NCBI GenBank assembly: GCA_030068145.1
Contig: JAPJBO010000492.1
Coordinates: 103,811 to 167,810, forward strand
DNA from: Diplonema papillatum
Taxonomy: Eukaryota; Euglenozoa; Diplonemea; Diplonemida; Diplonemidae
Length of the DNA stretch: 64,000 nt
Direction: 5' to 3'
Shown here: piece after piece, positions 1 to 64,000 of the stretch
Layout: the number at the start of each line of letters is the position of its first letter
Position numbering within the stretch: position 1 is the first letter of the stretch
Program-made: the position numbers and the translations under genes
The notes under the pieces: generated by a model
The model's database searches: none
The model's input: the letters and a program-made list of their open reading frames with translations, nothing else
What the model was told of the DNA's origin: nothing

Positions 1-53
1 TTAACTGCTGCCTCCAGTCTCGCCACGCGCCGGCCTTAGCCGAGCGCACGTAC
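1..53 (-). repeat. 53-bp dispersed repeat at window edge
   Basis: Bases 1-53 are a perfect reverse complement of 39820-39872. There the copy lies exactly between a 41-bp satellite array and a 15-bp satellite array. The window edge cuts this copy, so its left neighbour is not visible. No coding potential seen. Confidence 0.85.
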
Positions 54-1656
54 TTTGGTATACAACTACGCCGCTAAATACAACTACTGTTTTTTTTCCC
101 TAGTTTTTTCTCCTTGTTCCGTTGAATCTACTGTCTTGGAATAGTGCTGTTTCACTGGAGTTCTGCACTATTCTCGTTTCAGTGAAGCCTCTAAGATTAG
201 GGCTCGCTGTGAGTCGGCGTTTCCTCTTCGGACTGGATGCCGAGGGCCTGGGCCGAGGAAGTTCGTCCTCTCCGGCGTCCTCCGACGGAAAGCTGGCCTC
301 CGTCGGCACGAACCCAGCCTGGCCCAGATGAGCCTGGATGGGGAGCCTCCCATGGGTCCTCGGAGGCGCCTGGTTGCCTGCGGCAAACGGTTGCCGGCGT
401 GTCGACCGGCGAGCGCGATGCCGGCCTACCTTCCTTGGTTGTGGGGCGCCCCTGAGCATTCCAGGGCGTCCGGCTGGGTTCCTGTTTCCGCAGCGCCTCG
501 GCCGGCAACCGGACCAGGAATGGTCCGGTTGCGGCGCACTCGCCCCCGATCCGCCCACCCGGGGTCCGGTCCAATGCCGTCCATCCCTGTCCAGCCGGTC
601 GCACGGCCCTCCGTCACTCGTCATCAGACTTCGTGGGGGGAGGTCCCGACGAGGCCACTTCCGATTCGGGCTTGTCCGATTCCGAACTAGAGTTGGACTT
701 GGAGTCCTGAAACTTTGTGAAAGGGTTCCAGGGTGAGGTTCACGCTCGAGTCGACCTGTGGCTGAAACGCCGCTGCTACTTCCGGATCCAGTGACGGCCT
801 GCCGCTCGCGGAGGGGAGGTCCGCCTGGCAGCGGCCTGGCCGGCAGCTGCGTGGTGGGCCTCGTCGGCCTCTTGCGGTGGCGGGGTCAGCCTGGGCGCCG
901 GCTGCGAGTCCAGCCTGTTCGACTCACCCCTTGCGGGCCAAGTTGCCGCGACAAAGCCGGCCTGGACGGCGAGCGGGGCGGGGGTCCAAGTCAGACGGCC
1001 GTCTGACTTTTTTCTGACTCGGAAAGAAGTACGAAAAACACCGGTCCGAGTCGGTCTGAGTCAGACCGACTGCGAAGTATGAAGTGCTGCTCGAAATCTG
1101 CTCCCTCTGTACGGGGGCACGGAAACCCACGGTTGATTAGCATGGAAAAACAGTTGTATTCCAAGACAGTTGTATTCGACGACCACGTTCTGCCGCGAAC
1201 CTGCATTTTGAGCTTGACGCTTTAAATACAACGAGCGCTCGTTGTATTTAACCCCCCCCTGTAAGGATCGGGACGTCCTTTGTCGGACCTCCCCTCGCTA
1301 TGGGTTTTCCCCCCAAATGCCCGAGTTCACTCCCGACTGAGCCATATCAACCACAAGAACAGGAGCAAGCGGCGACGTCGCGTCAATGGCGAAACACGCC
1401 TGATACACGAAAGGAACACTCAAACACTCACTTGAGGCAACGCGGCTGTCTTTACGTTTATAACCGTCCGTTCGGTTCGTCAGCAAGCACCCCTTCCATA
1501 CTTGCTCTCGCACCGTCCTAAAGAGTATCCAGAACGCAGCGTTGCGTGACACGACCGCTTCCAATCAGCCGAAGGCGGAAGAAGAAAAGACGACAACCGG
1601 ACAGACGCAACCGGAAAGCTAAGTCGACCTTCCTCCGTCGCGCGGCGCGCGCGCAC
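54..1656. other. GC-rich upstream region, no supported gene
   Basis: Several overlapping frames are open on both strands because the GC content is high, but none has recognisable domains. Short ATACAACT motifs occur at 58-88 and, inverted, at 1150-1182. A 30-bp perfect palindrome lies at 1222-1251. This resembles in miniature the inverted short-repeat layout of the transposons further right, so the stretch may be a degraded element. I cannot support a gene here. Confidence 0.4.
1222..1251. repeat. 30-bp perfect palindrome
   Basis: The half-site TTAAATACAACGAGC is followed directly by its reverse complement with no spacer. It shares the ATACAAC core with repeats at 58-88 and 1150-1182. Confidence 0.9.
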
Positions 1657-1757
1657 TAGAAGGCACCCCCTTCGAGCTCTTTTCGGTCTCTTCCCGGTCT
1701 CTCCGCCCGGAAACTCCCCTCCCGACCCGCCGCCCCCCCCGGCGCCGCTGCAACGCA
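1657..1757 (+). promoter_or_regulatory. Putative trans-splice acceptor upstream of the EGF-like gene
   Basis: A C/T-rich tract of about 80 nt ends in CAACGCAG at 1750-1757, 19 nt before the first ATG. In euglenozoans a pyrimidine tract plus AG before the start codon marks addition of the spliced leader. The assignment is inferred from position only. Confidence 0.4.
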
Positions 1758-1776
1758 GCTCGCGGGCGGGGCGTCC

Positions 1777-2491
1777 ATGCGCGGCGGGCCGCTCCGGGCG
1801 GCGCTGGCGGGGCTCGTCGTGCACGCGCTGGCCGCCGCGGCGCAGGATGAGTGCGCGGACACCGCGAAGCGGGCGGTGTGCGCGCAGGCTGCGCAGCAGT
1901 GTGTGGACCCCACCCCGGGCGAGCCGCCGGCCGACGACTGGGCGTGCGAGTGCGTCGCCCCCGAAGAGGGCGCGGCCGCGACGGCGGCCGCGGCGCAGTG
2001 CAGGTTGAACGAGTGCACGGCGCAGTGTCCGACCTGCGCGAAAACGGCGACCGGCGACGTTTGCAGCGACGTGGGCCAGCTGTGCCTCGACGCCTTCCGG
2101 TCGACGTACGGCAGCTGGACCTGCGTCTGCAGCGGGACGTCCGTCGGCGCCGTTTCGTTCATGTCGCCCGCTGAATGCGTGCTCAACGAGTGCTCGGACA
2201 CGAACATCGCGAACGTCTGCAGCGCCGCGGGGCAGACCTGCTTGGATCCGGTCCCCGATCCGACGTTCCTCAACGACTGGGTCTGCCTCTGCCCTGCGCC
2301 GGGCCTCGGTGCCGCGATGGGCACGGCCGCCGTCTGCGACTTCGACGAGTGCCGGAGCGGCTTCCAAGTGTGCAGCTCCGCGGGGCAGACGTGCGTCGAC
2401 GCCAACGCCGAGTCGGTTTCGCTGCGCGATTGGACGTGCGTCTGCCAAGGCAGCGCCTCGGGCGAGGCGGCGCTGGGCGTCGCGGCTTGTA
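1777..2491 (+). CDS. EGF-like gene exon 1
   Basis: Encodes the signal peptide and modules 1-4. It ends in phase 1 after the last Cys of module 4 (TGT A), followed by donor GTATGC. The ATG at 1777 starts directly before a clean signal peptide. Confidence 0.85.
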
Positions 2492-5400
2492 GTATGCCCC
2501 GCATTTTATCCGAGTCTAGAGGCTTGGTAAATTTGAAATTCTCAAATTTAGCTCTCCAGCGAGCTATCCCACTTTCTGGGGCAGGCCATGGGGTCGGACA
2601 TTTCTCAAAACCAGCACCAATAACAACGACACCCCGGACATTTCTCTACCGTTTTCTTTTTCAGCCACATGCAATGTGTGAGGAAACTGAACCGCCCAAG
2701 TAGGACCTTCTGATCATAATCATTTGCCAAATTTGCCACCTGAACCCACGTCCAGGATTTGGGCTCAGGGTAGTGCGGTCAACGAAAACTCTAGTTTCCC
2801 TTTCTAAGTTCTCCTACTCTCGCGGTGTACGGTTTTTGGTATTTTTGAGAATTCACAATTCGTCGAAAAAATTTCTCGCGGCGGACAACGGCGTGGCACA
2901 GTCGTCAGTGGACGACATTCCTTACCTACGGGTGGGAGGTTCGGTTCCCGCCGGTGGACTTTTTTCCGGGTCCGCACTCAGCATCAAAGGTTCACCAGGG
3001 GCGATCCGGAGGGGCCCTCCCAGGGATGAGAAAATACAACCCCAGTTTCAAAAAATACAGTATTTTTTGTATTTTTTGGCATTTTATGGATTGCTAGCAG
3101 TGGACGATCTTAAACACAGGGGGTGACGAAAAACACCTCAAAAAACTTTTTCCCCCGCTGCGCGGGGCCTTCTGGACACTGTTAGCCTCAGTTGCAAAAC
3201 ACTTCCAAGAGCCAGCCCAGAGGAATCCTGGTGGAGCCTCTTCATGACGATCTCTCTGTTCCCATCTGATAGAGTCAGATGACAGACAGATTTCTACCGT
3301 CTTCTACGCACAGCAAATATCTCCTTGGAATCCTTGGCAAAGCAAGGAACCACTTTGCTGGTGCTGTCGGGAGAAAGTGCATGCCTTGTGACATTCGGGC
3401 GCACATTTCGAAGCACTGTGCGGAAGAGGATCCTCCACAGTGAAGGAAAGGCTTGCAAAAACACATCTGATGCATCGCTGCATGCCGTCCCTTTCAACTT
3501 CAGACATTCCGGAGCATACACCGAGGCCACCTGGTCCGGGCTTGGTAAGCTCCCCGAAACTCCCCGATACTCAGCCCGATTTTTGTGGGAAAAAGTGGGG
3601 CTGCCTGTGGGTGGGCAGATGTACAGGTTGGTAGTTGAGTGGACAATGGCGGTGGGCAGGTCGGTGGATGGGTGAACAGGTGGGTAGTTGGGTCGACGGG
3701 TGCGGGCAAGTGGGTGAGGTGTGCAGGTAGGTGTGCTAGTGTGCTTCGGACGCGGCTCTCTTGAGCCGTCCGTGTTCCTCTTCCTCCGATCCTCTTCCTC
3801 TACTAACCGGATGCATCTACCAACTGTAGCTTGGACTCCTGGGCAGTTGTTGAGGCACACCCTTCAGCCTGCGGATTCGGAGGGCCTCAAGGCGAACCAG
3901 CAGTTGCTGGAAAACCTGCAGGACCTGCCTTTGAGTCCTTGGACACAGGGAGGCGTCTGAACAGGACGCGTCGTGTGCATGAGCGCAGGTTCAACCATCA
4001 TCTGGTCTTCTGTTTGCGGTTGCAACCTTCGGTACCACGAGTTTGCCATTCTTATGTCAAACTCTCCAATCCCCTCTTGGGTTTTGGTTTGGGCAAAAAG
4101 TATTCGCGCCCGCCATCTCCCGGTGACTTTCCCACTTCTGACCACGCTGCAGCAGTCACGTGTAAATCGGGCAGACCCAGTAGTCCCCCATCTGGTCCCG
4201 AACGACGAGCCCCGCTCCTGCACCCGGCAGAGAACACCGGGACCCCCCAACATCCCCAAAAAATCAAAAACTCCAAAAATCCAAAAAATCCAAAAAATAC
4301 AAATTCCGGGCTCAAAAAATACAAAAAATACAAAAAAATACAAGTCCAAAAAATACCATAAAATACAAGGCTTCTCAACCCTGGCCCGGCCCTCCCCCCC
4401 GGATACGGGCCCCCAACTTGCCATCATCCCGAACTTAGCATCCAGGGGTTTCCGAGGGCGGGGGGTCCGGGGGGCCCTCCCCCCCGGGCACGCGCCCGAA
4501 CTTGCTATCATCCCAAACTTAGCACCAGGTCCCCGAACTTGCCACCAAACGCCGAGCTTGGCATCAGGGTTCAACGGGGCAGAAAGTTCGGATTGCACAA
4601 ACGCTGGACTGGACAAAAAGGTGCGGGATTGCACAAAAGCCGAACTGAGCAAAATGTGCGGATTTGCACCAACGCCAGACTGAGCAAAACGATTCGGGTT
4701 GGACAAACGCCGGACCGGCAAAAAGGTGCGGGTTTGCACAAACGCTGGACTGGGCAAAACGGTTCGGGTTGCACAAATGCCGGACTGGCAAAAGGTTCGG
4801 GTTTGCACAAACGCCGGACTGGGCGAAAAGGTTCGGGTTTGCGCAAACGCCGGACTGAGCAAAAGGTTACCTCTAGACTCGCTACGGGTGGTCCTAACAC
4901 CCATGTACTTCTTGAAAGTATGCTAATCCAGCAGGGAATAGTTGACTAGACCCCTTGAGTTTGTGCGAAACACGATCTGGGGTGTCGGGAGAACCTACAA
5001 AGCCAAAAGCAGGACCGACCCCCCCGTTCGTGAGAAAAAGCGAAGAATAAGAACGACACTTGTGTAAGCACCTGCTTTGTAGGAAATACCTGAGGAGGCT
5101 GCCAGCTGCAAAATATCAAAGGAGGTAATGTGCTGTAGCCCACACGAAACACAGGTACGCCTGGGTTTAGTGGTGGGCGTAAGCGTTGATAGGTCTCTAA
5201 GAAGGCCGCGAGCTTTTGTATGTCAACACGAAGACGAATCGAACACACGCACAGTATTTACCGACGAATGCTCCTCCGACAAGTGCGCCAAACCGGGCCA
5301 AACGTGCGTGGATATAGACGCTGCGACGCCAGACGACTGGTCCTGTCAATGCATGCTCCCCTTCGTGGGCCCAACAGTCACTGCGGGCGCTACGACTTGC

Positions 5401-8400
5401 GGTATGCCCGGTTTCCCTGCTGGACCTGACAAACTGATGCTCCGCGCGCTGGTGTCATTCTGTCTAAAGTTGCTCTTTTGTGTGATCCCCCTCGAACCTA
5501 TATTTTCCTTCGGGAAGTGCCGTCGGAGCCTCGATCCGGACGCGGCATCGCTTACAGCAGTGGACGACACGACGGTATCCTCGTACATACGTACCACCGT
5601 ACACAAACAACTATCAGTGTAGAGGGGGTTCCTGCTGTTGCGGTTCTCACAGTATCGGTAGATCTAATAAGCTTGCCGCCTTCTGCCAACGCCCGCCTCC
5701 TGCTTCTCGTTTTAGAATCTGGGGTGCATGTTGAGGGTCACGAACAGGACAGTCGGTGCATCGAACCCCCGTATCACACAGTGATCGACGAGTGCACGGC
5801 AGAATGTGCCAGCTGCGCCAAAACTCCAACCGGCGACGTCTGCTCAGATGCCGGCCAACGCTGCCTCGACAGGGACACGAGCGCGACCAGCATCAGAGAC
5901 TGGGAGTGCAGCTGCGTCTCTCCTTCGACGGGTGTTTCGCAGCCCACCGGCATTGCATTCTGTGGTATGTCATTAAAATGAGAGTTTCGGTAGGGAGGGT
6001 GGCTGCCTGGCATTCGTAGCAAGCACTAGAGCTGAGAGGAAACGTATCGCTGGCGCCACAGACCGCAAAGAAGATCGGAGCAGAAGAGTTTCGTTATCTG
6101 CATGCCGATAGGATAAGCTGTGTGCCAATACCACCCGCTCTCGTCTTCCAAAGGACCTGCACCATCCTCGGAGAGGCACAGGCTAGAAGCAGCAACTAAC
6201 CATGCGGTGAATGTCCGCAAAAGTCTAGCCGAAGTCATAGGCTGCCAGACGCTGCCTGTTTGTCCACGCCCAGTTTCGAGTAATATTAATTGACCCTCTC
6301 CGTCCGATTGCACCTTGTAAGCACCGTGTTGCTACCGGGATGCTATTGCTGAGGCCCTCTCATTGCTACTGGTGTAAGCGGAAACAAAGGGACGCTACAA
6401 TTCGCGCGAGACGCTGCCCACTGCCCAACCCCAACCAAAACCACAACGCACGCAAACAGTGCTGAACGAGTGCGTGCAAAGCGCGACGACGTGCACCGCC
6501 GCCGAGGACCAACACTGCGAAGACCCGAACCCGTCGCCGACGTCGCTGAACGACTGGAAGTGCGTCTGCGACCCGCCGGCGGAGGGCGAGGCCGTCCGGG
6601 GGCCGGCGGTGTGCGTCTTCGACGAGTGCATCGGGAAGGAAGCCTGCACCGTCGCCGGGCAGACCTGCTCCGACCCCGACAAGTCGGTCGCCTCGACGGG
6701 CGACTGGATCTGCAGTTGCGAGGCGCCCAGTACGGGGTCGAGTGTGGCGTCTGCTGCTACTTGCGTGTACCCACCGGACGATGAGTGCACGACGTTCGAT
6801 TCGGTGTGTGCAGCGAACGGGCAGTCGTGCGTCGATCCGGACACCAGTGTTGCTGGTGACTGGGAGTGCAGGTGTGTGGCGCCGTCCACCGGCGTTTCGG
6901 CGGTGGCGGAGGCTACGGTGTGCGCGTTCGACGAGTGCCTGCTCGTTTGCGCGACGTGCGCGGACACCGACGGGTCCGGGAACCGGTGCACGGCCGCCCA
7001 CCAAATGTGCGTCGACAGCGTGAAGCAGCCGAGCAGCCTCAACGACTGGGAGTGTCGGTGCCCGCCGGGCTCCTCCGGCAGCCCCGGGGCCGCGGCGGCC
7101 GCCGTGTGCCTCGTCGACGAGTGCGCGAGCATCACGTGCCCCACGGGGCAGACGTGCACGGACCTCAACCCGTCCGCGTCCAGCACCGGCGACTGGCAGT
7201 GCAGCTGCATCCTGCCGTACGTCGGTTCCGCCGTCGCGACGAGCGCCGTGTGCAGTATGCCGAGCTCTCCTCTCATTTTTGTTGTTACGGTTTGCAACAC
7301 ACGACAGCGTTTGTCCTTGCGGCCGGGACGGTCGCGCACCTCTTGCAATGGAAAGACCGACGCTGGGGAAAACTACGGCCCACTCATTGTAGAAAAGAGA
7401 CGGTTGGCCCTGTCGTCGTGTAACTGTCAAAATAGGAGGTGCGCACAAGCACACGGCGAACTGGCACAGTTGGTTTTACATCCGCTTGGAAGGAAATGAT
7501 CGACGATGCTGCCAGATAAAGAATTGAAGGGATCCCTGAGTGCTGTAACTACCGAACCACGTGTTGAACGGACGTGAGGTCATGCGGGTCTACCCTACGA
7601 CAAGAAACACAAACACGACACGGTCAAGGTCTTCAGTGAGAAAACAAAACACGGTGGTGTGAGCGACACAGCGTTTGTCCTTGCGGCCAGGACGGTCGTG
7701 CACCTAATGCAATGGAAAGACTGATGCTTGGGGAAAACTACGGCCCACTCAATTGTAGAAAAGAGACGGTTGGCAGCGTCGTCGTGTAAGTGTCAACATA
7801 GGGGCTCTACACAGGTGCGCACAAGCAAACGGCGAGCTGCCGCAGTTTATGCGCTGCGAATTGAGGCGAACGATCGGCCGGGCTGTTCTCTCTCTTGCCT
7901 CGCGTGCACCAGCAGCAGCAGCAGCAGCAGCAGAACCCGCAACCCTCACAGATTACGACGAATGCATTGCGAAGGCGCCTGTATGCCGAGCCGCCAGGCA
8001 AGAGTGCAACGACCCTGACCTGACGGTTGAAGGCAACTGGATGTGCGTTTGCCCCCCTCCAGCAACAGAGTCAGCTGTGAAGGGGACAGCGACATGCAGT
8101 ATGACCTTTTCTTCGAGGGGGGAGTCCGCAAATATCCGACCCAGTGAGGTCAAACCAGCGGATGTGGGTTTGGAATAGCTTTAATGGCCTCCCAGTGTTT
8201 GCTCTTAGGATAATGAAGTGGTGTGCAAGATTTCACCAGCACCCGCAAACCCGACTTGACCGACCACTGTTGGTGGGTGGCACGTGCGCGAGATTGTTGC
8301 TGTTGTCGCTGTGCGGAAGTGATCGGATCTGGTCGTAGTGTCATGAAACACCACACACACACAGGTGACGAAGGCGAATGCTCAAACAAAATATGCGAAA

Positions 8401-11400
8401 ACGCGGGGCAAAGCTGTCGGGATCCTACGGGCTTGAGCGTCACCGACGATTGGTCGTGCACGTGCATATTGCCAGAAATCGGCGCGCCTAAGCCTGGCGG
8501 CCCCGCTGAGTGTTGTATGCCATTTTTGTCCGCTGTTCCGGCGACGCGTGCCCGTTTAGTCTTGCGTAGTACTCCCTTTTTGCGGGAGAAGTGCGCAAGC
8601 TGTAGCAGGAGTACTGCATGCCTGTGAAGTCATACCGATTGCCCCCAGTTCTGTAAGACCGTACCTAACTCCGTAGTGTTGAGTGTGTCGTAAGACCATA
8701 CCTAACTCCGGTGGTGTTGAGTTTGTCGAAGTAGGGTTGGTCGGCGCGATGGTTGCGCGAGAAAGCAGCTCCTGGTATTGGCGAGTGAACAGGGTCAAGC
8801 CTGCTACGGATATCCGGATATGCGGTGCGAGCTTTGACGCAGTCTTCAGTGTGTAAGTTTTTGCTCCTCAGCTACTCCTCTCCGCTTTAGTCGAAACTTG
8901 AAAGTTGCCCACGTCCCCTCAGCGCTCGATGAATGCGTGCAGCAATGCGAGACGTGCGCTGTCAGTGCTCACAGTGCAGGGCACAGCTTCGGCAACATCT
9001 GCACAGATGCGGGACAGGTACGTTTTTTTTGTTTTTACCAAACATGAGTTTAATGTTTGAGGAAATGAGAAAGCTCGTGGCCGCAAACCGTGGCGGTCAC
9101 GTCCTGAATCCAGCTTCACGATCAGGCACTGCGTTCAACGAAAACAACTTTCGTCACGGTTGTGCGGGTGGCGAGCTCTTATTTTTCCCGAGAATCTCTC
9201 TCGAACGCGAAGCGTGATGAGCTTGCACTATGAAAGTACATGGAAGAAGAGAGACACGGCAGCACAGCCAGACAGATATTCGAAGACCGCACGCAGTCGT
9301 ATTCAAGTTGCGTTACTTTGCCTGATTTGGACCGTTGGGTCCTGAGTTGTAGCGTAAGACACAAAAAAATCCCCACAACGAAGTTCAAGAAATGCCAAGT
9401 GTAGGTTCAGCTCTTACCGAACTCCTTCAAACCTTCTGAGGGTTATGAGCCAGCCTGCACTCTTGAAGCCCAAGAAACAGACTGAATGGAACATGTCTTT
9501 AGTTTTGCGCGTAGATCTTGAGCGGGTGACACGGGCGCCGACGGCTTTCGTTCGAGACACTTGTATTGAAATTGCGAGGCCGAGCAGGCGACTTACCGAA
9601 ACGATCGTTAGTCGCTCGCATTTTGTGTCCGCGTATTCACCTACACTTTTCTTCAGCTGTGCCGTGATCCTAATACGAGTCCCGCGTCGACCGGTGATTG
9701 GGAGTGCTCGTGCGTAGCAGAATCGACAGGCACGGCATCGACGGCATCGGTAGCAACTTGTGGTATGCGGCCTCCGTTCGTCATACCCCACTTTGGGAGC
9801 CATACACTCCCCTTTTTACCTCTTTCTATTTTGCCCTTTCCGAGACAACATCTTCAACAACTCCTCGAAGAAGTCTTGCTGCCAGCATCAACTATGTACG
9901 AGAGCCAGTGCTCTGCCTAAATATTAAACTAAGATCTTCCCCCCTCTAGCCTCCGTCGATCCAAATAAGCACGCAAGTGCAGCCCCTCGAGCATTTCACG
10001 TGTTCGGCAGCATGCAATTGCGGCGTGTGCGAACTCCGAGTTTCAACCACCCTCCGCAGTGCTCGACGAATGCGCCGACCCGACCAACGCGGGCGCGTGC
10101 GGAGCCGAGCAAGTGTGCATCGACGCTTCGACTGCGTTCGGCTCCGTCGGCGACTGGCGGTGCCAGTGCAACGATCCCTGGCTGGGCAGTCAGAACACCG
10201 GGGGCGCGACGTGCAGGCTGCCGCCCACGGGTGCTCCGCCGACGCTAACCCCGACGCAAGCGCCGGACACGGCTGTGCCCGACACGCCACGGCCGCAAAC
10301 GCTGCCGCCGACCACCTCTGCGCCAGACACCGCGGGTCCCCCATCCCTCGCCCCCGGAGATACCCCAGCCCCCGCAACGCCGACACCGACCGACCAAACC
10401 CCGACGCCGACTGCCCAAACGCCGCTGCCAACTGCCGGCAGCCCGCCGCCGACTGACGCGTCGTCGACCAACGTGCCTAAAAGCAGCACCACACCAACCG
10501 ACGCGCCCCAAGGCAATGCCCCGCAGACCAACGTGCCTAAAAGCAGCACCACGCCAACCGATGCGCCCCAAGGCAACGCCCCGCCGACTAACGTGCCGAA
10601 AAGCAGCACCACGCCCACCGGCGCGCCCCAAGGCAATGCCCCGCCGACCAACGTGCCGAAAAGCGGCACGGTACCGACCGACGCGCCGAACGGCGCGGCG
10701 ACGAGAGTGCCGCACACCGCCTCTCCAGCTAATAGCACGGCTACCCCGGTGCCGAGAACGGACGTACCGCCGGAGACCGACGCGCCTGGTGTTGACGTAG
10801 CGACACACGTGCCGTACACTGCGACGCCGGCCAACAGCACGGCTACCCCGGTGCCGAGGACGGACGTACCGCCGGAGACTGACGCGCCTGTTTACATAGC
10901 GACACACGTGCCGTACACTGCGACGCCGGCAAACAGCACGGCGACCCCGGTGCCGAGGACGGACGTACCGCCGGAGACCGACGCGCCTGTTTACATAGCG
11001 ACACACGTGCCGTACACTGCGACGCCGGCCAACAGCACGGCTACCCCGGTGCCGAGGACGGACGTACCGCCGGAGACTGACGCGCCTGTTTACATAGCGA
11101 CACACGTGCCGTACACTGCGACGCCGGCAAACAGCACGGCTACCCCAGTGCCGAGGACGGACGTACCGCCGGAGACCTACGCGCCGTACACCGCGACGCC
11201 GGCCAACAGCACGGCGACGCCACTGCCGCGTCCGCCGGGAGCCGACGGGAACGGGTCAGGCATCTGCTCGTTCGTGAGCGAGCCGGAGTGCACGGCGCTG
11301 AGGGCGTGCATGTGGGACAGCGGAATCGCATTCTGCGTTGCGGCGGAGGAGGAGGACAGCGACGAGGGGGACGACGACGATAACAGCTTTTGGATCCTCA

Positions 11401-12155
11401 TCATCGTGCTGCTTGCCGTGGCTTGCTTGGTGACACTTGGCGTGGCGTTCTGCAAGGGGCGGAAGGCGCACGGCGGCCACGAAACGCATGAAGGCAAGCT
11501 GCTGGTTGCCAGCGGAGACGAAATGGTGAAAGACCGCGAGACGGCGCACGACGATCTGCGAGCGGCGGAAGCTGCGAACGAGCAGCTGAAGAGGCAGCTG
11601 CAGGAGCAGGCCGCGACCATCGAGGCGAAGAACGCCGCGATAGCGGAAGCGCAGTGGAGCGCCGAGGAAGCGATCCACAAGAAGAACTGGCTCGAGCAGC
11701 AGCAAGCCCAAGCGGACCCCGCCCCGGTGTACCTCAGCGAAGAAGACTCCCCCGGGCTCAGCTTCTCGAGCGACGTCAAGGTCACGCTGCACTCGCCGCA
11801 CAGCCCGCGCAGCCCGCCGCTGACCCACGCCACCCTCGCGACCACGGGGCACCCGTTAGCGCCGCCCACCGCGTCTTCACCCACCCCACGATACCGCCGC
11901 CTCACAGACGACCCCATGGGCATGGCCCCGCCAGGATCGCAGATCGCGTCCGAAGGGTACGCGCATCAGTCCCCCGTGCCGCGGGCGGCGTCTGTCAGCA
12001 ACCCTCACAACCCGAGCAACCCGATGCCGTCGTCGCCCCGCGCTCCCTTCTACTCGAATCCGGGCTCTCCCGCGAGCTCCTTCTCCCTTTCTCCGCCGAG
12101 GCGCAAGCCGTCCATGCAGCCGCTCGACGAGATCCTAGCCCGCAACGGGCTTTGA
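1777..12155 (+). CDS. Multi-exon EGF-like repeat type I membrane protein
   Basis: Nine exons join in frame to give 1477 residues. A signal peptide (about 1-22, MRGGPLRAALAGLVVHALAA) precedes 15 Cys-rich modules of the form (L/F/D)DEC-x-C-x3-GQTC-x-D-xn-DWxCxC-xn-G-xn-C, an EGF-like/calcium-binding-EGF-like pattern. A Thr/Pro-rich mucin-like stalk follows (about 835-1170), with a 20-residue repeat of TNVPKSSTTPTDAPQGNAPP type and a 33-residue repeat containing NST sequons. Next come a small four-Cys segment and an acidic patch, one membrane span (about 1222-1246, WILIIVLLAVACLVTLGVAF), a heptad-like coiled coil (about 1266-1330) and a Ser/Pro-rich tail. It is probably a surface adhesion or receptor-like protein; ligand unknown. 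All introns are phase 1 except the one splitting module 14 (phase 0), and most exons hold whole modules. Every exon boundary was chosen by GTAYG/AG sites plus module continuity. Confidence 0.88.
2663..2840 (+). repeat. Dispersed repeat in intron 1
   Basis: About 180 bp match, inverted, the segment at about 37685-37995 inside the 36739-38764 element. The 37-kb copy has about 140 bp extra in the middle, related to the repeat in intron 4 of this gene. Confidence 0.75.
4250..4375 (+). repeat. A-rich low-complexity run in intron 1
   Basis: Irregular CAAAAAATAC-type repeats, no coding signal. The flanking 4390-4560 stretch has repeated AACTTGCCATCATCCC-like phrases. Confidence 0.7.
4590..4868 (+). 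repeat. ~35-bp tandem repeat in intron 1
   Basis: About eight units of the form GGTTCGGGTTTGCACAAACG followed by CCGGACTGGGCAAAA, with sequence variation between units. Open frames across it come from the periodicity. Confidence 0.85.
5255..5401 (+). CDS. EGF-like gene exon 2
   Basis: Module 5 only, 147 nt, phase 1-1. Acceptor CGCACAG, donor GTATGC. The reading frame is open upstream of the acceptor, but the module begins here (FTDEC). Confidence 0.8.
5782..5964 (+). CDS. EGF-like gene exon 3
   Basis: Module 6, 183 nt, phase 1-1; acceptor CACACAG, donor GTATGT. It has the longer module type with an extra CxxC (CASCAKTPTGDVC), like modules 2 and 14. Confidence 0.85.
6460..7254 (+). CDS. EGF-like gene exon 4
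   Basis: Modules 7-11 in 795 nt, phase 1-1; acceptor CAAACAG, donor GTATGC. It is the second multi-module exon and, like exon 1, is more GC-rich than the single-module exons. Confidence 0.87.
7300..7843 (+). repeat. Duplicated ~170-bp segment in intron 4
   Basis: 7300-7462 and 7670-7843 are direct copies sharing GCGTTTGTCCTTGCGGCC, the ATGCAATGGAAAGAC-like phrase, GAGACGGTTGGC and GCACAAGCAAACGGCGA. A more diverged relative of the last part lies at about 37780-37850. It seems to be a dispersed element rather than part of the gene. Confidence 0.75.
7952..8098 (+). CDS. EGF-like gene exon 5
   Basis: Module 12 (YDECIAKAPVC...), 147 nt, phase 1-1; acceptor CTCACAG, donor GTATGA. An (AGC)n run lies just upstream of the acceptor. 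Confidence 0.8.
8365..8514 (+). CDS. EGF-like gene exon 6
   Basis: Module 13 (GECSNKICENAGQSC...), 150 nt, phase 1-1; acceptor CACACAG after a CA run, donor GTATGC. Confidence 0.8.
8652..8728 (+). repeat. ~37-bp tandem duplication in intron 6
   Basis: Two copies of TAAGACCRTACCTAACTCCG plus GTGTTGAGTKTGTCG stand next to each other. Confidence 0.8.
8923..9017 (+). CDS. EGF-like gene exon 7
   Basis: First half of module 14, ending in DAGQ at the GQ of the conserved GQTC motif. Acceptor CCCTCAG, donor GTACGT, phase 1 in and phase 0 out. Without exon 8 the module would lack its DWxCxC half. Confidence 0.78.
9657..9762 (+). CDS. EGF-like gene exon 8
   Basis: Second half of module 14, beginning LCRDPNTSPASTGDWECSC. 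Acceptor CTTCAG, donor GTATGC, phase 0 in and phase 1 out. It completes the GQ of exon 7. Confidence 0.8.
10060..12155 (+). CDS. EGF-like gene exon 9 (stalk, membrane span, tail)
   Basis: Module 15, then the Thr/Pro stalk, the four-Cys segment, the membrane span, the coiled coil and the Ser/Pro tail; stop TGA at 12153-12155. The stalk is built from tandem DNA repeats of 60 bp (about 10466-10690) and 99 bp (about 10700-11200), so its length probably varies between alleles. Confidence 0.9.
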
Positions 12156-12319
12156 CAAACAAACCGAACACCCCCCCCTCCCGAGAACCTACGGGTCCTT
12201 TAATCCACCGGCCCGCTGTCGGATTCAGCCGGGCACCACCGGGCACCAGTTGCGTTCTTCGGGTCTAAAGCTCCTTGAACGTCTCATCTACCTGAAACAT
12301 CGGCGCCGAAGTCCTCGGA

Positions 12320-12417
12320 CACGGCGAGGTCCAGCCTCAGAAGCTGGAGTTAAAGAAGATGTGGCGGGTGTGACACCCGTTTTTGAACTCCAGCTTCTGA
12401 GGCTGGACTTCACCGTG
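12320..12417. repeat. Hairpin 1 downstream of the EGF-like gene
   Basis: Arms 12320-12351 and 12386-12417 are reverse complements over 32 bp with two mismatches (core GTCCAGCCTCAGAAGCTGGA). The loop holds a smaller hairpin GCGGGTGTGACACCCG. It lies 165 bp after the stop codon. Confidence 0.9.
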
Positions 12418-12886
12418 TACAGTCCGTGGAGCTGCAGTTCCACGCAGAACGGAGGAGAACGGGGCAAGCTCGTGCGTTTCTAATGAACTGCAGGGCCTCA
12501 GCTCCCGCCGCCTTCCCCTTCTTTTGAATACGGCCTTTAACCTCTAAACTGCGGTTGCCAAAATGGTCCCGCCGGCGCAGGGTGAGATTGACATCAACAG
12601 CGGCTTTTGACGACGTCGCAACATTACGCTCAGTTTCTTTCGGGTTTTGTCAAGGTGTGCAAAGAACGAAGCGAAAGTGCGCCTGTTTCTCTCCCGTTGG
12701 GGTCTGCTCTCGGTTTCGCGTCGCCAGTTCTGCTTGCCAGCAGTGGCCCGCGCAGTACCTTGACTCCACAGTCAACGTTCGAAGAGATGACCCTTCCCCC
12801 TCCGAAAGCCACGCCGTTTGCGAGAATCAGTCGTAGTAGCCGTTTCTGACGACAGGTTTCGAGGACATGCCGTTTTTTTGCCGACG

Positions 12887-12990
12887 CGGTGGAGTCCAGC
12901 CTCAGAGGCTGAAGTTAGAGAGTGGTGACACCCGCTGACTTGGGCGCATCCTCTTTAACTTGAGCTTCTGAGAGGCTGGACTTCACTGTG
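12887..12990. repeat. Hairpin 2, same family
   Basis: A second, more diverged copy of the hairpin at 12320, with the same AGTCCAGCCTCAGAGGCT arm and inner GTGACACCCGC. Two copies 470 bp apart suggest a small inverted-repeat element (MITE-like). Confidence 0.8.
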
Positions 12991-13089
12991 AACGGCCGCC
13001 CTTCGCGCCTTCCCCTTCAGGAAAGATGATTTTTTTTTGGAACCAAGTACCAAAAAGGTTTTGCCGTATGTTGTGTGCTGTCCACCCCT

Positions 13090-15512
13090 ATCCTCTTGAA
13101 ACCGCATTGAACTACCTGCTGCTGTGTGTGCCGGATGGATGCGGGTAACTGCACCTGTACCACCGACACCCTCTGGGTGCTTCCAGGTTACGCGCAATCG
13201 GGGGGTTTGAAACATGATGATTAATCATGATGTATCAAAAGCCCGCACCCACGCGGCGTTGACTGTGGCTGGTCTTTTTTGTAAGGGCTGCCTTGATGTT
13301 ACTTTGATCAAACTCACACCAAGCTGAAAGTGCTGCTGTCTATCACAGTCTATCAGCAGGCGGTGGACCGGCTCATGCTCGTACTCCCAAAGGACCCACC
13401 TTGATCTTTAGCTTTGGATGGTCTTCACAAGCGCTACGAAGCCCGATACGGAAACCGATGTGGACAGAACATGCGGCAAAAGAAGAAAGTAGAGGGTTCG
13501 GGCCCTCAAAAGTTCATGCCCTATTATGGAGTCTTACACTCCGTTTTCCCTCTCCTTTCCTTTCTGTTTTGACATCCACTTCAAAGAAGACTTGATGCTA
13601 GCATCAAACACATGGCAGGCAATGCATCAGAGGCAGGCTTCGGACTGAACGGTAAACTAAGATTTTCACCTTCCCACCCGCAGCCAGTGTGCACCTGGAA
13701 GAGAAAGTTCTTTCTGAGTGAACCACCGAAAAGAACGGTTTCTCGTGGGGTGCTGCTCCTTGTGCTGACCCAGGTTTGGTGTCTGGGGTGCTCGGGCATC
13801 CGTATAAAGCGGTTGGCTGCCGCTGTTCGCACCCGGGGACAGTCGAATCCCGGTTAACACCGCTGTGTCGTCGGAAGAAGACGAACCGAAGAATCTCATT
13901 ACCCAACGAGCACCACGTGGGCAACACAGGCGTCCTTCGTTTAAGCGAGAAGATGGGTTTCTACGGGTCCCTTCTTGCCAAGTTGCACTTGACGCATATG
14001 CATCCCAAGTGCGACGTGTATTGACGCGTCGATGCACGTAAGCGTCAACATGCTCAAACCGACCCAATCTTTGTGCAGCATCCTGGTACCACGATCTTGG
14101 AGGTGTTTTCTGTTGTTGCAAAAAAAGTTGACTCAGAAAACAGAAAATTGGCACCACCGTGCAGCAGTAGCACAGTAGTGCGTAGTCGGAATGGTGGCGG
14201 GGTGGCCACTGTAGTTCGGTGGCCAACCCAACCAGATGACCAGTTCCTCGCTCAGGGTTGTAGTCAGGAGACAACCGCCGAACGATCTTGGCTCTTGCAC
14301 GTTTGCAGGAAATCAGCCCAGAGTCAGAACGTCCGTCAATAGCACACCGCGCATGTGCTAAGCATAGTTATCCAACCCGCATCGAGATTGTCTTCGGACG
14401 ACGTTATTGAGCCGGTCCGTCCTTATCTCTTGAAACTGCATCGAAGTGCCTGCCGCTGTTTATCTTTTTATCACAGTGAATCACGGTCCACCACCGTCTA
14501 TCAGGTCAATCTCTAGTCCCTAGAGCTGCATCGAATTGCCGCTGTATTCTTCGGGGTCTATCACGGTCTATCAAGAGAGGATGGACCGGCTCAGTTATCA
14601 AGTAACGCTGGGCTAGCCTGCCTGTTGTGGAGTCTGCATTTTAGGTTCACACTGCTCAACAGTGCTCGCCTGCCTCCCTTGGCACTTGCACCTTACAGAA
14701 CTCAATAGTTATTGTGTTATTCTCGATCGAACGTCGTGGCCGGAGTCCCAAACCCGGTTTGAGTACGAGTCGTCAACGTACTCAAACCGGGTTTGGGGCT
14801 CAGCGACCCAAAGGTCAAAGTGCCCTGCGTTTGCACCCCAAAAAAGGGCATGCATCTCAGTTTCCTTGTGCGTGTCGGTCGCTCGGTTCCTTTCTTTGGA
14901 TTCTCACTCGGTTGAGGAGAGCATTATTTTTGGATGTCGTGCCAGCCGTTCACATTACATCGAAAGGCAACCCCGCAAGATTTGTAGCTTTCAAAAAAGA
15001 ACATAACTTCATCAAAGTCAACTGGACGATCTCATCTTTTTGGAGTTAAAGATCGCTTGAAAGGGGTTTTAGGGTCTCCGTGTGACCGTTGTTAAATGGG
15101 TTCCCTTAGAGCAAGAAAGGGCTATATGGTTATGGGTTGTGTATTTGGTGCACGCTTTCGTAATGTGATATGGCTAGCCATGTCCGGGACTGTTTGTGAC
15201 CGACACCAAGTACATTCCTTCGCGCTTTTTGCACGTCTTTCAGTCCTCTGGTGGGTGTGATGGGGCTTTTGGCGGAGATTGCGTGGCATCTTTTTCCGAA
15301 GCACTCACCTTCGACTTCCGTGTCCGCAAGGATCGTGACCAAAACGGAGCAGGCCGATTATCGCCAGAGATTCTGTGCGTTCTGACCCGAACTATACGGA
15401 GCGAACGTGGTCGATAAGCTCTTGTGCTATATTCCACCCCTAGTGCATCGAACATTGCCTGCTGCTGGCTATCACAGTCAGCAGCCTACAGGGGGCGGAC
15501 CGGCTCATAGAC
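13090..15512 (+). repeat. Dispersed repeat, several diverged copies
   Basis: The phrase GCATCGAAxTGCCTGCTGCTG followed by TATCACAGTCTATCAGCAGG and GGTGGACCGGCTCA recurs at about 13090-13380, 14425-14605 and 15435-15512. The copies are broken and diverged. No open frame goes with them. Confidence 0.6.
14743..14801. repeat. Long hairpin
   Basis: Arms 14743-14767 and 14777-14801 (core CCCAAACCCGGTTTGAGTAC) pair over 25 bp with one mismatch around a 9-nt loop. Confidence 0.9.
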
Positions 15513-17109
15513 ACGCCTATGCGATAGATAACAGAACAAACCCTGGCCCCAGAGAGGTTGGGCTCCGACCGACAGACCGCCTCGCCCCGTCTTAGTGCCC
15601 AGGTTCAGGTGCTCCGCTGTCTGCGGCAAAGGCGGAGAAATTCGAATCGACTTCCGAAACGAAAGCAAACAATAAACGACTCTCCATATACATACTGCCG
15701 ATGGACGGATTCGGCTTCGCTTTGTGGTGTTTATGTGCGTGACAGTTTTGTCCCCTTCCATTCTTTTTCCTAATAACAACTGTACTGTTCCCGCACCGCC
15801 AGCATCTGAATACCGAACTCGCATGCGTAGTTTTAAAATGTCACGATGTACGGTTGTCGGGCAGTCTTTGCTGTAGGGTTGATCACGTTATCTCTTTTTG
15901 CCCACTCAAAAGGAAAGTGCTCCACGAGTGATTCTCTTCAAGTTTAGGGTTTGCAACATGCCTGAGCATGCGACAGTGTTTCGATAAACATGTTGACCGC
16001 GGGATGACCTTCGGGTGGGATGGGAGCATGGGAGATTCTGCATGTTTTTTCTTTGTTGCCCGGTGCTTTGCTTGAGTGTGCTCTTCTCAAAAGAAAACAC
16101 CGTGCAAATGTTCCGTAGCTCCTCGAGGCGAGAGGTCCTCAATCTTCACGGTTCGTATTAACTCCATAAACGGTTCTGCGTCATATTGAGAAGAGAGGCG
16201 AAATGCGAGAGAGTAAGAGAGAACACATCGAAACAAGTGAAAGGGTATGGGCCACCGTCAGGTGGGCCAGGCTAGATTAGGGGTGGCTCCCTGGGAGGGA
16301 CAGGGACGGGGTTAGTCACGCCTTAGCCGTCCCAGGGCCCCCCACCCACCTGTATGTGTTCTCGTGGTTATCGCTACCGCGCTGACCCTTCCCGGGAGAG
16401 AGGGAGAGCTGGTTCACCAGTCATTGCTCGGTAACGCGGCAACCGGCCGGTTGCACCCGAAGGCTGACCTCCTCTACTCGTGCTGCACTATAACGTGGAG
16501 CAGACAGAGGAGACAAGGTCATTAACTTTACCTTAACAAGGCAGTGGATGAGGGAACAGGTCCACCATCACCACCATTCACCTCTCCACCAGGTGGCTCA
16601 ACTAGCCCCCGTGCGCTTTCTTGCGTACGCTGCGCGCTGAAGCCACCTCCGAGGTCCTTTTTTTCTTTTTTCTTTTTGTTTGTGTTCACCTCCCCCTCCC
16701 CCAGTGCCGCTCCTTTTTGTTGCTTTATTCCTCTCCCACTCCCCCCCCGGCGTCCCGAAACGCCGTCTTTGCTGACCCCCGGGGGGGCGGGCGCGAACCA
16801 CAACCAGTCCTGGCCTCCGCAGCGGGTTGCTACGCTCCCGCTGCTTTCCGTTTCGTGCGAGTGCTCAACACTTCGCTTTCCTGCCCCTCCGTTCAGTCAG
16901 CGCCAGCAACGACGATTCTGTGCAGCAGCACCGGGTAGGCATGCATCGGTCAGCGTAGCCGGCGAGGCGGAGGAATTGAAGTATTCGCAGCGCAACTGCC
17001 TCCACCGCAGGTGGGCCGAACAAAAGGCAGTTGACTGCCACCAAGTTTACTCGCCTTTAACACAGCCGGAAGCCGATGGAAAGCCCCCGACGCATCAGCG
17101 CAAGCACCA

Positions 17110-17141
17110 CAAGGCTCCACATCCCCCCTCCCCTTACTTAG
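17110..17141 (+). promoter_or_regulatory. Putative trans-splice acceptor of the dioxygenase gene
   Basis: Pyrimidine run ATCCCCCCTCCCCTTACTTAG ends at AG 17140-17141, 47 nt before the ATG. A second AG (ATGGTAG, about 17172) is also possible. Confidence 0.4.
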
Positions 17142-17188
17142 TGCCCCCTACCTCTACCCTCCCGAATGGTAGGCTAGCGTGACCGACG

Positions 17189-18073
17189 ATGGAATCAGGA
17201 ACAGGGAGCTTGCCGGGTGATCTTGCTCTCAGCCAGGCGAACCCTGCTTGCGTGGTGGGAAACGTGTTCGAAGGCAATGCTGGCGCGCTTGCAGCGCTGT
17301 TGAGCGACTTCGAGCACATCCGAGAGGCTAAGTACGAGCCGCCGGAGCAGCCGAATAGCTTGACGTATGGCACATACTGGTGCCCGTTGCATAAAGACGT
17401 CCGGGCGAGCAATGGGGTTGAGGCTTACATCACGGGCGTGTCTGAAAGTGTCGCATTTAAGAGGATGACTGAAGGCCGTACGTTCGCAGGTGCCGAGTGG
17501 TGGTGGCAAGACACGACCGAAGGCGTCGACAGTCCAAAGGAGTACCACACCGACTGCGATTTGCATTTGACCCGCGACGGCAACGTGAAGGTGCACCCTT
17601 CTGTGTCCAGTGTGTTCTACGCGACGCCGGCGCAGAGCCCGACTGTCGTTTTCGACCAGGTGACGGTCAGCGGCGACCTGTCCCCTCCCGTTCCGACCAA
17701 AGCCGTCCTGTCCTTCCCCAACGTGGGGCAGCTGCTCTTTTTTGAAGGCTCGCTGTACCACGGTGTCTTGCACCACCCCCGCCCCGACCCCGCGCATCCA
17801 GCGCGGGTTACGCTTCTCGTCAACTGGTGGCCGGAACGTCCAAACGGCCCCGCTGACTTGCCGTCTGTATACAAGTCTGCTATCAGCTGCATTGCAATAT
17901 CAGACCCTCTCCTCATCCAGCCTGTGCACAATGCCACGCTTGACGCAGTGTTTCCGGAGAGCGAAATTGCAGAGCAAGTTATTCCCCAGTGCGTTGTGGA
18001 CTGGCTGTCGAGCAACGACGGCGTCTCTGCGGTTTCGTTCGGCTTTTGTCCGTTGGAAAAGGGACCCGCCTAG
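17189..18073 (+). CDS. 2-oxoglutarate/Fe(II)-dependent dioxygenase family protein
   Basis: 294 residues, intronless. The iron-binding triad is visible as H120-x-D122 (YHTDCDLHL) and H191 (FFEGSLYHGVLHH). R206 (ARVTLLVNWW), 15 residues on, would bind the 2-oxoglutarate carboxylate. Spacing and the hydrophobic strands around the motifs fit the double-stranded beta-helix oxygenases. Members hydroxylate proteins, nucleic acids or small molecules, and I cannot tell the substrate. There is no signal peptide, so cytosolic or nuclear is likely. The ATG at 17189 gives an N-terminal helical region of about 100 residues before the core. A broken copy of its C-terminal coding region lies 0.45 kb downstream. 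Confidence 0.8.
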   Translation: MESGTGSLPGDLALSQANPACVVGNVFEGNAGALAALLSDFEHIREAKYEPPEQPNSLTYGTYWCPLHKDVRASNGVEAYITGVSESVAFKRMTEGRTFAGAEWWWQDTTEGVDSPKEYHTDCDLHLTRDGNVKVHPSVSSVFYATPAQSPTVVFDQVTVSGDLSPPVPTKAVLSFPNVGQLLFFEGSLYHGVLHHPRPDPAHPARVTLLVNWWPERPNGPADLPSVYKSAISCIAISDPLLIQPVHNATLDAVFPESEIAEQVIPQCVVDWLSSNDGVSAVSFGFCPLEKGPA

Positions 18074-18514
18074 CATCGTGGATTGGAGTGTAGATATGTA
18101 TTGTAGGTATACACCGAAGTTAACCCAATACCTCGTACAGTGCTAAAACTGAAGACACAAACAAAGTGTCCTTTATAGGAAGGCTCGGCTTATCAGCATT
18201 AAACACCCGCCTTACCCGGCACGAATCCCGGAAGGCAGGTCTCGGAGGACATCCTGTTGCTACCTGGCTTAGTCGTTAGGCTTCGGCATAAGACTACCCA
18301 AGAGGGAAAGTCTACCGGTTTGTGTCCTGCATCCAAGAGTTCACAATTCAGAATGCCGGGCATTCGGGGACTCGTCTAAGGAATGCACCAGAGTATGACA
18401 TATATCAAATCTCTAGTCCGAAGGAATAACCAGGCGGGACGAGAAACCCCTGCTGAACACAGGTCGTCAATTTAGGGCCGAAACGTTTGACCCTGCCGAT
18501 TTCTCTCCTGTTGA

Positions 18515-18596
18515 CAAATCCGAGTCTAGCTGTAATACCATCTCTGACCCTCTCTTCATCCAACCTGCGCGCAATGCCACGCTCCGCGCTGCGTGA
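18515..18596 (+). pseudogene. Relic of the dioxygenase C-terminal region
   Basis: Read in one frame this gives KSESSCNTISDPLFIQP then ARNATLRAA and a stop. The intact gene has KSAISCIAISDPLLIQP then VHNATLDAV at residues 229-254. The stop comes where the gene continues for another 40 residues. Nothing clearly homologous is left upstream, so it is a partial duplicate or remnant of a tandem paralogue. Confidence 0.75.
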
Positions 18597-18969
18597 AGTC
18601 ATTTGCGCGGACAGGCTGTTGAACTACGTCAGAGGCGGAACGTGCGAAGTAGTGCTAGTAGCAAGTCAAGATCGAAAAGCTTCCCATCGGCGAGGGCCCG
18701 ACAGAGGTTTTCGATCAGGATGCTCTTGTCTCCTCGCCTGGCGTGCTCTCTTTTGCGATTCTTGTTCCACGACATCCGTGGAAACTGCAGTCGCCACCGA
18801 TGGCCAGATTCGGAGTGAACCAGCTACTGGGTATTTCGATGGATATTTCGTCCTCTGAACAAGCTTTGACGAGCGATTTGCATGTCAACGCTACAGATCT
18901 CCATCAGGATCTCCCAGGCAAAGGTGAGTCGACTCGCGTCAACATTATTGCGTTCCTCTGGTGTACACT
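18597..18969. other. Short intergenic region
   Basis: No supported gene. An open stretch with an ATG at 18800 ends in a donor-like AAAGGTGAGT near 18926, but it does not join in frame to the downstream gene. Confidence 0.4.
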
Positions 18970-18997
18970 TTTTACGCTTTATGAGAACCTCTTGCAG
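18970..18997 (+). promoter_or_regulatory. Putative trans-splice acceptor
   Basis: TTTTTACGCTTTATGAGAAC then CTCTTGCAG, with AG at 18996-18997, 63 nt before the ATG of the next gene. Confidence 0.4.
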
Positions 18998-19060
18998 GCG
19001 GAGTAACCCGGAAGGGAGAAACCCCAACGCCAAACACAACATTGAGAAACGTAGCAGAAG

Positions 19061-19646
19061 ATGACGGTCGAGGAGGAGACCAGCCTTCTCGACGAGCTCT
19101 CGAGCCAAGGGGTGCTCGCGGGGTTCTTCCGGATTCTCTGGCAGAAGAATGTCGGGAAGGCGGTGCACACGCTGACGGGTGTTAGCATTCCTCACACGAT
19201 CGTGTACCGGCACCGCAAGCCGATGGCATGGTACTTCCTCAGCAAAGATGGCAGCATCAAGAAGAAGAACAAGAAACGGCTCGTCTGCAGCGAGATCGAA
19301 GAAGCCCTCCGCAAGAACAGCAGGTCACAGTGCGGCGTCTGTGCCGTATACATTAGCCCGAGCGCCACGGCTGAGTCGGGAATGCAATGCACCTTCGTCC
19401 GCACCGCCGAGCTTCGCCAGTTCCTGCTCGACACGCCGGAGAAATCGGGCGTTTTGCAGGTACGTACCTTTCGTCGAACCCCCCTTCACTCTGTTGTCCA
19501 AGCATGCGACCATGGGTTACGCAACTCGTTTTCACTTTCGGCAGGGACTGCAGCGGCTGCGACACAGCAATTTTGCGCTTCTGACTAGTTGGCAAACGAA
19601 GATTAGTTCTTCGTACCTTATCCGCGTCGCAGTGCCCACTGATTAG
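19061..19646 (+). CDS. Two-exon gene of unknown function
   Basis: Exon 1 is 19061-19459 and exon 2 is 19545-19646; the 85-nt intron has donor CAG/GTACGT and acceptor CGGCAG, phase 0. The product is 166 residues. I recognise no domain. Visible features are a basic stretch KKKNKKR near residue 70, three Cys (CGVCAVYI, MQC) and a predicted mixed alpha/beta layout. Exon 1 alone has an ordered, non-repetitive composition and good GC at third positions, which supports a real gene. Exon 2 is weaker, and the true 3' end could use another splice site. Confidence 0.6.
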
Positions 19647-19997
19647 CTCGCTGTATGCCTGCCTTTCAAAGGGTACGGTCACTGTTCAGTCTCAAATCTC
19701 ATCATCCGCAACGACCGCTCGTTGTCCACGGCTACTCGACTCCTTTGGCTTCATTCACAAGTTTTGCCGGAAAATGTTTGGCCGGAAATACTCTTGCCTT
19801 GTGCTCATTTCGAAGGAGGCTCGAGGGGGAGAAAACAGTACAACTGCAAAGGGACAGCGGATTATTACCCGGGCGAGCCAACCCACTACTTTCGCCAAAA
19901 TTTTGGTGCATGGGTGGGTCCCCCCCCAGGGGTGGCCCTAAGCGGCCAGATTGCGGAGTCGTTGGCAGAATCTGACCTGACCCCCCACCCCCCCCCC
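19647..19997. other. Intergenic, with a relative of the 23.9-kb element terminus
   Basis: At 19852-19933 the phrase GGATTATTACCCGGGCGAGC, followed by CCACTACTTTCGCCAAAATT and a C run, matches the terminal repeats found at 35614 and 59491. No partner copy for it is visible in the window. The rest is unique sequence without a gene. Confidence 0.7.
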
Positions 19998-20491
19998 CCC
20001 CTACACGGTGCACTAGTCATTAGGAATTCAGTGTTCTTACTAGTAAAATTTCTAGTGAAAATGTCTTACTAGTGCCACTAGTCATTCTTACTAGTGCCAC
20101 TAGTCATTCTTACTAGTGGCACTAGTAAGAATGACTAGTGCACTAGTAAGAATGACTAGTGCACTAGTCATTTTTGCTAGTGTTTTACACAGTAAAGTCC
20201 ATTTTTAGGCGGTGGATATGGTGTGGGTGTCCGACCCACGCTCGAATACTGTTCCGCAGGTTCGTCCTGCCGCTGTTGTGTGCACGCAGCAACATGAATG
20301 GTGAACACAACAGGTTGCCGAGAAGAACAAGTGAATGGGATAAGCATGGCCCGAAGTCTGGGGTGTGATGGGTGGGGGATTGCAAGAACGTGTTTGGAAT
20401 GGGTATGTGCTCAGGGTGTGATGGGTGGGGGAGGGGGGAACAACGGAAGAAAGGGCCATGTGGCATAGAGTGCAATTCAGAGGAGGTAAGA

Positions 20492-22048
20492 CTACCTTCC
20501 ACCCGTGTGGGCATCGCGCATGTGGGCATCCCTTCTGCGTGCATCGGCGAACCTTTGCATGCACAGGGGGCAGGTCTTCTTGTCAAGCTTCTCAGCATGA
20601 ACGTACAGCAGGTGTTGGGTCAGCCCGCCCTTGCGAACTGTCTTTTTGCACGATGGACATTGCGTTGTGCATTCGCAGGTTACTGTAGGGCGGTGGTGTG
20701 CGTCGTAGTGTGCGAAGAGGCCGTGGATTCGCGTGTAGCTCTTCTGGCTGATAATACACCCGTGCTCGCTGCTCTCGTTTTCAGGGTCGGTTGTGCAGCC
20801 CCGCTTCCGAAGGGCTGGTTTGGGTGCCCACGTATGCCGGAGAACTGAACGATGGGGACAGAAGTTTCGTAGCAGTCCTGCTCGTGAAGGTGTTCTTCTC
20901 AAGATTTGCATTTGCAACGAGAAGCCGTGGCACAACAACCCGACTTCCGATGAGGAGGAGGATCAGGACGAGGATGACGATGCGGACAGCAGGTTTTCTG
21001 CGGCTTGCTTCCACACCGTACTTCGTCCAGTGATGCACTTGCAAAATGGTGTCGTACTGGTACAGGTGTGGGAGGGGATTGCGACACGCGGGCGCGAGGT
21101 CAGGCGCGCTTCGCTTCGTGTCCAGGCTCTTGAGGTGCTTTGTCTGCAGCTCGATTGCCTGGAAGTCGCGTTCCATTGTCTTCTGGGACGTGCAGGCGGA
21201 CCACTTTTGCGCTCACCGTTCATCTGCATCCTCTTCTACCCGACTAGCATCCGGAAGTGTCCGGATCACGAGCCGTAGCATGCCCTTCACATCGTGCAAG
21301 GCTGGTGTGATGACATGCGCTGGTTCCGTGATACGGGCGGCAATGTTGCAGTGGAAGCCCTGCGCATGCATTTCCTGGATGCTAAGCCGTTTGCATCTGT
21401 GCAGGTGTGCCAACCGCGTCTCAATGCAGGTTGCACAAAAGGCACTTCGGTGCCCGCCACCGCCCACGCCTCGAAAGAGCGACCACAATTCTGCGTGGTC
21501 ACCACCAAACACAAATCGACTCAGAGGAATGATTGCATTGTTCTTGCGGAACGTACTTTCCTGAATAGCGCTCAGATGCGGCAGGCAGCCGAAAATCCAC
21601 CATGAGTGGAAGACAGGCTTCCGCTTATCGCACACAGTAAGAAACCGCGTCGCCTTGAGGTCCCCGGACAGTCCAACAGCAAGACGCTGCCCCCTTTTGC
21701 CCCACGGAAGGCGTTGCCTGGTTTGTACGCGTCCATTGACACAACCACTGCGGGTGGGCAGCCACCCTGCTCCAGTGGAAACGTGGACAACAGGAACGAA
21801 ATTGCCTTCGGGGTATCCCCGACCAACTCGTCGGCCATCGCCTTGAACCCTGCTTCGCGTGCAGCAAGGGTGTTGTAGGACAGCCCCATGGTCAGGCCAA
21901 GTTCGCTATTAATTAGCGAGCCCAGCTGGGCACACTGACGCATAGACATGCCGAATCGCATTCTGTTCTCTGCAATGATGCCACCGATAGCGCGCGCTGT
22001 CGATGCATGGTATGCATCCATTGTTGTTTTCCCCCTGCGGTGTTTCAA
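20492..22048 (-). pseudogene. Putative transposase with C2H2 zinc fingers, interrupted frame
   Basis: Read leftwards from 22048 the frame starts MKHRRGKTTMDAYH and includes VVVSMDAYKPGNAF. Near 21635-21600 homology-like composition continues in another frame (SRFVFGGDHAELWSLF, then HLHRCKRLSIQEMHAQGFHC). It changes frame again to 20938-20492, which carries two fingers (CPSCKKTVRKGGLTQHLLYVH and CPLCMQRFADARRRDAHMRDAH). The shifts may be mutations or unrecognised introns. The GL(F/Y)A(H/Q)YDA(H/Y)HRP and QHLLYVH motifs recur in the element at 25.2-26.4 kb. I cannot assign a transposase superfamily. Confidence 0.6.
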
Positions 22049-22194
22049 GGCTGGCGATGTGGGACCGTACGAGTATCGTACTACGTAAGAACTATTGCAA
22101 CGCGCCCTCCTCTCTGGCCGAGACCCCGACTCCTGTCCATCAGGGCTGACATCATCGTCAACACATGCTCATTTTGTTTTTTGTTGGGAGTAGT

Positions 22195-22870
22195 CCTGTT
22201 GACGATGACGATGACTGTTGACGAAGACAATGGCAGCCCTGATGGACAGGAGTCGGGGCCTGGTGGTTCATAAAGTATCCTGGTGGTTCCACATTGTTCA
22301 CCAGCGAGTGCACTTGGGCCAGAGGATGGGGCGCGTTGCAATAGTTCGTACGTAACTTTGTGTAGTATGATTCTCGTACGGTCCCGCATCGCCAGCCTTA
22401 TCACTCACAAAGCACCGCAGGGGAAAACAACAATGGATGCATACCATGCACCGACAGCGCGCGCTATCGGTGCCATCATTGCAGGGAACAGAATGCGATT
22501 CGGCATGTCTATGCATGTGCCCGGCTGGCTCTCTACAGCAGTGAATGGCGAGCTTGGCCCGACCACGGGGCTGTCCTCCACAACATCCTTGCTGCACGGA
22601 AACGCATGCGCAGGGCTTCCGCTGCAACATTGCCTCACAACACAAGAGGTTCTTGGGAAACTCCTCTGCCAGGCGACTGGAAATGTTGTGCGCACTTACG
22701 GCAGGTGGCTTGGCAACCTAGTGTTCACCATTCATGTTTCTGCGTGCACAACAGCGGCAGGACGAACCTGCGGAACAGTATTCGAGCGTGGGTCGGACAC
22801 CCACACCATATCCACCGCCTAAAAATGGACTTTACTGTGTAAAACACTAGCAAACATGACTAGTGCACTA
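22195..22870 (+). mobile_element. Inverted, internally deleted copy inside the ACTAGT element
   Basis: From about 22195 rightwards the sequence repeats, inverted, the region leftward of 22190, including GKTTMDAYHAPTARAI now on the plus strand and the terminal segment at 22715-22870. Most of the gene's middle and the zinc fingers are missing. The element is therefore a head-to-head pair of one long and one short copy meeting near 22190. Confidence 0.75.
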
Positions 22871-23165
22871 GTCATTCTTACTAGTGCACTAGTCATTCTT
22901 ACTAGTGCACTAGTCATTCTTACTAGTGCACTAGTCATTCTTACTAGTGCACTAGTCATTCTTACTAGTGGCACTAGTAAGAATGACTAGTGGCACTAGT
23001 CATATTACTAGTGCACTAGTCATTCTTACTAGTGCACTAGTCATTCTTACTAGTGGCACTAGTAAGAATGACTAGTGGCACTAGTCATATTACTAGTAAG
23101 ATTTCTTACTAGTAAGTTTACTTCAAAATGACTAGTGATTGGCCTTACTAGTGCACCGTGTAGGG

Positions 23166-23945
23166 CAGTGAAGCTGGTAAACGTTGAGTAAACGCGTTTA
23201 CTCCAAAATGAGTAAACGTAAACGTTTACGTTTACTCGCGGTAAACGTTTACTCGCCTACAGAGCACGGTTAGACCATACTTGGCCTCCTGGCACAATCC
23301 ACGTTCCATCAGGCTGTCCATCTCTTTTATGGCGGTGCCAAGCATCACCCCACCGAGTTCTTCGGGCGTTGGGGGTGATAGAGATCCCATGGTGGTAGCA
23401 CACACCCGCCTTCGTCGTCAAGCTGAAGGCAGCAAGAAAAACGAGAAAGCCAAGACGAAGCAGCTGAATATGGTGCCATTCCTCACTCGAGCGACCACTG
23501 CAGTGGACGCCCACGAAGCCATCAGGGACTTCTTCTACGAAGAAGCCATCGGGTTTAACAAGGCTACTGGTCGTTCGTTCCTGACCGTGGCTTCAGTCCT
23601 GTGCGGGCGCAGCCGCCAATGCTGCTGCCTTGGCCGAGCAGGTGCTCAGCAGAGGCGGTGGAGAAGGCCTTATCGCAGAACTTGCAGGTTACCTTGCGCA
23701 TCTTCGATCCGGGTGCTTCCGTGAATGTCACCCCCTCCCGGCGTCTCCTTTGCGCCTGTTCGCCATTTGTGACGAAAGGTCCGTCTGGATATTTTACTTA
23801 GTTGCCCCTCTTCCTTGATAGATTGCGTTTCCAGTGGATGCCGCCCTTGATACAGTAAACGCTTACACAACGTTTACTCAACGTTTACTCAACGTTTACT
23901 CCAAAATGAGTAAACGTAAACGTTTACCGTTTACCTGGAACACTG
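23166..23945. mobile_element. hAT-like mini-element with inverted GTAAACG arrays
   Basis: Termini CAGTGAAGCTGGTAAACG and, inverted, CAGTGTTCCAGGTAAACG. Flanking octamers GTGTAGGG and CCCTAGGG agree in the last five bases, an imperfect 8-bp target duplication as expected for hAT. GTAAACG arrays occupy 23180-23255 and, inverted, 23852-23935. Plus-strand 23461-23596 encodes AIRDFFYEEAIGFNKATGRS, like the AIARFFY-x-GIPFNV start of hAT transposases. Minus-strand 23790-23600 encodes a BED-finger-like KVTCKFCDKAFSTASAEHLL. The two parts face each other, so the gene is rearranged and dead. Confidence 0.7.
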
Positions 23946-23953
23946 CCCTAGGG

Positions 23954-25160
23954 GGGGTCAAAAGGTCTTTTTTTGCGTCAAAATGGTGACATTTTCAGCC
24001 TGTAGACTTAACGGCAGTTTAAGGCAAAAACCCCATGCAACCCGCCTCAGAAATGCCCGGAAACGTGTTTTTGGGGGAAGTTTCATGGAAAATGGCCCAG
24101 GGGGGGGTGTATTAGTTGATGGTTTTAGGGTGGACACCGTTTGGTACCGGCTAGCAGCCTGTGTGTGTGCTTCACTGTTCATACCATGCAAAGATGAGGC
24201 TACAATCACGTGCAGGCAGCCACAAATGGAAGCAAGAAAAGGGCAAACGACACCCAGGAGGAAGGCAGCTATGAACGTTGCTCGTCTGGATGGTTAACAA
24301 CGTCCCAAAAGGCTCTCTGAGTCTTGCGCAAGCTGAGGTGTTGTTGACACCGCAGGCAGCAGCTCTTCCCCGAACTTCTGCTGGAGCGATATTCACAAAG
24401 TTCGATGTCTTTCCGAGAAAAACAATGAGATGCTCTCATCCGTAGTGGGATTTTCCAGATCCCAACGTTTTTGTTGAAGGGATGCACGCGACAGTGTCTT
24501 TTATTCAAGTTCGCCTTTCGTACACCACCCCGAAAGGGTCGCATTGCACACGCACGGAAGACAATACTGGTCACCGGGGTGTATCTCTGGTACCTAACCC
24601 CAACGCACGTTGAGCTTGAACAAAAATAGAAAACTGGACTTGAACGAAAAGGTTCGGCGGTGGATTTATAGGACTGCCACGACATAGCAGCTCAGGGCAG
24701 GGTATCTGCAGCTTGCGGTAGCACGCTACACGACACAGGCCACTACGAAAGCTGGCGCTGACGTCAAGGACTCGAGGGGGCGGCACGTTACGAAGCCGTA
24801 CCTCATTGAGTCGCTTGTCAATGCCTCCTACGAAGCCCCACCATCCCCAACTCTCAGGAAAGTCTTTTGAGTAAAAATGCATAGGTTTGGGCAGTGTTGT
24901 TTTCCTTCTTCGGTTCATGCTGTCACTATTTTTGGGGTTGTCACCTAAAAAGAAGAACACCGGTACCAAACGGTGTCCACCCTGAGTCCAAAAATTGGGC
25001 ACTCGTAAAAAGGCCTTTTCGGGGCACTTCAGCAGCCAAAAAGCATGTTTTAGGCATTTCTATACGGTTCTGGGGCGGTTTACCAAATTTTATTGCCTTT
25101 TAGGAGCCCCTATGTGGTTCCCAAAAAAATGACCTATTTTGACAGCTTTTGACCCCCACC
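23954..25160. mobile_element. Inverted-repeat element without a gene
   Basis: About 200 bp at 23947-24151 and 24960-25160 are diverged reverse complements. Both outer ends read GGGGGTCAAAAG, and both inner ends read GGTGGACACCGTTTGGTACCGG (within 20-22 bp of match). The interior has no recognisable coding sequence. Confidence 0.65.
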
Positions 25161-25164
25161 ACGT

Positions 25165-26410
25165 ACTTGTCATACGTATGACAAGTACATGTACTTGTCA
25201 TATTATGACAAGTACTATGACAAGCATGTACTTGTCATATGACAAGTACATACTTGTCATATGACAAGTATTTACTTGTCATATGACAAGTACATGCTTG
25301 TCATATGACAAGTACATACTTGTCATAATATGACAAGTACCTACTCGTCATATGACAAGTTTTGTGAAGGAATTACTCTACTCTCGCATACAATTGGCTG
25401 AGAAAAGTATGGTACAACCCAGGAATTGGACACAGACAGACCAACTGCCCTGGACAAGACAAAAACGAGAACAAGAAGTCCGCGACATGGGAAGCGATGG
25501 GCATCCCACATTTCCCGACAAACATTCGACGCGACATGCTCTCCTTCGAACTCCAGACCAAACATGTTGATTTTCAACTTCCGTCCGCCGCCTATTCCAC
25601 CAGTTCCAGAAGTTCTGACGAACGACGCAATACACTTGTGTAAGTGTATTGCTCGTGCTAACGACCAGGCCACCCAAAAGTTGGACTCGACTTCGCAACG
25701 TGGGCTTTAGTGAGCACAGCGGCAAAAAGACAGGATGGGGCCAGAAGTATTTTGGTAGCCCGCAAGACGAGGGGGCGATTCTGAAGGCGTGTGTTTGTAG
25801 GGAAACAGGGAAACACCGTGGCGTGTTTGCTGAAGCAGAGGACAGTACCGAGGAAGCAGTCTTTTGTTGCATGTGCCGAAAGACTGGCTTTTCCAGCATC
25901 AGGGGTTTGTATGCACAATATGACGCCTACCATCGGCCTCCATACACGCGAGTCAAGCAGAACTGCCCGTTCTGCAATAAGCATGTCGGGACACTTGGCT
26001 TTAGGCAACACTTACTGTATGTGCATCCAAAGAAGCTGATAACAAACCCTGTCCTCTGTGCCTCCAACCTTTTGTTCTCGAAGGGAACGGAAACACATCT
26101 TCCGTTCTTTCCTCGTTTCGTGGTGCCACTATCTTTATGGGATCCTCGGATGAACTAGCCCTTGATAAAAGCTTGCCTGTAGACACGCAATTCCTTTCTT
26201 CCATTTGCACCGCAGATCTCGCACAAACCCCTTTGGGACCTAAATGCAGGGACTGGGAGAGCTTTCCGTCTTTGTTTCTTCTGCCACAGAGCTTGATCGG
26301 CTTGAATCAATACTTTTTGCGAGTATTGGGTTATATACCATACTCTTCTCAGCCAATTGTATGCGAGACTAGAGTAATTCCTTCACAAAACTTGTCATAT
26401 GACAAGTAGG
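25165..26410. mobile_element. DNA transposon with inverted CTTGTCATATGACAAG arrays
   Basis: Left array of ACTTGTCATATGACAAGTA units at 25165-25362; the right side keeps one unit (26393-26410). Just inside, 25355-25420 and 26330-26400 are inverted repeats containing GGAATTACTCTACTCTCGCA on the left and its near complement on the right. The only coding remnant is a zinc-finger protein on the plus strand. Confidence 0.75.
25649..26158 (+). pseudogene. Zinc-finger transposon protein fragment
   Basis: Encodes CPFCNKHVGTLGFRQHLLYVH preceded by SIRGLYAQYDAYHRPPYTR. This is clearly related to the minus-strand protein of the ACTAGT element, although the two elements have different satellites. The second finger has lost its Cys pair and the rest of the transposase is missing. 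Confidence 0.65.
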
Positions 26411-26486
26411 TAGGAGGAGGAGGAAGAGCTCTAACTTTGGATTGGTATGCGTTCAAGAGCGAAACCAGAGACAAAGAACGAGGTGC

Positions 26487-26961
26487 TCACAACACCGCGG
26501 TGAAAAAAAGAAAAAAAGAAGAAAAAAAGAATACAGTGTGCACGCCTGCGTCGGCCCCCGCCTTGACACTGACACCGACTTGCCCACTCCGCAGGAGGAC
26601 GTTCGCCCCCAGGTCCTTGATTGCCCGGTCGGATGCGAGGACCTTGCCGGCCACCCGGCGCAGGATCTCCCCACATGCAATGGGCCTGATGCCGCCGGAC
26701 TTCTTAACCAACGGGACGAGCCTCGCCCCGAACAGGTACGGCCGGGCGGCTGCAGCCACCCTACCGCAAGAGAGGGCCCAGACCGCGTCTGCCACTGCCT
26801 CTTTGAACGACCCGGAGACGTCCCACACGTCGAGGAGGTGCTGCGCAGACAGGCCGGACGGGCCGGCGGCGGTGCCTTTCGGCATCTTCTTCGGCACCCG
26901 GCGGATGACGCCCGGAGAGGGCTCCACGGGCCGCAGGCTGCGGTCGTCAGGCAGCTCGGGC
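26487..26961 (-). pseudogene. Reverse-transcriptase fragment (finger region)
   Basis: Reading leftwards: KGTAAGPSGLSAQHLLD, then ARLVPLVKKSGGIRPIACGE and ILRRVAGKVLA. This is the pattern of non-LTR RTs of the LVPL-KK-GG-RPIA-GE-RR type and differs from the LINE family at 41-64 kb. The fragment lacks the FADD catalytic box. On its right it is cut at 26961 by the terminus of another element, and on its left it runs into A/T-rich homopolymers at about 26500-26535. Confidence 0.75.
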
Positions 26962-27045
26962 AGTGTGAGACTTAGCTAGCTATTTGGCCAGCTAGCTATT
27001 TTTAGCTATTTATAGCTAAAAATAGCTAAAATAGCTGCCCAGACG
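26962..27045 (+). repeat. Orphan element terminus with TAGCTA array
   Basis: AGTGTGAGACTTAGCTAGCT resembles the terminus AGTGTGAGGTTTAGCTAC of the element at 31250 and is followed by a run of TAGCTAAAAATAGCTA repeats. It interrupts the RT fragment. No partner terminus is visible. Confidence 0.65.
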
Positions 27046-27199
27046 ACTGAAAATATGTTCACGTCTTTTTCGTCAGAAAACCTCAGGTAGGTGCCCAAAA
27101 ATGCAAAAAAATTGCGACGAAACCAGATTTTCTGCCTCGTTCTCGTTTTCAGAGTCGCCCAACCCCCCCCTGGTACCCCCCCCCGCCCTCTCCGGGCCG

Positions 27200-28985
27200 T
27201 GTCACGGCGTGTGCAGGGTATCGATTTCCTGGCTGGTGACATTTTCCCGCTGGTCCATGTAGCAAACCTTTTTCGACGAGTTTTTGCTCGTTTTCAGCTC
27301 CGATGAAGAGATCCGTGAAAAATAGACCCGGAGACGAAAAACTATGTGCGTGGTTCGGGGCCCTTTACAAGTTGCAGGGCGCCGGGCGTGGAAGCCGCCA
27401 CGTGTGGATTGAGAAGGACGGGAATCGATCCCCTGGGTGGTGGCATTTTCCCGCCGGACCACGCGGCAGGCCTTTTTCGACGAATTTTAGCTCGCGATCA
27501 GCTGCAATGAAGAGATCCGTGAAAAATAGACCCGAAAACGAAAAAGTATGCGCGTGGTTCGTGGGTCCGTGCATGATGCAGGGCACCGGGTGTGGAAACC
27601 ACCAGGTGGGCATCGAGCAAGACGGGTATCGACCCCCTGGTTGGTAACTTTTTCCCGCTGGTCCATGTAGCTGACCTTTTTCGACGAATTTTTGCTCGCA
27701 ATCAGCTCCGATGAAAAGAACTGTGAAAAATAGACCCGGAAACGAAAAAGTATGTGCATTGTTCGTGGGTCCGTGCAAGATGCAGGGCACCGGGCGTGGA
27801 AACCACCGGTGTGCACTGGGAAGAACGGGTTTCGATCCCCTGGTTGGCGACATTTTCCCGCTGGTCCACATAGCAGACCTTTTCCGACGAATTTTTGCTT
27901 GCGAACAGCTCCGATGAAGAGATCCGTGAAAAATAGACCCGGAGACAGAAAACTATGTGCGTGGTCAGTAGTTTTTACAATTTGCAGGGCACCGGGCGTA
28001 GAAACCACCAGCCTGATCAGGTGTGCATTGAACACGGACGGTATCGATCCCCTGGCTGGTGGCATTCTGTTGCTGGTCCGCGTAGCAGACCTTTGTCGAC
28101 AAAGTTTTGCTCGCGATCAGCTTCGATGAAGAGATCCGTGAAAAATAGACCCGGGAATCAAACACTACGTGCGTGGTCCGTGGGTTCTTACAGGATGCAG
28201 AGCACCGGGCTTGGAGACCACCCGGTGTGCATTGAGCAGGACGGGTATCGATCCCCTGGTGGTGGCATTATGTTGCTGGTTCACGCAGCAGACCTTTTTC
28301 GACGACTTTTTGCTCGCGATCAGCTTCGATGAAGAGATCCGTGAGAAATAGACCCGGGAATCAAACACTACGTGCGTGGTCCGTGGGTTCTTATAGGATG
28401 CAGAGCACCGGGCGTAGAAACCACCCGGTGTGCATTGAGCAGGACGGGTATCGATCCCCTGGTGGTGGCATTATGTTGCTGGTTCACGCAGCAGACCTTT
28501 TTCGACGACTTTTTGCTCGCGATCAGCTTCGATGAAGAGATCCGTGAAAAATAGACCAGGGAATATGTGCGTGGTCCGTGGGTTCTTACAAGATGCAGAG
28601 CACCGGGCTTGGAAACCACCCGGTGTGCATTGAGCAGGACGGGTATCGATCCCCTGGTGGTGGCATTATGTTGCTGGTTCACGCAGCAGACCTTTTTCGA
28701 CGACTTTTTGCTGAGCTCTGATGAAGAGATCCGTGAAAAATAGACCAGGGACCATCCAGTATGTGCGTGGTTCGGGGGTCCTTACAAGATGCAGGCACCG
28801 GGCTTGGAAACCACAGGTTTGCAGTGGGAAGGACAGGAATCGATCCCTGGCTGGTGACATTTCTTGGCTGGTCCACCGTGACTCCACGTGGCAGACTTTT
28901 TTCGAATTCCTGCTCGCGATCAGCTCCGATGCGAGAAATGGACCCGGAAATGAAAAGGATTGTTTGTGGTGCGTCGGGTTTCCCC
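27200..28985 (+). repeat. ~204-bp tandem repeat array
   Basis: About nine units. Each contains GATGAAGAGATCCGTGAAAA, TAGACCCGG, TGCAGAGCACCGGGC, ACGGGTATCGATCCCCTGG, and CAGACCTTTTTCGACGA. Spacings between GATGAAGAG marks are 203-213 bp with one of 188. The unit is 68 codons long, so frames stay open across units, but stop positions differ. The GATCCCCTGG phrase recalls a tRNA B box; function unknown. Confidence 0.9.
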
Positions 28986-29215
28986 CCAGGAACTACGATA
29001 CAAGTCTACCAGCATTGTTAGCAGAGACTGCCATAGTGCAGCAAGCCAGACCCAGGTCCAGTCCTACTGTGCAGTAGTCTACAGGGGGGAAGCCCGATGA
29101 AGGGGGGGGGGGGGGGGTAGCACGGTGAACCTCATGCTGATCATCTGCCTGAAAAATCCCGGTAAACTGTGGAAAACGGCACAAAATCCGAGAAAATAGT
29201 CGGAATAGCAGTGTG

Positions 29216-29309
29216 GCTCCTGGGGCCTGGCGCGTTTGGCGTGGCGTGGCGCGCGCCAAGCGCGCCAAGCCTGGCGCGTTTGGCGCGGCGCGGCGCGTTT
29301 GGCGCACCC
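29216..29309 (+). repeat. GGCGCG array, left
   Basis: Repeated TTTGGCGCG/GGCGCGCCAAGC units; counterpart of the array at 59613-59697. Confidence 0.85.
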
Positions 29310-29439
29310 TGTAGCCCCAAGGAAATTTAGGCTCCCTCGTCACATGCACGGGGCAAAAAGAGTGCCTCGGGGGAATTGATAATTTTCCCGGGCCATTTTC
29401 CAATGCACAAACAGTGGAATCTGGGTCTGGCAAAAGTTG

Positions 29440-29860
29440 TGGTGATATTTTCCCGCTGGTCCACGTAGCAGATCTTTTTCAACGACGTTTTGCTCGCCCT
29501 CAGCTCCGATGAAGAGAACGGTTCAAAATAGACTCGGGGACCCATACGTATGTGTGTGGTTCGTGACTCCTCATAAGATGCAGAGCACCGGGCGGCAGGT
29601 TTACCACGGGAAGGACAGGAATCGTCCCCAGGTAGGTGACAATTTCCCGCTGGTCCACGTAGCAACTTTTTCCCGACGACTTTTTGCTCGATTTTTTCTC
29701 GGATGAAGAGAACGGTGCCAAATAGACCCGGAACCGTAAGTGGATCCCTGTGGTTCGTCGGCCTTGCATTGCCGCAGGGTACCATGGAATACCGTGGCGA
29801 ACACGTCCAAACCGGTCCAAAAACGCTGCTTGCAGGGATCGATCCCCTGGAAAAAGCTTG
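29440..29860 (+). repeat. Further units of the 204-bp repeat
   Basis: Units with GATGAAGAGAACGGT at 29506 and 29703 and the CCCGCTGGTCCACGTAGCA phrase. They are separate from the main array because they lie inside the 30.5-kb element. Another part-unit is at 37040-37110. Confidence 0.8.
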
Positions 29861-30023
29861 TTTTTCAGTGGCTCTGGAAGGACACAGGGGTGTGGGAAGG
29901 CACCAGAATAGGTTGACACCTTCTGAGAACAGGTTCTCTGGAAGATTTCGTCATCGATCTTCTCATCGAAGAAAAAATTTGTCGGAACGCACGCCGGGAT
30001 CGCAGGAGGCGAAGTACTTTCTA

Positions 30024-30262
30024 TTACTATCCCCAAACTTTTATACCATTCTATTACTATCGCAAACTTTTATACCATTCTATTACTGTCCCCAAACTTT
30101 TATACCATTCTATTACTATCGCAAACTTTTATACCATTCTATTACTATCGCCAAACTTTTATACCATTCTATTACTATCCCCAAACTTTTATACCATTCT
30201 ATTACTATCCCCAAGTTTTTATACCATTCCATTTCTATCCCCAAACTTTTGTACCATTTGGT
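30024..30262 (+). repeat. ~30-bp satellite, left array
   Basis: Eight units of TCTATTACTATCCCCAAACT plus TTTATACCAT. The inverted array is at 35455-35610, and the unit continues past the 23.9-kb insertion at 59492. Confidence 0.9.
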
Positions 30263-30540
30263 TGGTATCCCAGCACTTGGCGTCAGTACCGAAAACGTTG
30301 AAGCGTTATCCCACCGCACGAAACAAAGAGGCCCCTTTTGCTTTGCCGCAAGTTTCTAAGCGAAGACGAAATCTCAAACTGCCAACACGGAGTCTAAGTG
30401 GATTTCGGTCTCTCGTTTGCGGAGTCGACGACCCCGACATTCTGTTTTGCCCCGACTCCACCCTGTGGAGGGAGCTTCCGTGGGAATCCCACTCCAATCC
30501 TGTAGTTCCGCCCTTTGACGCTAATCAGGCTCACTGACTC

Positions 30541-33500
30541 TGAGGGCTGGTCGCCACACGGTTGCCACGTGTGGCCCACATTTGCCACACGAAAATGAAA
30601 AAGTCGTGTGGCGGATGTGGCGAATTTTTTCGGTTTTTTTTCCCTCCTGAAAACCGGCCGCAATTGCCGTATAACCACCATATCCCCCTTTTTTTGTGTT
30701 TTTTTTGGAGTTTTTTTGGGATTTTTACGACAGGTACCCGATCCCAGCCAGTACAAGCTGCTTTGTGGCCCTGTACTGCAGTAACCAGTTCTGTTAACAT
30801 CTGGTGAATGTCGCCGTGAAGCAACTCACTCACTCGCACAGAAAACGGGTGAAAACCCAGGTTCTTGTGTCGTTGGGATGAAAATTATGCATCGAGTGCA
30901 GGAACAGGTCCAGTTACAGGACGCCATCCAGCCTGGCGGAGTCAACTTACTCGAGGAACAGGGACGACACTCTGAGTCTTGGGGACGTTTCTCAACCGTT
31001 GTCAGTCGGCGTTGACGCTGCTTCTGCGATGTGTGCAGCTGCAGCGGGGCCGAAACCACGTGCAAGTTTGAGGTCGAACTACGGCAACTCGAAGTGCGGG
31101 AACAGTTGGGTATGTGCAAGCTCCGTGTGTTTACGTGCCTGGTGTGGTAACGGTCGTCGGACTCGAAGGGATGACAACCCTGCCGGAGGGGGCAACACCC
31201 CTGCCGAGGAGACGACTCTCACCGCGCCAGCACCGACCGCGCGAGGGACAGTGTGAGGTTTAGCTACAAAAAGCTATAGCTAGCTACAGCGTAGCTTTTT
31301 GTAGCCTTTTGTAGCCTTTTGTAGCTCTTTTTTTTGGGGGGGGTTCCCAGCCCATTCAGGATACTTTTTTGCCCCAATTTCTTCAGTTTCGAAGTTTTCT
31401 GGGCATATTTTGGCGTGTTTCCTGGCACCTGCTTTGCCCTGTGCACTGAGGCCTCACTGCCGGGCCCTGCACTGCAGCCTACCGAGCCTCAGTGAGGGTC
31501 GGTGAGGCTGCAACCACGCAGGCGGCGAGGGTGATGCAGCAGGGAAGCCTGGGGCGCCAGAGTCACGACGGTTCCATGAAGCGAAGCCAATCAGGACCCC
31601 AACCGCAGAGCGAAGAGCACTCGAGACAGTGTGGACTGCCGAAGCCACCGTTTTAGACCAGTCACTCCCCGTCGGACGGGGGCCCCCAAAAGCCCCTCGG
31701 GGCCTCCTGGGGATTCGCCACAAGAAGAACGCACTCACCTGCCATTTGGAAGATAGTGGAGACCATTATCAAAGACCGCCCCACGTTCCTCCATCGATGG
31801 ACTGACTCCTCAGTCCGTAGGCTTCCGGGTAGGGAGAGGCAATCAACCGGAAAAAAGGCCGATTCACATGCTGCTCGTCTTCGACCTGGCGCGCGCTTTC
31901 GACGGGCACACGCTCCCGGCAGGCGGGACTCCCGGCAAGCACGAATCAAAAACGCAGTCCGGCCACTAAAGCAGTAAAGTAGTGAGCGATCTGCGACAAA
32001 ACGTGGTCACGGAATCGTGTGAGCGGCCTGCAGATGCAGGTACTGGGTGGTCGTTCGGTAAGGTCACACTCGTCTGCCGAAACCCTTGTAGGCTTCAAAT
32101 TGAAGTTCAATGGCCGGCAGCTCGAAGAAAGTCTCCATTCCCAGCTGAGTCATCACCTGTTCAAGACTGCTGGATCTGGCGGAAACGCCGACTGAACCCG
32201 GAGGCCTTGCCGATCCTTACCGCACCCCCAGACTCTGCAGACGTCGCCGCCACCGCGCTACGAACGCGTGGCTGTCACTCCGCTGTGCTTGTTCCGCGGC
32301 ACTGCTGCCGGCAGCCACACTCTCATCATCCCAGTTTTCACAAACCGAGAGAGCTCATCCAAATTATGATCAAGGAAGCAATACGAGACGTGTCACGAAA
32401 CTTTAGCCTGCAACGCAGCACACGTTGAGCGTTGGTCGGGTCGTAGGGTGCACGCACGCCCGACCCTACTGTAGACTTCTTGGGAAATCGTGATGACTCC
32501 GCTAACGGCCTTCGACAAAGCTTCGTGGTGGTTGGTGATTTGCAACTTGGGTCGCAAGTTACAGTTGGCAGCCCGGGGCCGGGTCTGGGACGTACCGATT
32601 CGTAGCCGGATGATGCATCTCTGCTGGGAGTGCGGCTCAGCAGTGAACTTGAAATGCAGGCGCTGCGCAGCGCAATAGTAGTGGCTTGGATGCGTGACTC
32701 GTCCTCATCGGACTGCAGCCTGTGATACAGGCTTTCAACAGCCACCAGTATCAGCAGGCCGTGTAGCCAACACGGCATGCGTCACAGTCGACAAGAGGCT
32801 CAGTCACTCACCCGGCTACCGCGATGCTCGCCGAGAAGCGTCAGACTCTGAATCAAGACCGAACTGATGCTGATGCAGAATGTCGGGCAAAAAGCTACTC
32901 TTGGTGAAAGACTCCAGGTGCAGCCACGGTCCGGCTGTCTTACTGTCCTGCCCGTACTGTAGAGGGCCAGTACACAAAGCTAAGGATACGCACGTGTTTT
33001 TGTATTGGTTTTGGTCCAAGTTTGGAAGTCCCTGCCGGGGCTCAACCTCGCGCGGAGAGCCCCGCGGCGGCACTGGGAATGGATCTACTGTTGAAACGTT
33101 GAAACAGTAGAAACTGCCCCCCTGTTGTAGTAGTCCATTCTCAGCGTCGGAGAAAAAAGAGCCCCGGCACCGGCCAGCCCCCAGACCGCACGACTGACTG
33201 ACAGGGGCGGCCGATTTCCTTGGTTGTTTTCAAAGTGCGCACCCGAAGAACAACCCATTCTTGGGCCAGCTCAGCCCCGACGCCCCGGGGCCAGCCTCCA
33301 CACTGTTGGACTCGCTATTGTAGCCTGCAGTTGCAAGAGCCTTCCCCTACTGCAGCCTGTGCCAGTGCAGGAGACCGTACACTGCTACAGAGCAAGAACG
33401 TGAACGCTGCTGACACTGAGTGACTGACAGACGCCACAATCGTCAAAAAAAGTGGAAAATCAGGCGGAATTCGGGTTTGGGTGACGTTTCACATGGGGTT

Positions 33501-34616
33501 GAATCGTATTTTGATAGCACAAAAAAAAGGCTACAAAAGGCTACAAAAAGCTACAGGAGCTACAGTAGCTAAAAACTGTAGCAGCTATAGCTGCTACAAA
33601 AGGCTACTGTAGCTAAACCTCACACTGCGAGGGACGAACCCCTCAGCCGGGGTTCCTGCGCGAAGCACGGCCTTCCCACGGGCAAGGAACCACCCCTCGG
33701 TGGACACCCACCCGGGCCACCGCAAGAGAGGACAGCATCCAGCTGCCAGGGGCCAGCACGCGAGGGGATGATGCCCACTGGCCGTCGGTCACGACCACCG
33801 TTTAGCGTCCAGTTTTCAACAAAGTAGACGGAGCAGCCGCAGGCTTGCCTTTCCCGGTTGTTGAATAAGCCTTATTATTATGAGGCCGCACCACAGCCTT
33901 CGGGCGTTAGACACCCAGACACTGACACGTGACTGAGTCACGCAGTGGTTGGCCACTGGTTGTCGTCAGGTGGGTCACTGGGTTAGTGGGTGTTCGTTGT
34001 GGACCCAATCAATGGGTCAATGCGGTATACATCTCTCGCGGGGCTGAGGGAGCTTGCGCAACTCCAATGTCCACTTCGAGCATAGGTCGAGCTTCGACCC
34101 GAAGTTGTGCGTGACCGGCGTGACGTAAACGATGCACGTGCGCTGTGCCCCGCTGTAGCTGCACGTATCGCTGATGTACTAACATATTGCCCTGACTCCG
34201 ACGGTCCTTAGCGACACGTCCCTCAGACTCAGAGTCAGCGAGACACCGTGTTCCTGCACTCGATGCATGCGACACATCATACTTTTCATCATAACGACAC
34301 GAAAACCTGGGTGGTCACCCGTTTTCTGTGCGAGTTGGTGAGTTGCTTCACGGCGACATTCACCAGAAGCTGGCAGAGCTGGTTACTACAGTACAGGGCC
34401 ACAAAGCAGGCTTGTACTGGCTGGAATCGGGTACCTGTCGTAAAAATCCCAAAAAACTCCAAAAAAAACACAGATATGGTGGTTATACGGCAATTGCGGC
34501 CGGTTTTCAGGAGGGAAAAAAAACCGGAAAAATTCGCCACATCCGCCGCACGACTTTTTCATTTTCGTGTGGCAAATGTGGGCCACACGTGGCAACCGTG
34601 TGGCGACCAGCCCTGG
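30541..34616. mobile_element. 4.1-kb element with ~370-bp inverted termini
   Basis: 30541-30910 and 34245-34616 are reverse complements with few differences, beginning AGGGCTGGTCGCCACACGG. I see no target duplication. The interior (30911-31249 and 33635-34244) has no recognised gene and is split by the 31250-33625 insertion. Confidence 0.8.
31250..33625. mobile_element. 2.4-kb nested element with 9-bp target duplication
   Basis: Termini AGTGTGAGGTTTAGCTAC and its complement are flanked by the identical nonamer GCGAGGGAC (31241-31249; 33626-33634). Nine bases fit Mutator-like elements. GCTACAAAAAGCTA-type arrays lie inside both ends (31262-31330; 33520-33618). No transposase is recognisable in the interior. 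Confidence 0.85.
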
Positions 34617-35454
34617 GCCGCTCAGATACGAGTCAGTACGCGTGCACGCAGCACGGTGCTGGATTCTGGAGTCTACGCCATATCGCCGAACAAAAGCCAC
34701 CACGACTGTGCCCGGCCCAGGGTTCCACCGAAGATTTGGTCGACCGTTCAGCCACTCTGACGACTCAGACTGGTCGCCGGCCGCTGTGAAATCCACAAAT
34801 AACGCTAGAAATCATCGGTCAGTTTATTTGGCCCACCGCAGTCGCGCTCTTCTGCACAACCCTGCGAGTCAGCACAAACCCTTTCATGTGGGTTTCCGGC
34901 TTTGGTATTTCCCTTTGAGAGTTCTCGCAGAACAGGTGTCATCAGGAATGCCAGGATGTCAACTGAGTCGGCAACATCAACTCGCAGAGCTTGGCTACGT
35001 TTCGTTTACGGGCAACACGTAGTACATGCTGCGGGAATGGTTCCCAGGCTGTCATGTCAATGGGACCCAGCCCTGGAAAGCCCGCGGCGGCTGGGGATGG
35101 AAAGTGGAAAAAAAGTAGAAGTGTCGGGCACCCTGGACTTGGTGACTGGTCCTAACACTGTACTAACGTAATTCAGTGACCGACTCACTGGGTGACACCA
35201 AAATGGGTTTAAAGTTTGGGAATGGGGTTCAGCTTTGGGACCGTAATGGGTTCAAGTTTTGACCATACTACAAGCCGTTCTCCTTCATGTTTGGATACCG
35301 CGTAATGGTCCACACAATGTGACACATTTACATCATGAGGCAACTTCACTACCAAGTCGAATAGAGGCAGACTCGCACATGGCTTTTATGACAAGCATGT
35401 ACTTGTCTTTGTACCGAGGGCTGCCAGCAATGGGTGAATTCAGTCTCCAGAGTT

Positions 35455-35610
35455 GCAATAGTAATAGAATGGTATAAAAGTTTGGGGGTAGTAATAGAAT
35501 GGTATAAAAGTTTGGGGGTAGTAATAGAATGGAATAAAAGTTTGGGGGTAGTAATAGAATGGTGTAAAAGTTTGGGGGTAGTAATAGAATGGTATAAAAG
35601 TTTGAAATAG
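35455..35610 (-). repeat. ~30-bp satellite, right array
   Basis: Five units of GTAATAGAATGGTATAAAAG plus TTTGGGGGTA, the reverse complement of the 30024-30262 family. The last unit is split at TAA by the 23.9-kb element. Confidence 0.9.
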
Positions 35611-35894
35611 TAAGGGACGCCGGATTATTACCCGGGCGGGCCAACTGCCCGCCCAAAGGGGGGGGGGGGACCCACCCACCCCCAAATCTCCCGAGCCCGT
35701 GGGAATTTTTTTTTTTTGAGTTTCCAATTTCACCACCTGCCTTCTTGGCTTCCGACACCGCCATACACAGCTGAAATGTACGGGTTTGGTTTGTTCTGGA
35801 AAGTCGAAATAAGGGGGGGTTCGGGGGGCTTTGCCCCCCGGCCGAACGGTACGGCTCTATCAGGTCCAAGTTGCACTGGCCCTCCCCAAAAACA

Positions 35895-36738
35895 TCAACG
35901 TAATGGCCCAAACTTGGGCCATTACATCAATGTAACGGGCAGAATTTGACGGAAAACCACTGTTACATCAATGTAATGGCCCAAATCTGACGGAAAACCA
36001 CTGTTACATCGATGTAATGGGCAGAATCTGACGGAAAACCACTGTTACATCAATGTAATGGCCCAAATCTGACGGAAAACCACTGTTACATCGATGTAAT
36101 GGGCAGAATTTGACGGAAAACCACTGTTACATCGATGTAATGGGCAGAATTTGACGGAAAACCACTGTTACATCGATGTAATGGGCAGAATTTGACGGAA
36201 AACCACTGTTACATCAATGTAATGGCCAAAATCTGACCGAAAACCACTGTTACATCAATGTAATGGGCCGAATTTGACGGAAAACCACTGTTACATCGAT
36301 GTAATGGGCAGAATTTGACGGAAAACCACTGTTACATCAATGTAATGGCCAAAATCTGACCGAAAACCACTGTTACATCAATGTAATGGCCCAAATCTGA
36401 CGGAAAACCACTGTTACATTGATGTAATGGGCCGAATTTGACCGAAAACCACTGTTACATCAATGTAATGGCCCAAATCTGACGGAAAACCACTGTTACA
36501 TCAATGTAATGGGCCGAATTTGACCGAAAACCACTGTTACATCAATGTAATGGCCCAAATCTGACGGAAAACCACTGTTACATCGATGTAATGGGCCAAA
36601 TTTGACCGAAAACCACTGTTACATCAATGTAATGGCCCAAATCTGACGGAAAACCACTGTTACATCAATGTAATGGCCCAAATCTCACGGAAAACCACTG
36701 TTACATTGATGTAATGGGCCGAATTTGACCGAAAACCA
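35895..36738 (+). repeat. 41-bp satellite array 1
   Basis: About 20 units containing the palindrome TTACATCGATGTAA (or TTACATCAATGTAA) and ACGGAAAACCACTG. Units alternate between GGGCAGAATTTGAC and GGCCCAAATCTGAC spacers. Confidence 0.95.
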
Positions 36739-38764
36739 GGGTCAATTCCCATTCACGAGCAATCTTTAACTTTTTGCCCATTCACGAGCATGGCTTAACT
36801 TTTTGCCCATTCACGAGCATGTTTCAAACTTTTTGCCCATTCACGAGCACCTTAAACTTTTTGCCCATTCACGAGCATGGCCTAACTTTTCGCCCATTCA
36901 CGAGCATGGCCTAACTTTTCGCCCATTCACGAGCATGGCCTAACTTTTTGCCCATTCACGAGCATGCTCAAAACTTTTTGCCCATTCACGAGCATGCTTC
37001 AAAATATTTGCCCATTCACGAGCATGTTGCAGACCTTTTTGCCCGGCGAATTTGTGCTCGCGTTCAGCTCCGATGAAGAGAACCGTGAAAAATAGACCCG
37101 GGGACCACAAATTACGTGCGTCTTTCAAGAAGAAGGGAGTTCCCGCGGTTTCCGGGTTTGCGGTACTTTTTTCCATTTCTTTTTCGGGAAAATTGCAGGA
37201 TCGGCACGCCGAATAGAAGAGGTACCTCTTGTATTCGACCCCCCCCAGTAAGAATCGTGGACTATAATGGCAAAGTTCCCGGCTTTGCGACCGCACAGGC
37301 TCATGCCTAATATGCGGCAGCCTAACAAACCCGATGAAGAAAAAGTGGTAAAGGTGACCATGGCCATCTCCATTCTTCTCCGCGCCGGGAAGCTCCCGCA
37401 CCGGCCCAGAGCTCAACCTTTTTACAAAGGGAGCCGAGGGCCAGAACAGGAACTTTGACGCGAAAAAAAATGGCGAGGGGGTGAGCCCGAGAGGGGGCAT
37501 TTTAGCGGGCGAGGGGTCACCTCGCGACGAAATCTCAAAGCTTGTCTCCCTTGATTCTCAGTCAACGACAACACAATCCTGGTTCAATCCTGGTTCTGCA
37601 AGGGGTACTGTTCAGGATGTGTCTAACTTGCTCTAAGTCAGTGAGTTGCAGTAGTTCTTGGACTCGAGATTCGATTTTTCAAATGACCAAACAAGGAAAC
37701 CGTACACCGCGAGAGTAGGAAAACGTAGAAAGGGAAAGTTTTTTTATGGTAACAACCGCGGTTGTCATTATCAAAAAGTGACGGTTGGCAGCGTACTGTG
37801 GAAATTACCATACAGGTGATACACATACGCACAAACAAACGGCTGTGCGTAAATAATAAGAGCCACGTCACTTTTTTTTGACCGCACTACCCTGAGCCAA
37901 ATCCTGGACGTGGTTTCAGGTGGTAAATTTGGCAAATGATCATGATCAGAAGGTCCTACTTGGGCAGTTCAGTTTCCTCACACATTGCATGTGGCTAAGA
38001 AAAAAACTCAAAGGTCGAAATACATCTGTCAGAGCAGGCCGGTGTCAATACCCAAAGTACGGTAATACCCAAAACGCCGTTTTAAACGGGCCGACTTTCA
38101 TCATGGTCGGCGACGCAAAACTATAGGAAACACTTGAAGAAGGAAACGTAATTGAGAAAAACGGGATCGTCGGAAACACAAAACAGAACTGGACAGTCAT
38201 GACATGCACGACTGAGCTGTTGAGAGATCCGTATCACCGAATGGGAGCGACAGAATTGAACTGATCCTGCTCTAAGCTGAACGGCTGAAAGTTTGAACTC
38301 GCCTACACGTGTAATGTGCACTCGGTAGCTTGAGCCAATTTGACTTATGGCAAGTTATGCTTGAATTCTCGTGATTGGGCAAAAAAAATAAGAATACTCG
38401 TGAAGGGCAAAAAGTTTTGAGCATGCTCGTGAATGGGCAAAAAGTTTTGAGCATGCTCGTGAATGGGCAAAAAGTTTTGAGCATGCTCGTGAATGGGCAA
38501 AAAGTTTGAAGCATGCTCGTGAATGGGCAAAAAGTTAGGCTATGCTCGTGAATGGGCTAAAACTATTGAGGAATGCTCGTGAATGGGCTAAAAAAAAAAT
38601 CATGCTCGTGAATGGGAATGGCAGTGCTCGTGAATGGGCGAAAAGTTAAAACATGCTCGTGAATGGGCAAAAACTTCGAGGATGCTCGTGAATGGGCGAA
38701 AAGTTCAAGCATGCTCGTGAATGGGCAAAAAGTTTTGAGAATGCTCGTGAATGAGATTTGACCC
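36739..38764. mobile_element. 2.0-kb element inserted in the 41-bp satellite, 10-bp duplication
   Basis: Left terminus GGGTCAATTCCCATTCACGAGC (22 bp region from 36739); the right terminus is its near complement ending TTTGACCC at 38764. The decamer CCGAAAACCA flanks both sides (36729-36738; 38765-38774). Satellite arrays of about 30 bp (CCCATTCACGAGCATGGC plus CTAACTTTTTG) fill 36745-37035 and, inverted, 38385-38755. The interior holds a part-unit of the 204-bp repeat (37040-37110) and the dispersed repeat shared with EGF-gene intron 1; no gene. Confidence 0.85.
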
Positions 38765-38774
38765 CCGAAAACCA

Positions 38775-39819
38775 CTGTTACATCAATGTAATGGCCCAAA
38801 TCTGACGGAAAACCACTGTTACATCGATGTAATGGCCCGAATTTGACCGAAAACCACTGTTACATCAATGTAATGGCCAAATCTGACGGAAAACCACTGT
38901 TACATCAATGTAATGGGCCAAATCTGACGGAAAAACACTGTAACATCAATGTAATGGCCCAAATCTGACGGAAAACCACTGTTACATCGATGTAATGGGC
39001 AGAATTTGACGGAAAACCACTGTTACATCAATGTAATGGCCCAAATTTGACGGAAAACCACTGTTACATCAATGTAATGGGCCGAATTTGACCGAAAACC
39101 ACTGTTACAATCAATGTAATGGCCCAAATCTGACGGAAAACCACTGTTACATCAATGTAATGGCCCAAATCTGACGGAAAACCACTGTTACATCAATGTA
39201 ATGGCCCAAATCTGACGGAAAACCACTGTTACATTGATGTAATGGGCAGAATCTGACGGAAAACCACTGTTACATCAATGTAATGGGCCGAATTTGACCG
39301 AAAACCACTGTTACATCAATGTAATGGCCCAAATCTGACGGAAAACCACTGTTACATCGATGTAATGGGCCAAATCTGACGGAAAACCACTGTTACATCA
39401 ATGTAATGGGCCGAATTTGACCGAAAACCACTGTTACATCAATGTAATGGCCCAAATCTGACGGAAAACCACTGTTACATCGATGTAATGGGCAGAATCT
39501 GACGGAAAACCACTGTTACATCAATGTAAACCACTGTTACATCAATGTAATGGCCCAAATCTGACGGAAAACCACTGTTACATCGATGTAATGGGCCAAA
39601 TCTGACGGAAAACCACTGTTACATCGATGTAATGGGCAGAATTTGACGGAAAAACACTGTTACATCGATGTAATGGGCAGAATTTGACCGAAAACCACTG
39701 TTACATCAATGTAATGGCCAAAATCTGACCGAAAACCACTGTTACATCAATGTAATGGCCCAAATCTGACCGAAAACCACTGTTACATCAATGTAATGGC
39801 CCAAATCTGACGGAAAACC
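38775..39819 (+). repeat. 41-bp satellite array 2
   Basis: About 25 units in the same orientation as array 1. The 2.0-kb insertion separates what was probably one array. It ends at the 53-bp repeat shared with bases 1-53. Confidence 0.95.
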
Positions 39820-39872
39820 GTACGTGCGCTCGGCTAAGGCCGGCGCGTGGCGAGACTGGAGGCAGCAGTTAA
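39820..39872 (+). repeat. 53-bp repeat between two satellites
   Basis: Perfect inverse match of bases 1-53, bounded on the left by the 41-bp and on the right by the 15-bp satellite. Confidence 0.9.
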
Positions 39873-41025
39873 AGTTCGGGGAACAGCAAAGTTCGGGCGA
39901 AGCGAAGTTCGGGCAATGCTAAGTTCTGGTGAAGCAAAGTTCGGGTGAAGCTAAGTTCGGGCGAAACAAAGTTCGGGCGAAGCAAAGTTCGGGCGAAGCT
40001 AAGTTCGGGTGAGCAAAGTTCTGGTGAAGCAAAGTTCGGGCGAAGGTGAAGCTAAGTTCGGGCGAAACAAAGTCCGGGCGAAGCTAAGTTCTGGGTGAAG
40101 CAAAGTTCGGACGTTCTGGTGAAGCTAAGATCGGGCGAAAAAGTTCGGCGAAGCTAAGTTCGGGTGAAGCAAAGTTCGGGCGAAGCTAAGTTCTGGTGAA
40201 GCAAAGTTCTGGTGAAGCTAAGTTCGGGCGAAACAAAGTTCGGGCGAAACAAAGTTCGGGCGAAGCAAAGTTCTGGGCGAAGCTAAGTTCGGATGAAGCA
40301 AAGTTCTGGTGAAGCAAAGTTCGGGCGAAGCTAAGTTCTGGGGAAGCAAAGTTCTGGTGAAGCTAAGTTCGGGCGAAACAAAGTTCGGGCGAAACAAAGT
40401 TCGGGCGAAGCAAAGTTCTGGGCGAAGCTAAGTTCGGATGAAGCAAAGTTCTGGTGAAGCAAAGTTCGGGCGAAACAAAGTTCTGGGGGAAGCAAAGTTC
40501 GGGCGAAGCAAAGTTCGGGCGAAGCTAAGTTCTGGGGGAAGCAAAGTTCGGATGAAGCAAAGTTCTGGTGAAGCAAAGTTCTGGTGAAGCAAAGTTCGGG
40601 CGAAGCAAAGTTCGGGTCAAGCTAAGTTCGGGCGAAACAAAGTGCGGGCGAAGCTAAGTTCTGGGGGAAGCAAAGTTCGGATGAAGCAAAGTTCTGGTGA
40701 AGCAAAGTTCTGGGGAAGCAAAGTTCGGGCGAAGCAAAGTTCGGGTGAAGCTAAGTTCGGGCGAAACAAAGTCCGGGCGAAGCTAAGTTCTGGGGGAAGC
40801 AAAGTTCGGGTGAAGCAAAGTTCTGGTGAAGCTAAGATCGGGCGAAACAAAGTTCGGGCGAAGCTAAGTTCGGGTGAAGCTAAGTTCGGGTGAAGCAAAG
40901 TTCTGGTGAAGCAAAGTTCGGGCGAAGCAAAGTTCGGGTCAAGCTAAGTTCGGGCGAAACAAAGTCCGGGCGAAGCTAAGTTCTGGGGGAAGCAAAGTTC
41001 GGGTGAAGCAAAGTTCTCAAAAATT
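39873..41025 (+). repeat. 15-bp satellite array
   Basis: About 75 units of AAGTTCGGGCGAAGC with variants AAGTTCTGGTGAAGC and AAGTTCTGGGGGAAGC. Open frames on both strands come from the 15-bp period and are not genes. Confidence 0.95.
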
Positions 41026-41040
41026 TGAAACCGAAAAAAA

Positions 41041-41112
41041 CACTTCGCGCGGGGATCGAACCGCGGACCTGTGGGTCCGGAGACCGTCGCACTGTTGAAG
41101 TGGACCATACAG
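41041..41112 (-). other. tRNA-like sequence at 3' end of LINE copy A
   Basis: Minus strand contains GCGGTTCGATCCCCGC (B-box/T-arm-like), GGTCTCCGGACC and an upstream TGGTCCACTTCAACAGTGCG that could be a degenerate A box. It is followed by a T run. I cannot fold a canonical cloverleaf, so this is a pseudo-tRNA or tRNA-derived sequence. Confidence 0.4.
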
Positions 41113-41294
41113 GCATGAAATCCGAAATGAATGAATGAATGAATGAAAAACAAGCACCGTCCATCCGCTGCTCAGAAGAGCCGCGTCTGGAACAGGTCAG
41201 GCGTTACTAGCCTATTTGCGCCAAGAGACACGCGCACGAGTGACAGGTCCACAGGTTAGGGGTTAGGAGGGAGTGGGGGGGGGGGGCGGTTGAT

Positions 41295-41935
41295 AAAATT
41301 GTGACGAAAAAGAGTTTCGTTGGCTTGGCTTGTCCTCGAGGACCGTCGTGGGTGCGTTTGGCCCTGACCGGAGTCTGGGCTGTTGACGGCTTTGTCGCTC
41401 GGGTTCTGCCTGCGCTACGACTTGCTCCGTGGTTTCGAGCGGCACTGCGGTTTGCTCGTCGTGCTTTTGCTCGTGCTGAACTCGTTGCCGTGTTGGCGTT
41501 CAATACGCGACGAACCTTTGCAACGACGCGCTGAGTGCCCTCACCGAGCTGTTCCAGCTGCGAGCTGGGGAAGGGACGAGGGGGGATACGGGTTGTCTTG
41601 TGATAAAGTTGTGACGAAAAAGAGGTGTTTCGTTAGCTTGGCATGCCCTCGAGGACCGTCGTGGGTGCGTTTGGCCCTGACCGGAGTCTGGGCTGTGGAC
41701 GGCTTTGTCACTCGGGTTCTGCCTGCGCTACGACTTGCTCCGTGGTTTCGAGCGGCACTGCGCTTTGCTCGTCGTGCTTTTGCTCGTGCTGAACTCGTTG
41801 CCGTGTTGGCGTTCAATTCGCGACGAACCTTTGCAACGACGCGCTGAGTGTCCTCACCGAGCTGTTCCGGCTGCGAGCTGGGGTAGGGACGAGGGGGGGG
41901 TTACCGATTGATGTTGTTTGTTGGGACTCGTTGAC
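41295..41935 (-). repeat. ~310-bp tandem repeat in LINE A 3' region (two units)
   Basis: Two units (from about 41302 and 41611) sharing TTTCGTTAGCTTGGCATGCC and CGCTACGACTTGCTCCGTGG. Copy B has three units. The conserved GGTCCTCGAGGGCATGCCAAG phrase recurs in diverged copy D near 63690-63715. Confidence 0.85.
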
Positions 41936-42365
41936 GGAGGAGTCCGGGTGGGGATGGACAACAATAAAGTGCTGGCACCGACTACTCCCCTTTAGGGCCT
42001 TCCAGCCGGGTTCCGAGTGGTGCTACTGGAGCGCAGCAGACTGAACTGTACGCTCTCGACAAGAGTCTTGTGAAATAAGACGAGTGCACGTTTGTACCAA
42101 TTAAGAAAATAAGACGAGTGCACATTTCGCTCAGCGGTTAGCCTGCGTCCTCTTCTGGCGATGCGTACGAAGCGCGCGCTGGACGCGGAGCCTCAGTCGG
42201 GCTGCGCGGGGCGGTGCGGCGTCGTCCGGCGTGGACGGCGACGTGCTGCGAACTGCGAGAGCACCGTGGCAGGTGACGGGTTCAGGATGGCCGGCGCGAG
42301 AGTACCCAGGCCCCGGCGATCCCCTGCCTCGGACTGCAGCCGCTGCGTGGACGGGTGACGTTGCC

Positions 42366-45300
42366 TCACATGATGGGCACGAGCCCGTACTCGTGGTTCG
42401 GGGGGGCTTCGTCATTGTCAGACTCCACAAGGACTTGGAAGGGTGGGAGGGCGCCAGCTCTCTGGAGGTAGAACAGGGCGTGCTCGGGATGGACGAACAG
42501 GTAGTACCAGAGGGAATCGATCGGACCGCCTGGGTCCTTTTTGATCCGCCTCGTGATATCATGTCGCATCGCCGCCCTCAAGGGTGCCGTTATTAGGTCA
42601 CGGCAGTGTACGAACAAGTGCAGCAGGGGGCTGGTAGAGCGGACCCCGCAGACCGGACACGGGAGGAAATGGGACTGCAACTCGGCCTCGCTGAAGGAGC
42701 GCCAGTCCGTGGCGTACAGCGTCATGATCAGGCGGTGGTGCCCGGTCCTCAGCTGGCGCACTTCGCGTTCAGCCCTCGGCGTGAGATGACGGCGTCGGGG
42801 GATCGGCCGGCCATGAACAATCCGGGCAAACGGCGAGAGGTTCCCGTGGCCGTCCGCGCGCTCGAATGCTTCCTTGGCACCTGCCTCGCTGCTGTTCAGC
42901 CGCAGATACGTCCGATAGCGGCAGACTGCACCAGCGACGGTTAGGGGGAAGGGCTCGGGGTGATCCGAGGAAGAGGCTCCGGCGGCCCGTCGGTACCCGA
43001 GAGCTGCAGCTTTGGCCAGCACGTCCGCCGCGTCGTTGCCTTCCAGCCCGCAGTGCCCGTACACGAAGTGCAAGGTGACGTCGTATCCCCTCGCCTCCAT
43101 TTCCGACAGGATTGTCCAGCACTCTATCGCCAGTGGTTCGACTTGTGAATGGGGGCCGGCGCTGAGAGTTTTTAGAAACGACTGGGAGTCGCTCAGGACG
43201 AGGATGTGGAGTGGGCGGGACGTCGGGGCGAGATGTTGTCGGAGAAACACAAGGGCCGAGTAAAGGGCGACCTGTTCCGCGCGGTAGCTGTGGACGTGCT
43301 TGCCTACCGGGCTTGATCGGGAAGTCGTGTGCCGATTTCCGGTGGCTGTCTTCAAGTCCGCGACGTCGCGCAGGCTGGGCGTGATCGACGGTTCGAACTC
43401 GAAGTACAAACCGGCACCGCCCCACGCTGTTTTGTCCGCATAGCGTTTCAACCAAGGGCGATGTCGCTCGTCCCACCTGTCGGCTATCGAGGGCGGCGGC
43501 TGGGGCGGGGGGGCACCGTCGAGCACCGAGCCGTCTATCCACGCTGAGCAGTCCGGCGGCTCGAGCCGGTTCAGCCGGCTTTCGACAATGCGCCTCTTCT
43601 CAGCAGCCGAGTCACTCTTCTTCCCCGGCAGGGTGGCGACGATCGTCACTTTGGGACTCGGCGTCCACGGGGCAAACGGGTTGAATACGAATGCCTCTCG
43701 TTTGCACTCAACCGTTCCGGCCTTCTCGCACAGGGCGTCGTAGCTGCGCCTCAGAGTCGTGTTCATGGCGAGGTCGTTCTGCCAGAGCGTGCTCCGGAGT
43801 CGCATCCTCTCACGCAGAGCGGCGACACGGAGATTCGCTATCGCTCGGAGCGGCAGAATCCCGGATTCCTGTTGCGCCGAAAAATCCGAGGTGTTCTTTC
43901 TGCACCCGAGGAGAATGACCTGGGCGCGCCGGTGCAGCCGCTCGAGCGTCGTGACCAGGGGGGATGTGGACCGAAGGAGGTATGGGCCGTAGACCGACAG
44001 GGCGTACGTATACGTCGGCAGGACGTACGTCAGATACAGCGTGCGCAGCGTACACGAGTTACATCCGAACGACTTTCCGGAAAGGTGACGCAGGAAGTTC
44101 ATCTTCAAAGAAAACTTGTCGACGACGCGTTGCATGTGGGGGACGAACGTGAGCTCCGAGTCTATGACCAGGCCAAGGAGCTTGGTCTTGTCGACCCAGC
44201 GTAGGGCGTCGGCTACTCGGATGGTCACCAGGCGGTTTTTGGTGGCGTCCTTGTCGCCGCCATTTTTCTCGTCGACTGAGACGATCAGCTTGCCGTGGTG
44301 TTGGTGCCAGGGTGAGTGCTCGTCCGGTTCCAGGAACTTCCAGGTCGACCTAGACTTCAACGCTATCACGTAGTCGTCAGGGACCAGAACATCGACCGCT
44401 GTGGCGTTGAATCTCGTCGTGACAGGATAGGGCTCAGGGGCACCCGGATCCCGGAAGAGGACGCCCTCTGTCTTCAGTTTAGACAGGTGCATCTTGGCTT
44501 TGAACGTCCACTCCTCGACCACATCCACAACCTCCTGCGTGTACTTCTCAAGTTGAAAGTGGGACGGGGATGAGACGACGACGCCATCATCGTCGGCAAA
44601 GAGCGAGAAGTTGATCCAGGATCGACACTCAGAATCAGCAACGATACGCTTGTTGAGAGCCTCAAGCGAGGTGCCGAGGTCGTCAATGTGGTACAGGAAG
44701 AGAACCGGCCCGAGGACGGTTCCCTGGGGTACGCCGTGCTTCAGGTGGAACTTTTCGCCGGTAGCACCATCGACTTTGAAAGCCGCCTTCCTGTTTCGCA
44801 AAAAGGACTCGAGCCACACAAGGAACTTAGGAGGGACACCCTTACTCTGCATTGCGTCGAGCAGGAGTGCGTGGTCGACGGTGTCGAAGGCGTTTGCCAG
44901 ATCGAACGAGAGAAGGCAGACACGTCGGAAGGTCGGTCCGGCGCAGTCAATCGTTGTCACGATGGAGTAGAGCTGCTCCTCGGTTCCGCGTTGTCTACGG
45001 AAGCCGCCCTGCCGAGTACAGAAAGGTAGGACCTGCGTTACACTGTCGTTCTCCGTCAGAAAGACCAGCCGGTTCTTGACAATCACCTCCATCAGCTTAG
45101 AGGTAACGCTCGTCAGAGAGATCGGGCGGTAACCCTCGGGTAGGGAGTGGTCCCTGCCTGGCTTCGCGGCGGGAATGACATGGGCATCACGCCAGGAGTC
45201 CGGGACGAACCCCTCATCCCAAGAAATGTTGAGGAGCTCGAGGACCAGACGCTTGGCTCCTCCGTCCAGCCTCGACAGGAACTCAGAACAGATGCCGTCC

Positions 45301-47090
45301 GGGTCAAGGGACGTCTTCGGGTCGAGGTCCTTCAGGGCACGATCGAGCTCATCCTCGGATATAGGCCCGCAGCCAATGTCGTCGTCGGATGGGCGCTTTT
45401 TCGGGGCCCATCGGTGGGAGGGGACTGCGCTAGCGCCCCCACATACGGCCTCGAGGTGCCGTCCGAAGAGCTCGGCTTTGCCTTTGGCGTCGACACAGAA
45501 AGCCTTGCCGTTCCACAGCGGGGGAATGGATTGGTGCTGCCCTCCCCTGCCGTCTAGCATCCGCACCTGGCGGAAAAGGAGAGCTACACCAGTGCATCGG
45601 TTGATCCGGACGGCAATCTTATCCCAGTGGCTGGTCTTAGCCCGCGTGGCAGCCTCGCTGAATTGGGACAACTTTTCGAGATGTGCGCAGATCTTGTCCG
45701 GAGAGTCGGGTTCTGCCTGCAACTCAGCAAACGCGGTGGCTTTTTCGCGTTCCAGGATAGTGAGCTCCGGGGTCCACCAGGCTTTGTACGCGCGGCGACC
45801 CTGGGTGTGTTTAGGCACAAAATCGTGAATGGCCCGGCGGAAACAGGAAGCGATGCGTTTGGCGAACTGGGTGTTGGTCGCCGGTCTGTTGGCGAGAAGG
45901 GCTGCGCTCTCAGCCTCTAACCGGATCATCATCTCTTCCCAGTCTGCTCGTTTCCAGGAAAACCATTTGGGCCGAGGGGCGCGAGGCTGCCTGTACCCCC
46001 TCGGAACTTCGAAGGCGATCGGATAATGATCGGACTTCCATGAGTCTAGTCTCCTCCAGTTCAGGACGAGACCGGGAGTGCGGGAAGTGATGACTACATC
46101 GGGGGAAGAGTCCCGAATACCCGGCCTCGGCAGCATCGTGTGCACCGCGGGGTTGTTGCAAACCATCGCCGACACTTCGACAAGCCAGTCCTTCAAGTTG
46201 CGTCCGCCCGCGTTGATAGCCCCGTGGGACCAGTCCGGGTGGTGGGTGTTGAGGTCCCCGGCAATGATGACGGTGTCGTCCATTGGAAAGGGCTCCATGT
46301 CGAGGTTTGTGTGGGAGGATTTCGGCGGTGGGTGGTACACGTTGTAGACCTTCAGCGACGGGAGACCGATGCGGGAGATCTCGACTGCCACGCATTCTGT
46401 TGTTGTATTTTGCAACCAGGCGGGAACGGGGATCTCTTTCACGTGTAGGTTGGCCTTGACGAAAATTATGACACCTCCGCCTCTCACGCCGCCACCCCGA
46501 TCCCGCCTAAAGACCCTGTAGCCGTAGAGGACTGGTGGAGGTGACCGGCGCGTCAACCAGGTCTCCTGCAGGAGGATCACGTCCGGTTCGTGCGGGGTAT
46601 GGGCGGCTACGCCTCTGCTGATGTTTTCCTCGCCTTGTGACAGATTCTCACGAGCGAAGAAAGAGCCACAGTTGAACGAGACGAAGGATAACACCGTGAG
46701 CAAGCTCGCGCCGCCGAGGGGGGGTGTACTCGCCGGACGATTTCTATGCGAGGGGTCTTCCGCGGCCGGCGCTACGGCCGCGAAAATTGTCGCTGTTGCA
46801 GCTATTCCGGCGAGGTTTGTCGGCGCGATTCCTGTTTCCAGGTCGAGGGTCGCGGTCCTTGTGCGGGTTGGGCGTCGCTGGCCGCTCGGCTGGAGGGTCC
46901 CGACGGGCTTCGGCTGTGGATTGGGAGGAGCCCGACACCGAGCCCTGGGTCTGTTGAGGTGGTGACTGAGACACGACGCTATCCTGGCTGGGGACGACTG
47001 CCGGCTGGGGGGCTGGGTGGTGAGCCGTTTGTTGCATCTGGGTCTGCATGGCGCCGAAAATCTGCTGAACACTTGCAGCCAGGCCAGCAA
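42366..47090 (-). CDS. LINE A ORF2: APE endonuclease, reverse transcriptase, RNase H
   Basis: 1574 codons from the first ATG, overlapping ORF1 by 347 nt in another frame; the true start may lie further in. The endonuclease (about 136-363) has N140, E176 (LLQET), D279-N281 (GDLN), D331 (SPDVV) and D354-H355 (SDHYPI). The RT (about 580-850) has GYRPISLTS, LSFDLANAFDTVDH, GVPQGTVLGP and FADD at 831-834. RNase H (about 1180-1360) keeps D1186, E1272 (AEQVAL), D1301 (LSDSQ) and D1356 (HCGLEGNDAAD). A C-terminal CPVC...HLFVHC cluster (1478-1496) could bind zinc. The enzyme would nick DNA and prime reverse transcription of its own RNA in the nucleus. All catalytic residues are present, so it is probably active. 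Confidence 0.93.
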   Translation of the reverse strand: MLAWLQVFSRFSAPCRPRCNKRLTTQPPSRQSSPARIASCLSHHLNRPRARCRAPPNPQPKPVGTLQPSGQRRPTRTRTATLDLETGIAPTNLAGIAATATIFAAVAPAAEDPSHRNRPASTPPLGGASLLTVLSFVSFNCGSFFARENLSQGEENISRGVAAHTPHEPDVILLQETWLTRRSPPPVLYGYRVFRRDRGGGVRGGGVIIFVKANLHVKEIPVPAWLQNTTTECVAVEISRIGLPSLKVYNVYHPPPKSSHTNLDMEPFPMDDTVIIAGDLNTHHPDWSHGAINAGGRNLKDWLVEVSAMVCNNPAVHTMLPRPGIRDSSPDVVITSRTPGLVLNWRRLDSWKSDHYPIAFEVPRGYRQPRAPRPKWFSWKRADWEEMMIRLEAESAALLANRPATNTQFAKRIASCFRRAIHDFVPKHTQGRRAYKAWWTPELTILEREKATAFAELQAEPDSPDKICAHLEKLSQFSEAATRAKTSHWDKIAVRINRCTGVALLFRQVRMLDGRGGQHQSIPPLWNGKAFCVDAKGKAELFGRHLEAVCGGASAVPSHRWAPKKRPSDDDIGCGPISEDELDRALKDLDPKTSLDPDGICSEFLSRLDGGAKRLVLELLNISWDEGFVPDSWRDAHVIPAAKPGRDHSLPEGYRPISLTSVTSKLMEVIVKNRLVFLTENDSVTQVLPFCTRQGGFRRQRGTEEQLYSIVTTIDCAGPTFRRVCLLSFDLANAFDTVDHALLLDAMQSKGVPPKFLVWLESFLRNRKAAFKVDGATGEKFHLKHGVPQGTVLGPVLFLYHIDDLGTSLEALNKRIVADSECRSWINFSLFADDDGVVVSSPSHFQLEKYTQEVVDVVEEWTFKAKMHLSKLKTEGVLFRDPGAPEPYPVTTRFNATAVDVLVPDDYVIALKSRSTWKFLEPDEHSPWHQHHGKLIVSVDEKNGGDKDATKNRLVTIRVADALRWVDKTKLLGLVIDSELTFVPHMQRVVDKFSLKMNFLRHLSGKSFGCNSCTLRTLYLTYVLPTYTYALSVYGPYLLRSTSPLVTTLERLHRRAQVILLGCRKNTSDFSAQQESGILPLRAIANLRVAALRERMRLRSTLWQNDLAMNTTLRRSYDALCEKAGTVECKREAFVFNPFAPWTPSPKVTIVATLPGKKSDSAAEKRRIVESRLNRLEPPDCSAWIDGSVLDGAPPPQPPPSIADRWDERHRPWLKRYADKTAWGGAGLYFEFEPSITPSLRDVADLKTATGNRHTTSRSSPVGKHVHSYRAEQVALYSALVFLRQHLAPTSRPLHILVLSDSQSFLKTLSAGPHSQVEPLAIECWTILSEMEARGYDVTLHFVYGHCGLEGNDAADVLAKAAALGYRRAAGASSSDHPEPFPLTVAGAVCRYRTYLRLNSSEAGAKEAFERADGHGNLSPFARIVHGRPIPRRRHLTPRAEREVRQLRTGHHRLIMTLYATDWRSFSEAELQSHFLPCPVCGVRSTSPLLHLFVHCRDLITAPLRAAMRHDITRRIKKDPGGPIDSLWYYLFVHPEHALFYLQRAGALPPFQVLVESDNDEAPPNHEYGLVPIM

Positions 47091-49695
47091 TCGTCTGCTC
47101 GAGGTTGGTGATACGGGGGTCCGACGGCATCGGTTGAGGGTTCACAGTGGGTGCAGGTACAGGGGACGCGGATTGTGAACACGGGGGCGGGGCAGGCGGT
47201 ACTTCCTGTCCAACGGATCGACCGCCTTCCAGGGGGGTTTCGTTGATGTCTTCGTCGGGGGCGCCGGCCGCTTCGGCTGCCTTCCGCCACGCGTTCGCAG
47301 CACGATCCCCGTACATCAGGTCGAAGTATGCGCGAGGGCGTTTCACGAGGCTGTCGGAGAGGGGGTCAGGGTAGGCCGTGGTATCGGGAGCTTCCGGGGA
47401 ATGAGCGGCGGGCGGTTCACCTCCCTTCAGCTTTGCTTGTTCGAGCGGGGGGCGGGGGGTATGCCGGAAGCGCAGAGTGACCCCGTTCCTCACGTACGAA
47501 TCAACAGCCGGGTGTTTCTCGGACTTAACGACCCAGTCTGCCGTCAGGGCCCCCCGGCGCTTCTGGAACAGCGGGACGACAGGCCATCCTGCTGAAGACA
47601 ACTTCTGCGCGAGCGTGTCAGCGACAGTCCGAGACGGGACGCCCTCAACAAGAAAGTAACCGACCTCGACTTTGCCGTCAGGGAACATAAGCCCGATGAC
47701 CTTGTCCCCATCAGCCTTTGCGACCCTGATCCCGTAGTCGCCGCGGCACTGGACGATACCCCTCGAGCGATGTCCAAGCGTCTCGTGCCACTGGATAGCT
47801 TCCGAGAGGGATGCAGAGTCACCGAGCATGATCTCGGTGTACTCTTGCCGGGCTTCCTCAGACATGGCGAAATAAATGCCAGCAGCAAAAGTAGACGCCA
47901 GAACGCTGTCGAGGGACGATTTGGGGACACCGAACGAGACCTCGTACGTTTCGAGGTAGGCACCCTTCGTGAACAGCGGGCATTTTTTGGCGCCCCTGAA
48001 GCCGGTGGTGATGTTGCGGCAGACGCAGGCCCGAACGTACATCCGCATGGCGAGCGAGACGTTTTCCGTCAGGGCCCGGGTTGCCGTTTCGCGTTGGTCG
48101 TGGTCGTCGAGGTCCCTGAGCAGCACCGTCGCCTTCAGCTCCACTTCTTCCTCTTCCCAGCCGGTGACAAAGGGACGGGGTTGTTGAACGGAGTGCACAG
48201 AAGTCTTGGGCGGGTGCACAGGTCCGGCGTTGTCAGCCAAGACTGGGTCCGTGGTTCGCTGCCGGGTGTGTGGTGCGGATGTGGCGTTGCGGTCGAGGTA
48301 CGGTCTACGGTCTGCGCCACGTCGATTGTCAGCGTCGTGTCGAGGCAGTTGAGCGGGGCGAGGTTGATTACGTCGTCGGCTGCTGTCGCCATGTCCCCTG
48401 CTGTCCCCTCGGGAGGGAGACGAGTGGACCGCGCGAGGAACATAGTCGTCGGGTTCCCTGCGAGACTGCCTATACCCCCCGAGCAGACGAGGGCACACGC
48501 TGAGGCTCCCACCCAGACCGGCGGTGAACCCGTTCTCCCCAAGCGTCTTGTCCAGAGGGACTGGGCCGCCGCAGCCACGAATCACACGATCCGTCGGACC
48601 AGCGATGAGGCCGCGGGAGACAAGGACGTCGTCCAGTCGCTCATGGAGCGAGGCCGTCACGCAGTGGCGTCGGTTGTCGTTGCCGATCACCATGAAGGTG
48701 GCCGAAGGGGCGCTGGCGGGGCGCTTGGGGAGGGGGGTAGCGAAACACGTCAGTGTGGCGTGCATAGGGGCCGGTGCATCGAAGCCGTTGCGTCCAGGAG
48801 ACAAACCGCCCCAGTCCTGGGACCTCAGTCGGAGCCAGATGTTGGCGAGAAAGTACAGCGCGAGCAGCAGCCAAAACAAGCACCCGAAACTTCCAAGTCG
48901 GGTTGTCGTCTCGTTGAAAGGAGCAAGAAGGCGTGGGGACCGCAGCAGACGGCACAATGTTCCAACAAGCCGGCGGGAGAGAAGCGATGCCATCAGGAGA
49001 CCGGCGGGAAACAAACTATGCCCAGGGAAGAGCTTCTCGCGGACAGCCAGCTCGTACCAGACGTGGGACATAGCCAACCGGACCTTGTCGCGGATAGCCA
49101 GCTCGTACCAGACGTGGGACATAGCCAACCGGACCTTTGTCGCAGCACCAGTAGACAGTCGTTGTAAGGGTGGGCGTTCGCTGCGCGACCTAAACTTGGC
49201 CAGTAAACGGTCGTACTCCCGCTGTTGACGTCGCTGCTTTCGGGTGAGATGCCTCAGGACGTTGCGAGGAGGCTGAGGGAGCGGCGGCAGGTTGAGGGCT
49301 CGCGGTCTGACGATGGCGGGCCGGACCGGATCATCAGGGCGAGGAGGAACCGACGTGATGGTCGTTGGCCTCGTCAGCGGAACTTCGACGGGCTCGGTGT
49401 CGATGGACGCTGGCCTCGTCAGCGGAACTTCGACGGGCTCGGTGTCGTTTCCTGCGCGTTCCTGCGCACCGGCACACATAGACGGGCCGGCGCAACTGTC
49501 GAGCCTGCCAACGTCAGGCCTGGCGCTGGCGTGAGGGCTGGCGTCGTAGACGCCGCCGTCGGGTGGTGTTGTGCACAGCCACCAGCCGATTAAGGCTAAC
49601 GTCGTTATCGCCATGTGGGGGTTTGTTGTCTTTATTGTGTAAGTTTTTTTTGGAAGGATACCAATAAAGTACCACGGGCTCAATTTCAATTTCAA
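46744..49695 (-). CDS. LINE A ORF1: gag-like protein with ubiquitin-like domain
   Basis: 983 codons from the first ATG; the ATG 27 codons later (MAITTLALIGWW, 49614) is a better start, since the upstream part encodes spliced-leader-like DNA. Residues about 331-407 resemble ubiquitin in length and pattern (RVIRGCGGPVPLDKTLGENG, then SLSVCPRLLGG with a terminal GG). Before it lie a hydrophobic start, two tandem duplications (EPVEVPLTRP; VRLAMSHVWYELA) and a hydrophobic segment (269-289, CLFWLLLALYFLANIWL). After it come a conserved-looking alpha/beta region (510-745) and a Pro/Gln/Arg-rich basic tail suited to RNA binding. No CCHC knuckle was seen. Expected role: coating the element RNA. Confidence 0.75.
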   Translation of the reverse strand: MKLKLSPWYFIGILPKKTYTIKTTNPHMAITTLALIGWWLCTTPPDGGVYDASPHASARPDVGRLDSCAGPSMCAGAQERAGNDTEPVEVPLTRPASIDTEPVEVPLTRPTTITSVPPRPDDPVRPAIVRPRALNLPPLPQPPRNVLRHLTRKQRRQQREYDRLLAKFRSRSERPPLQRLSTGAATKVRLAMSHVWYELAIRDKVRLAMSHVWYELAVREKLFPGHSLFPAGLLMASLLSRRLVGTLCRLLRSPRLLAPFNETTTRLGSFGCLFWLLLALYFLANIWLRLRSQDWGGLSPGRNGFDAPAPMHATLTCFATPLPKRPASAPSATFMVIGNDNRRHCVTASLHERLDDVLVSRGLIAGPTDRVIRGCGGPVPLDKTLGENGFTAGLGGSLSVCPRLLGGYRQSRREPDDYVPRAVHSSPSRGDSRGHGDSSRRRNQPRPAQLPRHDADNRRGADRRPYLDRNATSAPHTRQRTTDPVLADNAGPVHPPKTSVHSVQQPRPFVTGWEEEEVELKATVLLRDLDDHDQRETATRALTENVSLAMRMYVRACVCRNITTGFRGAKKCPLFTKGAYLETYEVSFGVPKSSLDSVLASTFAAGIYFAMSEEARQEYTEIMLGDSASLSEAIQWHETLGHRSRGIVQCRGDYGIRVAKADGDKVIGLMFPDGKVEVGYFLVEGVPSRTVADTLAQKLSSAGWPVVPLFQKRRGALTADWVVKSEKHPAVDSYVRNGVTLRFRHTPRPPLEQAKLKGGEPPAAHSPEAPDTTAYPDPLSDSLVKRPRAYFDLMYGDRAANAWRKAAEAAGAPDEDINETPLEGGRSVGQEVPPAPPPCSQSASPVPAPTVNPQPMPSDPRITNLEQTIAGLAASVQQIFGAMQTQMQQTAHHPAPQPAVVPSQDSVVSQSPPQQTQGSVSGSSQSTAEARRDPPAERPATPNPHKDRDPRPGNRNRADKPRRNSCNSDNFRGRSAGRGRPLA

Positions 49696-49729
49696 AAATT
49701 TGGAAACCGCACCCGGGTTAGGCTTGGGG

Positions 49730-49766
49730 CAATAAAGTACAGAAACTGTAGCTTTTAAATCGTTGG
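49730..49766 (-). other. Diplonemid spliced-leader sequence at LINE A 5' end
   Basis: 37 nt on the minus strand, CCAACGATTTAAAAGCTACA then GTTTCTGTACTTTATTG. It equals positions 3-39 of the diplonemid spliced leader as I remember it. The next bases are CCCCAAGCC, not a GT donor, so this is not a normal SL RNA gene; it looks like a leader already joined to an mRNA. A shorter leader-like end plus donor-like bases, TACTTTATTGGTATCC, lies about 60 nt downstream, and AATTTTTG (Sm-site-like) lies between them. Confidence 0.85.
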
Positions 49767-49892
49767 CGAAAAACGGAAAAAGCCAGCTCCGAACTATTAT
49801 CTAGTTCAAAAACAATACACTTTTTAGTGTAGAGAAAAGTGGGGTTGGCTCGAATAGAGGCTATTCACATTGCATGTTCATAGGACCTCCAG
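49767..49892. other. Spacer between LINE A 5' end and satellite array
   Basis: AT-rich, no gene. It contains CACTTTTTAGTG, a short palindrome. If the leader marks the LINE 5' end, this is pre-insertion target DNA. Confidence 0.5.
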
Positions 49893-50262
49893 TCTCGAAC
49901 CACTGTTACATCAATGTAATGGGCCAAATCTGACGGAAAACCACTGTTACATCGATGTAATGGGCCGAATTTGACCGAAAACCACTGTTACATCAATGTA
50001 ATGGCCAAATCTGACCGAAAACCACTGTTACATCAATGTAATGGGCCAAATCTGACGGAAAAACACTGTAACATCAATGTAATGGCCCAAATTTGACGGA
50101 AAACCACTGTTACATCAATGTAATGGCCCAAATCTGACGGAAAACCACTGTTACATCGATGTAATGGGCAGAATCTGACGGAAAACCACTGTTACATCAA
50201 TGTAATGGGCCAAATTTGACGGAAAACCACTGTTACATCAATGTAGTGGGCCAAATCGGCTA
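49893..50262 (+). repeat. 41-bp satellite array 3
   Basis: Nine units, plus orientation, between LINE A and LINE B. Confidence 0.95.
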
Positions 50263-50308
50263 AAATGACCATCCGGATTTTTCGAAAAGTGGGCACGAAA
50301 ACCGAAAA

Positions 50309-50391
50309 AAGTCTACTTGCGGGGTTCGAACCCGGGACGTCAGAGCTTGGTACCCAGGGTACTACTGCATCAACCACAGGAGCTCTGGCAA
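50309..50391 (-). other. tRNA-like sequence at 3' end of LINE copy B
   Basis: Minus strand has an A-box-like GCTCCTGTGGTTGATGCAG and B-box-like CCCGGGTTCGAACCCCGC, followed by a T run and CGGTTTTCG, as after the copy A neighbour. Stems are incomplete, so it may be a pseudo-tRNA. The sequence differs from the one beside copy A. Confidence 0.5.
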
Positions 50392-50470
50392 AAAATGAAT
50401 GAATGAATGAAAAACAAGCACCGTCCATCCGCTGCTCAGAAGAGCCGCGTCTGGAACAGGTCAGGCGTTA

Positions 50471-51422
50471 CTAGCCTATTTGCGCCAAGAGACACGCGCA
50501 CGAGTGACAGGTCCACAGGTTAGGGGTTAGGAGGGAGTGGGGGGGGGGGGCGGATGATAAAATTGTGACGAATAAGAGTTTCGTTAGCTTGGCATGCCCT
50601 CGAGGACCGTCGTGGGTGTGTTTGGCCCTGACCGGAGTCTGGGCTGTTGACGGCTTTGTCGCTCGGGTTCTGCCTGCGCTACGACTTGCTCCGTGGTTTC
50701 GAGCGGCACTGCGCTTTGCTCGTCGTGCTTTTGCTCGTGCTGAACTCGTTGCCGTGTTGGCGTTCAATACGCGACGAACCTTTGCAACGACGCGCTGAGT
50801 GCCCTCACCGTGCTGTTCCAGCTGCGAGCTGGGGAAGGGACGAGGGGGGATAAGGGGGGATACTGGTTGTGTTGTGACGAAAAAGAGGTGTTTCGTTAGC
50901 TTGGCATGCCCTCGAGGACCGTCGTGGGTGTGTTTGGACCTGACCGGAGTCTGGGCTGTGGACGGCTTTGTCTCTCGGGTTCTGCCTGCGCTACGACTTG
51001 CTCCGTGGTTTCGAGCGGCACTGCGCTTTGCTCGTCGTGCTTTTGCTCGTGCTGAACTCGTTGCCGTGTTGGCGTTCAATACGCGACGAACCTTTGCAAC
51101 GACGCGCTGAGTGCCCTCACCGTGCTGTTCCAGCTGCGAGCTGGGGAAGGGACGAGGGGGGATAAGGGGGGATACTGGTTGTGTTGTGACGAAAAAGAGG
51201 TGTTTCGTTAGCTTGGCATGCCCTCGAGGACCGTCGTGGGTGTGTTTGGCCCTGACCGGAGTCTGGGCTGTGGACGGCTTTGTCTCTCGGGTTCTGCCTG
51301 CGCTACGACTTGCTCCGTGGTTTCGAGCGGCACTGCGCTTTGCTCGTCGTGCTTTTGCTCGTGCTGAACTCGTTGCCGTGTTGGCGTTCAATTCGCGACG
51401 AACCTTTGCAACGACGCGCTGA
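50471..51422 (-). repeat. 312-bp in-frame tandem repeat in LINE B 3' region (three units)
   Basis: Units start near 50571, 50875 and 51187; the last two are exactly 312 bp, that is 104 codons. On the minus strand a 306-codon frame (50471-51391) runs through all three, rich in Ala/Arg/Lys (ARAKARRAKRSAARNHGASR). In copy A the same frame is broken by stops. It could be a small basic third protein, but a structured 3' RNA whose period is a multiple of three is at least as likely. Confidence 0.75.
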
Positions 51423-51941
51423 GTGTCCTCACCGAGCTGTTCCGGCTGCGAGCTGGGGTAGGGACGAGGGGGGGGTTACCGATTGATGTTGTTTGTTGGG
51501 ACTCGTTGACGGAGGAGTCCGGGTGGGGATGGACAACAATAAAGTGCTGGCACCGACTACTCCCCTTTAGGGCCTTCCAGCCGGGTTCCGAGTGGTGCTT
51601 ACTGGAGCGCAGCAGACTGAACTGTACGATCTCGACAAGAGTCTTGTGAAATAAGACGAGTGCACGTTTGTACCAATTAAGAAAATAAGACGAGTGCACA
51701 TTTCGCTCAGCGGTTAGCCTGCGTCCTCTTCTGGCGATGCGTACGAAGCGCGCGCTGGACGCGGAGCCTCAGTCGGGCTGCGCGGGGCGGTGCGGCGTCG
51801 TCCGGCGTCGACGGCGACGTGCTGCGAACTGCGAGAGCACCGTGGCAGGTGACGGGTTCAGGATGGCCGGCGCGAGAGTACCCAGGCCCCGGCGATCCCC
51901 TGCCTCGGACTGCAGCCGCTGCGTGGACGGGTGACGTTGCC

Positions 51942-54900
51942 TCACATGATGGGCACGAGCCCGTACTCGTGGTTCGGGGGGGCTTCGTCCTTGTCAGACT
52001 CCACAAGGACTTGGAAGGGTGGGAGGGCGCCAGCTCTCTGGAGGTAGAACAGGGCGTGCTCGGGATGGACGAACAGGTAGTACCAGAGGGATTCGATCGG
52101 ACCGCCTGGGTCCTTTTTGATCCGCCTCGTGATATCATGTCGCATCGCCGCCCTCAAGGGTGCCGTTATTAGGTCACGGCAGTGTACGAACAAGTGCAGC
52201 AGGGGGCTGGTAGAGCGGACCCCGCAGACCGGACACGGGAGGAAATGGGACTGCAACTCGGCCTCGCTGAAGGAGCGCCAGTCCGTGGCGTACAGCGTCA
52301 TGATCAGGCGGTGGTGCCCGGTCCTCAGCTGGCGCACTTCGCGTTCAGCCCTCGGCGTGAGATGACGGCGTCGGGGGATCGGCCGGCCATGAACAATCCG
52401 GGCAAACGGCGAGAGGTTCCCGTGGCCGTCCGCGCGCTCGAATGCTTCCTTGGCACCTGCCTCGCTGCTGTTCAGCCGCAGATACGTCCGATAGCGGCAG
52501 ACTGCACCAGCGACGGTTAGGGGGAAGGGCTCGGGGTGATCCGAGGAAGAGGCTCCGGCGGCCCGTCGGTACCCGAGAGCTGCAGCTTTGGCCAGCACGT
52601 CCGCCGCGTCGTTGCCTTCCAGCCCGCAGTGCCCGTACACGAAGTGCAAGGTGACGTCGTATCCCCTCGCCTCCATTTCCGACAGGATTGTCCAGCACTC
52701 TATCGCCAGTGGTTCGACTTGTGAATGGGGGCCGGCGCTGAGAGTTTTTAGAAACGACTGGGAGTCGCTCAGGACGAGGATGTGGAGTGGGCGGGACGTC
52801 GGGGCGAGATGTTGTCGGAGAAACACAAGGGCCGAGTAAAGGGCGACCTGTTCCGCGCGGTAGCTGTGGACGTGCTTGCCTACCGGGCATGAACGGGAAG
52901 TCGTGTGCCGATTTCCGGTGGCTGTCTTCAAGTCAGCGACGTCGCGCAGGCTGGGCGTGATCGACGGTTCGAACTCGAAGTACAAACCGGCACCGCCCCA
53001 CGCTGTTTTGTCCGCATAGCGTTTCAACCAAGGGCGATGTCGCTCGTCCCACCTGTCGGCTATCGAGGGCGGCGGCTGGGGCGGGGGGGCACCGTCGAGC
53101 ACCGAGCCGTCTATCCACGCTGAGCAGTCCGGCGGCTCGAGCCGGTTCAGCCGGCTTTCGACAATGCGCCTCTTCTCAGCAGCCGAATCGCCCTTCTTCC
53201 CCGGCAGGGTGGCGACGATCGTCACTTTGGGACTCGGCGTCCACGGGGCAAACGGGTTGAATACGAATGCCTCTCGTTTGCACTCAACCGTTCCGGCCTT
53301 CTCGCACAGGGCGTCGTAGCTGCGCCTCAGAGTCGTGTTCATGGCGAGGTCGTTCTGCCAGAGCGTGCTCCGGAGTCGCATCCTCTCACGCAGAGCGGCG
53401 ACACGGAGATTCGCTATCGCTCGGAGCGGCAGAATCCCGGATTCCTGTTGCGCCGAAAAATCCGAGGTGTTCTTTCTGCACCCGAGGAGAATGACCTGGG
53501 CGCGCCGGTGCAGCCGCTCGAGCGTCGTGACCAGGGGGGATGTGGACCGAAGGAGGTATGGGCCGTAGACCGACAGGGCGTACGTATACGTCGGCAGGAC
53601 GTACGTCAGATACAGCGTGCGCAGCGTACACGAGTTACATCCGAACGACTTTCCGGAAAGGTGACGCAGGAAGTTCATCTTCAAAGAAAACTTGTCGACG
53701 ACGCGTTGCATGTGGGGGACGAACGTGAGCTCCGAGTCTATGACCAGGCCAAGGAGCTTGGTCTTGTCGACCCAGCGTAGGGCGTCGGCTACTCGGATGG
53801 TCACCAGGCGGTTTTTGGTGGCGTCCTTGTCGCCGCCATTTTTCTCGTCGACTGAGACGATCAGCTTGCCGTGGTGTTGGTGCCAGGGTGAGTGCTCGTC
53901 CGGTTCCAGGAACTTCCAGGTCGACCTAGACTTCAACGCTATCACGTAGTCGTCAGGGACCAGAACATCGACCGCTGTGGCGTTGAATCTCGTCGTGACA
54001 GGATAGGGCTCAGGGGCACCCGGATCCCGGAAGAGGACGCCCTCTGTCTTCAGTTTAGACAGGTGCATCTTGGCTTTGAACGTCCACTCCTCGACCACAT
54101 CCACAACCTCCTGCGTGTACTTCTCAAGTTGAAAGTGGGACGGGGATGAGACGACGACGCCATCATCGTCGGCAAAGAGCGAGAAGTTGATCCAGGATCG
54201 ACTCTCAGAATCAGCAACGATACGCTTGTTGAGAGCCTCAAGCGAGGTGCCGAGGTCGTCAATGTGGTACAGGAAGAGAACCGGCCCGAGGACGGTTCCC
54301 TGGGGTACGCCGTGCTTCAGGTGGAACTTTTCGCCGGTAGCACCATCGACTTTGAAAGCCGCCTTCCTGTTTCGCAAAAAGGACTCGAGCCACACAAGGA
54401 ACTTAGGAGGGACACCCTTACTCTGCATTGCGTCGAGCAGGAGTGCGTGGTCGACGGTGTCGAAGGCGTTTGCCAGATCGAACGAGAGAAGGCAGACACG
54501 TCGGAAGGTCGGTCCGGCGCAGTCAATCGTTGTCACGATGGAGTAGAGCTGCTCCTCGGTTCCGCGTTGTCTACGGAAGCCGCCCTGCCGAGTACAGAAA
54601 GGTAGGACCTGCGTTACACTGTCGTTCTCCGTCAGAAAGACCAGCCGGTTCTTGACAATCACCTCCATCAGCTTAGAGGTAACGCTCGTCAGAGAGATCG
54701 GGCGGTAACCCTCGGGTAGGGAGTGGTCCCTGCCTGGCTTCGCGGCGGGAATGACATGGGCATCACGCCAGGAGTCCGGGACGAACCCCTCATCCCAAGA
54801 AATGTTGAGGAGCTCGAGGACCAGACGCTTGGCTCCTCCGTCCAGCCTCGACAGGAACTCAGAACAGATGCCGTCCGGGTCAAGGGACGTCTTCGGGTCG

Positions 54901-55585
54901 AGGTCCTTCAGGGCACGATCGAGCTCATCCTCGGATATAGGCCCGCAGCCAATGTCGTCGTCGGATGGGCGCTTTTTCGGGGCCCATCGGTGGGAGGGGA
55001 CTGCGCTAGCGCCCCCACATACGGCCTCGAGGTGCCGACCGAAGAGCTCGGCTTTGCCTTTGGCGTCGACACAGAAAGCCTTGCCGTTCCACAGCGGGGG
55101 AATGGATTGGTGCTGCCCTCCCCTGCCGTCTAGCATCCGCACCTGGCGGAAAAGGAGAGCTACACCAGTGCATCGGTTGATCCGGACGGCAATCTTATCC
55201 CAGTGGCTGGTCTTAGCCCGCGTGGCAGCCTCGCTGAATTGGGACAACTTTTCGAGATGTGCGCAGATCTTGTCCGGAGAGTCGGGTTCTGCCTGCAACT
55301 CAGCAAACGCGGTGGCTTTTTCGCGTTCCAGGATAGTGAGCTCCGGGGTCCACCAGGCTTTGTACGCGCGGCGACCCTGGGTGTGTTTAGGCACAAAATC
55401 GTGAATGGCCCGGCGGAAACAGGAAGCGATGCGTTTGGCGAACTGGGTGTTGGTCGCCGGTCTGTTGGCGAGAAGGGCTGCGCTCTCAGCCTCTAACCGG
55501 ATCATCATCTCTTCCCAGTCTGCTCGTTTCCAGGAAAACCATTTGGGCCGAGGGGCACGAGGCTGCCTGTACCCCCTCGGAACTT
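51942..55585 (-). pseudogene. LINE B ORF2, 5'-truncated but otherwise open
   Basis: Open from the truncation point to the same stop as copy A; the first ATG left is at 55508 (1188 codons). RT (FADD at 445-448 of that count), RNase H (D800, E886, D915, D970) and the zinc cluster are complete. The endonuclease, the start and ORF1 are missing, so it should not move by itself. Confidence 0.9.
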
Positions 55586-55717
55586 AAAAAAAAAAAAAAT
55601 CTTTTTCTTTTTTTTTTGCATGAGGCACCACTTTCTTTTGGCGGCTCCGGAGAGCCGCGTTCCAGTTTTCGGGCAGGCTTTACGGGCCTCTTCGGGCCGG
55701 AAGGCATGCCAGACAGA
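55586..55717. other. Junction sequence upstream of LINE B
   Basis: Starts with runs of A and T at the truncation point, then about 100 bp of unique sequence (GGCTCCGGAGAGCC), then the 41-bp satellite. Confidence 0.6.
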
Positions 55718-55796
55718 TTACATCAATGTAATGGCCCAAATCTGACGGAAAACCACTGTTACATCAATGTAATGGCCCAAATCTGACGGAAAACCC
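55718..55796 (+). repeat. 41-bp satellite, two units
   Basis: Plus orientation, between copies B and C. Confidence 0.95.
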
Positions 55797-56650
55797 GCGC
55801 TCCATGGCATCGACGGGCGGCGGCTTCGCATGGAGGCGGCTCTTCGCGTCGAGGTCGGCGTCCATCGTCAGCCTGGACAGCGCTGCAGCGGGGGCGTCAC
55901 ATCCGACGAAGAGGTGGAGTAGCGGGGCCAACGACCGGGTGCCGCAAATAGGGCACGGGAGAAACGCCTGTCTGCGATCCGCCCTCGAGAGGTCGCGCCA
56001 CTCGGTGGCGTACATGGTCATCACCAGGTGGTGGTGGCCAGTGCGGAGCTGCCGCACCTCTCTTTCCGCCCGTGGTGCCAAGTGCTTGGGGCGGGGGATG
56101 CGGCGGCCAGAGACCAACCTGGCGAACGACGACGGGTTCCTGAGGAGGGTGGCCCTGTCCAAGGCGTCTCGTGCTCCAGCTTCACTGCTCTCCAGCCAGA
56201 GGACGGAACGATAGCGGCTGTTAGCGGCCGTGGCGCAGAGGCGTGCCGAGAGCGGAGGGGGTAGGTTCTTGGCCGCGGCGTCGGTGGCCGCCCGCATGAA
56301 CGCGAGTGCACCACGTTTTGCGGTCTTGTCCGCCCTCTCGTTGCCTTCGAGGCCGCAGTGGCCGAAGACGAACTGTAGCGTCACGGTGTAGCCCAGCGAC
56401 TCCAACTCGGCCAGGTGCAGCCAGATCGCGATTGGGTACGGCTGCGTCTGGCAATGGGGGCCGTGGCTCAGCGTCATCAGGAGTGACTGAGAGTCACTGA
56501 GGACGAGGATGTTGAGCGGCGTCGGGGTTGGCGGGAGGAGGCGCAGGAGGAACTTCAGGCAGCTGTAGAGCGCGAACTCCTCGGCGCGGTAGCTGTGCGG
56601 GTGTTTGCCGGCGGGCAAAGAGGCATCGAACGTGCGTCGGTCGCCGAAAA
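55797..56650 (-). pseudogene. LINE copy C: RNase H and C-terminal fragment
   Basis: Encodes HSYRAEEFALYS, LSDSQSLLMTLS, HCGLEGNERAD and CPICGTRSLAPLLHLFVGC. The order matches ORF2 from just before the RNase H glutamate to the end, but it is clearly diverged from copies A, B and D. Both ends are cut: the right by an A/T homopolymer (56640-56667), the left by satellite. Confidence 0.88.
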
Positions 56651-57360
56651 ATTTTTTTTTTTTTTTGTGCTCGCCTGTTGTAGGTCCCCTCCTTCCCACC
56701 GGCATCCGCTTTACAGGGCGGTGTTCTCTGAGCTTGTTGGACTAGGAGTTGCTTCCGGGAGTCCATCCCCAGACGCCTAGCTTTGGTACCGTGTTGTTTT
56801 TCTTCCGGAGTGGGGATCGAACCGAAAAATTCTGTTCTGTTCTGTCTGGCGGAACTTTTACTGCAGCCTAGGCGAGGCTAGACGGCCTAATCCTGCAGGT
56901 AGTACAGGGGTTCATTGTACCCGCTGTTTACTCCGTTGTTTGTTTGGTCCTACCTCCAAGGAATCGAAGCTAGGGCTTGCTTCCGGGAGCTTATCCCCGA
57001 ACGCCTGGAAAGTCTCTCTGGTGGGACTCGAACCGTCGTTGTTCACCTCATAGAGGCAAAAAATTTTTTTTTGGAGCGCGGGACACTGTACAAGCCATGT
57101 TGGTACAGCGGGGCTACCGGTATCCGGTTGCTTCCGGAGCGGGAGCCCAAAAAAATGCTTCTTCAGCACACAGTGAACGCCAGTCTCACTGCGACCTGGG
57201 CTGGCCTGCTAGCGAGCAGGTCCGACCAGGTAAAAAAACCCGCGATGCAGTGACACTACCCCCTGCAACAGGGTGGACCGCTTCGTCCGGTCGCGCCCCA
57301 CCAGATGCAATGACTATTCTTGCCACCCCTTGGGGCGTTTGTTTGTTTTCTGTCATCGGT
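56651..57360. other. Spacer with short duplications and tRNA-like pieces
   Basis: A phrase like GCTTCCGGGAGYYYATCCCC followed by RRACGCCT recurs at 56750-56790 and 56966-57005. B-box-like motifs GGTTCGATCCCC (minus, about 56815) and GGTTCGAGTCCC (minus, about 57030) are present without full tRNA folds. A/T homopolymers at 57058-57073. No gene. Confidence 0.5.
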
Positions 57361-59363
57361 TATGCCCATTACATCGATGTAACAGTGGTTTTCCGTCAAA
57401 TTTGGGCCATTACATTGATGTAACAGTGGTTTTCCGTCAAATTCTGCCCATTACATCGATGTAACAGTGGTTTTCGGTCAAATTTGGCCCATTACATTGA
57501 TGTAACAGTGGTTTTCGGTCAGATTTGGGCCATTACATTGATGTAACAGTGGTTTTCGGTCAAATTCTGCCCATTACATCGATGTAACAGTGGTTTTCCG
57601 TCAAATTCTGGCCCATTACATCGATGTAACAGTGGTTTTCGGTCAAATTTGGGCCATTACATTGATGTAACAGTGGTTTTCGGTCAAATTTGGGCCATTA
57701 CATTGATGTAACAGTGGTTTTCCGTCAAATTCTGCCCATTACATTGATGTAACAGTGGTTTTCCGTCAGATTCTGCCCATTACATCGATGTAACAGTGGT
57801 TTTCGGTCAAATTTGGCCCATTACATCGATGTAACAGTGGTTTTCCGTCAAATTTGGGCCATTACATTGATGTAACAGTGGTTTTCGGTCAAATTTGGGC
57901 CATTACATTGATGTAACAGTGGTTTTCCGTCAAATTTGGCCCATTACATTGATGTAACAGTGGTTTTCCGTCAAATTTGGCCCATTACATCGATGTAACA
58001 GTGATTTTCCGTCAAATTCTGCCCATTACATCGATGTAACAGTGGTTTTCGGTCAAATTTGGCCCATTACATTGATGTAACAGTGGTTTTCGGTCAGATT
58101 TGGGCCATTACATTGATGTAACAGTGGTTTTCCGTCAAATTCTGCCCATTACATCGATGTAACAGTGGTTTTCGGTCAGATTTGGGCCATTACATTGATG
58201 TAACAGTGGTTTTCCGTCAAATTCTGCCCATTACATCGATGTAACAGTGATTTTCCGTCAAATTCTGCCCATTACATCGATGTAACAGTGGTTTTCGGTC
58301 AAATTTGGGCCATTACATTGATGTAACAGTGGTTTTCGGTCAAATTTGGGCCATTACATTGATGTAACAGTGGTTTTCCGTCAAATTTGGCCCATTACAT
58401 TGATGTAACAGTGGTTTTCGGTCAGATTTGGGCCATTACATCGATGTAACAGTGGTTTTCCGTCAAATTTGGGCCATTACATTGATGTAACAGTGGTTTT
58501 CCGTCAAATTCTGCCCATTACATCGATGTAACAGTGGTTTTCGGTCAAATTTGGCCCATTACATTGATGTAACAGTGGTTTTCGGTCAGATTTGGGCCAT
58601 TACATTGATGTAACAGTGGTTTTCCGTCAAATTCTGCCCATTACATCGATGTAACAGTGATTTTCCGTCAAATTCTGCCCATTACATCGATGTAACAGTG
58701 GTTTTCGGTCAAATTTGGCCCATTACATTGATGTAACAGTGGTTTTCGGTCAGATTTGGCCATTACATTGATGTAACAGTGGTTTTCCGTCAAATTCTGC
58801 CCATTACATCGATGTAACAGTGGTTTTCCGTCAAATTCTGCCCATTACATCGATGTAACAGTGGTTTTCCGTCAGATTTGGGCCATTACATTGATGTTAC
58901 AGTGGTTTTCCGTCAGATTTGGCCCATTACATTGATGTAACAGTGGTTTTCCGTCAGATTTGGGCCATTACATTGATGTAACAGTGGTTTTCCGTCAGAT
59001 TTGGCCCATTACATTGATGTAACAGTGGTTTTCCGTCAGATTTGGGCCATTACATTGATGTAACAGTGGTTTTCCGTCAGATTTGGCCCATTACATCGAT
59101 GTAACAGTGGTTTTCCGTCAGATTTGGGCCATTACATTGATGTAACAGTGGTTTTCGGTCAAATTCGGCCCATTACATTGATGTAACAGTGGTTTTCCGT
59201 CAAATTCTGCCCGTTACATCGATGTAACAGTGGTTTTCGGTCAGATTTGGGCCATTACATTGATGTAACAGTGGGTTTCTGTGAAATTCGGCCCATTACA
59301 GTGATGTAACAGTGGTTTTCCGCCAGATTTGGCCCATTACATTGATGTAGCAGTGGGTTTCCG
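57361..59363 (-). repeat. 41-bp satellite array, right, inverted
   Basis: About 49 units, the reverse complement of arrays 1-3. It forms the right subterminal array of the 23.9-kb element. Confidence 0.95.
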
Positions 59364-59612
59364 TCGGAAAATCTTCATGCAGTTTTGGGGAAAAAATATT
59401 CCCACCAGAGGGGGGGGGGGGGGACCCACCCACCAAAATTTTGGCGAAAGTAGTGGGCAGTTGGCCCGCCCGGGTAATAATCCGGCGTCCCTAATAGAAT
59501 GGGCAAAAAAAGTTTCAAACGTCATATTTAGGACTTCACCTCGGATCGCAGAGAAAATGGACGAATGATGAACCCAAAATGAAAAGGTTGTCAATTCCTG
59601 GTGAAAACACTA

Positions 59613-59697
59613 AGGGCGCGCCAATCGCGCCAAACGCGCCAAACGCGCCAGAAAACAGGGTTTTCTGGCGCGGCCTGGCGCGGCTGGCGCAGGAGCC
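59613..59697 (-). repeat. GGCGCG array, right
   Basis: GCGCCAAACGCGCC-type repeats inside the right end of the 30.5-kb element, inverted relative to 29216-29309. Confidence 0.85.
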
Positions 59698-59757
59698 ACA
59701 CTGGGAATAGTGACATTTCCGTTGAAAATGCTCAGTCAGCTATTTTTCTTTCAGTAT

Positions 59758-59795
59758 CACGACATGTTAAAAAAAGTTTTTTTTAACATGTCGTG
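59758..59795. repeat. Perfect hairpin with A/T centre
   Basis: CACGACATGTTAAAAAAA is followed after two bases by its reverse complement. It lies outside the 30.5-kb element and before LINE D. Confidence 0.9.
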
Positions 59796-59879
59796 TTTAA
59801 CCAACGCGCCAAGGATGGCGACGGGGAGGCACAAGGAACCACCTCACCTGTTCTCAAGAACTAACCCGAGGCAGGTATC

Positions 59880-59919
59880 CACCGATAACCGATAACCGAT
59901 AACCGATAACCGTTTTTTT
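59880..59919 (+). repeat. CCGATAA microsatellite at LINE D 5' junction
   Basis: Four CCGATAA units then a run of seven T directly precede the first LINE-homologous base. Confidence 0.85.
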
Positions 59920-62663
59920 CTCTGACGAGCGTTACCTCCAAGCTGATGGAAGTGATCGTCAAGAACCGGCTGGTTTTCCTGACGGAGAACGAGGAAGTCA
60001 CCCAGGTCCTACCTTTCTGCACTCGGCAGGGCGGCTTCCGTAAGCAGCGAGGTACTGAGGAGCAGCTTTACTCCGTCATGACCACGATCGACTGCGCGGT
60101 ACCTACCCGGCGACGCGTCTGCCTCCTCTCGTTCGACCTGGCCAACGCCTTTGACACCGTCGACCACGCCCTCCTACTCGACGCTATGCAGAGTAAGGGA
60201 GTCCCCCCTAAGTTTCTCGTGTGGCTTGAGTCCTTCTTGAGGAACAGAAGGGCGGCTTTCAAGGTCGATGGGGCCACCGGAAGCAAGTTCCACCTGAAGC
60301 ACGGCGTGCCCCAGGGTACCGTCCTCGGGCCGATACTCTTCTTGTATCACATCGACGGCCTCGGCACCTCACTGGAAGCTCTCAACAAGCGAATTGTTGA
60401 AGAGACCCAAGGGGGTTCCTGGATCACGTTCTCACTCTTCGCCGACGATGACGGCGTCGTAGTCTCTTCCCCAAGCCGCGCCCCACTTGAGAAGTACACC
60501 CAAATGGTTGTGGACGTGGTCGAGGACTGGACGATCGAAGCCAAAATGCACCTGTCAAAGCTGAAGACGGAAGCAGTCTTGTTTCGGGATCCTGGTGCCC
60601 CCGAACCTGTACCTCTGAGGACGAGATTCAACGCCACAGCCGTCGACGTCACGGTGCCCGCCGATTACGCCACGACGCTGAAGTCGAGATCGGCCTGGAA
60701 GTTCCTGGAGCCGGAGAAGGACTCGCCCTGGCACCAGCACCACGGCAAAATCATCATCTCGCTTGAAGTCGTGGAAGGCGGCCGCATGGTTACCATACGC
60801 GTCGCCGATGGGCTGCGCTGGGTAGGCAAGACCAAACTTCTTGGCCTGACCATCGACTCGGAACTCACGTTCCACCACCACATGCAGCGTGTAGTCGACA
60901 ACTTCTCTCTGAAGATGAACTTCCTGCGGCACCTTTCCGGGAAATCGTTCGGTTGCAACACGTGCACGCTGCGCACTCTGTACCTGACGTACGTCCTACC
61001 GACATACACGTACGCCCTGTCGGTCTACGGCCCGTACCTCCTTCGTTCCACATCTCCCCTGGTGGCAACACTTGAGCGGCTGCACAACCGTGCCCTTATT
61101 CTCCTCCTCGGATGCAGGAAGAACACCTCCGAATTCTCAGCGCAACAAGAATCCGGGATCTTGCCGCTCCGTGCGATAGCAAGGCTCCGTATCGCCGCTT
61201 TGCGAGAGAGAATGCGGCGCCGCGGCACGCTCTGGCGAAAGGAGCTCGCCATGCACTCGACGATGAGGCGAGACTACGTTGACTTGTGCGAAAAGGCCGA
61301 TACGGACGGGTGCAAGCGCGAGGAATTTGTTTTCAACCCGTTTGCCCCCTGGACGCCCAGCCCTAGGGTGTCTATAGTCGCCACCCTGCCAGGGAAGAAG
61401 GGCGACTCGCCTGCGGCCAAGAAGCGTATCGTCGTAGCCCGGCTGAATGAGCTTGACCCGACGGACTGCTCAGCCTGGGTGGACGGCTCGGTGCTCAAAG
61501 GTGAACCGCCGCCCCAGCCGCCGCCCTCGATAGCCGACAATTGGGACGAACGTCATCTCCCGTGGCTGAAGCGCTACAACGATAAGACGACATGGGGCGG
61601 GGCCGGACTGTACTTCGTGTTCGAGCCGTCTATCACCGACAGCCTGCGCAACGTCGCTGGTATGAAGCTCACCGCCGCCGGGGATCGGCGCACGACAACC
61701 CGGTCGTTCCCGGTCGGGAAATACGCGCACAGCTACCGCGCGGAGCAGGTAGCCCTGTACTCGGCCCTGGTGTTCTACAGTCAGCATCTCGCGCCGACGA
61801 CTCGCCCGCTCCACATCCTCATCCTGAGCGACTCCCAATCGTTTCTCAAAACGTTGAGTGCCGGCCCGCATGCCCAAGTCGAGCCTCTCGCCATAGAGTG
61901 CTGGAAGATCCTGTCGGATCTGGAAGCAAGGGGTTATCTAGCCACCTTGCAGTTCGTCTACGGGCACTGCGGGCTTGAAGGCAACGACGTGGCGGACAAC
62001 CTCGCAAAAACTGCGGCCCTCGCACACCGTCAGGCTGCGGAAGACTCTTCCGCGATTCACCCTGAGCCCTACCCGCTGACCGTCGCTGATGCAATCTGCC
62101 GCTATCGACGGTACCTACGACTGGATAGCAGCGAATTAGGTGCCAAGGGTGCGTTCGAGCGTGCAGACGAGCACGGGAACATCTCGCCGTTCGCCCGTAT
62201 TGTTCACGGGCGGCCGATACCTCGACGCCGTCACCTCACGGCGCGGGCGGAGCGAGAGATTCGCCAGCTGAGGACCGGACACCACCGCCTGATCATGACG
62301 CTTTATTCTGCGTCGTACGTATCCCTCGGTTCGGATGAGCGGCGGTGGCACTTCCTTCCGTGCCCGATCTGCGGGGCTCGCTCGCCCAGCCCCCTGCTGC
62401 ACTTATTCGTGCACTGCCGAGCCTTCGTTACAGCTCCCCTCAGGACCACGCTGCGGCTTGAGGTAACAAGGCGGATAAAGAAGGACCCAGGCGGACCCAT
62501 CGACTCCCTCTGGTACTTCTTATTCGTCCACCCCGAGCTCGCCCTTTTTTACTTACAGAGAGCTGGCGCCCTTCCACCCTTCCAAGTCCTTGTGGCGTCC
62601 AGCCCTGACGATACCCCGGACACGACCGAAGAACACGAGTACGGGCTTGTGCCCATACTGTAG
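59920..62663 (+). pseudogene. LINE D ORF2, 5'-truncated, open frame
   Basis: 905 codons from the ATG at 59946, with homology starting 26 nt earlier. Present: RT core (LSFDLANAFDTVDH, GVPQGTVLGP, FADD), full RNase H (WVDGS, AEQVALY, LSDSQSF, HCGLEGNDVAD) and zinc cluster CPICGARSPSPLLHLFVHC. The endonuclease and ORF1 are absent. The frame is unbroken despite many differences from copy A, most of them conservative, so the lineage was under selection until recently. Confidence 0.88.
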
Positions 62664-63945
62664 AGGCAAACCCGCGTGCTCTCCCGCTAACGGCGGTCGC
62701 AGTGTTCGCGGAACGCGGTACGCCGACGGCGCGACGCATGCTCGAAGCTGCGCCGCTGGAGATCCGCGTCCGCTCCGCGCACGCACAAGTTGGTTGGAGT
62801 TGGCTGTGCATTCGTCTCCTTTTTTTTTTTTGTTCTTTTGTATGCGTTGGCAAACCGCAGCCCCACATCAGGACAACAGTGAGTGCAGAACAAACTGTCA
62901 CAACCACGCAGCCGCCAGCAGGGAGGCACCACACGGAACCCGGCTGAGTGACAGGAAGGGGAGAAGAAGGGTAAACCGCGGCACGGTACTGCACGGGGAC
63001 GCGCCTCGCATACAACGGACTCTCTTTCCCCCCCGCCCCTTCAATTACAAGTTGAAACGTGTGACCGCCTTCATATTGGCAAACGTTGGCAATACCACAG
63101 TAGTGGTATAGCCCAAGAAACAGCCCCGGCTGCGCCAGGCACAGAGGCCAGAGGGAAAAAAGGGCAACCGTCTCGCGCAACAGCGCAGGCCGACACGCCC
63201 GCACAGCTGCTAACAGGGAAGCAACAGGAAAGCACCACACGGAACCCGGCTGGAAGGCCCCAAAGGGGAGTTGTCGGTGCTTTACCAAAGCTGCCCTTGG
63301 TCAAACGCCGCCCAGGCCACCCAAACAACCAACTATTCTGTACCAGCCGGAGCGGCTCGGTGGAGCATCACTGGATGCAGGACTGCAAGTCGCTGGCTCC
63401 CGACCAACGGAACGCAATCACCAACGCCACGGCAACGATCGACAACCGTACCCGCCACACAACGGGGAAGCTCGACCGCAAACAGCGCGGCACATAACAC
63501 TCATTCCACGAAAACGTGTCACAGATTTTTGCTTCCTCATATCCGACATGTACAGGTCAAATATTGAGCAAATTCGGTTTTCGGGCTGCACCGGCAAGTC
63601 GTAGCGCAGGCGAACCCGAGCGACGTTACCGTCACCGTGGGGGCAAAAGGCCCGGCCGAGAGGCCGACGGCACAAACGCAGCCCAGGCGCACAACGGTCC
63701 TCGGGGACATGCCACGCTAGCGAAACACTTCTTTCTTTCTTTCTTTCTTTATTTCTTTACTTATTTCCGTCTTCTTTCTTATTTCCCTCGTCGACCCCCC
63801 CCTTCCTATCCCCTAACCTGTGGACCTGTCACTCGTGCGCGTGTCTCTTGGCGCAAACGGGCTAGTAACGCCTGACCGTTCCGGATGCTGCTCTTCTGAG
63901 CGGCTGAAGGAACGGTGCTTGTTCTTCATTCATCATTCATTTTTT
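62664..63945 (+). other. LINE D 3' region
   Basis: No clear gene. The phrase CACCACACGGAACCCGGCTG occurs twice (about 62927 and 63233). A segment near 63690-63725 matches the conserved GGTCCTCGxGGxCATGCCA part of the A/B 3' repeats, and 63800-63945 matches the common 3' end. Confidence 0.7.
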
Positions 63946-64000
63946 GTAAAAAAAATTTTTTTCGAGAAACCTCTCGAGAAATTCGAGAGGTTGCACAGGC
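63946..64000. other. 3' flank of LINE D, cut by window end
   Basis: A and T runs followed by a hairpin (AACCTCTCGA ... TTCGAGAGGTT). No tRNA-like box is visible before the window ends. Confidence 0.5.

Follow-up and report, generated by a model that had tools for sequence, protein, structure and literature searches.

Why should several DNA transposons at one locus of the Diplonema papillatum genome each carry their own pair of mirror-image satellite arrays, and what might such arrays do? The window, as we call the 64,000 nucleotides of contig JAPJBO010000492.1 analysed here, had been described in an earlier note as holding at least seven elements of this kind, built on one plan. Here we show that in seven elements (E1, E2, E4, E6, E7, E8 and E10) the terminal repeats do lead into arrays of a private unit, and that the left and right arrays mirror each other. 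The sequences suggest that the arrays are probably multiplied putative binding sites for proteins encoded by the elements themselves.

Nested elements and their mirrored arrays

Tandem Repeats Finder placed the arrays at the positions named in the earlier note, and we took the ends of each element and its target duplication from the sequence itself. The outermost element, E10 (30006-59542), encloses E5/E6 and E7/E8 and is flanked by a perfect 9-bp duplication, GGATCGCAG, at 29997-30005 and 59543-59551. Its 30-bp unit, TTCTATTACTATCCCCAAACTTTTATACCA, occupies a left arm (30019-30258) and an inverted right arm (35459-35604) that resumes after E7 at 59492. The 30-bp array had been reported correctly, but its owner was missing from the list of elements; conversely, a cluster of TTGGCGCG at about 59610-59690, listed as an element, is at most a candidate one. 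Within E10, E5 (30543..34614, ends to within a base) has inverted repeats that extend for about 370 bp at 89% identity, carries no array, and is host to E6 (31249..33627), a hAT-type non-autonomous copy with the end CAGTGTGAGGTTTAGCTAC, the 7-bp duplication CGAGGGA and mirrored GTAGC(C/T)TTTT units every 10 bp.

E7 (35614..59491) has ends GGGACGCCGGATTATTACCCGGG, a TAA duplication and 41-bp units containing TTACATCRATGTAA. Its left array has been split by E8 and LINE-like copies into four pieces (35922-36738, 38767-39819, 49898-50257 and 55718-55795), and its inverted right array lies at 57364-59365. E8 (36739..38764), a MULE-type non-autonomous copy within the E7 left array, has ends GGGTCAAWTCCCATTC, a 10-bp duplication, CCGAAAACCA, and units of 29-30 bp (CCCATTCACGAGC...TTTTTG), of which the left arm holds 10 and the inverted right arm 11. 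A LINE-like copy with associated arrays in the E7 left array (approximately 39830..49897, minus strand) falls outside the plan; its label derives from its frames, and RVT_1 matches were found in frames of loci L028 and L017.

Upstream of E10, E1 (20002..23162) has ends CACGGTGCACTAGT and a TA duplication in the window. Its unit, 21-22 bp long with the palindrome ACTAGTGCACTAGT as its basis, forms arrays at about 20064-20182 and 22859-23097 that mirror each other. The E1 zinc-finger gene (20495..21235, minus strand) is degenerate in the window copy and 55% identical to the copy in L058. The adjoining E2 (23163..23948, about 0.8 kb) has ends GGGCAGTG...CACTGCCC, a TA duplication, and GTAAACG units inside both ends at a commonest spacing of 11 bp. 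E4 (25157..26409), with the end CACCACGTACTTGTCAT, carries an open 179-codon zinc-finger frame (25619..26155, plus strand) homologous to the E1 gene. E4 has a large left array (25216-25360) with the palindrome TACTTGTCATATGACAAGTA every 22 bp; its right array in the window is eroded to about one unit. Between E2 and E4, E3 (23953..25158, ends approximate) lacks an array, and its inverted repeats are short and broken. As neither E3 nor E5, both inverted-repeat elements, has arrays, the rule has exceptions, and the earlier wording "each DNA transposon" went too far. ARAGORN found no tRNA genes in the window.

The mirror-image arrangement extends to the rest of the genome. Among the matches listed, 113 of 127 neighbouring pairs were inverted (matches at most 12 kb apart, drawn from the first 100 places listed in each search or, for E4, from its full 55), a count that covers six of the seven elements, the E10 listing containing the left-type unit only; the misses came from E6 (10/30), E8 (3/36) and E1 (1/15). 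The earlier note had named arrays mostly outside elements, or in random orientation, as the pattern that would speak against it; the orientation of the listed pairs is far from random. All eight whole-genome searches with reversed control patterns gave 0 matches, compared with 55 to 2932 for the real ones. Across 11 copies each of E6, E7 and E8, 33 in all, the unit orientation rule was obeyed by 1035 of 1037 units (E7 725/725, E8 232/232, E6 78/80); the ten fetched copies per family had been picked for having both exact ends listed. Of four random 10-kb control stretches, three showed no mirrored pair and one, L070, has a small pair of inverted arrays with a 32-bp unit. The units are also private, as had been claimed: within the window, six of the seven families have no match outside their own element, and the sole stray, of E6 type, is 8 bases long and lies inside spliced-leader sequence.

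Lineages, transposases and unit design

The seven elements belong to different superfamilies, as had been proposed, with target duplications of 2 bp (E1, E4), TA (E2), 3 bp (E7), 7 bp (E6) and 9-10 bp (E8, E10). The 2 bp of E1 and the 7 bp of E6 correct the earlier reading. Transposases were found for two elements, a hAT type in E6 and a Mutator (MULE) type in E8, and none was identified for E1, E2, E4, E7 or E10.

E8 makes a 9-10 bp duplication in 10 of 11 copies, within the 8-10 bp of MULEs, and its siblings E8b and E8c, which with E12 are three further families found within the fetched copies, make 10 bp (one copy each). Three E8 copies with differing duplications hold MULE frames of 929-931 aa just inside one array. 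A Pfam scan covered L032 and L037; the third copy, L038, shares 99.9% identity with L032 across 3.7 kb. The L032 frame matches the transposase domain PF00872 (4.4e-5, 23.0 bits, cut-off 21) and, below cut-off, PF10551 (1.9e-4, 22.2 bits against 27.6), with L037 similar. For E10, the 9-bp duplication and the unit frame suggest MULE membership.

The E6 family includes a 918-aa hAT frame in copy L026 and a shortened 450-aa frame in L020. The protein matches the hAT C-terminal dimerisation region (PF05699, 9.3e-6, 25.8 bits, cut-off 21.4) and, among solved structures, four transposase chains at 0.0024-0.0094, two of them named Hermes; a candidate for the N-terminal BED finger of hATs gives a weak Pfam match at residues 309-337 (E 0.45). 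The usual hAT target duplication is 8 bp. That of E6 is 7 bp, perfect in 6 of 11 copies, matching at 6 of 7 bases in one more and not seen in four, and E12 also shows 7 bp (one copy). E6 is hAT-like by its transposase and unusual in duplication size.

E7 has a 3-bp duplication in 9 of 11 copies, with TAG, TAC, AAA, CAA and TTG besides TAA; PIF/Harbinger duplications are 3 bp, of TWA type. An exon-by-exon search with the PIF/Harbinger transposase profile DDE_Tnp_4 gave 0 matches in the genome and matched 1 of 14 control genomes; because the search reads exon by exon, an intron-split gene could escape it. With its long inverted ends built of tandem repeats, E7 has the structure of a Foldback element.

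E1 and E4 may form a group undescribed so far. The duplication is 2 bp in 6/6 E1 copies with both ends read and in 7/8 E4 copies with both ends, not the 3 bp of CACTA elements (E2 shows TA in 8/9 copies), and the Transposase_21 profile matched neither this genome nor any control genome. The zinc-finger gene has tblastn matches in the window and in 12/12 fetched E1 copies, and is present in 9/10 fetched E4 copies. E1 and E4 encode homologous proteins (E 2e-26; 34% over 152 aa); those of E1 copies L058 and L057 give weak C2H2/Di19 Pfam matches, below cut-off. Between E1 and E4, pN is 0.42-0.43 against a saturated pS of 0.83-0.87. Within the E1 family the gene is under little constraint, with dN/dS of 0.65-0.69 (L057 against three copies) and, on very few changes, 0.70 and 0.83 among other copies. 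A hAT-like frame of 1253 aa does occur in L057, but it belongs to an element nested there, which has made a separate 8-bp duplication, GCATAGAC, and assignment of E1 to the hATs was rejected for this reason; this nested hAT likewise lacks mirrored arrays.

Unit design goes with lineage in the few lineages seen. The MULE siblings E8, E8b and E8c and the candidate MULE E10 keep a 29-30 bp frame and change the core, the hAT pair E6/E12 keeps its frame at a spacing of 10-12 bp and likewise changes the core, and E1 and E4 combine palindromes every 21-22 bp with homologous zinc-finger genes.

Binding sites, repair products or passengers

Three mechanisms had been offered for the arrays, namely multiplied transposase binding sites, foldback ends and products of repair, and we favour the first. 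On this view, cut-and-paste DNA transposons from several superfamilies would have expanded their end regions into arrays of subterminal binding sites. At each end, neighbouring sites would be occupied by several copies of the protein, so that synapsis and cutting would require a dense cluster close to an end and the many short chance matches in the genome would have no effect. Inversion of the arrays would follow from the need for both ends to be presented to one complex in the same orientation. Tandem duplication would make arrays longer or shorter, and a new family would arise when protein and unit alter jointly with spacing and frame preserved. In favour of this reading are the orientation rule, the MULE and hAT frames carried by copies of E8 and E6, the arrays common to E8 copies with and without such a frame, the uneven conservation within units, the frame kept by sibling families, and the homologous zinc-finger genes of E1 and E4. 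Against it stand the variable arm lengths, the weak BED match of E6, the little constraint on the zinc-finger gene within E1, and the small number of elements with an identified transposase. A precedent for binding is Hermes, whose BED domains bind subterminal repeats, although the same study doubts that auxiliary transposases bound deep within the ends play a part (PMC10368747); subterminal tandem repeats are also present in an active MULE, Muta1 (PMC5225508).

It is unlikely that the arrays are instead harmless by-products of hairpins, gap repair or replication slippage, with no binding role. Such an origin would fit the head-to-head junction of inverted arrays in E7 copies L009 and L016, the higher-order periods of 122-123 bp in E7, and arms of 0 to 76 counted units in that family. 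E8 arms also vary, from 8 to 13 units, so that a fixed unit number is not needed everywhere, which weighs against the binding-site reading. However, E8 arms align with those of L032 at 88-99.9% left to left and 90-100% right to right, against about 81-85% left to right; because same-side alignments are the better ones, the two arms are inherited as distinct blocks, which disfavours fresh repair products. The frame common to sibling families also speaks against this origin, as does the uneven conservation within units. In E8 units anchored on AACTTTTTG, a set that mixes in E8c units nested in L029, CCCATTC is kept at 0.80-0.98 and the spacer at 0.39-0.67; in those anchored on CCCATTCACGAG, TTTT is kept at 0.72-0.98 and the spacer at 0.40-0.79, the conservation of the anchored block itself being partly built in by how units were picked. 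In E4 units, the bases beside the anchored palindrome are invariant and two spacer bases are variable (0.46, 0.38). Foldback is a fair description of E7, and is unneeded as a cause.

We regard as improbable the idea that the arrays are ordinary satellites hitch-hiking on transposons, frequent minisatellites that appear mirrored when they lie inside terminal repeats. Repeats do make up 52% of the Diplonema assembly (PMC10161547), and many arrays have no mirrored counterpart: an inverted neighbouring pair occurs in 11 of the 66 array families of the window and 64 loci (L009-L072), in a clustering that separated some related units (e.g. families 9 and 12). Two of the 11, families 22 and 23, were rejected as members of the plan, their inverted neighbours stemming from nesting around an E8 end. 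Some ACTAGT-type arrays also lie beyond E1 ends (L063, about 296-436; L009, 215-290, where an E7 copy landed inside such an array). Against passive carriage stand the near-absence of window units outside their own elements, the match between unit design and duplication class, and the E8 family, in which arrays are common to autonomous and non-autonomous copies: the other eight copies have in common with L032 only about 250-435 bp per end, terminus plus array (200-bp cut).

A role in expression rather than cutting, as promoter or silencing elements bound by the zinc-finger protein, has in its favour that the E1/E4 gene is separate from any recognised transposase and that TNPA of En/Spm has both suppressor and transposition roles (PMC2613891), but it is very improbable as the main function, as arrays at both ends, even in E8 and E6 copies lacking the family transposase gene, fit cutting and synapsis better; it is also compatible with the binding-site reading.

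Known systems and wider meaning

The earlier statement that no such system has been described was wrong. Like E8, Muta1 and related MULEs of Aedes aegypti combine a MULE transposase with subterminal tandem repeats in long inverted ends (10 of 12 long-end MULE families), make 8-9 bp duplications, and have non-autonomous copies with common ends and other interiors; their repeats are 9-15 bp long, against 29-30 bp here, and, unlike in that case, other kinds of element in the same genome here follow the same plan (PMC5225508). Tm1, a Mutator/Foldback family of root-knot nematodes, has composite ends with a variable number of ~14-bp tandem repeats, 9-bp duplications and a Phantom-like transposase, but it is one family, differing in unit and species (PMC3169594). 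Galileo, of the P superfamily in Drosophila, has long, internally repetitive inverted ends with several experimentally shown transposase sites, but differs in its P-type transposase with a THAP domain (PMC3688188). CACTA/En-Spm subterminal repeats, which differ between subfamilies, are recognised by TNPA besides the transposase; E1 and E4 resemble them in their CAC ends and zinc-finger gene, but not in their 2-bp, rather than 3-bp, duplication (PMC2613891). Hermes and other hATs share with E6 a hAT transposase, and Hermes has multiple subterminal sites bound by BED fingers, whereas E6 has a 7-bp rather than an 8-bp duplication and short tandem arrays at 10-bp spacing (PMC10368747).

The array design is thus known from single families elsewhere, and its presence in so many kinds of element in one genome is unusual; new here is the spread of the plan over about five lineages in one diplonemid genome. 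Tentatively, about five unrelated lineages may each have made mirrored arrays with their own geometry, the host, for instance through nuclear organisation or silencing, having selected for many-site end recognition, with E1/E4 an undescribed group (CAC ends, 2-bp duplications) whose zinc-finger protein and palindromic site diverge together. If so, E1 and E4 would provide natural orthogonal protein-site pairs. In the literature compared, multi-site end recognition has been studied per element or per superfamily. This genome offers several transposon kinds with the same solution, and sibling sets (E8/E8b/E8c/E10, E6/E12 and E1/E4) that keep the site frame and change its core, so that both the joint change of protein and site without loss of mobility and the effect of site number and spacing become testable.

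Helical phasing of unit lengths is not claimed: the Rayleigh p of 0.007 comes from 13 non-independent families that include 22 and 23, and becomes 0.07 on 8 lineages and 0.03 on 5, with 0.03 also for non-mirrored arrays and a period of 10 fitting better than 10.5.

The describers of the Diplonema genome postponed rigorous transposon identification (PMC10161547), and the present account provides an initial anatomical description of the DNA transposons of a diplonemid genome. Genome-wide, at least 150 of 245 candidates matched MULE domains (150 scored), as a count of domains only.

Mirrored arrays in the window and across the genome

Four DNA transposons, E1, E2, E3 and E4, with ends and coordinates read from the sequence, stand in a row at 20002-26409, and further elements form a nest, the outermost of which, E10 (30006-59542, target duplication GGATCGCAG), holds E5 and E7; E6 lies inside E5, and E8 and LINE-like insertions lie inside E7. 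Reading of the window sequence places arrays within the ends of E1, E2, E4, E6, E7, E8 and E10 and none within those of E3 and E5, and Tandem Repeats Finder independently reports arrays for 7/7 array-bearing elements. A 203-bp tandem repeat at 27216-28876 lies outside the mirrored plan, and is also found within a genomic copy of E7 (locus L010, 1624-3285).

The 271-Mb assembly (2910 contigs) was searched with exact patterns taken from ends, array edges or units, with the reversed pattern as control. Matches in the whole genome numbered 245 for the E1 unit, 163 for the E2 end, 55 for the E4 inner array edge, 212 for the E6 end, 112 for the E7 end, 123 for the E8 end, 263 for the E10 unit and 2932 for the frame CCCATTC...AACTTTTTGCCCATTC, and 0 for each of the 8 reversed patterns. 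Among the matches listed, up to the first 100 per pattern, neighbours at most 12 kb apart stood in the expected inverted order in 113 of 127 pairs for six families pooled (E1 14/15, E2 21/21, E4 15/15, E6 20/30, E7 10/10, E8 33/36), the one E1 exception being two adjoining elements (L060/L061). In one of four random 10-kb stretches a different unit forms a small inverted pair, and no mirrored pairs were found in the remaining three. This pair (L070, 2835-2990), with a 32-bp unit and adjoining an 11-bp array, is possibly another family of the plan.

Unit orientation was counted in 11 copies per family, namely the window copy and 10 fetched copies chosen for both exact ends among the matches listed. 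Left and right arms carried units in opposite direction in 725/725 units of E7, 232/232 of E8 and 78/80 of E6, with 8-13 units per arm in E8 and 0-76 in E7, one copy of which (L017) has a right arm only by unit count. The same left/right order is seen in one copy each of the sibling families E8b, E8c and E12, and in the window copy of E10. At some loci (L063, L009) ACTAGT-type arrays, the kind carried by E1, occur outside E1 ends; one of them, at L009 (215-300 and after 3579), is interrupted by an E7 copy, a further case of an array-bearing element inserted into an array. The 41-bp unit of an E7-type copy at L018 (1921-3180) differs from the usual one and contains the palindrome TGACATGTCA.

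Target duplications of E1, E2, E4, E6, E7 and E8 were read by eye. They measure 3 bp in 9/11 copies of E7, 9-10 bp in 10/11 of E8 and a perfect 7 bp in 6/11 of E6 (one further copy matching at 6/7 bases), and are TA in 8/9 copies of E2. Where both ends are intact, 2 bp are duplicated in 7/8 copies of E4 (from 10 fetched and the window) and in 6/6 of E1 (from 12 fetched and the window), two of the latter abutting another E1 end. The E7 end at L041 carries an E4 insertion with CA duplicated, and single copies of E8b, E8c and E12 show CTGTGGCCTC, CGCTGCCAAC and GTCACGG, respectively.

Unit design, transposases and zinc-finger proteins

Unit design follows lineage. Units of the MULE group (E8, E8b, E8c, E10) are mostly 29-30 bp long, with the blocks CCATTC and AACTTTT and a variable core, and E8b also has 50-bp steps between units; E10 is provisionally placed here on its unit frame and 9-bp duplication. 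E6 and E12, the hAT pair, combine CAGTGTG ends with a unit spacing of 10-12 bp, E1 and E4 have CAC ends, 2-bp duplications and palindromes at 21-22 bp intervals, and the E7 unit measures 41 bp.

Only two of these lineages could be named from a transposase; the overall count, about five, is derived from ends and duplications. One E6 copy (L026) holds a 918-aa hAT frame and another (L020) a 450-aa remnant, and 1821 bp counted from one end are 99.9% identical between the two; of the remaining nine E6 copies, seven share ~180 bp at one end, and the copy comparison turned up no match of at least 150 bp for L021 or L027. Three E8 copies (L032, L037, L038) have frames of 929-931 aa just inside one array, and those of L032 and L037, the two scanned, match MULE models. 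At a 200-bp cut, eight other E8 copies (L029, L030, L031, L033-L036 and the window) have in common with L032 only ~250-435 bp per end, L029 showing an additional weak alignment by way of an E8c array nested in it. For E1, E2, E4, E7 and E10 no transposase was identified.

The zinc-finger proteins of E1 and E4 are homologous (34% over 152 aa, E 2e-26), and their gene is present in 12/12 E1 and 9/10 E4 fetched copies (absent from L042), as well as in both window copies. With L064 excluded from these figures on account of a wrong frame, pS between the E1 and E4 genes is saturated at 0.83-0.87 and pN is 0.42-0.43, and dN/dS within E1 is 0.65-0.69 (L057 versus three other copies); recent zinc-finger copies are therefore barely constrained.

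Putative recognition sites and known systems

When E8 units are aligned on one block, the other block is conserved and the spacer variable. In E4 units the bases flanking the anchored palindrome are conserved and two spacer bases vary, and within the E10 anchor ATA is variable (0.47-0.53) and AAACTTTT and CCATTC are conserved (0.93-1.00); E7 units are near-uniform save for a few positions. The anchored block's own conservation is partly built in and was left out as evidence. We infer that the units are putative protein recognition sites, multiplied for binding by element-encoded proteins. Arrays might instead be fresh products of repair, but E8 arms are inherited as blocks (left-left identity 88-99.9%, right-right 90-100%, between arms ~81-85%), which favours old, kept arrays.

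The mirrored-array pattern is real and strong, and it is a device of a known kind. The earlier note knew of no described system of such generality; for the plan itself that claim fails, because the literature describes subterminal tandem repeats or repeated end sites in Muta1 (a MULE active in yeast), Tm1, Galileo (for which binding was shown), CACTA (with TNPA) and Hermes (with BED fingers). What is unusual is the number of element kinds using the device within one genome. The published D. papillatum assembly is described as ~280 Mb and repeat-rich, with transposable elements awaiting rigorous identification (PMC10161547). A limited search of the open literature found no account of the mirrored-array plan in diplonemids, nor did the accessible parts of PMC10161547 and PMC12621601 contain one, and nothing found by title in such a search concerned transposase and repeat changing together.

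LINE-like copies and other repeats

Two LINE-like copies lie within the 41-bp array of E7 (39830-49897 and 50258-55717), and such copies may insert preferentially into this array. A 312-313 bp tandem repeat stands at the end of each (41291-41898 and 50563-51473), and the first adjoins a 16-bp array of AAAGTTCGGGCGAAGC (39871-41016); similar 16-bp arrays occur at L021 and L027. What we take to be the diplonemid spliced leader (49730-49766, minus strand) stands immediately upstream of a long LINE-like frame on the same strand (46744-49800). A 20-base part of this leader has one exact match in the window (0.01 expected), the 37-base string occurs there once, and no splice donor was seen after it, as if this were a genome copy of a trans-spliced LINE RNA.

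Elsewhere in the window, a plus-strand frame at 9969-12155 shows EGF-like cysteine patterns, with 60- and 99-bp in-frame repeats at 10465-11185, and cysteine-rich frames resembling it lie at 1660-2703 and 6378-7499.
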